Below, in pieces: positions 1 to 26,009 of a stretch of DNA of 26,009 nt. Positions within the stretch are counted from its first letter, which is position 1. Every line of letters begins with the position of its first letter. Source of the stretch: a virus; IMG/VR virus record IMGVR_UViG_3300034104_002844, positions 1 through 26,009 of that record. One strand, given 5' to 3'. Both the position numbers and the translations under genes were made by a program. Below the pieces are notes generated by a model. The model ran no database searches. It had not been told where the DNA came from and was given only the letters and a program-made list of their open reading frames with translations.

Positions 1-249
1 AATGTTGGTCCATATACAATTGATTTAAAACACGCACTTAAAAATGGTCAATTTACTGATGGTAATGCACTACTTGTAAACGAAACTAATAATCATAGTG
101 ATTGGGCTAAGAACATTAAAAAACTAGTTGAGAACCCAAATCTTATAACAGATCTTGGTGAAAGACTGTATGAATCAGTAAAAGACAAGTATGACTTGAA
201 TAACGTTACCAACACAAGGGCAGAATTTTACAAATCTTTAATTAAATAA
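1..249 (+). CDS. C-terminal end of a GT-B (GT4-like) glycosyltransferase, 5' end outside window
   Basis: Frame 1 is open from the first base to the TAA at 247-249, giving 82 residues with no start in the window. The end has the usual close of family-4 glycosyltransferases: a short loop 'GNALLVNE', then helices of the type 'W...I..L..NP.L...LGE.......DKYD', finishing with 'AEFYKSL'. These enzymes transfer sugar from a nucleotide-sugar donor to a glycan or lipid acceptor in the cytoplasm. The donor site (Glu-rich motif) would lie upstream and is not visible. Only 2 bases separate it from the next gene. The fold class is fairly sure; donor and acceptor are unknown. Confidence 0.7.
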   Translation, partial: NVGPYTIDLKHALKNGQFTDGNALLVNETNNHSDWAKNIKKLVENPNLITDLGERLYESVKDKYDLNNVTNTRAEFYKSLIK

Positions 250-251
250 AA

Positions 252-968
252 ATGATAAACATACCTATTACAAAAATTTTATTTTTAGACATTGAAACTG
301 TTGGTGGTTGTCCGGATTTTGAATCTTGTGAAAGATTTAGTCCACAGATTGCCGAACAATTTCACAAATATTTTGATTGGTTTTTAAAAAGATTTCCTGA
401 AGATGAGGCATTAAGTCCTCGTACCGAACTTAAAGATTTTATGTTTAAAAAACGAGCGGCACTTGTTCCGGAATTTGCAAAAATTGTTTGTGTGTCTGTA
501 GCATTTGTTTTAGATAACGGTGAAACAAAAAAACAATCTTTTTATGGTGAAGACGAAAAAACTTTATTAAAAGAGGTTAGAGTTCTTTTGGATCGTTGTG
601 AAAAACTTGGGTTCTATCTTTGTGGACACAATCTAAAAAACTTTGATATTCCGATGCTCGCAAAAAGAATGATTATAAATGGGATTCGTCCATCTAAAAT
701 TCTTCCATCTTATGACACAAAACCTTGGGAAATAAAAGCGATTGACACAAAAGAAATTTGGCAATATGGTTCTTATACGTCAATTGGGTCATTAGATTTA
801 TTATGTTCTTGTTTAGATATACCAACACCAAAAGATGGTGAGATTACCGGAGCAAATGTACATAAAGCATACTGGGAAGAACAAAAAATAAAAGAAATTG
901 CAGAATACTGTGAAAAGGATGTCAATGTATTAATTGATGTCATAATGAAATTAAAAAGTTTGGAATGA
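252..968 (+). CDS. DEDDy 3'-5' exonuclease, PolB-exonuclease-like
   Basis: This 238-residue protein has the three exonuclease motifs of the DnaQ/DEDD superfamily. Exo I is 'FLDIET' (D13, E15), Exo II is 'GHNLKNFDIPML' (D132), and Exo III is 'YCEKDVNVL' (Y219, D223), which makes it the DEDDy subtype. The spacing and the 'NFDIPML' signature match the stand-alone predicted PolB-like 3'-5' exonucleases. It should remove nucleotides from 3' ends using two metal ions, in proofreading or DNA repair. No polymerase domain is fused. Its stop overlaps the dUTPase start (ATGA, 965-968), so the two are probably translationally coupled. The family call is strong; the exact DNA role is inferred. Confidence 0.88.
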   Translation: MINIPITKILFLDIETVGGCPDFESCERFSPQIAEQFHKYFDWFLKRFPEDEALSPRTELKDFMFKKRAALVPEFAKIVCVSVAFVLDNGETKKQSFYGEDEKTLLKEVRVLLDRCEKLGFYLCGHNLKNFDIPMLAKRMIINGIRPSKILPSYDTKPWEIKAIDTKEIWQYGSYTSIGSLDLLCSCLDIPTPKDGEITGANVHKAYWEEQKIKEIAEYCEKDVNVLIDVIMKLKSLE

Positions 969-1558
969 TAGAAAATAATAATATAGAAAATGAAATTAAA
1001 AAATTGGTTGATGAATATGCTGACGACGATTCAACAATTGATTATGAAAAGTTAATTAATGATTTTGGAATTGATATTGAAGGAATTGAAAGGGAATTAA
1101 CAAATTATTTACCAAGATTAACTTTTAATTTCTCCACATCACATCCAGACGTTGTTGAACCAAATTACGCATACCCAACGGACTCTGGTTTTGATTTACA
1201 TTCCGTTGAAGAAATTAGTATTGGGGGTTTTGGTAGAGCATTAGTACCAACTGGACTACATCTAGATATTCCAGAAAATTATGAAATCCAAGTAAGATCA
1301 AAGAGTGGTCTGGCATTAAAACAAGGACTTATGGTTTTAAATTCTCCTGGAACTGTGGATCAAGGATACACCGGTGAAATTAAAGTTATAATTTTTAACA
1401 CAACAAAAGAAACTGTGAAAATAGAAAAAAGACAAAAAATTGCGCAAGCCGTATTATGTCCAGTTGTATGTGGAAAATGGTTGGACTTTAAGATGGTTGA
1501 TGACATTGAAGATAAAGATAGGTCTGATAATGGTTTTGGTAGTACTGGTTTAGTTTAA
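965..1558 (+). CDS. dut: dUTP pyrophosphatase (trimeric dUTPase)
   Basis: This enzyme hydrolyses dUTP to dUMP and pyrophosphate, keeping uracil out of phage DNA and supplying dUMP for dTMP synthesis. All five trimeric dUTPase motifs are visible in the 197-residue protein: I 'YPTDSGFDL' (70-78), II 'RSKSGLA' (111-117), III 'NSPGTVDQGYTGEI' (126-139, with the catalytic-loop Asp132 and Tyr135), IV 'RQKIAQ' (156-161), and V 'NGFGSTGLV' at the C-terminus. About 50 residues at the N-terminus are an extra acidic helical extension, which makes it longer than the usual 140-155 residues. It starts inside the exonuclease stop, and its own TAA shares a base with the next ATG (TAATG at 1556-1560). Confidence 0.95.
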   Translation: MIENNNIENEIKKLVDEYADDDSTIDYEKLINDFGIDIEGIERELTNYLPRLTFNFSTSHPDVVEPNYAYPTDSGFDLHSVEEISIGGFGRALVPTGLHLDIPENYEIQVRSKSGLALKQGLMVLNSPGTVDQGYTGEIKVIIFNTTKETVKIEKRQKIAQAVLCPVVCGKWLDFKMVDDIEDKDRSDNGFGSTGLV

Positions 1559-2232
1559 TGAAAAATTTAATAATCTCACCAACGGGAGAAAAAACATTAT
1601 TAAAAAACTGGGTTGGTGAAAATAGTAATTTTGATATACACCTTTTATATTATTCTGAAAATGAAAAAGAATATGAAAAATTACTAAATCAAGGATACAA
1701 AACCCAAAAAGTAAAAGGTGAGAAATGGTTTTGTTTAAAAGAATATATAACTCAAAATCCAAATTTACTGGAAGAGTATGACACATTTTGGTTTCCAGAT
1801 GACGATCTTTTTATTGAAACCGATTCAATAAACAAACTTTTTGATATTCATAACTCATATAATTTATTTTTGTCTCAACCGGCAGCAATAGGTTATACGT
1901 CACACGAAATAACAAAACCACAAAATTGTAAGTTACGGTATACAAGTTTTGTTGAGATTATGTGTCCTATGATGTCAAAAGAAACTTTAAAACTTCTTTT
2001 GGAATCTTTTGATATATCTAAATCAGGTTGGGGACTAGACATTATGTGGCCAAAGATATTAAATTACCCAAAAGATAAAATTGCAATTATTGATGAAGTT
2101 GTCATAATACATACAAAACCAATTGGTCAAAATTATGAAAATAGATTTAATGTTTCACCTATGGATGAATTTAATATGATTAGAAATAGATATTCTGTTA
2201 ATTTTAATTTTACTGAACACTCAAGAATTTAA
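1558..2232 (+). CDS. DUF707-like putative glycosyltransferase
   Basis: This 224-residue protein resembles the DUF707 family, which is thought to be GT-A-like. Visible signatures are 'FWFPDDDLFIE' (77-87, a DxD-type metal/nucleotide-sugar site), 'LSQPA' (105-109), 'RYTSFVEIMCPMMS' (127-140) and 'SGWGLDIMWPKIL' (156-168). These match the conserved 'DDD', 'SQPA', 'FVE.M.P..' and 'GWGLD' blocks I recall for the family. There is no signal peptide or membrane segment, so it is probably cytoplasmic. It is coupled to dut by a one-base overlap and begins the run of sugar genes. Substrate is unknown. Confidence 0.65.
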   Translation: MKNLIISPTGEKTLLKNWVGENSNFDIHLLYYSENEKEYEKLLNQGYKTQKVKGEKWFCLKEYITQNPNLLEEYDTFWFPDDDLFIETDSINKLFDIHNSYNLFLSQPAAIGYTSHEITKPQNCKLRYTSFVEIMCPMMSKETLKLLLESFDISKSGWGLDIMWPKILNYPKDKIAIIDEVVIIHTKPIGQNYENRFNVSPMDEFNMIRNRYSVNFNFTEHSRI

Positions 2233-2237
2233 TAAGT

Positions 2238-3110
2238 ATGAAAAAAATAGATGTATGTATAAATGTTTATGGAAAACCATATCAAACAATATTAACATTA
2301 AAGTCCCTTTTAAAACACTCAAGTCAACATATAGATAAGATTTATTTTATTGAGGAGAATCAACAACGACCTGGTTATGACTTTGATTTTATATCAAAAA
2401 ATGTTGGGTATGATAATCTGATTAGATATATACCACAACACTACCTATGGGTAAACCCAACAAACAAGGAACAAGTTTTTTCTGACGAAAATTATAGATT
2501 GTCTTGTAGGTATGAATATGGTTTATCAAATTCGGATAAATCACATATGTTATTAATTCATAATGATGTCTTATTTCATTCTGATATTGTTGGTAAATTT
2601 TTGGAAGAAGATGAAAATTATTTTGGTATTGGTCTTGTTGGTCAATGTTGGAATTGTCCTTTAAATTATGATAATATTTGTTCTGGAGAAAGACTAGAAG
2701 AAAATTTAAAAAATCAAAATTTTCATTTCATATTTGGTGTTGTAAACAAATATCCAAACACAAGACTATATGGTAAAAGAAAAAAAATAAATGTTGATAA
2801 ACCACTTCCATTATCTGAATGTAGAATAAATGAATGGTGTATGTTTATTAATTTAAATTTTTATAGAGATGAGGTTTTAAATAAAAAAGAGGTTGTACCA
2901 ATTGGTGGTTATTTTCTAGGTGACATTGGTGATTTGTGGTTTAGACAAATGGTTGATAAAGGATATAAATTTAAACATTTTAATATAGACAATTATTACA
3001 CACATGCTTATTTTTCTAACAACGCAAACGGTCATTCAGCACTTCTAGACCAAAATAAATATGATTTAGAAGAAAGTTTGGCAAAAAAATATTTAGAAGA
3101 AAATTTTTAA
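2238..3110 (+). CDS. GT-A type glycosyltransferase-like protein
   Basis: This 290-residue protein opens with a family-2-like beta strand and nucleotide-binding start ('IDVCINVYGKPYQTILTLKSL', residues 4-24). It has 'LLIHNDVLF' (105-113) where the metal-binding DxD motif normally sits, here with Asn-Asp. The late segment has 'GGYFLGDIGDLWFRQM', resembling the acceptor-side 'ED.dl..R' region of family-2 enzymes. No membrane segments are seen. It lies 5 bases after the DUF707-like gene and 1 base before the two-domain glycosyltransferase, so it is very likely part of the same operon. The GT-A fold is a reasonable reading; donor and acceptor cannot be told. Confidence 0.6.
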   Translation: MKKIDVCINVYGKPYQTILTLKSLLKHSSQHIDKIYFIEENQQRPGYDFDFISKNVGYDNLIRYIPQHYLWVNPTNKEQVFSDENYRLSCRYEYGLSNSDKSHMLLIHNDVLFHSDIVGKFLEEDENYFGIGLVGQCWNCPLNYDNICSGERLEENLKNQNFHFIFGVVNKYPNTRLYGKRKKINVDKPLPLSECRINEWCMFINLNFYRDEVLNKKEVVPIGGYFLGDIGDLWFRQMVDKGYKFKHFNIDNYYTHAYFSNNANGHSALLDQNKYDLEESLAKKYLEENF

Positions 3111-3111
3111 T

Positions 3112-4617
3112 ATGATTACAGTAATATACTCAACACATAGAACAAAAGAATACAATGATAAGTTTAACGACCATCTTATATTAACTTCTGGACTTCAAGA
3201 AGTTCAAGTTCTACCTTATGAAAATCATAATGAATATTCATTAGCTGAACTTTATAATAAGGGAATTAAAGATTCTAAATATGATATTGTTATATGTTGT
3301 CATAATGATATTAAATTAGAAAAAAACTGGGGAAAAAAATTATTAGAAGATTTTTCCAATAACCCAGAATTTGGTCTTATAGGAAAAGCAGGTTCTTGTT
3401 ATTTTCCAGAGTCAGGTGTTTATTGGGAAAAAATGAATCAGACAATGGTAGGACAAGTATATCACCATCCACCAAATCATAATAAATGGTTAAGTAGATA
3501 TTCACCAAAATTACCAATCCTTATTCCAGTTGTAACGCTTGATGGTTTATTTTTGTCGTTTGATAAGACAAAGATTAAACATAAGTTTGACGAATCATAT
3601 GGAAAATTCCATTTTTATGACCACGGGTTTTGCGTACCAAATTATTTAGATGGAGTAAAACTTGGCGTTACCTCATCTTTTGAAATTACACACGAATCAA
3701 TTGGACAACCAAATGAGGAGTTTTATCAATCAAAAGAAATGTTCTTACAAAAGTGGGGTGATAAACTACCACTTGATTTAAAACCAGAAAACCTTTTTAT
3801 TCCAGAAATTAAAAGACAGACATTTAAAAAATTTGGGAAGGTTGCAATTATAATACCAACAAAAGGAAAAATTGAAATTCTTTTTGATTGTATTAAGTCA
3901 TATTTTGACAATTGTGATATGAACATTTTTGAAATCTTTATTGCTGACACTGGGTCAACAGATGAAGAAAAAACACAAATTAAAAATTTTATATCCGAAT
4001 ATAATAACATTAATCTTATTGAATTTGATTATTATAATTTTGCAAAGATTAATAATGAGGTTGTAAAAAATTATCTAGATAATAAACACGAATTTATCTT
4101 GTTTTCAAATAACGATATTAAAATTATGAATGATATTTTATCTGGAATGTTACAAATTTTTAAAGAAAACCCAAGAACAGGTACAGTTGGTTGCAGATTA
4201 CATTTTGAAGACAATACAATACAGCACGATGGAATATTTGTTGCAAAATCAAAAACTAACAATCTAACCTTAAGCCACATAAATTTTAAAAATTACTACA
4301 ACTACTTCAACAACACAAAAGAAGTTATTGGTAATACTGGTGGTTTAATGTTAATACGAAAAAATGTTTTTGAAAATATTGGACTTTTTAGTGAAAATTA
4401 TTTATCTTGTTTTGAAGATGTTGATTTAAATATAAAGTTAGTTTCTATTAATTTAAAAAATTATATCTGTGGTAAGTGTGTCGCATATCATTATGAATCA
4501 CAAACAAGAAAAGAGGATCCAGAAAATTTGGACAAACAAAAAATAGATTATAGTAAATTAGTACCAGTTATAAGTAATCACTGGGAAAAAATAAAAGAAA
4601 AAGTTTTTTTAATTTAA
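3112..4617 (+). CDS. Two-domain family-2 glycosyltransferase
   Basis: This 501-residue protein appears to carry two GT-A units. The N-terminal unit (about 1-225) begins 'MITVIYSTHR' and has 'ICCHNDIKL' (61-69) at the DxD position. The C-terminal unit (about 243-500) is a more classical GT2 domain: 'VAIIIPTKG' (244-252), 'IADTGSTD' (277-284), 'FSNNDIKI' (331-338), 'GNTGGLMLIRKNVFENIG' (407-424) and 'CFEDVDLNIKL' (433-443, the catalytic-base region), then 'AYHYES'. Such tandem enzymes can add two sugars in turn to a growing chain. It sits between two other GT-A genes with gaps of 1 and 3 bases. The GT2 call for the second half is strong; that for the first half is moderate. Confidence 0.8.
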   Translation: MITVIYSTHRTKEYNDKFNDHLILTSGLQEVQVLPYENHNEYSLAELYNKGIKDSKYDIVICCHNDIKLEKNWGKKLLEDFSNNPEFGLIGKAGSCYFPESGVYWEKMNQTMVGQVYHHPPNHNKWLSRYSPKLPILIPVVTLDGLFLSFDKTKIKHKFDESYGKFHFYDHGFCVPNYLDGVKLGVTSSFEITHESIGQPNEEFYQSKEMFLQKWGDKLPLDLKPENLFIPEIKRQTFKKFGKVAIIIPTKGKIEILFDCIKSYFDNCDMNIFEIFIADTGSTDEEKTQIKNFISEYNNINLIEFDYYNFAKINNEVVKNYLDNKHEFILFSNNDIKIMNDILSGMLQIFKENPRTGTVGCRLHFEDNTIQHDGIFVAKSKTNNLTLSHINFKNYYNYFNNTKEVIGNTGGLMLIRKNVFENIGLFSENYLSCFEDVDLNIKLVSINLKNYICGKCVAYHYESQTRKEDPENLDKQKIDYSKLVPVISNHWEKIKEKVFLI

Positions 4618-4620
4618 ATT

Positions 4621-5256
4621 ATGTTTAATGTAATAACACCTTTAGCTAGATATGAAAATATCGAAAAACTAAAATTAAATTTAGTTGGTCAGAATATAAT
4701 CTGGCATGTTGTAACGGACGATGACCGTAAAGAAAAGGTAAATTTTACTGAATCCTGGATAAACCATTATGTCTGCCCAAACAATAGTGTAGACTTTTGG
4801 GCCAGATCAAATTTTTCAATAAATTGGCTTTTAGAAACTCAAGACATAAAAGACGAAGAATATTATTGTATTTTAAACGATGACGACGGGTATAGTGAAA
4901 ACTTCTTTGAAGAATTGAAAACTGAAATAAATCTATCTAAAGAAAATAATTTACCGACTGATTTAGTCATTGTCTCAATGAAACGTGGAGATAACATCCC
5001 GCCTAATTTACCACCAGTTAAGAGACACCCAACAAATACATTATTTGCCAGACAAGAAAATATGTTAGTAGGTGGTGTTGGTGTGGAACAATTTTTTATG
5101 AAAGGAAAACATATAAAAAATCATAGATTACCCTTAACTGTGTATGGAGACGGAGAACTAATATCACAATTAGTAAAAATTTATCCAACACTATATGTCC
5201 CTAATTTATTTGTTAAGTTTAATTTTTTTGAACCTGGTAGATGGGAAAATTTGTAA
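4621..5256 (+). CDS. Small GT-A-like glycosyltransferase
   Basis: This 211-residue protein starts 'MFNVITPLARYENIEKL', like other GT-A enzymes of phage and marine bacteria. It has a clear metal-site motif 'CILNDDDGYSENFF' (83-96). Later segments 'NTLFARQENMLVGGVGVEQFFMKG' (about 138-161) and 'YGDGELISQL' (about 174-183) look like acceptor-binding and catalytic-base regions. It is shorter than classical GT2 enzymes (about 250-300) but seems complete. The next gene's ATG at 5270 lies 13 bases downstream. It is probably a cytoplasmic transferase in the same glycan pathway; sugar specificity is unknown. Confidence 0.6.
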   Translation: MFNVITPLARYENIEKLKLNLVGQNIIWHVVTDDDRKEKVNFTESWINHYVCPNNSVDFWARSNFSINWLLETQDIKDEEYYCILNDDDGYSENFFEELKTEINLSKENNLPTDLVIVSMKRGDNIPPNLPPVKRHPTNTLFARQENMLVGGVGVEQFFMKGKHIKNHRLPLTVYGDGELISQLVKIYPTLYVPNLFVKFNFFEPGRWENL

Positions 5257-5269
5257 ATTATTTAACTTT

Positions 5270-6223
5270 ATGAAAATATTAATTACTGGAATTCTTGGAC
5301 AAGATGGGCAAATTCTTACAGAACTATTAAAAAAAAATCATCAAATTTTTGGTGTAACTCATTTAGAAACATCAGAAAATAGGATTAAAAATTTTGAAAT
5401 TAAACATAATATAAAAATATATAAAAAAGATTTAATTCATATAAAAAATTGTATGGATTTAATTGAAGATGTGCAACCAGATGTTATTGTAAATTTTGCT
5501 GGGGTAACAAATGTTTTTAATCCTTGGGACAATCAATTAGAATTAGTAAATCAAAATCTAATAATTCCAGTAAACATATTAAATACAATTAAAGAAATAA
5601 ATCAAAACATATTTTTTTTCCAGGCATCATCTTCGCTTATGTTTGGTAATTCGGGAACAAATGAGATTTGTGAAAAAACTAATTTGAGTCCTATTTACCC
5701 ATATGGTATTGCAAAAGCATTTGTTCATAACTTAATTGATGAATATAGAATAAATTTAAACTTACAGTGTTCGTCTGGTATTTTCTTTAATCACGATTCT
5801 TTTTTTAGAAAAAATAAATTTCTTACAAAAAAATTGGCATCTTTTGTTGCGAACATTGAGAAGACCGACCCAAAAAAAATTTCATTAGGAAATTTAGATG
5901 GTTTTATTGATATTAGTCATGCATATGATTTTATGAGTGGTGTTAAATTAATAATTGAAAATAAAATGAATGAAAATTATGTATTTAGTAGTGGTAAATT
6001 AGTTAAAGTTTATGATTTGGTTAAATTATTTTTTGAATTTAAAAATCTTGATATTGAAAATTACGTAGAATATGATAAAACGCTAGATAGGAAAAATCAA
6101 ACACAAATTTATGGTAATAATAATAAGTTGAGAAGTTTGGGGTGGGAGCCAAAATTTGATTTAAAATTATTAGTTAAAGACTTAATAGAAATGGAGGTAA
6201 GATATGAAAATATTATTTGTTAA
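5270..6223 (+). CDS. NAD(P)-dependent sugar-nucleotide SDR, divergent Gmd paralogue
   Basis: This 317-residue extended SDR resembles GDP-mannose 4,6-dehydratase. The cofactor loop 'GILGQDG' (7-13) and the catalytic pair 'YGIAK' (Y145, K149) are intact. The dehydratase motif normally reading 'SSSE(M/L)(Y/F)G' is 'SSSLMFG' (120-126), so the catalytic Glu is replaced by Leu123. The substrate region 'FNHESPRRG' of the other Gmd here is 'FNHDSFFRK', and 'TRDWGHA' has become 'FIDISHA'. It is therefore unlikely to be a normal dehydratase; a reductase or epimerase acting on the keto sugar made by the gene at 10275 is more plausible. I chose the ATG at 5270 because an upstream in-frame start would add 25 residues, overlap the previous gene and place sequence before the nucleotide-binding strand. 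Confidence 0.8.
   Translation: MKILITGILGQDGQILTELLKKNHQIFGVTHLETSENRIKNFEIKHNIKIYKKDLIHIKNCMDLIEDVQPDVIVNFAGVTNVFNPWDNQLELVNQNLIIPVNILNTIKEINQNIFFFQASSSLMFGNSGTNEICEKTNLSPIYPYGIAKAFVHNLIDEYRINLNLQCSSGIFFNHDSFFRKNKFLTKKLASFVANIEKTDPKKISLGNLDGFIDISHAYDFMSGVKLIIENKMNENYVFSSGKLVKVYDLVKLFFEFKNLDIENYVEYDKTLDRKNQTQIYGNNNKLRSLGWEPKFDLKLLVKDLIEMEVRYENIIC
6193..6197 (+). promoter_or_regulatory. Shine-Dalgarno-like site
   Basis: GGAGG lies 6 bases before the ATG at 6204, inside the 3' end of the upstream SDR gene. Most other starts in this window have only A-rich upstream sequence, as is common in Bacteroidota, so this site is an exception. It supports 6204 as the true start of the GT-B gene despite the 20-base overlap. 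Confidence 0.5.
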
Positions 6224-7121
6224 TCACAAACAAACAAAATGCGGTGTTTACCAATATGGTAAACGATTATACGAGATTTTAAAAAAATCAAAAACGTATC
6301 AAATAATGTATTTTGAATTGGGGTCAAGTACAGAGTTAACTCAAGTGTTAGAAGAAACTAAACCTAATTTAATATTATACAATTGGCATGAATTAACAAT
6401 GTCTTGGGTTAATCAAAAATTAACAAATGAATTATCAAAATATAAACAAATTTTTATATACCACGAAGCCGGATTTAATACCAATATGAAATATGATGGG
6501 TTAATTTATATTAACTTTTTTGAAGATGAAGATAAAAAAATTTTTACAATACCAAGACCCATTTATGAAAATAATTTTACAAAACAAAATAATGAAATTG
6601 TTACTTTTGGTAGTTTTGGTTTTGGGTTTCATAACAAGGGTTTTGAAAGGATTTGTCATTTAGTAAACTCAACGTTTGATACTGCAAAAATTAGGCTACA
6701 CATACCAAACTCACATTTTTGTGACTTTACAGGTAGTATATCTAATTCAGTAATTGACAATTGTAGAAAGATAGTAAAAAAAACAATTGATTTAGAAATA
6801 ACAACTCATTTTATGAGCGATTATGAAATTTTAGAGTTTTTAAATTCAAACGACGTAAATTTATTTTTATATGATCAAATGCCTGGTAGAGGTGTTTCAT
6901 CATCAACAGATTATGCTGTTAGTGTTGACACACCATTAGTTATTAACGATTCGGTAATGTTTAGACATATCACAGATAAAAAACCAGAAATATCAATTGA
7001 CAATAATAATCTAGAAACTATACTTTCACTAGGTTTAGAACCTATTCATTTTTTTAGAAAAGAATGGAGCAATGAAAACCTAATAAATAAATTCATTAAA
7101 ATTATAGAAAAAATATGTTAG
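6204..7121 (+). CDS. GT-B type glycosyltransferase
   Basis: This 305-residue protein begins 'MKILFVNHKQTKCGVYQYGK', the typical N-terminal Rossmann strand and Gly loop of GT-B enzymes. In the middle, 'TFGSFGFGFHNKGFERI' (134-150) matches the donor-binding 'GS.G..KG...' block. 'GRGVSSSTDYAVSVDTPLVI' (about 228-247) occupies the place of the E-x7-E donor motif, but without clear glutamates, so the active site is atypical. It overlaps the upstream SDR by 20 bases and the next gene by 7, which points to translational coupling. It is probably a retaining transferase in the same glycan pathway; donor unknown. Confidence 0.68.
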   Translation: MKILFVNHKQTKCGVYQYGKRLYEILKKSKTYQIMYFELGSSTELTQVLEETKPNLILYNWHELTMSWVNQKLTNELSKYKQIFIYHEAGFNTNMKYDGLIYINFFEDEDKKIFTIPRPIYENNFTKQNNEIVTFGSFGFGFHNKGFERICHLVNSTFDTAKIRLHIPNSHFCDFTGSISNSVIDNCRKIVKKTIDLEITTHFMSDYEILEFLNSNDVNLFLYDQMPGRGVSSSTDYAVSVDTPLVINDSVMFRHITDKKPEISIDNNNLETILSLGLEPIHFFRKEWSNENLINKFIKIIEKIC

Positions 7122-8338
7122 AGGAACTATTCAACTTGGGAGACTTATATGTTTCCGATTTTTTAAAAGAAGACGATAAACCAAGAGGTGGTAAAGTTGA
7201 TTTAAAACTTATGTTAGAACACGAAACTGGTGCTGTAAGACTTGAGCAATGCGCACCATTAGACACTATGTACGGAAAATACTGGTATAGGTCTGGAATT
7301 AATAATACAATGAAAAAAGAACTAAACGATATTGTTAATTCTATTTTAGAAAATTACAAACTACAAGATTCTGATTTATGGGTTGATATTGCTTGTAACG
7401 ATGGTACACTATTAAGTAATTTACCAAAAACATTAATTAGGGTTGGTATTGATCCCGTTGATAATACATTTAAAAACGAATCAGAAAAACACGCAAATCT
7501 AATAATCCAAGACTATTTTAGTTCAGATGTTTTTAAAAAATCTAAATATGGTAATATAAAAGCTAAAGTTATTACAACAATTGCAATGTTTTATGATTTA
7601 GATAAACCAAAAGATTTTATCAACGGTGTTTATGAAGTGTTAGATGATAATGGTTTGTGGGTTTTACAAATGTCTTACACGCCATTAATGATTGAGCAAA
7701 TGGCTTTTGATAATATCTGTCACGAACACATATATTATTACTCACTTTTTAACATTAAAAAAATATTTGAGGAGTGTGGTTTTGACATAATTGATACTCA
7801 ATTAAACGATGTTAATGGTGGATCTTTTAGAATTTATTGTATGAAAAAAACTGGCGATAAAACTAAATTTGGAACACAACCATATAGAGATGTCTGTAAA
7901 TTTAGAGTTGAGTCATTGTTGGAATATGAAAAAAGTTTAAAATTGGATTCACCGATTACTTGGTTTAACTTTTTTAAAAGTATTAACGAGTTAAAAGAAA
8001 AAACGGTTTCTTTTATTAAAGAAGAAAAAAATAAAGGAAAAAAAATATGGGCTTATGGAGCGTCAACAAAAGGGAATACGTTGTTACAGTATTTTGGTTT
8101 AGACAATACTTTAATTGATGGTATTGCAGAAAGAAGTCCTTATAAATTTGGTTTAAAAACCGTTGGTACAAATATCCCAATTTTTTCTGAAGAGGAAATG
8201 AGAAAAGAAAACCCTGATTACTTGTTGGTATTACCTTGGCATTTTATAAATGAGTTTGTTGAACGTGAATCTGAATTTTTAAACTCTGGTGGGAAATTTA
8301 TTGTTCCGTGCCCTAAATTTGAAATAATTGGTAAATGA
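7115..8338 (+). CDS. Sugar C-methyltransferase (TylCIII/NovU-like)
   Basis: This 407-residue SAM-dependent methyltransferase has the three-part build of NDP-sugar C-methyltransferases. The N-terminal region (1-60) corresponds to the Zn-binding domain, including 'YGKYWYRSG' (53-61). The class I SAM domain has motif I 'VDIACNDGTLL' (90-100) and the family signature 'CHEHIYYYS' (202-210). The C-terminal domain has 'IWAYGASTKGNTLLQYF' (311-327) and 'LVLPWHF' (371-377). Family members methylate C3 of NDP-4-keto-6-deoxysugars, which fits the Gmd encoded at 10275. The Cys ligands usual in the N-terminal domain are missing; only Cys46 remains. The stop overlaps the next ATG by 4 bases. The family call is strong; the actual substrate is inferred from context. 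Confidence 0.85.
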   Translation: MLEELFNLGDLYVSDFLKEDDKPRGGKVDLKLMLEHETGAVRLEQCAPLDTMYGKYWYRSGINNTMKKELNDIVNSILENYKLQDSDLWVDIACNDGTLLSNLPKTLIRVGIDPVDNTFKNESEKHANLIIQDYFSSDVFKKSKYGNIKAKVITTIAMFYDLDKPKDFINGVYEVLDDNGLWVLQMSYTPLMIEQMAFDNICHEHIYYYSLFNIKKIFEECGFDIIDTQLNDVNGGSFRIYCMKKTGDKTKFGTQPYRDVCKFRVESLLEYEKSLKLDSPITWFNFFKSINELKEKTVSFIKEEKNKGKKIWAYGASTKGNTLLQYFGLDNTLIDGIAERSPYKFGLKTVGTNIPIFSEEEMRKENPDYLLVLPWHFINEFVERESEFLNSGGKFIVPCPKFEIIGK

Positions 8339-8970
8339 AATATTACGCAGAATTTGAAACGGACAAAATTATAAGAGAAACTTATTTTCCGGATTTAACC
8401 TTTAAAGGTACTATTGTTGAGGTCGGTGGAGCAACACCTGAATTTTTGTCAATGTCAAAACATTTTAAAGATAATGGATGGCGAGCGGTGGTTATAGAAC
8501 CAAACCCAAAGTTTGTTGAGGAACATAAAAACGTAAATAACGAAGTTTATCAATATGCGTGTTCAGATGAAAACAAATTTGGTGAGTTTACAATTGTTGA
8601 GCAACAGGTTAATGCTTACGGAGGAGTTGTAACTGATCACTCGTTTTCATCAATTGCAATAAAGGAAAGTTATTTGACTAAAACAAACTTATCACTTTCA
8701 GACTTAAAAACAAAAAAAATTCAAGTAGAAATTAGAAGACTAGACTCTATACTCCAGGATTTAAATATTGACACCGTAGATATTTTATCTATAGATGTTG
8801 AAGGTTGGGAATTAGACGTTATGTTAGGTCTTGATACTGAAAAAATAAATTGTAAACTGATTGTTGTTGAAAATTTTTTAAATGATATAGAATATAATAA
8901 CTATTTTGAAAAAATTGGTTATGTCTTGAAACAAGAAATAAACTATAACCAAATATATGTAAAAAAATGA
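8335..8970 (+). CDS. FkbM-family methyltransferase, first of three
   Basis: This 211-residue SAM-dependent methyltransferase carries FkbM signatures: motif I 'VEVGGATPEF' (28-37), acidic ribose-binding strand 'VIEPNP' (53-58), 'RRLDSIL' (134-140) and 'SIDVEGWELDVM' (152-163). FkbM enzymes O-methylate hydroxyl groups, often on sugars or polyketides. The usual Ala of 'VGA' is Gly here, a mild change. It overlaps both neighbours by ATGA (8335-8338 and 8967-8970), a tightly coupled arrangement. Its place among glycosyltransferases and sugar-nucleotide genes suggests it methylates the glycan. Confidence 0.85.
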   Translation: MKYYAEFETDKIIRETYFPDLTFKGTIVEVGGATPEFLSMSKHFKDNGWRAVVIEPNPKFVEEHKNVNNEVYQYACSDENKFGEFTIVEQQVNAYGGVVTDHSFSSIAIKESYLTKTNLSLSDLKTKKIQVEIRRLDSILQDLNIDTVDILSIDVEGWELDVMLGLDTEKINCKLIVVENFLNDIEYNNYFEKIGYVLKQEINYNQIYVKK

Positions 8971-9665
8971 AAAAAGAGATTATACATTTAAACAAAAAAA
9001 TAACAATAAACCTACACGAAAATGAAATTGTATCGTCGTCTATAAATGATAGTAGTAAGTTTTTTGAAGTGGAATTTTTAGAATTTGTAAGAAATAATTT
9101 TCAAAAACAAAAAACGATTATTGATATTGGCGCTAACATTGGCAACCATTCTTTATTTTTTTCAGAATTTTTAGAGTATGATGAAATAATTTGTTTTGAG
9201 CCCTTTGAAAAAAATGTTGAGTTACTTAAGCTTAATTTAAATGGTAAAAATTGTAAAATAATGGATTTTGCGCTTAGTGATTCGGAATCTGAAAAAATAT
9301 TGTATAATAGTCAGTCAAATAATTTTGGTGGATTTTCATTACATTCTTATGATGGGAGTAAAGGAGAAAATAAGTCATTTATTGTTAAAGACAAAGTAAC
9401 TACTAAAACTTTAGATAGTTTAAACCTTACTAATGTTACTATGATTAAAATAGATGTTGAGGGTCATGAGAACGAGGTACTAAATGGTGGTGTAAAAACA
9501 ATAAAAAGAAACTCTCCAGTAATTTTTATTGAAAATTTAAGTAGTGGGTATCCTCATTTATTTAAGGATTCACAATTTGATGAATTTTTTGAAAAAATAA
9601 ACTACACTAGAATTCATAAAAACATTGAGGGGAGTTTTATGGATTTATGGGTACCAAAAAAATAA
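8967..9665 (+). CDS. FkbM-family methyltransferase, second of three
   Basis: This 232-residue protein is the most classical FkbM of the three. It has 'IDIGANIGNHSLFF' (52-65) for SAM binding, 'CFEPFEKN' (76-83), 'KTLDSL' (147-152) and 'KIDVEGHENEVLNGG' (161-175). An N-terminal 45-residue segment ahead of the Rossmann core may be a substrate lid. It starts in the stop codon of the first FkbM gene. It is clearly a paralogue in family terms but not a recent copy of its neighbours, since identity outside the motifs is low. Likely role: O-methylation of a sugar hydroxyl. Confidence 0.87.
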   Translation: MKKEIIHLNKKITINLHENEIVSSSINDSSKFFEVEFLEFVRNNFQKQKTIIDIGANIGNHSLFFSEFLEYDEIICFEPFEKNVELLKLNLNGKNCKIMDFALSDSESEKILYNSQSNNFGGFSLHSYDGSKGENKSFIVKDKVTTKTLDSLNLTNVTMIKIDVEGHENEVLNGGVKTIKRNSPVIFIENLSSGYPHLFKDSQFDEFFEKINYTRIHKNIEGSFMDLWVPKK

Positions 9666-9671
9666 AAAAAG

Positions 9672-10271
9672 ATGTATTATTCACAATCTGATCAAGACAA
9701 ATGGGTTACAGAATTTTACCAAAACAAAAGAAATGGTTTCTTTGTTGAGGTGGGAGCTTATGACGGTATACAAACTAGTAATACTTTTTTCTTTGAACAA
9801 AGTTTAGGTTGGTCTGGAATCTGTATTGAAGCAAACCCAAACGTTTTTAATAGACTAATTAAAAATAGAAAGTCAATTAATTTAAACTATGCAGTCACTG
9901 ACTATGAAGGTGAGTGTTTTTTTAGCAATGACAGAATTTCAAATACTGGGAGTAAAGTAAAATGTTTACCATTAGAAAAAATCTTAAAGGAAAATGACTG
10001 TCCAAGAAAAATTGATTATTTGTCAATGGATATTGAGGGGCATGAATACATAGTATTAAAAAATTTTAATTTTGATGAGTTTGAAATTGGTCTTATGACA
10101 ATTGAGCACAATCTTTATTGTGACGGAAACGAAAGAAAAGATTTAATCTATAACTTACTAACAAGTAAAGGTTTTACGAGAGTTGTAGATAACGCTGTCT
10201 GTTTAGATAAGAACCCATTATACTATAATAAACCTTACGAAGACTGGTACGTTAATAACAAACTATTATAA
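9672..10271 (+). CDS. FkbM-family methyltransferase, third of three
   Basis: This 199-residue protein begins with the 'YSQSDQDKWV' element seen in a distinct FkbM branch. It then has 'FVEVGAYDG' (24-32), 'CIEANP' (51-56), 'CLPLEKIL' (98-105) and 'SMDIEGHEYIVLK' (118-130). Length and motif order fit a complete enzyme. It lies 6 bases after the second FkbM gene and 3 bases before gmd. The different N-terminus suggests a different methylation position or acceptor from its two neighbours. The family call is strong; the target is not known. Confidence 0.86.
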   Translation: MYYSQSDQDKWVTEFYQNKRNGFFVEVGAYDGIQTSNTFFFEQSLGWSGICIEANPNVFNRLIKNRKSINLNYAVTDYEGECFFSNDRISNTGSKVKCLPLEKILKENDCPRKIDYLSMDIEGHEYIVLKNFNFDEFEIGLMTIEHNLYCDGNERKDLIYNLLTSKGFTRVVDNAVCLDKNPLYYNKPYEDWYVNNKLL

Positions 10272-10274
10272 AAA

Positions 10275-11261
10275 ATGAAAAAAGCAGTAATAACAGGAAT
10301 AAATGGTCAAGACGGTTCATATTTGGCAGAATTTCTTTTAGAGAAAGGTTATGATGTTCACGGTATAATGAAGCGTAACTCTGTATCGGAAACACAAGCA
10401 ATTAGAGTTGAGCATATTAGTGATAAAATAACATTACATTACGGAGATATAACAGATTTATCTTCTTTAATACGTATTTTTAGTGAAGTACAACCTAATG
10501 AAATTTATAATCTTGCTGCACAATCTCACGTTAGAATTTCGTTTGACGAACCAATATATACATCACAAGCAACCGGTGTTGGTGCTTTAAATGTTATTGA
10601 GGCGGTAAGACTTTTAAAACTTAATTCTAAAATTTACCAAGCTTCTTCTTCTGAAATGTTTGGAAACAATATAGATGACGATGGTTACCAAAGAGAAACA
10701 ACTAGAATGATACCCGTGTCACCATATGGTGTTTCTAAATTATTTGCCCATAATATGGGTATAAATTATAGACATTCATATAATATGTTTATAAGTAATG
10801 GAATTTTATTTAACCACGAATCCCCAAGAAGGGGTACAAACTTTGTAACAAATAAAGTTTGTAAAGAAGCGGTTAAAATAAAACTAGGTTTAACAGATAA
10901 ATTAAAATTAGGAAATTTAGACGCAACAAGGGACTGGGGACACGCTAAAGATTATGTTGAGGCAATGTGGTTAATACTACAACAAGAAAGTCCAGAAGAT
11001 TTTGTGTGCTCAACAGGAGTCTCACATTCCGTGAAGGATTTAGTGATTTATGTTTTTGAAAAATTAGAACTAAATTGGTCTAATTATATATCAACAGATA
11101 AAAAATACTTGAGACCAGAAGAATTAAACGATTTAAAAGGAGACTCAACAAAATTAAGGTCTTTAACAGGATGGAAACCAAAATATACTTTTGAGACTAT
11201 GTTAGACGAAATGGTAGAATATTGGTTAGACTATTTTAATAAACAAACAAATAACAAATAA
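10275..11261 (+). CDS. gmd: GDP-mannose 4,6-dehydratase
   Basis: It converts GDP-D-mannose to GDP-4-keto-6-deoxy-D-mannose using bound NADP(H), the entry step to GDP-fucose, GDP-rhamnose, perosamine and branched 6-deoxysugars. The 328-residue protein has the cofactor loop 'GINGQDG' (8-14), 'YNLAAQSHV' (78-86), the active-site 'SSSEMFG' (124-130) with catalytic Glu127, 'SPYGVSK' (Y151, K155), 'FNHESPRRG' (179-187) and 'ATRDWGHAKDYVEAMW' for GDP-mannose binding. It is slightly shorter than typical bacterial Gmd (about 340-375). No GDP-mannose-making gene is visible here, so it probably draws on the host pool. Its TAA shares a base with the phoH ATG. Confidence 0.93.
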   Translation: MKKAVITGINGQDGSYLAEFLLEKGYDVHGIMKRNSVSETQAIRVEHISDKITLHYGDITDLSSLIRIFSEVQPNEIYNLAAQSHVRISFDEPIYTSQATGVGALNVIEAVRLLKLNSKIYQASSSEMFGNNIDDDGYQRETTRMIPVSPYGVSKLFAHNMGINYRHSYNMFISNGILFNHESPRRGTNFVTNKVCKEAVKIKLGLTDKLKLGNLDATRDWGHAKDYVEAMWLILQQESPEDFVCSTGVSHSVKDLVIYVFEKLELNWSNYISTDKKYLRPEELNDLKGDSTKLRSLTGWKPKYTFETMLDEMVEYWLDYFNKQTNNK

Positions 11262-11998
11262 TGACTAGAAAAAAACCAGTAACAACAACAAAAGAAGAAA
11301 CGACACAACAACCCCTTTCAAGAAAGGATTTTATCAATTCAGTGGTTAAAAAAAGACAAAAGAATAAATTTTTAACAGAACACCAAGAAGAGTATTACAA
11401 TATTTTAAAAAACAATGAGATAACAGTTGCGTCTGGAGCTGCAGGTGTTGGTAAGTCATACATCGCTATGAAGGCCGCGGTAGATTTATTAATTGATCCA
11501 GATAATTCATACGAAAAAATTATAATTGTTAGACCGGCTGTTGAAGCTGAAGAAAAATTAGGTTCACTTCCTGGTAATTTAGAAGAAAAATTGGATCCGT
11601 ATATTTTTCCATCTTACTATTTGTTAAACAAAATTATAGGTAAAGACGCTAGAGAAAAATTAAAGGATGCCGAAATTATAGAAGTATTTGCTTTGGCTTA
11701 TATGAGAGGTATGAATATTGACAATTCTATTTTAATTTTTGAAGAAGCTCAAAACTCAACACCAAACCAAATGAAATTACTATTGACAAGAATTGGTTAT
11801 AATAGTAAATTCTTTATATCTGGCGATTTAGAACAAACCGATAGATATAAAGATAAAAGACAGTCTGGTCTTTATGATGCAATACAAAGATTTACTGATA
11901 TTCCAAATATTGGTGTATATGATTTTAGAAACGCAAAAAATGTTCGTAACCCATTAATAGGTAAAATTTTAGCAAAATATGAAGAGAATAGGGATTGA
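11261..11998 (+). CDS. phoH: PhoH-like P-loop ATPase
   Basis: This 245-residue PhoH family protein has Walker A 'GAAGVGKS' (59-66), the PhoH block 'RPAVEAEEKLGSLPG' (91-105), Walker B 'ILIFEEAQNSTPNQM' (157-171), sensor-like 'SGDLEQTD' (187-194) and a late 'VRNPLI' (228-233). PhoH proteins are common in marine phages and have been linked to RNA metabolism or nucleotide-dependent stress functions, but their phage role is unsettled. The N-terminal 30 residues are Thr/Lys-rich and look disordered. It is coupled to gmd by TAATG and overlaps the next gene by 20 bases. The family call is secure. Confidence 0.92.
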   Translation: MTRKKPVTTTKEETTQQPLSRKDFINSVVKKRQKNKFLTEHQEEYYNILKNNEITVASGAAGVGKSYIAMKAAVDLLIDPDNSYEKIIIVRPAVEAEEKLGSLPGNLEEKLDPYIFPSYYLLNKIIGKDAREKLKDAEIIEVFALAYMRGMNIDNSILIFEEAQNSTPNQMKLLLTRIGYNSKFFISGDLEQTDRYKDKRQSGLYDAIQRFTDIPNIGVYDFRNAKNVRNPLIGKILAKYEENRD

Positions 11999-12641
11999 AA
12001 TTAATGGTGTACTAAGAGACACTATTGGAAAGTTTAAACAGATTTATGAAAAAAACTTGTTAGATTCAAATTTAGAAGAGCAAACTATTAAAACTTTTGA
12101 ACTTGATTATTCTGGAAACACGGAAGAAATTACATTACCAGAGCCATTTAAATACGAAATTACTAGTGATGTAACATCTATGGATTTAATGTCACATTTT
12201 AAATTTCAAAACAACGAAGAACTTTATTCTTTTATGTATGAAGAATATACAATGGAATTATTTGGTCACGCACCATCTAGTGAAATGACAACATTTAATA
12301 TGTTAAATGATTTGTATTATGATTTAAGAGATAAGTTTGATTTATTAATTATTTCAGATGAAATTGGTAAATCAAAACCAGCATCACTATTTTTTTTAGC
12401 CAAGTTTGGTTGTTTAATTGAACAAGTTGTTTTTTATTCAGAATCAACAAAAAATAGATTATGGGATAAGGTTGATATATTAATCACGGCTAATCCTGCA
12501 ACTATTGAAAGTCACCCAGAAGATAAAATTGTAATTAAATATCAAACAAAATACAACGAAAGCACAAAATGTGAGTTTGAAATATCCACTTTGTCTGATT
12601 TTAATTTATTATTAAATAAAATCAATAAGGAATATGTTTAA
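11979..12641 (+). CDS. Degenerate HAD-like protein
   Basis: This 220-residue protein looks like a HAD-superfamily fold. It begins 'MKRIGIEINGVLRDT', where the nucleophile motif DxDG(T/V)L would be, followed by 'LLIISDEIGKSKPASLFFLAKFG' (122-144, split around motif II Ser126 and a motif III-like Lys) and 'DKVDILITANP' (163-173). The two motif I aspartates are Glu7 and Asn9, so ordinary phosphoryl transfer through an aspartyl intermediate seems unlikely. It may have a binding or regulatory role. The start at 11979 overlaps phoH by 20 bases, and the next gene overlaps its end by 8. The fold call is moderate; function unknown. Confidence 0.5.
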   Translation: MKRIGIEINGVLRDTIGKFKQIYEKNLLDSNLEEQTIKTFELDYSGNTEEITLPEPFKYEITSDVTSMDLMSHFKFQNNEELYSFMYEEYTMELFGHAPSSEMTTFNMLNDLYYDLRDKFDLLIISDEIGKSKPASLFFLAKFGCLIEQVVFYSESTKNRLWDKVDILITANPATIESHPEDKIVIKYQTKYNESTKCEFEISTLSDFNLLLNKINKEYV

Positions 12642-12927
12642 AATTTTTAATGAAACCTACTACGTTGACATTGACAAAATTGACGAGTACGTACAATTCA
12701 CAGAGGAAACTGTAGAAGAAACCGATACGGAAAATGAAGAAGTTACCAAAGAGGAAAAACAAATTCATCTAGTAAGATATGAATTAGTAAAAAACTTTTT
12801 GGAGACAGTATTAACCGAATCAAACGAAGTCGACGAAGACTTAGGTATGAAAACTAACGAAGTTTCAATACCATTTAAAATTGCTTTTAATTCGTTATTA
12901 GTAAAAAAAATAATAAACAAAATATAA
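12634..12927 (+). CDS. Small acidic protein of unknown function
   Basis: This 97-residue protein is not one I recognise with certainty. It begins 'MFKIFNETYYVDIDKIDEYV', has a Glu/Thr-rich stretch at about 24-45 that is probably disordered, then a helical part ending 'FKIAFNSLLVKKIINKI'. There is no signal peptide or membrane segment. It overlaps the HAD-like gene by 8 bases and lies 7 bases before the next GT-B gene, so it belongs to the same transcript. The clean fit between neighbours supports it as a real gene. Confidence 0.65.
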   Translation: MFKIFNETYYVDIDKIDEYVQFTEETVEETDTENEEVTKEEKQIHLVRYELVKNFLETVLTESNEVDEDLGMKTNEVSIPFKIAFNSLLVKKIINKI

Positions 12928-12934
12928 AATTATT

Positions 12935-13993
12935 ATGAACACAGAAAATTTAGAAAAGTTAGAAAAGTCCATTGAGAATTTAAAAAATAAAAACTCAAGA
13001 ATTTATTTTTTCGTTCAGGACACAAAAGGTAATGCAAGGGCATCTGTCAGATTGATTTATCAAATGGCACATAGTCTTAAAACGAAAGGGTATAATGCCA
13101 TTATTTTACACGAAAAATCAGAGTATTTTGGTGTATCATCTTGGTTAGATGAAAAATTTATGGTGGATTTGGAACACAAATATGTTGAGGGTACGAATTT
13201 AGAAATTTCACCAGAAGACTTTATTGTAATTCCAGAGATTTATGGTTTCCTTATGGATCAAATTACTAAACTTCCTTGTGGAAAAATTGTATTGTGTCAA
13301 GCTTATGACCATATTTTTGAGACTTTACAACCAGGTGAAACTTGGCCAACCTTTGGGTTTTATAAATGTATTACAACTTCAGAAAAACAAAAAGATTATA
13401 TTGAGTCTGTTATGAGAAATGTATCTGTTGATGTTGTTAATCCGGTAATTTCCGAGGTATTTGAAAAAAATCAATATCCACCAAAAACTGTTATTTCCAT
13501 CCACACTAGAGAACAGCGTGATACGGTTAATTTAATTAAAACTTTTTATACAAAATTCCCACAATATAGATGGATTACTTTTAGAGATATGAGAGGTTTA
13601 AGTGAGGTAGAATTTGCTAATGGTATGAAAGATAGTTTTCTTTCTGTATGGATTGATGAAAGATCAGGTTTTGGAACATATCCTTTAGAGTCAATGAAAA
13701 TGAATGTACCAGTTATTGGTTTAGCACCTAATTTAGTACCAGAATGGATGACAGAGGATAACGGTATTTGGATTAATAATTTTAACGGTATTGTTGAGGT
13801 TGTTGCAGACTTCATCCAAAATTGGTTAGAAGATAATATTAGTCCAGAATTATTTGTTGAAATGGAAAAAACAGCTAACACTTATTCAAACTATGAAAAA
13901 TTTGAATCAAACGTTGAGGAATTATTCTCAACATATATTTCAACAAGATTAGAGTCTTTTGAAGAACAATTAAATAAATTTCAAACAATATAA
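12935..13993 (+). CDS. GT-B (GT4-like) glycosyltransferase
   Basis: This 352-residue protein has the two-Rossmann GT-B plan. After a 20-residue charged helix comes 'IYFFVQDTKGNARASVRLIYQM' (23-44), with the glycine/arginine-rich N-terminal donor loop. The C-terminal domain begins near 'PPKTVISIHTREQRDTV' (182-198). It carries 'WIDERSGFGTYPLESMKMNV' (239-258), which matches the family-4 'E.FG..P.E.M..G.P' donor-binding block including Glu252. The product resembles phage and marine bacterial GT4 proteins acting on surface glycans. It is separated from the main sugar block by phoH, the HAD-like gene and a small gene. Sugar specificity unknown. Confidence 0.75.
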   Translation: MNTENLEKLEKSIENLKNKNSRIYFFVQDTKGNARASVRLIYQMAHSLKTKGYNAIILHEKSEYFGVSSWLDEKFMVDLEHKYVEGTNLEISPEDFIVIPEIYGFLMDQITKLPCGKIVLCQAYDHIFETLQPGETWPTFGFYKCITTSEKQKDYIESVMRNVSVDVVNPVISEVFEKNQYPPKTVISIHTREQRDTVNLIKTFYTKFPQYRWITFRDMRGLSEVEFANGMKDSFLSVWIDERSGFGTYPLESMKMNVPVIGLAPNLVPEWMTEDNGIWINNFNGIVEVVADFIQNWLEDNISPELFVEMEKTANTYSNYEKFESNVEELFSTYISTRLESFEEQLNKFQTI

Positions 13994-13999
13994 TTAGAT

Positions 14000-14806
14000 A
14001 TGGAAAACGAAATTAAAATCTCCGTGGTATTACCAATTAAATCTGGTAAATCCCCATTTTTTGATGATTACTTTAATAAAGCAATAACATCTGTAAAAAA
14101 CCAAGGTGAATATGTACAAGAATTGATTATTGTACATACAGACGAAACTTTCTTGGTAAATCATTTAACTAACTATGACTTTGGTGATTTAAATGTGGTT
14201 TTGGAATCTTGGACTAGTGAACCTAGTTTTGGTGAACAAGTTAATAAGGGTGTTGAACTATCAAAATCTAATTGGGTTTCATTTATAGAATTTGACGATG
14301 AATACTCAAATATATGGTTTAAAAATGTTGTAAACTATATTAACATCTATAAAGAAACTGATGTGTATCTTCCAGTTGTTGTTGATGTTGACGATAAAGG
14401 GGTATTTGTTGGGTTTACAAACGAAGCAACTTTTGCTGCCAACTTCTCACAAGAAATGGGTATATTAACCAACGAAACATTACTATCATACCAAAACTTT
14501 CAAATTTCAGGTATGGTTTTCAAAAAAGAAGTATTTAATAAATACGGAGGACTAAAACCATCAATTAAACTTACATTTGGATATGAGTTGTTATTAAGAT
14601 TAACTAACAATGCTGTTAATTTTATGACAATCCCTAGAATTGGTTACAAACATACAAATTTAAGAGAAGGTTCAATTTTCTGGAACTATAAAAATGGGTC
14701 TGAAAAATTGTCTGAAGATGAAGTTCGTTTTTGGATTGATACCGCTAAAAAAGAATATTTCTTTACACAAGATAGAAATATAAAATACGAACCACAAGAA
14801 GTTTAA
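14000..14806 (+). CDS. GT2-like glycosyltransferase
   Basis: This 268-residue protein opens 'IKISVVLPIKSGKSPFFDDY', a GT-A/GT2 start. It continues with 'ELIIVHTDE', 'FGEQVNKGVELSKSNWVSF' (about 77-95) and 'IEFDDEYSNIWF', in which Phe-Asp-Asp takes the place of DxD. The later 'ISGMVFKKEVFNKYGGL' and 'FGYELLLRL' match the acceptor-side region. The long Asp/Val-rich middle is unusual for the family. It lies 6 bases after the GT-B gene, and its TAA shares a base with the sigma-factor ATG, linking the last sugar gene directly to late regulation. Confidence 0.72.
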   Translation: MENEIKISVVLPIKSGKSPFFDDYFNKAITSVKNQGEYVQELIIVHTDETFLVNHLTNYDFGDLNVVLESWTSEPSFGEQVNKGVELSKSNWVSFIEFDDEYSNIWFKNVVNYINIYKETDVYLPVVVDVDDKGVFVGFTNEATFAANFSQEMGILTNETLLSYQNFQISGMVFKKEVFNKYGGLKPSIKLTFGYELLLRLTNNAVNFMTIPRIGYKHTNLREGSIFWNYKNGSEKLSEDEVRFWIDTAKKEYFFTQDRNIKYEPQEV

Positions 14807-15552
14807 TGCTTGATGAAAACAGTTTAGAAACAGAAAACACAATACAGAAAAAGAAAGGACGAAAACCAAAAACAAATAATTATTTTGATGAGAGAGAAGA
14901 AAATGCGGTTAGGATGTTTTTAACCGCATCTACTTTTGACGAAAAGAATAAAATTTACAATGACTTTTTGAAGGATCCTTTAGATAAGATGATTTCGTCA
15001 ATTATAAGACGATACAAATTATACAGAAAAGATATGGACTTTAATGAAATCCATATAGACACTCACTCTTTTTTGATGACAAAAATAGAAAAATTTAAAC
15101 CGTCAAAAGAAAAAAAAGCTTATTCATATTTTGGTACAATCTGTAAAAATTATTTGATGGGTCAAATAATGAAAGATCAAAAGGAGATGAATAGAAAAAT
15201 TTCGTATGAAGATATTTCATCTGATTTACAAAATAATCCAGAAATGATATATCACATTGATAATGACCATTTGACTTCAGAAGAAATTATTGAGAAATAT
15301 TTAGAAAAACTAAAAGAAACAATGGAAGATGATTGCTCAACGGAGCAAGAAATAAAACTAGGTCAAGCACTTTACGACATTTTTATCAATTACGAAAACA
15401 TTTTTTTTGACACTAGTAATAATAAGTTCAATAAAAATGTAATTCTATTTGAAATTAGGGAGATGACAAATCTCACAACAAAAGAAATAAGAAGCTCAAT
15501 AAAAAGGTATAAAAAATTATATTTTCAATTGTTACAGGAATTACTAAAATAA
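14806..15552 (+). CDS. Sigma factor, T4 gp55-like late type
   Basis: This 248-residue protein resembles the compact sigma factors of T4-like and other large phages. A region 2-like core (about 55-135) contains 'DPLDKMISSIIRRYKLYRK' and 'AYSYFGTICKNYLMGQIMKD' (105-124), typical of sigma region 2.1-2.3. The C-terminal part 'MTNLTTKEIRSSIKRYKKLY' could be a region 4-like HTH. An N-terminal 'KKKGRKPKTNN' (15-25) looks like an AT-hook-type basic stretch. It would direct host RNA polymerase to late promoters. It sits directly before the virion genes, which are its likely targets. I am confident it is sigma-like, less so of strict gp55 equivalence. Confidence 0.72.
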   Translation: MLDENSLETENTIQKKKGRKPKTNNYFDEREENAVRMFLTASTFDEKNKIYNDFLKDPLDKMISSIIRRYKLYRKDMDFNEIHIDTHSFLMTKIEKFKPSKEKKAYSYFGTICKNYLMGQIMKDQKEMNRKISYEDISSDLQNNPEMIYHIDNDHLTSEEIIEKYLEKLKETMEDDCSTEQEIKLGQALYDIFINYENIFFDTSNNKFNKNVILFEIREMTNLTTKEIRSSIKRYKKLYFQLLQELLK

Positions 15553-15562
15553 ATATTTATTG
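15553..15562 (+). promoter_or_regulatory. Candidate ATATTTATTG motif before the first virion gene
   Basis: ATATTTATTG fills most of the 12-base gap between the sigma gene and the coding start at 15565. The same 10 bases occur at 19595-19604, before another virion gene. The overlapping AATAAATA (15548-15555) is one base from the T4 late promoter box TATAAATA. Function is unproven; in AT-rich DNA a chance match is possible. Confidence 0.3.
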
Positions 15563-15564
15563 TT

Positions 15565-15933
15565 ATGCCAAGACCACAAAAAAAACAAATCAATCTGACA
15601 AAAGAATCAATGTTGTCGTTGATGCAGGAAATTTATAATGAACTTGTTGAACAAAGGAACACCGCAATGCGTATCCAAAATAAAATGTTGACAATGATGA
15701 AAGAACCAGAAGATATGACACTTATTGGTCCTGTGATTGAAAAACAACAAAAGATTATAAACGATTGCGTTGAGAAAAAATTATCCCTCTCAAAATTACA
15801 AGCACAAATTTGGCAAAAATCACAAGATAAACAAGACGAATTTACTTTATCTGATATAGATTTAGATGATGATATTATGAAATCTTTAATAGAAAAAGAC
15901 ACATCCGATAAAAACTATAAAATTAATAAGTAA
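15565..15933 (+). CDS. Small coiled-coil protein, probable virion or assembly gene
   Basis: This 122-residue protein is not assigned to a known family. It is almost wholly helical, with heptad-like stretches 'MQEIYNELVEQRNTAMRIQ' and 'EKQQKIINDCVEKKLSLSKL', and an acidic end 'LSDIDLDDDIMKSL'. There is no signal or membrane segment. It lies just after the sigma gene, and its TAA overlaps the ATG of the 645-residue structural candidate (TAATG at 15931-15935), so co-translation and perhaps a chaperone or assembly role are plausible. Function unknown. Confidence 0.6.
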   Translation: MPRPQKKQINLTKESMLSLMQEIYNELVEQRNTAMRIQNKMLTMMKEPEDMTLIGPVIEKQQKIINDCVEKKLSLSKLQAQIWQKSQDKQDEFTLSDIDLDDDIMKSLIEKDTSDKNYKINK

Positions 15934-17870
15934 TGCCATTAGATTTATCTGAAGAATATAAGTTTCTCAAAAAAAAAGTTGAGAGTACAAAAAAATATAA
16001 AGAAGTAAAAAAAGATATTACTAATTTAAAAAAAAATAGTAATAAAAAATATTCCGATGTTAAAGGTGCAACAAAAGAATCTTTAAATGATTTTAAAGAA
16101 AAAAAACAAAAATATCAAAAAGATTTAAAAAATCAGTTTGATGAATTACTAGAGTTAAAGTTTATTTCTGATATAAAAACACAAAGTAAAACATCAAAAT
16201 ATATTAAAGAAACATTTGTTGAGGCTCTTATTAAGTTAAAACCAAAAATCCAAGAGATTGTAACAAATCTAGCAACTAAAGCTATTGGGTGTAGTCAAGA
16301 CCAAAATTATATTGGTAATCAAACATTTTACCTTAAAATATCATCTTTTGATATTTTTGGTATTTTAAAATTAGACCCAGATAGTCTAGAGGGTAAAATC
16401 ACATATGAACCAAAACCAACTCAATATTTTGTGACACCATTCACAATGAATAAAGAGTTATATAAAAGACTACAAAATCCAGTCCAACCGTTTTCAGATC
16501 CGTCTGTTAATGGGTTTCCGTTTAAAGGTAAGTCTGGACAAGACTTATTTGATTTTTCCTACGTAACATCATATGTTGACCCATTTGGGAATACAGTTGT
16601 TGGTGACTTTTTAAAAGTCACAGTACTAGATAGGGTTGATAATAAAGTTGACACTTTTATTAAAGACTATTACTCAACAATTGATGTTTTTGATTATAAA
16701 GGATTTTTTAAAAACTTATTTAATCAAGTTTACGGTGCTTTTTTAAACGGTATACCAGGAGACACAAAAAGTGATTCAAAAGGAAGTAATAAAACAATTG
16801 AGACAGATTTAAAATTTCTTATTATAATTAAAAGACTTTTAGGTATTTGTAGTGACGCATATCAAAATGAAATTGATGTTAGTGGTATTGCTAAAGTGTC
16901 TGAATTGGAGGAAATTGACGATTCGTATTTTGAGTTTTCAAACGTAGATTTAAATTATTTGTATCAAACTCTTTCCGATATTCAGTTGGGTGTATACGAA
17001 TTTGTTGATTGTAATTTAAGTAAATTGACAATTAACTCACTTGATTTGGCACAAGCCATTAACACTATAAATTTTGTTGATGGTAATAATGCAAATCAAA
17101 TAAATTTTGCAATAAATTTGACTAATGTTCCAGACGATGATTCTAATAACATTACAAGAGACTTTAATTTTTTAAGTGAATTCCCACGAGCTCTTATCAC
17201 AACAATCCTTTCACCAAAAACAATCTTACCGATTATGGTTATGGGTAGAGCGTTAAATAAATCGTATGTTGATAAAGTTAATAATTCTTTAGAATTTGCA
17301 AATAATCTTAGGAAGTATATAACTGACTTGGTTGGTAAAATAGTATTTGAATTTGTTTTTATTCTTTATCAAATTATAAGAAGAGATTTAATTGATTTAG
17401 TTAAAAGTATTGAAAGTGATATTAAGGAAGAATTGAAAAAAAAGAGGTATGAAAGAATTTTAATTTATATTGCTTTGGTATATAAAACAGCAAACATATT
17501 TTTTGACTACAGAAAATGTAAAACAATTGTTGATGATTTAATTGCTATTGTTGGTCTAATTGCAAAATTGTATAAATCAAAAGATAAGGAAATTCCTTTT
17601 GCACTTCTTGTCACAACACGTCTATTAAGAGGGTTTTCATCAAATGGTGCTTTTTTAAAAGTAATTGAAAAATACGATGAGCTCGGTATACCAACGGGGC
17701 CAATGCCAGACGGTAGTCCTAACTTATATTTAATATCGGCTAAAGCAATTATTGAAGCTTTTGATGAGGAAAAAAATGAAAACGAGAAAGTCCAGATTGC
17801 CGTTGAGCCATTAACCGTATTACCAATTGGTGTAACAAAACCTAGGGTGATGTTTGGAAAAAGCACTTAA
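15933..17870 (+). CDS. Large putative virion protein (baseplate region)
   Basis: This 645-residue protein is not recognised as a named family. The first 110 residues are Lys-rich coiled coil. The middle (about 120-300) is beta-rich with 'FYLKISSFDIFGILKLDPD' (132-150). Residues 415-440 contain 'PRALITTILSPKTILPIMVMG', and 465-545 hold two hydrophobic helices ('KIVFEFVFILYQIIRR', 'ILIYIALVYKTANIFF') separated by a charged linker. The C-terminus ends 'VEPLTVLPIGVTKPRVMF'. Its position 2 genes before the gp5-like spike protein and after the late sigma gene suggests a baseplate or tail component. The hydrophobic helices could be for packing or membrane contact; I cannot tell which. Confidence 0.55.
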   Translation: MPLDLSEEYKFLKKKVESTKKYKEVKKDITNLKKNSNKKYSDVKGATKESLNDFKEKKQKYQKDLKNQFDELLELKFISDIKTQSKTSKYIKETFVEALIKLKPKIQEIVTNLATKAIGCSQDQNYIGNQTFYLKISSFDIFGILKLDPDSLEGKITYEPKPTQYFVTPFTMNKELYKRLQNPVQPFSDPSVNGFPFKGKSGQDLFDFSYVTSYVDPFGNTVVGDFLKVTVLDRVDNKVDTFIKDYYSTIDVFDYKGFFKNLFNQVYGAFLNGIPGDTKSDSKGSNKTIETDLKFLIIIKRLLGICSDAYQNEIDVSGIAKVSELEEIDDSYFEFSNVDLNYLYQTLSDIQLGVYEFVDCNLSKLTINSLDLAQAINTINFVDGNNANQINFAINLTNVPDDDSNNITRDFNFLSEFPRALITTILSPKTILPIMVMGRALNKSYVDKVNNSLEFANNLRKYITDLVGKIVFEFVFILYQIIRRDLIDLVKSIESDIKEELKKKRYERILIYIALVYKTANIFFDYRKCKTIVDDLIAIVGLIAKLYKSKDKEIPFALLVTTRLLRGFSSNGAFLKVIEKYDELGIPTGPMPDGSPNLYLISAKAIIEAFDEEKNENEKVQIAVEPLTVLPIGVTKPRVMFGKST

Positions 17871-17872
17871 TT

Positions 17873-18088
17873 ATGGGAACAAAAATAGTTCAATCAGAAG
17901 TATTAGATATTATATCTGACCACCAAAATAGGTCAAATAAGGATATTCAATTAGCTCTAGAATTTATTCAAAAAGATTTTGAGGTTACTAAAGAAACATT
18001 AATAAAACTTACAAATCATCTAGATAAATTAGAACTTACTTATAACACATTATTAAAAGAATACAATAACAGAAATGGATCCAAATAA
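17873..18088 (+). CDS. Small helical protein, probable tail/baseplate accessory
   Basis: This 71-residue protein, 'MGTKIVQSEVLDIISDHQ...', is predicted to be almost entirely helical with a heptad-like C-terminal half ('TKETLIKLTNHLDKLELTYN'). It starts 2 bases after the large structural gene and overlaps the gp5-like gene by 14 bases, so it is very likely co-translated with both. No family is recognised. Its position between two virion genes suggests a small assembly or trimerisation partner. Confidence 0.55.
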   Translation: MGTKIVQSEVLDIISDHQNRSNKDIQLALEFIQKDFEVTKETLIKLTNHLDKLELTYNTLLKEYNNRNGSK

Positions 18089-19595
18089 GATATTATTCCC
18101 AGCACTTGTTTTAGACATTAACGACCCTTTAAATACTGGTCGTATACGGGCATTTGTTAAAACTGGTGAATATGAAACAGTAACACAAGTTCCAGAAGAT
18201 AAAAAATGGGGTTATGAGGACACAATGGTTATACTACCATTAACACCAATGTATCTTTATGTAACACCAGTTGTTGGTGAATATGTACACGTAATTTATT
18301 ATAACACAAAAGAAAGATTTGATAGTAATAAGTTTTATATTCCAGGACCATTAAGTAGACCTTGGAATAACAAAAAAGAAAATTATAGTAATGCTCAATC
18401 TGTTTTAGCCTCTGGTGAAAATTTAAAAGGTGCTTACCAACCACGTAATCCACAAACTGGGATTGTACAAAAACCATTAGAAGGTGTATACCCAAATCCT
18501 GGTGATAATGCAATAATCGGTAGGGGTTCATCAGATATTATTATCAAAGAAAATGATATATTAATTAGATCTGGAAAATATAAGGGTACAACTAATACAA
18601 ATATACCCATACAAAAAAACGAAAATAGGTCATTTCTACAAATATCATCATTTGATTTAGAGAATAAAAGTGATGGGATAGAAACAGTAAGAGAAGAAGT
18701 ACAACCTGACGCTTTTGTTAAAAGATTTGTTCAATGGTCAATAACAAATTTAAACTCAACAGCCACAACATATGATTGTGAAATTAGATTTTATAATTTG
18801 ACGGGTAATAACGATTTATTTAAGGCTTCTGTAATTGACAATTCTTTTGAACTATTACAACCTTATTTGGGTAATTCATTATACACATTACAATTCACAG
18901 GAAAAACTTTAGATGAATCTGCGGAACTAATAAACACTTTTATAAGAAACGTAAATGATGGTCTTATAAACATACCTGGGTATAACCAATATCTTATTGA
19001 TTCTCAATTTCCATATTTTTATGGTCCAGATAGTACATCGTATTCTTATGTTACATCAAATTCATCAACACAACAAAATGACCTTATAAACTCAAATAAA
19101 GTCAATCTTTTATATAATAAAATAACATTCAATCAAAAATTCACAGAAAAAGGTAAAGGTTTAATGTGGATAAAAAATCCCAACAAATTGGGCATATTGC
19201 CAAATTTTATTGAAAAGAAATTTGCGAAAAGAAAGTATGTTGTAAATCAAGTTAATTATTCTGTACTAGGTGGAAATAAACTTTATTTATTAAGTCACGA
19301 CTCAACGGGTAAATATAAATTAGATTTGACTAATACATTGTATGGTATTGATCAAGAAAAATTAGCTGTTGACATATATAACAATACAACACCAATGGTA
19401 AGAGGTGGTGAATTAATAGACCTATTAAAAAAGATTGTTAATTTTATGTTTAATCACGTGCACAACCCAAGTGCAATACCAATTCAGGAGTACACAAACA
19501 CACAATTACCTAACCCACCATCGGCAAAAGAGATAATCCAAATTTTAAATTCGGCCGAAGATAAACTATTAAGTAAAAATATTAGAATTAATTGA
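18075..19595 (+). CDS. gp5-like baseplate hub / tail spike protein
   Basis: This 506-residue protein starts 'NKILFPALVLDINDPLNTGRIRAF', the N-terminal OB-fold of T4 gp5-type and other baseplate hub proteins. In the C-terminal part 'MVRGGELIDLLKKIVNFMFNHVHNP' (441-465) matches the conserved 'RG.EL...L..I..F...H.HP' element just before the end of such proteins. There is no lysozyme domain between them; instead a long Asn/Ser/Thr-rich middle (about 100-430), probably beta structure. It would sit at the centre of the baseplate and help cross the outer membrane. It overlaps a small helical gene by 14 bases. The gp5-like call is good; whether it is the spike or only the hub is not settled. Confidence 0.72.
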   Translation: MDPNKILFPALVLDINDPLNTGRIRAFVKTGEYETVTQVPEDKKWGYEDTMVILPLTPMYLYVTPVVGEYVHVIYYNTKERFDSNKFYIPGPLSRPWNNKKENYSNAQSVLASGENLKGAYQPRNPQTGIVQKPLEGVYPNPGDNAIIGRGSSDIIIKENDILIRSGKYKGTTNTNIPIQKNENRSFLQISSFDLENKSDGIETVREEVQPDAFVKRFVQWSITNLNSTATTYDCEIRFYNLTGNNDLFKASVIDNSFELLQPYLGNSLYTLQFTGKTLDESAELINTFIRNVNDGLINIPGYNQYLIDSQFPYFYGPDSTSYSYVTSNSSTQQNDLINSNKVNLLYNKITFNQKFTEKGKGLMWIKNPNKLGILPNFIEKKFAKRKYVVNQVNYSVLGGNKLYLLSHDSTGKYKLDLTNTLYGIDQEKLAVDIYNNTTPMVRGGELIDLLKKIVNFMFNHVHNPSAIPIQEYTNTQLPNPPSAKEIIQILNSAEDKLLSKNIRIN

Positions 19596-19604
19596 TATTT
19601 ATTG
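19595..19604 (+). promoter_or_regulatory. Second ATATTTATTG motif, before the DNRLRE-like gene
   Basis: ATATTTATTG starts at the last base of the gp5-like stop and ends 11 bases before the ATG at 19616. It is identical to the element at 15553-15562. The gap also has AAAAGG at 19607-19612, a weak Shine-Dalgarno-like site 3 bases from the start. It could be a late promoter part, a processing site or chance. Confidence 0.3.
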
Positions 19605-19615
19605 ATAAAAGGTAA

Positions 19616-21079
19616 ATGTCAATTAACAACTCTTATTTTAGTAGAAATAATACAATCATTTCCAATAGTTTTGTAAATACCGGTAGAAACCCAGTATTTG
19701 AATTATTTTATGGTGATTCCGGTATTGCAGTACCTATTGGTTATTCAAGATTTATTTTTGATTTAGATTTAACACTATTAAAAGAAAAAATAAATGAAGG
19801 TATAATTTCTTTAGATTGTAATAAAGAAGTAAAACACGTTTTAAAAGTTACAAACACAGTAAAGTTTAATAAAGAAGAATACCTTAATACAAGTAATTCT
19901 CAAGGAAGAAAACGTGCAACATCATTTGATTTAATTTTATTTAGAATACCTTATAGAGATTTAGACCCAAGTTTACCACAAAGATGGGATGAAGGTGTTG
20001 GGTATGACTTTGCAAATACCATTGGTAATATTTTTAACGATAAAAATTACTCTGACCGTCCTAGCAATTGGTATCAGACAACAACAATTGGTGTTTGGGA
20101 ACAACCTGGAATTTATAATAACACAAACACTGGAACTACTAATTTTAATGATTTAATAATTGTTGACACACAACATTTTGAATTTGGTAATGAAGATATT
20201 GAATTTGATATGACAAGTGAAATCAACGCGATTTTAGATGGGTCGTTTGAAAATCCGGTAGGTTGGGGTATTGCATATCTTCCACAAGTAGAAAATCTTG
20301 AGGGGTTAGACGGCACATATTCTGTTGAGTTTTTCTCAAGACACACTCAAACATTTTATGAACCATATTTGGAAACAACATACGATGACTTAATTGAAGA
20401 TGACAGAAATTCATTTTCTTTGGGTAAAGTAAATAAATTATATTTATACATTTATGAAGATGGTGATTTTCAGAATTTGGACCAGTTGCCTGTGGTTACA
20501 ATAACTGACGCATCTGGTGAACCAATTACAAATCTTACTAGTCTTACAGCTTGTAGTGTTACAAAGGGTGTTTATGAAATCACAATACCACCATTATTGG
20601 GGTATAAAACACCTTGTACATTTGGGGATAAGTGGTCAAACATTAAATTAAATGGATTTACTTTACCAGATGTTTATAATGAATTTGTTTTATACCCAAT
20701 TCAAAAATCAATTCAGATTGGTACAACATCAATAGACCCAAAAATCTATGGGTTTGATTATTATGGTATTAAACAAGATGAAAAAATATTAAATACGGAC
20801 ATTAGAAAAGTTGGGGTTATTATAAAACAAGCGTTTACAACAAATAAACAACTTCCAAATGCGGAAAGTTTTTATAGAATTTATGTTAGAGAAGGTCAAA
20901 CAGAAGTTCAAGTCCAAGACTGGACAAAACTAAATAGAACACCAAATGAGTATTATTTCATTTTTGACACAAGAGATAAAATACCAAATGAATATTATAT
21001 AGATTTAAAGGTAATTTCTAGTGGTGAAGTAAATACTTATAAGAAACAAATAAAATTTCAAATTGTGAATAAAAAATAA
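19616..21079 (+). CDS. Virion-type protein with DNRLRE-like domain
   Basis: This 487-residue protein has an N-terminal region resembling the DNRLRE domain. It has 'SRFIFDLDLTLLKEKI' early (44-59), 'FDLILFRIP' (104-112), then 'DMTSEINAIL' (198-207), 'VGWGIAYLP' (215-223) and 'YSVEFFSRHTQTFYEPYLET' (235-254), the usual last strands before 'LEV.Y'. DNRLRE domains occur on secreted and surface proteins, and in phages they appear in tail fibre or spike-associated proteins. The rest (about 265-487) is beta-rich and not recognised. It lies 20 bases after the gp5-like gene and 12 before the Cys-rich gene, so a tail or fibre role is likely. The DNRLRE call is from memory of the pattern. Confidence 0.6.
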   Translation: MSINNSYFSRNNTIISNSFVNTGRNPVFELFYGDSGIAVPIGYSRFIFDLDLTLLKEKINEGIISLDCNKEVKHVLKVTNTVKFNKEEYLNTSNSQGRKRATSFDLILFRIPYRDLDPSLPQRWDEGVGYDFANTIGNIFNDKNYSDRPSNWYQTTTIGVWEQPGIYNNTNTGTTNFNDLIIVDTQHFEFGNEDIEFDMTSEINAILDGSFENPVGWGIAYLPQVENLEGLDGTYSVEFFSRHTQTFYEPYLETTYDDLIEDDRNSFSLGKVNKLYLYIYEDGDFQNLDQLPVVTITDASGEPITNLTSLTACSVTKGVYEITIPPLLGYKTPCTFGDKWSNIKLNGFTLPDVYNEFVLYPIQKSIQIGTTSIDPKIYGFDYYGIKQDEKILNTDIRKVGVIIKQAFTTNKQLPNAESFYRIYVREGQTEVQVQDWTKLNRTPNEYYFIFDTRDKIPNEYYIDLKVISSGEVNTYKKQIKFQIVNKK

Positions 21080-21091
21080 AAAAAATATATT

Positions 21092-22903
21092 ATGGCTTTA
21101 AATAACGCGACTTACTGTCAAGATGAAAATAAACAAATACCAGTAAATTTTAACGGAAACACACCCTCAATTGGTGAAGTTTGGGGTACTTCGGATATTA
21201 ATGATAAGGTATTATATTGTGTAACAATAACAACTGGAGTTACAGAAGTTACTAGCACAAAATTATTAACAACACAATATACCGATTGTTATGACTGTAT
21301 GTCAAATAATTATGGTGTTGTTAGGGTAACAGATTGTATTGGTGGTGGCAAAAGTAGACAATATAATTTAACATTAGAAAGTTTTGGTTTTTTACCAACA
21401 ATTGGTGCTACGTATTATTTAACATTTTTAATAGGATCTAATTTAATTACAACTTGTGTTACTGTTAATAGAGAGGGTATTAGCCAACTTACAGAAAGTG
21501 ATTATAATAATAGTATTGCTGATGGAAAAATAGGTGTAGTACAAATAGTACCAACATTAGAAACTGATTGTAAAGAGTGTTTATCTGGTAACTCACTTTC
21601 TTATGTAGTTCAAAGATGTACAGATAGTGAAACAGATTACGTCTTATTAATAAATAATAGTTTTATAAATCATATTATAGCATACTCAGATGGAGTTAAC
21701 GAATATTGTGGAACTGTAGTTGGATTAGGTACCGGTGGTGTTCCATTTACATTTATTAATGATTATGGTTTAGGTGGTGACGGTGGTAGTGCAACTTGTG
21801 ATCAGTGTCTTGCAACTGAAGGCTTAAAAATATTATTACGAAGTTGTACTGATGAAGAGTATACTGAAGTTGTTTGGGCAGCAAGTTTATTTGAAGCTGG
21901 TGATATATCAAATTTATCAACAGAAAATGGTTGTTTTATAGTTGAGGGTCCAATAGAAGATGCCGAGGTAACACTTAATTCTTATTTAAACTTTGATCCA
22001 CAACCAGGGTGTGAACCTTGTATTGAGTGTAATGGTATTAATTATAGTTATACAACTTGTTCTGGTGAAGGAAGTGGTGATTTTAAATCTTATCAATATT
22101 TATCCGGTGGTACTAGGTTTTATCATTCAGCAATTGGTGAATGTTGTGAAGTTGTTGGTACTTCTTCTTCATATTATGATACATTATATAGTGTTGAAAC
22201 CTTTGAAGATTGTCCGGATTGTCAAGATAATGCAGATGTTGTTATTTGGAACGCTTCAGCTTGTACAAACTCAAATACATATAGTAGTATTTATGTTACG
22301 ACGGACAGTACAGCACAAATTGGTGATGTTGTTAAATTAATGTGGGGTTCAAATGAGTGGATTTGTGCTGGTCTTATTAATACGGCCAGTTCTTACAGTG
22401 GTTATTATACTTATTACAATACACAAAAAAATGGACTTGGTTCAACATTAATTTATGATAGTTGTGAAACTTGTAACTCACAAGGATTAATTGGTGCTAC
22501 ATTAGTTAATTGTGATACCCTTGTTGAGTCTTTTGTTAGTATAACACTTGATAATTACTTGTCAATTTATAATTTTGGTTCATTAACAAATTATAGTGTT
22601 AAAGATTCTAATGGTAGTTGTTATCAAATAACAAATCTTTGTCCAATACCTTTAGAAGAACAAGGATTTACTGCGGTTGAGTTTTATTTTAATTGTACAT
22701 TTTGTGAATCATTTAACCCAAACGCTCCAAGAAGTGCAAATACAGAAACGCTTGTTTGTGTTACTTGTTGTCCTTGTGATGGAACATCTGGATCAACATT
22801 TTCTGTTATACCACCACATCCAGTATGGACAGATGGTTATGGAACACCTGTTACACAATTAAATATGATTGTAATTGGTGGAATAAATGGATTAAATGGA
22901 TAA
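21092..22903 (+). CDS. Cysteine-rich repeat protein, probable virion adhesin
   Basis: This 603-residue protein is built from imperfect repeats. CxxC motifs recur at 66-69, 160-163, 236-239, 307-310, 374-377, 458-461 and 535-538, with a Cys-rich close 'CVTCCPC' (556-562). Each CxxC is followed about 10-17 residues later by another Cys in a 'C(T/D/S)' context, and most units have a further single Cys in the middle. Spacing is 67-94 residues. The rest is Gly/Ser/Thr/Tyr-rich beta sequence, typical of fibres. It has no signal peptide. Cys pairs could form disulphides once outside the cell or bind metal. It lies downstream of the DNRLRE-like gene and overlaps the next gene by 8 bases. No named family is recognised. 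Confidence 0.6.
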   Translation: MALNNATYCQDENKQIPVNFNGNTPSIGEVWGTSDINDKVLYCVTITTGVTEVTSTKLLTTQYTDCYDCMSNNYGVVRVTDCIGGGKSRQYNLTLESFGFLPTIGATYYLTFLIGSNLITTCVTVNREGISQLTESDYNNSIADGKIGVVQIVPTLETDCKECLSGNSLSYVVQRCTDSETDYVLLINNSFINHIIAYSDGVNEYCGTVVGLGTGGVPFTFINDYGLGGDGGSATCDQCLATEGLKILLRSCTDEEYTEVVWAASLFEAGDISNLSTENGCFIVEGPIEDAEVTLNSYLNFDPQPGCEPCIECNGINYSYTTCSGEGSGDFKSYQYLSGGTRFYHSAIGECCEVVGTSSSYYDTLYSVETFEDCPDCQDNADVVIWNASACTNSNTYSSIYVTTDSTAQIGDVVKLMWGSNEWICAGLINTASSYSGYYTYYNTQKNGLGSTLIYDSCETCNSQGLIGATLVNCDTLVESFVSITLDNYLSIYNFGSLTNYSVKDSNGSCYQITNLCPIPLEEQGFTAVEFYFNCTFCESFNPNAPRSANTETLVCVTCCPCDGTSGSTFSVIPPHPVWTDGYGTPVTQLNMIVIGGINGLNG

Positions 22904-23375
22904 AAAAATGAATAGATTAGATAGAATTATAAGAAAAGTTTTAAGAGAAGAAAATGAAGAAAAATCTTCAAGATATATGTTTTTTTCTAACTTACAACAG
23001 ATGAGAAGACAATGTGATTTGTTACTAGATTTAGACAAAGAAATGGTTGAGTCAATATTAGAAAATGGTCACGATTGGGCTCAAGACCATATATCAGAGG
23101 CAAAAAACAATATGGATCAAGTATTTGATTTTCTTATGAACGAATCAAAAAAAGATGGTATGCAAATGTCAATGTCTGTTGATGATGAAGATATGGTTAT
23201 GATGGAAGGTAGAAAAAAAACCGGTACAAAATTATGTGCAAGAGGTATTGCATCTGCAAAGGCAACATATGACGTATATCCAAGTGCTTATTCTAATGGT
23301 CACGCTGTTCAAGTATGTAAAGGTTCTATTAAAGGTCTTGATGGTAAAAAACGTTGTTCTGGTGTTTATTGTTAA
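22896..23375 (+). CDS. Protein with capsid-targeting-like N-terminus and C-terminal Cys module
   Basis: This 159-residue protein begins 'MDKKMNRLDRIIRKVLREEN', an amphipathic basic helix ending in L-R-E (16-18). This resembles the N-terminal capsid-targeting peptides of T4 internal proteins, which prohead protease cuts after (L/I)xE. A helical acidic middle follows. The C-terminal module (105-159) is 'KKTGTKLCARGIASAK', 'YDVYPSAYSNGHAVQVCKG' and 'KRCSGVYC', a compact four-Cys pattern (114, 141, 154, 159) of the kind seen in short marine-phage proteins. The start may instead be the ATG at 22908, 4 bases after the upstream stop; 22896 overlaps it by 8. Function unknown; packaging inside the capsid is an inference. 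Confidence 0.6.
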   Translation: MDKKMNRLDRIIRKVLREENEEKSSRYMFFSNLQQMRRQCDLLLDLDKEMVESILENGHDWAQDHISEAKNNMDQVFDFLMNESKKDGMQMSMSVDDEDMVMMEGRKKTGTKLCARGIASAKATYDVYPSAYSNGHAVQVCKGSIKGLDGKKRCSGVYC

Positions 23376-23395
23376 ATTTTTTTAAAAATTTTTTT
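23374..23395 (+). terminator. Possible AT-only terminator after the long plus-strand gene run
   Basis: AAATTTTT (23374-23381) and AAAAATTT (23384-23391) are inverted repeats followed by more T. The hairpin would have only A-T pairs and a very tight loop, so it is weak. It comes right at the end of the plus-strand run that starts at the left edge and just before a new promoter, which is where a terminator would be expected. Confidence 0.25.
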
Positions 23396-23423
23396 GGATA
23401 ATTAAAAAAAACACATATCTTTG
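23393..23423 (+). promoter_or_regulatory. Bacteroidota-type promoter (-33 TTTG, -7 TATCTTTG)
   Basis: TTTG at 23393-23396 and TATCTTTG at 23416-23423 are separated by 19 bases. This is an exact match to the Bacteroides/Flavobacterium housekeeping promoter consensus TTTG-N19-21-TAnnTTTG. It lies in the 68-base gap before the ATG at 23444, the longest gap in the window. Transcription should start near 23430, giving a leader of about 14 bases. It would let host sigma factor transcribe the gene at 23444 independently of the upstream genes. Confidence 0.75.
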
Positions 23424-23443
23424 TAGAAAATAAATTATAAGAT

Positions 23444-23884
23444 ATGTTTAAAAGAATTTTTAGGTTTTTTAGAAGGTTTAAAATGCGATTTTATTTATGG
23501 ACAAAAAAAGACGGTGTTTTTAAAAGTTACGAAGAAGAAACAACTTCTTATGAAAAAACTTGTTTTCATATTTGTGTCAAAATGATTAAAAACCAATCAA
23601 CCAAATTTATGATTGCCCCAATGTCACATAAACGGTATTTGGAGAATAAAGAATTAGATTTGTTTATAACAATGTATGATGGTAATGTTGATTTAACAAA
23701 TCACGTATACCATTACCACGTAAAATTGAGTAAACGAGATTGGGAAAGAGTCACAAAAATATATGACACAGAGACCGAAAAAAGAAGAACCGAATACGAA
23801 GAAAAGGTAAATTCCCAAATAAAAAATTCATTACATAACGTACTAGAAAGAATTTCTAATTTCAGTAAGAACTCTGTCAACTAA
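23444..23884 (+). CDS. Unknown protein expressed from a host-type promoter
   Basis: This 146-residue protein is not recognised. It starts with a very basic, aromatic segment 'MFKRIFRFFRRFKMRFYLW' that could bind membrane or nucleic acid. It has 'SYEKTCFHICVKMI' and 'DLTNHVYHYHVKLSKRDWER', and a charged helical end. Cys and His residues (CFHIC, HVYHYH) might bind a metal, but the spacing fits no motif I know. It has its own Bacteroidota-type promoter at 23393-23423, unlike its neighbours, and its last 42 bases overlap the 3' end of the opposite-strand gene. It could be an early or host-takeover gene. Confidence 0.6.
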   Translation: MFKRIFRFFRRFKMRFYLWTKKDGVFKSYEEETTSYEKTCFHICVKMIKNQSTKFMIAPMSHKRYLENKELDLFITMYDGNVDLTNHVYHYHVKLSKRDWERVTKIYDTETEKRRTEYEEKVNSQIKNSLHNVLERISNFSKNSVN

Positions 23885-24760
23885 ATTATTAATTGATTCT
23901 TTTTTTGTCTTATAAGAAGTCATAACTGGTTTTTGTCCTTTACCAGATTGTGAATCATTTTTTTCAGCACGTCTTTTTTGTTGACAAGCACTTCTTTTTT
24001 GTGAATCTGACATTTTACCAGCAACACCGGCAGCCCTACATTTAGGATATGAACCACTACTGGTGTCACTTCTACCACAAGGTGGATGTTTACCATCAAC
24101 CTTCCTACAAATATCCACCCAAGGGCCTTTTGGTTGTGATGAACCTTTTGGTTTTTTCTTTTTACCAAACCAAACAGCCAAGTCTTCCTTTATTGTATGA
24201 ACGGGATATTCTTCTTGATTATAACTACCATCTTCACTTTTTTCCCAAACACCCACAGTTCTTTTAATATTGTTTTTTAAGTTAGGTTTTTTCATATGGT
24301 CATTATAATTGTGGTCTATTTCTATATCAAACGGACTTAATAAATTCTTTTTCCATTTTTTTAATCCCAACTCAATTGGTCCATTATAAGGTCCAGCACT
24401 TATTGACGTGTCAGCTTCTTTTATTGGAACTATTTTTAAATTTTTACCTGGTGTTTTATTTATTATGTCACCATCTTCATCATTTTGGATTGGATGTTTT
24501 TTTGCGTATCGTCTTGATTTGTCTGCCTTTTTCTCAAGTTGTTTTATTTGTTTTTTTGGTGTATTCATTTTACCATCATAACTATCATATTCCAAATAAG
24601 GACTATCATAATCTGAAACACGTATTGTGAAAGGTTCTAGTTGACCATCGGAAAAATCTCTAATACCAGGTCTTAATGGTACAAGATAAGACCCACGAAC
24701 ACCACCACTATCACTAGTAGCTTCCCTAATTATTTCTTTTATCCTTTTATCGCTTATCAT
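23843..24760 (-). CDS. Modular protein with repeated prohead-protease-like sites
   Basis: This 305-residue minus-strand protein starts 'MISDKRIKEIIREA', a basic helix ending in IRE (11-13). Further (I/L)xE sites lie at 113-115 (IKE), 190-192 (IKE) and 298-300 (LTE), each just before a separate module. Module 1 is 'ATSDSGGVRGSYLVPL' (14-29). Module 2 is 'ADTSISAGPYNGPIEL' (116-131). Module 3 contains 'WFGKKKKPKG' (197-206) and 'PWVDICRKVDG', 'PPCGRSDTSSGSYPKC' and 'SQKRSACQQKRRAE' (213-266). Modules 1 and 2 share an S-x-G-x-Y-x-x-P pattern. Module 3 is a small Cys-containing domain I recall from marine phages. The last 42 bases overlap the convergent gene. An internal-capsid or structural role is inferred. 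Confidence 0.6.
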   Translation of the reverse strand: MISDKRIKEIIREATSDSGGVRGSYLVPLRPGIRDFSDGQLEPFTIRVSDYDSPYLEYDSYDGKMNTPKKQIKQLEKKADKSRRYAKKHPIQNDEDGDIINKTPGKNLKIVPIKEADTSISAGPYNGPIELGLKKWKKNLLSPFDIEIDHNYNDHMKKPNLKNNIKRTVGVWEKSEDGSYNQEEYPVHTIKEDLAVWFGKKKKPKGSSQPKGPWVDICRKVDGKHPPCGRSDTSSGSYPKCRAAGVAGKMSDSQKRSACQQKRRAEKNDSQSGKGQKPVMTSYKTKKESINNLVDRVLTEIRNSF

Positions 24761-24765
24761 TATTT

Positions 24766-24773
24766 TATAAATA
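24766..24773 (+). promoter_or_regulatory. T4-late-like TATAAATA box between divergent genes
   Basis: TATAAATA, identical to the T4 late promoter consensus, lies in the 28-base gap between the minus-strand start (24760) and the plus-strand start (24789), 15 bases before the latter. Read on the minus strand the same site is ATATTTAT, the core shared with 15553 and 19595, 6 bases before the minus-strand ATG. A late sigma is encoded at 14806. It might serve either gene. Confidence 0.35.
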
Positions 24774-24788
24774 TCTAATTAATTAAAA

Positions 24789-25004
24789 ATGGAAGAAGAA
24801 ACTAAAATTTACGGTAATTTATTTGGTGTGATAGACTTGTTTAACGAAGAACATTTAGATGCTATATTAACAACAATGGATAGAGAACACTCAATATATT
24901 ATTTGGTTGAGGCCGTTAAATCAGCTCATAAAAGGGGTGCATTTACAATTGGTGAAACTGAAGTTATATCAAAGGCAATAAGAACAATTTCTAACGAATC
25001 TTAA
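24789..25004 (+). CDS. Small protein of unknown function, conserved-looking
   Basis: This 71-residue protein reads 'MEEETKIYGNLFGVIDLFNE', then 'HLDAILTTMDREHSIYYLVE', then 'KRGAFTIGETEVISKAIRT'. It seems a compact alpha-helical protein with a Gly-rich turn. I recall similar short proteins in marine phages but cannot name a family. It has no signal or membrane segment. It lies 28 bases from a divergent gene with a TATAAATA box between them, and its stop codon is immediately next to the stop codon of the convergent minus-strand gene (25005). Confidence 0.6.
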   Translation: MEEETKIYGNLFGVIDLFNEEHLDAILTTMDREHSIYYLVEAVKSAHKRGAFTIGETEVISKAIRTISNES

Positions 25005-26009
25005 TTATCTAATCATTTTTCTCATAGTACCGTCTTCATATACCTCAATTATTACACCTGTAGTATATTTTGGGTCAACCTTTTGTCCTAATAAATTAAT
25101 ATAACCGATAATTTTTTTATCTGTAACATCCCTTGTGATAGCTATCGGCCCGTATATTTCAAATTTACCATCAATATCAAATTGTTGTAATCTATAATAA
25201 ACAATTTCACTTAAATTATTATCAATGTAAGAATATTTTAATTCTTCTGTTGAATTTCCTGCTGACGGAATTGTTGTTATTTTTCTCCAGTTTTCACCAT
25301 CAATACTTGATTCTAAATCAAAATGACTTGAATTTTGTTCGGAATCGGTAGACCATTTTATTACGTTCCATTGTTGGTATGGTAATCCCTCAAATTGAGT
25401 TAATTCAACAGGTAGTGCAACACTTAATAGTATACTATATTCTTCTATTTCACCATAACCATATCCTGTCGAATAATAGGCATCATTTGTTGGTGTTGCA
25501 TTCCAAACAGAAAGTACTCTCATTTTAACTGTACCCCCGATAGCATCATTTGGTACATTAACAGAAGTAGAACCTGTCGCACCTGGTGCTGATAATAACA
25601 CATTTTCTGTTGTTTGAAATACCCCGTCTTGGTCCCAATCAATCCAAGCGGCATAACCAGGGTACGAACCAAAAGTTAGTGTGCCTGAAACAGATATTGT
25701 ATAAACGCCGCCAATATCTAAATTACCAACAATTGAAAGGTAATCAGAATATGCGTCTCCGTCTTCAGTAGATGTGTTATTAATATCACTTAAAGTTACA
25801 TTTGTAATATAATCACCATCACTAACCCCATAAGTATATGGTGGTGCAAGTTCTAATGTGACTAAAATTGGTGATGTAACACCAGCAGGACAAGAACCAT
25901 TTACTGAAGTCGCTCTAAAATACATATTTGTTTGAGCAACATTTAGTTGTAATGTATATGGTATAATAGGATTTGTTGTTGATCCAGCAACTGTACTAAA
26001 ATTATTAAA
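25005..26009 (-). CDS. GEVED/T9SS-type surface protein, 5' end outside window
   Basis: The minus-strand frame is open from 26009 to the TAA at 25005-25007, giving 334 residues. An internal ATG at 25925 is not the true start, because the frame continues upstream with Ig-like beta sequence. From the left end of the protein: an Ig-like tail ('NMYFRATSVNGSC...', to about 25850), a GEVED-like domain (25829-25422) with 'AAWIDWDQDGVF' and 'GEIEEYSI', a T9SS-associated beta domain (25415-25131: 'LPVELTQFEG', 'FDLESSIDGENW', 'YYRLQQFDIDGKFE'), and a short C-terminal segment (25118-25008) with 'NLLGQKVDP', 'VIIEVYEDGT' and 'RKMIR'. These are typical of Bacteroidota proteins exported by the type IX system. 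Signal peptide not visible. In a phage it may be a virion adhesin or a secreted host-derived protein. Confidence 0.75.
   Translation of the reverse strand, partial: FNNFSTVAGSTTNPIIPYTLQLNVAQTNMYFRATSVNGSCPAGVTSPILVTLELAPPYTYGVSDGDYITNVTLSDINNTSTEDGDAYSDYLSIVGNLDIGGVYTISVSGTLTFGSYPGYAAWIDWDQDGVFQTTENVLLSAPGATGSTSVNVPNDAIGGTVKMRVLSVWNATPTNDAYYSTGYGYGEIEEYSILLSVALPVELTQFEGLPYQQWNVIKWSTDSEQNSSHFDLESSIDGENWRKITTIPSAGNSTEELKYSYIDNNLSEIVYYRLQQFDIDGKFEIYGPIAITRDVTDKKIIGYINLLGQKVDPKYTTGVIIEVYEDGTMRKMIR

Follow-up and report, generated by a model that had tools for sequence, protein, structure and literature searches.

Clusters of glycosyltransferase (GT) genes have long been known in large phages, and whether they act on the host, on DNA or on the particle is unsettled. 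The question is raised again by a 26,009-nt stretch of DNA (the window), the IMG/VR virus record IMGVR_UViG_3300034104_002844, of which positions 1 to 14,806 had received a preliminary description as a glycan synthesis and methylation island. The target of the GTs is directly testable in this lineage, because close relatives differ over tens of kb mainly in one gene cassette, no export route was found in the cassettes and candidate acceptors are available.

Phage origin and gene content

The phage origin on which the preliminary description depended is supported by the IMG/VR virus record and by synteny, since 80 viral loci share the order of the right flank and their contigs extend to as much as 304 kb. 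Relatives with this flank reached 274-304 kb, and the window itself is a 26-kb fragment. A second record overlapped the window across 22,988 bases with 0 mismatches and the proteins of a third matched g6-g21 at 100%, so that the window is not a one-off chimera. The window probably belongs to the moraphages, i.e. freshwater jumbo phages with Bacteroidota as probable hosts. As described by Perez-Hernandez et al. (2025, PMC12619734), moraphages are jumbo phages mostly from fresh water, with genomes of 200-307 kb and Bacteroidota as predicted hosts, and their core includes genes for dUTPase, PhoH and a sigma factor as well as four GT orthogroups.

Genes g1 to g27 all lie on the plus strand. Genes g1 to g20 form the nearly gapless run that had been described, with spacings of -20 to +13 bases when the start of g8 is taken as 5270. 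Gene g1 (1..249) encodes only the C-terminus of a conserved core GT, whose full ORF in the overlapping record has 374 aa. A full-length homologue gave a match to Glyco_trans_1_4 (E=0.0012) that did not reach the cut-off. Of the 39 distinct loci, 34 include g1, and the sequence retrieved for the remaining five starts to its right. The conserved left frame continues with the 3'-5' exonuclease g2 (252..968; PF10108, phrog_25228; 38/39 loci). The dUTPase gene dut, g3 (965..1558; PF00692), is the left border of the cassette and phoH, g15 (11261..11998; PF02562), the right border, both present in 39/39 loci by selection. Their Pfam matches bear out the reported position of the run beside dut and phoH.

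Within these borders, g4 (1558..2232) encodes a DUF707 protein and possible GT (PF05212, E=1.4e-11) for which blastp found no relative among the other 38 cassettes. Core GT g6 (3112..4617) carries two GT2-type domains (PF13712 and PF00535) and was present in 39/39 loci. Genes g5 (2238..3110), g7 (4621..5256) and g9 (6204..7121) appear GT-like by eye only and had no Pfam or PHROG match at E<=0.01. Relatives of g5 occurred in three other cassettes. In a profile comparison against the core GTs and the larger cassette families, g5 matched its own family only and g9 matched nothing; g7 gave a 91.5% hhalign match to one cassette family of no assigned identity. The two reported SDRs, sugar C-methyltransferase and three FkbM methyltransferases were confirmed. 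The SDRs, both of GDP-mannose-dehydratase (GMD) type (PF16363), are g8 (5270..6223), whose ORF opens at 5195 with the Met at 5270 as the likelier start, and the GDP-mannose 4,6-dehydratase g14 (10275..11261; E=5.6e-118; 20/39 loci). The NDP-sugar 3-C-methyltransferase is g10 (7115..8338; PF08484), and the FkbM enzymes (PF05050) are g11 (8335..8970; E=1.3e-18), g12 (8967..9665; E=2.4e-15) and g13 (9672..10271; E=2e-17).

Against known structures, g10 matched the D-mycarose 3-C-methyltransferase 4rv9 (E=1.1e-40) and also TcaB9, and g14 matched 1n7g (E=1.7e-99). The best chains for g8 were 1rpn and 2z1m, with the reductase 2pk3 also matched; its SSE motif has L in place of Glu, and it is a probable 4-ketoreductase as judged from sequence. 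Together, g14, g10 and g8 would make a GDP-6-deoxy-3-C-methyl-hexose from GDP-mannose, and g11-g13 would add O-methyl groups. For virenose, a route with GMD, a TylCIII-type methyltransferase and a reductase was proposed in silico, according to PMC3539893.

To the right of phoH follow g16 (11979..12641), a conserved protein without Pfam match (39/39 loci), the small acidic protein g17 (12634..12927; 36/39 loci), the core GTs g18 (12935..13993) and g19 (14000..14806; PF00535), each in 39/39 loci, and g20 (14806..15552; 39/39 loci). The late-sigma call for g20 found no Pfam or PHROG match; it rests on the preliminary reading and the moraphage core list. Genes g21-g27 (15565..23375) form the syntenic right flank outside the island and are probably virion genes; g21, g22, g24 and g25 were each present in 39/39 loci.

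The preliminary description thus largely holds and is confirmed in part. About 14 of the first 20 genes had been called sugar-related, and 14 do look glycan-related, but the GT calls for g5, g7 and g9 had no tool support. The gene-by-gene check gave eight GT or GT-like genes instead of nine, a number reached only when the domains of g6 are counted separately. GT assignments had tool support for g6 and g19, for g18 through a GT1 match below cut-off and a GT-B model, and for g1 through the weak match of its homologue. The statement that a pathway this large is rare in phages was too strong in view of P-SSM2, the pelagimyophages and the 39 cassettes found here. A better division of the island separates the exchangeable cassette, g4-g14 (about 1558-11261), inside which g6 is fixed, from the fixed GTs g1, g6, g18 and g19.

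Cassette replacement between close relatives

Between dut and phoH, 39 distinct cassette versions were found, including that of the window, all with core GT g6 and within one conserved frame that carries core GTs g1, g6, g18 and g19. They held 2-19 genes (median 11) and together comprised 403 ORFs in 174 families, 117 of them singletons. Family tallies, made over the pool and not per cassette, were dominated by glycan enzymes. Because 39 cassettes hold g6 at the dut-phoH site and the pooled families are glycan enzymes, the run is not a chance grouping.

Four pairs of loci with flank proteins 98.1-99.7% identical had 0-17% of cassette genes in common at >=70% identity and 0-33% at >=35%. Records G019 and G020 aligned mostly at 96-99% nucleotide identity across about 52 kb, and the only two unalignable stretches of at least 800 bases both lay between dut and phoH. 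In G039 and G040 (86.5-92.7% nucleotide identity) 7.9 kb differed, and the differing stretch stopped immediately short of g14. In one of the two pairs aligned whole, the swapped block is thus bordered on the right by g14. Junctions in both pairs were at or near gene boundaries. Close relatives therefore have most of the cassette replaced. This hypervariable cassette between dut and phoH, in one conserved frame, is the new observation. Near-identical phages with an almost wholly different gene block would, by analogy, resemble bacterial surface-sugar variation.

The least probable reading is that the genes are neutral passenger DNA taking up room in a large head, or that they came from the host and were retained for metabolism. 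For cyanophage LPS clusters, the possibility that they are 'stuffer DNA' was left open in PMC3037559. Here, however, reading frames are open on one strand and near-gapless, the pooled families are mostly glycan enzymes, and cassettes were replaced, not decayed.

Export route and candidate acceptors

Hydrophobic segments were detected in 1 of 400 cassette ORFs, compared with 98 of 440 ORFs around bacterial GMD genes, in a scan that detected the K-12 flippase and polymerase. ORFs with at least six such segments numbered 0 of 400 in the cassettes, and 19 of 44 bacterial loci contain one. The initiating phosphoglycosyltransferase PF02397 was found in 0 of 14 records of 100-304 kb (control positive in 9/14) and was also absent among the ORFs of the window. 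The flippase PF01943, the one flippase family searched, was found in 0 of the same 14 records (control positive in 13/14). The cassettes are thus nearly devoid of membrane proteins. Since the enzymes look soluble, the glycan would be built in the cytosol.

These counts bear on the main rival to virion glycosylation, in which O-antigen, capsule or glycolipids of the host are remodelled during infection via the host lipid carrier and flippase, blocking superinfection or grazing. Soluble GTs could indeed use host undecaprenyl-linked sugars and a host flippase, the enzyme types resemble those of O-antigen loci, and cassette diversity could mirror host serotypes. Host-surface change has been put forward for comparable islands in the accounts of pelagimyophages (PMC7029224) and P-SSM2 (PMC2984593). 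Given the near absence of membrane proteins from 39 cassettes and of PF02397 and PF01943 from the 14 records, and the homology of core GT g18 to a family that includes extenders of glycopeptides, this reading appears unlikely.

The AF2 model of g18 (pLDDT 87) has a GT-B fold. A fold search returned 8xsg (Z 28.9, 318 aligned, 3.2 A; VIA) and 8xsh (Z 27.8), with the next entry at Z 23.4. In a profile search of PDB sequences, AmGGT (E=3.7e-14) was the sole sequence at E<=0.1; the Pfam GT1 match remained below cut-off. Gene g18 is therefore homologous to the Actinobacillus AmGGT/Agt family, whose glucose extension on glycopeptide or oligosaccharide it may share. Agt proteins homologous to AmGGT are described as extending glucose chains on peptides, and AmGGT itself as not accepting glycopeptides (PMC12159676). 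The AF2 model of g19 (pLDDT 77) has a GT-A fold as judged by fold search, and the model does not discriminate between acceptors.

A candidate for chain initiation lies elsewhere in the genomes. A G019 protein matched PF11397 (GT60 type) at E=1.4e-72. PF11397 was found in 23 of 48 records and 0 of 14 controls; the 25 records in which it was not found were all <=154 kb, and the window's own record ends before reaching the GT60 location. Its distance from g1 or the nearest frame gene was 6.8 kb in G019, 10-91 kb in 17 other records and, by linear coordinates, 267 kb in G038. Among 19 places, the gene just before GT60 was Pro/Thr-rich in six and below the cut-off in 13, compared with 11 Pro/Thr-rich genes among 544 ORFs; the 19 places are mutually related. 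G035 and XacN1 have GT60 without a Pro/Thr-rich neighbour, and the Pro/Thr runs may simply serve as linkers. Where the function of a GT60 enzyme is known, the enzyme glycosylates polypeptides, as summarised in PMC6939170. XacN1 holds a 46.7% relative of the GT60 protein, and at least two glycoproteins are reported for it in PMC5852040. The GT60-type gene is the best candidate to initiate chains on Pro/Thr-rich stalks, with GlcNAc transfer predicted from its sequence.

Two further acceptors were weighed. The glycan could be placed on phage-encoded surface proteins that the host exports and that carry type IX secretion tails, rather than on virions. Por_Secre tails were present in 6 of 15 records, five above cut-off, g31 has a GEVED domain, and a G019/G020 protein near the right flank with a signal-peptide-like start is also strongly divergent. 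The window's own record had no Por_Secre match, however, and g31 does not adjoin a GT gene, which makes this improbable. Base hypermodification, in which variable glycans on phage DNA would protect it from restriction and CRISPR, was the weakest of the three functions first offered and is highly improbable. As a candidate for the base hydroxymethylase of T4-type DNA glucosylation, PF00303 was found in 6 of 48 records, and the PFN motif, which we take to be diagnostic of ordinary thymidylate synthase, in three of four sequences examined, the fourth (L106) being divergent. Tet/JBP gave no match in 14 records, with the control equally silent. Cassettes with C- and O-methyltransferases, aminotransferases and acyltransferases also look bigger than a DNA glycan would need. 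In its favour, some phages have GTs that act on DNA (Pyle 2024, as cited in PMC12619734), and variable modification would likewise face diversifying selection.

Of those three functions, decoration of virion proteins is best supported and host-surface change is possible. We give a probability of about 0.5 to the cassette serving cytosolic, phage-encoded, serotype-like glycosylation of virion proteins. The fixed GTs g1, g6, g18 and g19 would frame a cassette that makes unusual sugars, adds them and caps the chains. Assembly would take place in the cytosol of the infected cell, most likely directly on virion proteins. The GT60-type polypeptide GlcNAc-transferase encoded elsewhere, which we infer to be connected with the cassette, would begin the chains on fibre-like proteins, at their Pro/Thr-rich stalks. 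Presumably through co-infection, recombination between phages would replace most of the cassette at once and give near-identical phages different coats, comparable to bacterial serotype switching. Phages may benefit by evading grazers or defences that recognise the particle, or by adsorbing differently. More tentatively, and at less than even odds, tailed phages may glycosylate proteins with a complete cytosolic system of their own, as the bacterial-virus equivalent of capsid glycosylation in chloroviruses. In it, GT60 would start O-glycans on Pro/Thr-rich fibre stalks, the fixed GTs would build the core, the swappable cassette would supply the outer glycan and serotypes would switch by recombination. 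Coat switching in phages, if it occurs in the manner of bacterial serotype switching, would be an axis of diversity overlooked by marker-gene surveys, and it would offer enzymes for making branched and methylated sugars.

Comparison with known glycan loci

Bacterial O-antigen and capsule serotype loci have fixed flanking genes and an exchangeable middle of sugar and GT genes. The phage cassettes share this layout, but PF02397 and PF01943 were not found in the 14 records of 100-304 kb, nor multi-span proteins in the cassettes. Among phages, the cassette is a variation on known GT islands. The moraphage core genes for dUTPase and PhoH are also in the window (g3, g15), and the four GTs conserved here (g1 in 34/39 loci; g6, g18 and g19 each in 39/39) may correspond to the four moraphage GT orthogroups. 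Moraphage islands of variable composition were noted and their contents left to future work (PMC12619734).

Cyanophage P-SSM2 is reported in PMC2984593 to have 24 genes with a presumed role in LPS synthesis. The LPS clusters of the T4-like cyanophages P-SSM2, S-SSM7 and S-SM2 contain GMD, epimerase and GT runs, that of P-SSM2 also near phoH; their description in PMC3037559 is without the exchange between near-identical phages seen here. The P-SSM2 cluster beside hli03 had no hydrophobic segment in 15 ORFs, like the cassettes, the phoH-side cluster lying outside the scan. The pelagimyophage host recognition cluster is likewise a hypervariable GT island in T4-like aquatic phages. It is described in PMC7029224 as sitting with tail-fibre genes; the authors infer a change of the host O-chain and, for one pair, describe gradual divergence and not complete replacement. 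Here, most of the cassette differs and, unlike in that cluster, core GTs frame it.

Chlorovirus PBCV-1 is a eukaryotic virus with a chemically proven capsid N-glycan, whereas glycan and acceptor are deduced here from the genes themselves. The chlorovirus-type combination of virus-encoded GTs and nucleotide-sugar enzymes, with no membrane route encoded, was found in the phages. PBCV-1 is described as encoding GTs, GMD and fucose synthase, with a methylated cap sugar and cytosolic synthesis, and as bearing a conserved glycan core with virus-specific outer sugars, the arrangement proposed for these phages (PMC7019647, PMC7826918).

Gene content and relatives of the glycan locus

The window is a complete IMG/VR virus record of 26,009 bases. 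The open reading frames (ORFs) of the island were all located on one strand, and neighbouring ORFs overlapped or were separated by tiny gaps, in agreement with the nearly gapless run reported in the preliminary description. Pfam and PHROG searches assigned an exonuclease, a dUTPase (dut), a DUF707 protein, a double GT2 protein, PhoH and two further glycosyltransferases (GTs), which placed dut and phoH beside the run as described. Two GMD-type SDRs, one C-methyltransferase and three FkbM methyltransferases were likewise recovered as named before. The earlier GT calls held for the double GT2 protein and the two further GTs, but g5, g7 and g9 were GT-like by eye only. The gene g16 (11979-12641) had, by eye, the look of a HAD-type phosphatase with Glu replacing the first catalytic Asp, and showed no family match. 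A longer record matched the window over 22,988 bases with zero mismatches and reached 7.4 kb farther left. It completed the core GT g1, ahead of which it held a NUMOD3-containing gene. Among 50,697 phage records, named phages gave no megablast match to positions 1-25000 of the window, and g18, g20 and g25 gave zero tblastn matches; the GMD-type SDR g14 matched 244 records.

Related loci, taken from contigs as long as 304 kb, were the best 80 of 558 PhoH matches, and the counts of cassette loci therefore apply to near relatives. The right flank was common to these 80 loci as far as the stretches extended. The left frame of GT, exonuclease, dUTPase and g6, a further core GT, was present in 17 of 18 stretches taken farther upstream, incomplete only where a stretch ended within it, and was not found in the remaining one, L094. 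A search for the same cassette in related phage genomes, as had been proposed, thus recovered the frame, but with 39 distinct cassettes. A looser variant of TATAAATA occurred ahead of the core GT g18 in 41 of 79 loci versus 2% of the background, while the TATAAATA pattern of a T4-like late promoter itself was not found. Such a promoter was rejected, as sequence kinship accounts equally well for the excess. One relative (G021) encoded a divergent PF00303 protein (L106:2483-3316) unlike the ordinary thymidylate synthases of three other records.

The conserved gene frame of the window and its relatives fits that of moraphages. The available text on these jumbo phages with predicted Bacteroidota hosts gives a core with dUTPase, PhoH, a sigma factor and four GT orthogroups, and notes islands of variable composition that were deferred to future work (PMC12619734). 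The nearest bacterial relatives of the GMD genes were found at 68-69% in three metagenome-assembled contigs, followed by matches of at most 54%. None of the three contigs showed the phage frame, so no bacterial donor is named.

Composition and exchange of cassettes

The exchangeable genes between dut and phoH, here termed the cassette, comprised g4-g14 in the window (about 1558-11261). Within the best 80 of 558 matches, 59 loci had dut and phoH on one stretch and yielded 39 distinct cassettes of 2.8-14.8 kb. They held 2-19 genes (median 11) counting g6, which is fixed inside the cassette; two held just one gene apart from it. Clustering at 35% identity placed the 403 ORFs, g6 copies included (ATG start, at least 60 aa, greedy picking), in 174 families, of which 117 were singletons. 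The Pfam tally covered 362 ORFs, leaving out g6 copies and two of 364 ORFs (L092:7233-7496 and L093:10759-10944). Among the matches listed, the best 25 of 63, 67 and 56 families, and with an ORF possibly counted in several families, there were at least 40 GDP_Man_Dehyd, 36 GT2, 30 FkbM, 24 Methyltransf_24, 22 DegT aminotransferase, 17 GT11, 17 hexapeptide transferase and 12 GT10 members. The core GTs g6, g18 and g19 were present in all 39 distinct loci and g1 in 34, the five other fetched stretches beginning right of g1. In 26 of the 39, g6 directly followed dut; elsewhere, the window included, 1-6 genes lay between.

Seven flank proteins were compared with cassette content for every pair among the 39 loci. 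At 99.7% flank identity, L038 and L043 had 17% of cassette genes in common at ≥70% identity and 33% at ≥35%. The corresponding values were 15% and 30% for L096/L097 (98.9% flank identity), 0% at both thresholds for L035/L103 (98.3%) and 10% and 20% for L071/L101 (98.1%). L022/L023, with 97.3% flank identity, had 53% of cassette genes in common. The reverse case also occurred, with flanks about 60% identical yet up to 37% of cassette genes common at ≥70%.

Two contig pairs were aligned whole. G019 and G020 were mostly 96-99% identical at the nucleotide level across about 52 kb, with 89.6% in the piece bearing g6. Their two unalignable stretches of at least 800 bases both lay between dut and phoH, one beginning 24 bases before phoH starts; shorter gaps occurred elsewhere. 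Outside the cassette, the strongest divergence between the two was in a protein whose start resembles a signal peptide (689 vs 815 aa) and in some small ORFs. G039 and G040 showed 86.5% and 92.7% nucleotide identity flanking a 7.9-kb unalignable block that stopped just ahead of the first base of g14; to its left, another 4-kb stretch could not be aligned. The glycan locus is genuine, ordered and hypervariable.

Several loci had endonuclease-like genes in their left flank, around g1 and dut (L211:5492-6406, L048:2958-3791, L044:1936-2820 and also in L103). Pfam assigned the L048 gene to GIY-YIG/NUMOD3 and the L211 gene to NUMOD3; the type in L044 was weakly supported. In L044 and L103, the gene sat between two dUTPase-like genes. 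A role of these genes in driving cassette exchange is possible but unproven.

Predicted sugar and site of synthesis

The product of g14 retained the SSE motif and matched GMDs. The GMD-like g8 had L where E stands in this motif, a change that suits a reductase. The methyltransferase g10 matched 3-C-methyltransferases. For virenose, a route via GMD, a TylCIII-type methyltransferase and a reductase was proposed in silico (PMC3539893). Based on these three genes and this route, an O-methyl-capped GDP-6-deoxy-3-C-methyl-hexose is the likeliest predicted product of the window's cassette. Further cassettes held GMD plus GT10/GT11 (fucosyltransferase-type) genes.

Among 400 cassette ORFs of at least 100 aa, a simple hydropathy scan detected one with a hydrophobic segment; multi-span proteins were absent. 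The positive controls, K-12 O-antigen polymerase and flippase, showed 6 and 9 segments. Around bacterial GMD genes, segments were present in 98 of 440 ORFs, and 19 of 44 loci encoded a protein with at least six. The P-SSM2 cluster beside hli03 had none in 15 ORFs. Neither the phosphoglycosyltransferase family PF02397 nor the flippase family PF01943 was detected in any of 14 records spanning 100-304 kb, which may be fragments, with positive controls. Given the near-zero hydrophobic segments and the absence of both families, the cassette enzymes are probably cytosolic, and an export route of this type is probably not brought by these phages. An action of the locus on the host surface, for which the soluble enzymes might use the host's own export route, is the main rival to virion decoration, though less probable. 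Swap-like evolution and a soluble enzyme set are, jointly, well supported and held with high confidence.

The gene g31 (25005-26009, minus strand) encoded a GEVED domain and, by eye, a type IX secretion-like tail; Por_Secre had no match in the window's own record. Since Por_Secre tails were present in 6 of 15 records, five above the cut-off, some phages of this group may export proteins via the host T9SS.

Candidate acceptors and known systems

Decoration of the virion is the best but unproven reading of the glycan, with a probability of roughly one half (0.52). The g18 model had a GT-B fold (pLDDT 87), and its best fold match was AmGGT (8xsg; Z 28.9, 318 residues, 3.2 Å), with the first entry beyond 8xsg/8xsh at Z 23.4. 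AmGGT was also the sole PDB sequence from a g18 profile search (E=3.7e-14). For g18, the viral fold library returned GTs in general (query TM up to 0.61), and the g19 model matched GT-A enzymes in general. Homologous Agt proteins lengthen peptide-linked glucose chains and AmGGT itself requires oligosaccharides, according to the accessible text of PMC12159676. A GT41-type O-GT was discarded as a candidate, with just two sub-threshold fragments containing a stop.

A PF11397 protein of GT60 type, a candidate polypeptide GlcNAc-transferase encoded beyond the limits of the window, was present in 23 of 48 records and in none of 14 control genomes. All six records of at least 274 kb carried it; three of these (G035, G036 and G038) have one cassette in common. 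The gene was not located at the cassette. In G019, 6.8 kb separated it from g1; in 17 other records the nearest frame gene was 10-91 kb away, and in G038 the distance was 267 kb by linear coordinates. The protein had no PDB relative at E≤0.01. GT60 enzymes of established function modify polypeptides, namely Skp1 hydroxyproline and, in Trypanosoma, the target of a polypeptide transferase (PMC6939170, in part).

Of 21 GT60 places examined, G007 and G031 were dropped because the motif was missing. The preceding gene was strongly Pro/Thr-rich in 6 of 19 places versus 11 of 544 ORFs of two long records, a background that includes G021 and G035 themselves (Fisher p about 6e-6, the places being related to one another). 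With near-duplicates removed by eye, 5 of 16 still related places remained (p about 4e-5). In G035, GT60 had no Pro/Thr-rich neighbour. Runs of at least nine Pro/Thr/Ser occurred in 12 of 1,642 distinct ORFs of glycan-locus stretches: ten belonged to a single protein family encoded to the left of g1, and the other two were its neighbours. The window's phage encoded a protein related to the C-terminal portion of this one (29% over 336 residues), and the visible part lacked the run. A prolyl hydroxylase partner was rejected: the family occurred in 2 of 15 records, hydroxyproline is therefore no general acceptor, and Thr/Ser is the likelier one.

GT60 relatives at 42-47% were found in three named jumbo phages including XacN1, for which proteomic analysis found at least two glycoproteins and the authors suggest phage GTs, as far as the accessible text of PMC5852040 goes. 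The XacN1 gene does not adjoin an annotated fibre gene. Next to GT60 in G021 (L242:8397-12694) were a GT8 gene, a sub-cut-off GT9-like gene, a sulfotransferase and an APS-kinase-like gene, the last two suggesting sulfated glycans. More tentatively, virion decoration could be the work of a complete cytosolic phage protein-glycosylation system, initiated by GT60 and with a swappable outer glycan giving phage serotypes.

Phages had been said to carry such a pathway rarely, a claim at odds with the comparable GT islands described in the available parts of reports on cyanophages (PMC3037559) and pelagimyophages (PMC7029224); the present locus is a variant of these known islands. A 972-aa fusion in G035 (L220:16042-18960, minus strand), with GT1, GT9-like and FkbM methyltransferase domains, resembles chlorovirus A064R, in which a methyltransferase is combined with two GT domains (PMC7826918, in part). 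As far as the accessible text of PMC7019647 and PMC7826918 goes, chlorovirus capsid glycosylation is the functionally nearest system, with the difference that the virion acceptor is here a predicted one.

Follow-up and report, generated by a model that had tools for sequence, protein, structure and literature searches.

A capsid-linked phage gene for a putative cargo of the host type IX secretion system with a short C-terminal tail

Introduction

The locus described here raises the question of why a phage gene should encode a protein whose C-terminus looks like that of a cargo of the type IX secretion system (T9SS). The Bacteroidota that such phages infect rely on the T9SS to place their surface, their gliding adhesins and many enzymes. 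The window, that is, the whole stretch of DNA that was analysed, is the complete IMG/VR virus record IMGVR_UViG_3300034104_002844 (26,009 nt), and the gene is located at one end of it. Judged from the sequences, the product is most likely a late-expressed phage cargo of the host T9SS that carries a short, uncatalogued signal. If this is true, these viruses would rewrite the exterior of infected cells at a late stage, and would do so by a route that other phyla do not offer. The tail, with about 40 residues, is easily testable and is common to cellular proteins that no current model annotates. Its confirmation would add one sorting-signal class and many unannotated secreted proteins.

Results and Discussion

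The window ORF and the full-length gene

The ORF comprises 334 amino acids and runs open into the contig end, the 5' part of the gene lying beyond that end. The following features were assigned to it.

25005–26009, minus strand: ORF of 334 codons plus stop, the 3' part of a gene for a modular, predicted secreted protein
25431–25655, minus strand: GEVED domain (PF20009), residues 119–193 of 334
25134–25415, minus strand: Ig-like (T9SS-associated beta) domain, about residues 199–292, from AlphaFold2 strands and cellular relatives in Bacteroidota
25008–25127, minus strand: short C-terminal tail, putative T9SS sorting signal, from alignments, the viral scan and cellular genomes

The GEVED-like domain named in a first-pass annotation of the window is a true Pfam match (PF20009, E-value 4.1e-15, 56.8 bits against a cut-off of 24.4), and the "T9SS-associated beta domain" of the same annotation turned out to be an Ig-like module with the pattern LPVELTQF...YYRLQQFDIDG...YGPI. 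The tail is marked by NLLGQ-x-V, GVIIEVY, DGT and a terminal Lys (codon 25017–25019).

The missing 5' end, which the first-pass annotation had proposed to obtain, was recovered in another contig. Contig L002 is 100% identical to positions 23035–26009 of the window across 2,975 nt and contains the whole gene. Its full-length product, counted from the ATG, has 856 residues and starts with a Sec signal peptide, MKSFLILLFTLISFIGITQ. This is followed by an N-terminal beta-rich module, fn3, GBD_T9SS_assoc and GEVED domains, the Ig-like domain and the tail. The profile-matched domains of the 856-residue protein are as follows.

Residues 258–338: fn3, with a score slightly under the cut-off
Residues 350–475: GBD_T9SS_assoc
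Residues 641–715: GEVED

An AlphaFold2 model of the 334 residues, built with 54 viral relatives, had a mean pLDDT of 72. The first 65 residues or so were modelled at low confidence. The GEVED region was beta-rich, with pLDDT values mostly of 76–88 except close to its end, and the Ig-like domain consisted of beta strands with values of 82–93 over most of its length. The last 36 residues formed three strands with block means of about 80–90. A PDB fold search with this model returned generic Ig/fn3 matches only, with TM-scores of at most about 0.27 by query length. The top matches in BFVD, all at low TM-scores, were phage CUB/Fn3 proteins and one entry named "Secretion system C-terminal sorting domain". 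The model of the N-terminal module was poor (pLDDT 46.7), a comparison of its profile with the PDB gave no credible match, and an Rfam scan gave no match.

Genomic setting

Relatives of the ORF are encoded in eleven IMG/VR contigs, and the gene order around the tail-bearing gene is kept across L002–L010. The neighbours in the window are listed below.

24789–25004, plus strand: convergent ORF of 71 residues (cluster c19), kept beside the gene in L002, L003 and L005
23843–24760, minus strand: co-oriented neighbour of 305 residues (cluster c1), beside the gene in most relatives, its C-terminal part matching phrog_23735
15933–23884, plus strand: conserved opposite-strand gene block (clusters c3, c6, c7, c4, c5, c0 and c12)

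The opposite-strand block is syntenic with blocks in L003, L004, L006, L007 and L008, and this synteny ties the tail-bearing gene to phage DNA. The window itself stops short of the other flank, beyond the 5' side of the gene, which was identified in L004. It encodes Portal_T4 (1.8e-77), a Peptidase_S77 prohead protease (2.4e-23) and Gp23 (2.1e-73). In L004 and other relatives, the gene is thus adjoined by gp20 (portal), gp21 (prohead protease) and gp23 (major capsid), which constitute a T4-like head locus.

In the window, the "NLLGQ...EDGT..K" end stands exactly as the first-pass annotation had written it, and a scan with the tail alone matched at least 122 viral stretches, far beyond chance. 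Eighty of these stretches were kept; being IMG/VR contigs, they are partly redundant and mostly fragments. Of the 79 loci examined, 58 have the major capsid gene upstream and on the same strand, and the two genes are often 146–152 nt apart; a portal gene was detected in 21 of 26 tail-bearing records. The full-length gene follows a T4-like major capsid gene at a distance of about 150 nt, an arrangement repeated in dozens of viral contigs. Where the gap was wider, the extra genes examined encoded either homing endonucleases or an S8 subtilase with a signal peptide, whose own end (LPGFYFIVSNNLIIKKIYKN) resembles a sorting signal.

These data bear on the possibility that a host T9SS gene was fused to a phage contig by misassembly, or that this end of the contig is host DNA. 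As such an artefact would have it, the gene is truncated where the contig ends, and the T9SS cargo described so far is nearly all bacterial. Against it stand the independent contig with 100% identity across 2,975 nt, the surrounding gene order shared by L002–L010, the portal, protease and capsid genes on the opposite flank, and the 79 further viral loci. The chimera with host DNA, which the first-pass annotation had named as one outcome that would overturn its proposal, was rejected because of the identical contig and the conserved gene order; the same junction recurs in independent contigs. We regard an artefact of either kind as highly improbable.

Promoter-like and terminator-like elements

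The intergenic stretch between the capsid gene and the tail-bearing gene contains a conserved GC-rich hairpin followed by a T run, and then TATTTATTA about 25 nt before the ATG. The motif TATTTATW was found within 60 nt upstream of same-strand ORFs of L004 at 8 of 14 sites, against 0.42 expected (P 2e-9). The capsid and tail-block genes are among those that it precedes. In relatives, few copies lie on the reverse strand of these upstream stretches. This element may be a late promoter of this phage group, judging by its position and strand bias.

TATTTATW was also seen 10–50 nt before structural genes, at L004:8403 and in the upstream regions of L003 and L007.

Signal peptides and variable N-terminal modules

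The position of the gene directly 3' of the major capsid gene, and the promoter-like element common to head and tail genes, would suit a virion decoration or adhesion protein. Such a protein would be a Hoc-like or fibre-like head protein composed of Ig-like and lectin-type modules. It would be added to the capsid in the cytoplasm, and its tail would be a structural remnant. Ig-like and fn3 domains are common on virions, and several of the structural matches in BFVD, with low TM-scores, are virion or tail proteins.

A head decoration protein would be expected to have no export signal, but a signal peptide is present. By a home-made hydropathy/cleavage rule, used in place of SignalP, 56 of 57 distinct complete tail-bearing viral ORFs were called as having a signal peptide; the remaining one starts at a non-ATG codon, behind which a signal peptide is obvious on inspection. 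Among the other ORFs at these loci, 34 of 343 passed the same rule, and membrane proteins and the subtilase account for many of the 34. Essentially every full-length relative, like the L002 gene, has a Sec signal peptide, which would export the protein from the cytoplasm, where heads assemble. The same tail is also found on secreted cellular proteins, and in several relatives the neighbouring phage gene encodes the signal-peptide subtilase with its CTD-like end. These facts make a virion protein unlikely. Of the two readings that the first-pass annotation had left side by side, host-driven secretion and a virion adhesin, the former is favoured by the signal peptides and the latter is disfavoured.

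Clustering of 59 distinct ORFs gave seven unrelated N-terminal groups and one C-terminal group. The N-terminal two thirds of the family are made of interchangeable adhesion-type modules (fn3, galactose-binding-like, CUB, GEVED and others). As far as its sequences tell, the family is a set of variable recognition modules on a constant C-terminus.

The short tail and catalogued sorting domains

In the alignments, tail residues N305, G308, Q309, G318, D326, G327 and K331 were invariant or nearly so. Pfam and NCBIfam scans of viral and cellular short tails gave no match to any sorting-domain model, including TIGR04183 and PF18962, whereas a canonical tail used as a positive control was recognised by both models, with a match at 6.6e-19. 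NCBIfam scans up to an E-value of 10 returned neither the type B model TIGR04131 nor the type C model NF033708 for the short tails. The assignment of the tail by profile to a type A, B or C sorting domain was therefore rejected.

The tail nevertheless has points in common with the type A domain (TIGR04183/PF18962). Both are C-terminal and stand behind the same kind of Ig-like domain. The pattern (V/I)xNLLGQxV is similar to motif B of type A, and GVIIEIY...K, with its terminal Lys, is similar to motifs D and E. On the other hand, type A is a seven-stranded Ig-like sandwich that starts with YPNP (motif A), whereas the tail is about half as long (about 40 residues), is without YPNP and has three modelled strands. 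Direct comparison of the tail with the type A profile gave a weak score over 19 columns (probability 25%; 20.1 against 17.8 for the best of 200 column shuffles). In global mode the comparison was uninformative, one shuffle exceeding the true score. Because the score is weak, we do not claim homology to type A.

It is worth noting that the signal peptide allows another interpretation, in which the protein is exported by Sec without being a T9SS cargo. It would then stay in the periplasm or be freed at lysis, and the tail would serve stability or anchoring. The signal peptide is clear, whereas recognition of the tail by the T9SS is something that we infer, and both the weak profile similarity to type A and the lack of a sorting-domain model match agree with Sec export alone. 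This interpretation does not account for the fact that the tail follows an Ig-like domain behind which cellular proteins have a type A sorting domain. The tail is, moreover, confined to the very C-terminus and ends in a Lys-bearing strand of the kind important for the T9SS (PMC10202324, PMC10994853). According to a review, GFP is exported when fused to no more than the final 22 residues of one type A domain, which contain motifs D and E, and export requires the final 13 residues with the Lys (PMC10202324). A cryo-EM study showed that a near-invariant C-terminal Lys contacts PorV (PMC10994853). We consider export by Sec alone improbable, slightly more so than a virion protein.

The tail and the Ig-like domain in cells

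Many Bacteroidota proteins contain the Ig-like domain, and 78 of 79 cellular matches have a type A sorting domain at the place of the tail, in agreement with the association with the T9SS proposed for this domain in the first-pass annotation. The short tail itself was found in 31 of 60 genomes of the family, and in 89 of 199 genomes of the order, to which the Brumimicrobium genome G029 belongs. Among complete cellular ORFs with the short tail, 32 of 35 have a hydrophobic N-terminus. SprA was detected in 196 of 199 genomes of the tail-sharing order (Flavobacteriales). Since the T9SS is near-universal in this order, the co-occurrence of tail and T9SS has by itself little power. A phylum-wide draw of genomes, which contained few members of the order, had the tail in the centre genome only.

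We infer a link of the tail to the T9SS from the Ig-like partner domain, the occurrence in T9SS-bearing Flavobacteriales and the likeness to motifs B and D–E. The description of the C-terminus as "T9SS-type" in the first-pass annotation thus holds for its position and its occurrence on secreted proteins of T9SS-bearing bacteria. It does not hold in the sense of a catalogued family, as the tail belongs to none of the catalogued sorting-domain families and resembles the type A profile weakly.

A related tail form, LLKIVDLMGRE...NTPLIYIYSDGT.EK, was seen on Flavobacteriales signal-peptide proteins (cellular loci L187, L190, L197, L219 and others). It matches no Pfam or NCBIfam sorting-domain model.

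Proposed function

We consider it likely that the gene is a phage late gene encoding a host-secreted protein, the tail of which would be read by the host T9SS so that the product comes to lie outside the infected cell. The host Sec system would move the protein into the periplasm. There the tail would be read by the T9SS (SprA/PorV), probably through the GVIIEIY segment and the end with the C-terminal Lys, which would play the part of motifs D and E of type A. After passage through the T9SS late in infection, the protein would be released or attached outside the cell, where glycans or surface proteins would be the ligands of its variable N-terminal modules. The likeliest use, and the least certain step, would be the masking of receptors or another alteration of the infected-cell surface, for superinfection exclusion or for keeping progeny off debris. 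The variability of the N-terminal modules would fit an arms race at the surface, with receptor masking and exclusion of other phages.

A broader hypothesis, for which we would put the chances at a little under even, is that the short tail represents an additional, so far uncatalogued T9SS sorting-signal class, which Flavobacteriales have in common with their large T4-like phages. The late, capsid-side position would then be a slot for polymorphic secreted proteins, at times accompanied by a secreted subtilase, and would serve to remodel the infected-cell surface.

Relation to known systems

Phage-encoded T9SS cargo is already known. Three such proteins were described in "Cryophage" (Bellas et al. 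2020, PMC7468147), and at least one BFVD phage entry is annotated with a secretion-system sorting domain. The authors of the Cryophage study proposed host secretion of membrane-associated proteins, for superinfection exclusion or strain competition (PMC7468147). As here, the Cryophage genes carry a T9SS sorting signal and are highly variable between phage variants. The Cryophage cargo consists of an endoglucanase, a GH39 protein and a PA14 protein with type A sorting domains, whereas the present family is a GEVED/fn3/CUB protein fixed behind a T4-like capsid gene, with a short tail missed by type A models. The crAss-BACON cluster 2 phages (PMC6949934) likewise have carbohydrate-binding-type modules and T9SS sorting domains beside Bacteroidota phage head genes, but they belong to another phage lineage and have other domains.

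A tblastn search of phage records found four huge metagenomic phages only. The huge phages LR745206, LR756500, LR756502 and LR756504 (462–642 kb) encode Ig-like proteins related to the C-terminus of the window protein, and LR745206 has the same short tail. Unlike the window, these four phages also have canonical type A sorting domains above the TIGR04183 cut-off.

As far as searched, two things are new. One is a polymorphic family of putative cargo, linked to the capsid gene in many T4-like phage contigs; the other is a class of short tails that current models miss in phages and cells.

Other observations at the locus

The signal-peptide S8 subtilase was located between the capsid gene and the tail-bearing gene in L007 (7355–8809), L022, L028, L050, L083 and others. 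Its T9SS-like end, LPG(F/Y)YF..NN..I.KKIYKN, suggests a second phage protein that is probably secreted. Homing endonuclease-type genes are repeatedly inserted directly downstream of the capsid gene (L008:3675–5399 and 6050–7666; L019, L032, L044, L061 and L081).

Directly 3' of the tail-bearing gene, a conserved polytopic membrane protein of about 155 residues is encoded at L007:11012–11473 (cluster c17; also L005, L006, L008 and others). It is absent from the window and could be surface-exclusion or holin-like. Upstream of the tail-bearing gene, L024:3159–4808 and L072:468–1976 encode signal-peptide proteins that start with QGV(G/S)INTDGS.P..S..LDVKS; one of them has a glycine-rich domain and looks fibre-like.

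Within the window, positions 1558–10271 and 12935–14806 are occupied by an extended series of genes that, judged by sequence appearance alone, look like those for glycosyltransferases, methyltransferases and NDP-sugar epimerases/dehydratases. This is an unusually large number of sugar genes for a phage segment. At 21092–22903, a protein of 603 residues (cluster c5) without a family match has repeated Cys-rich units of the CxxC type and is conserved in relatives.
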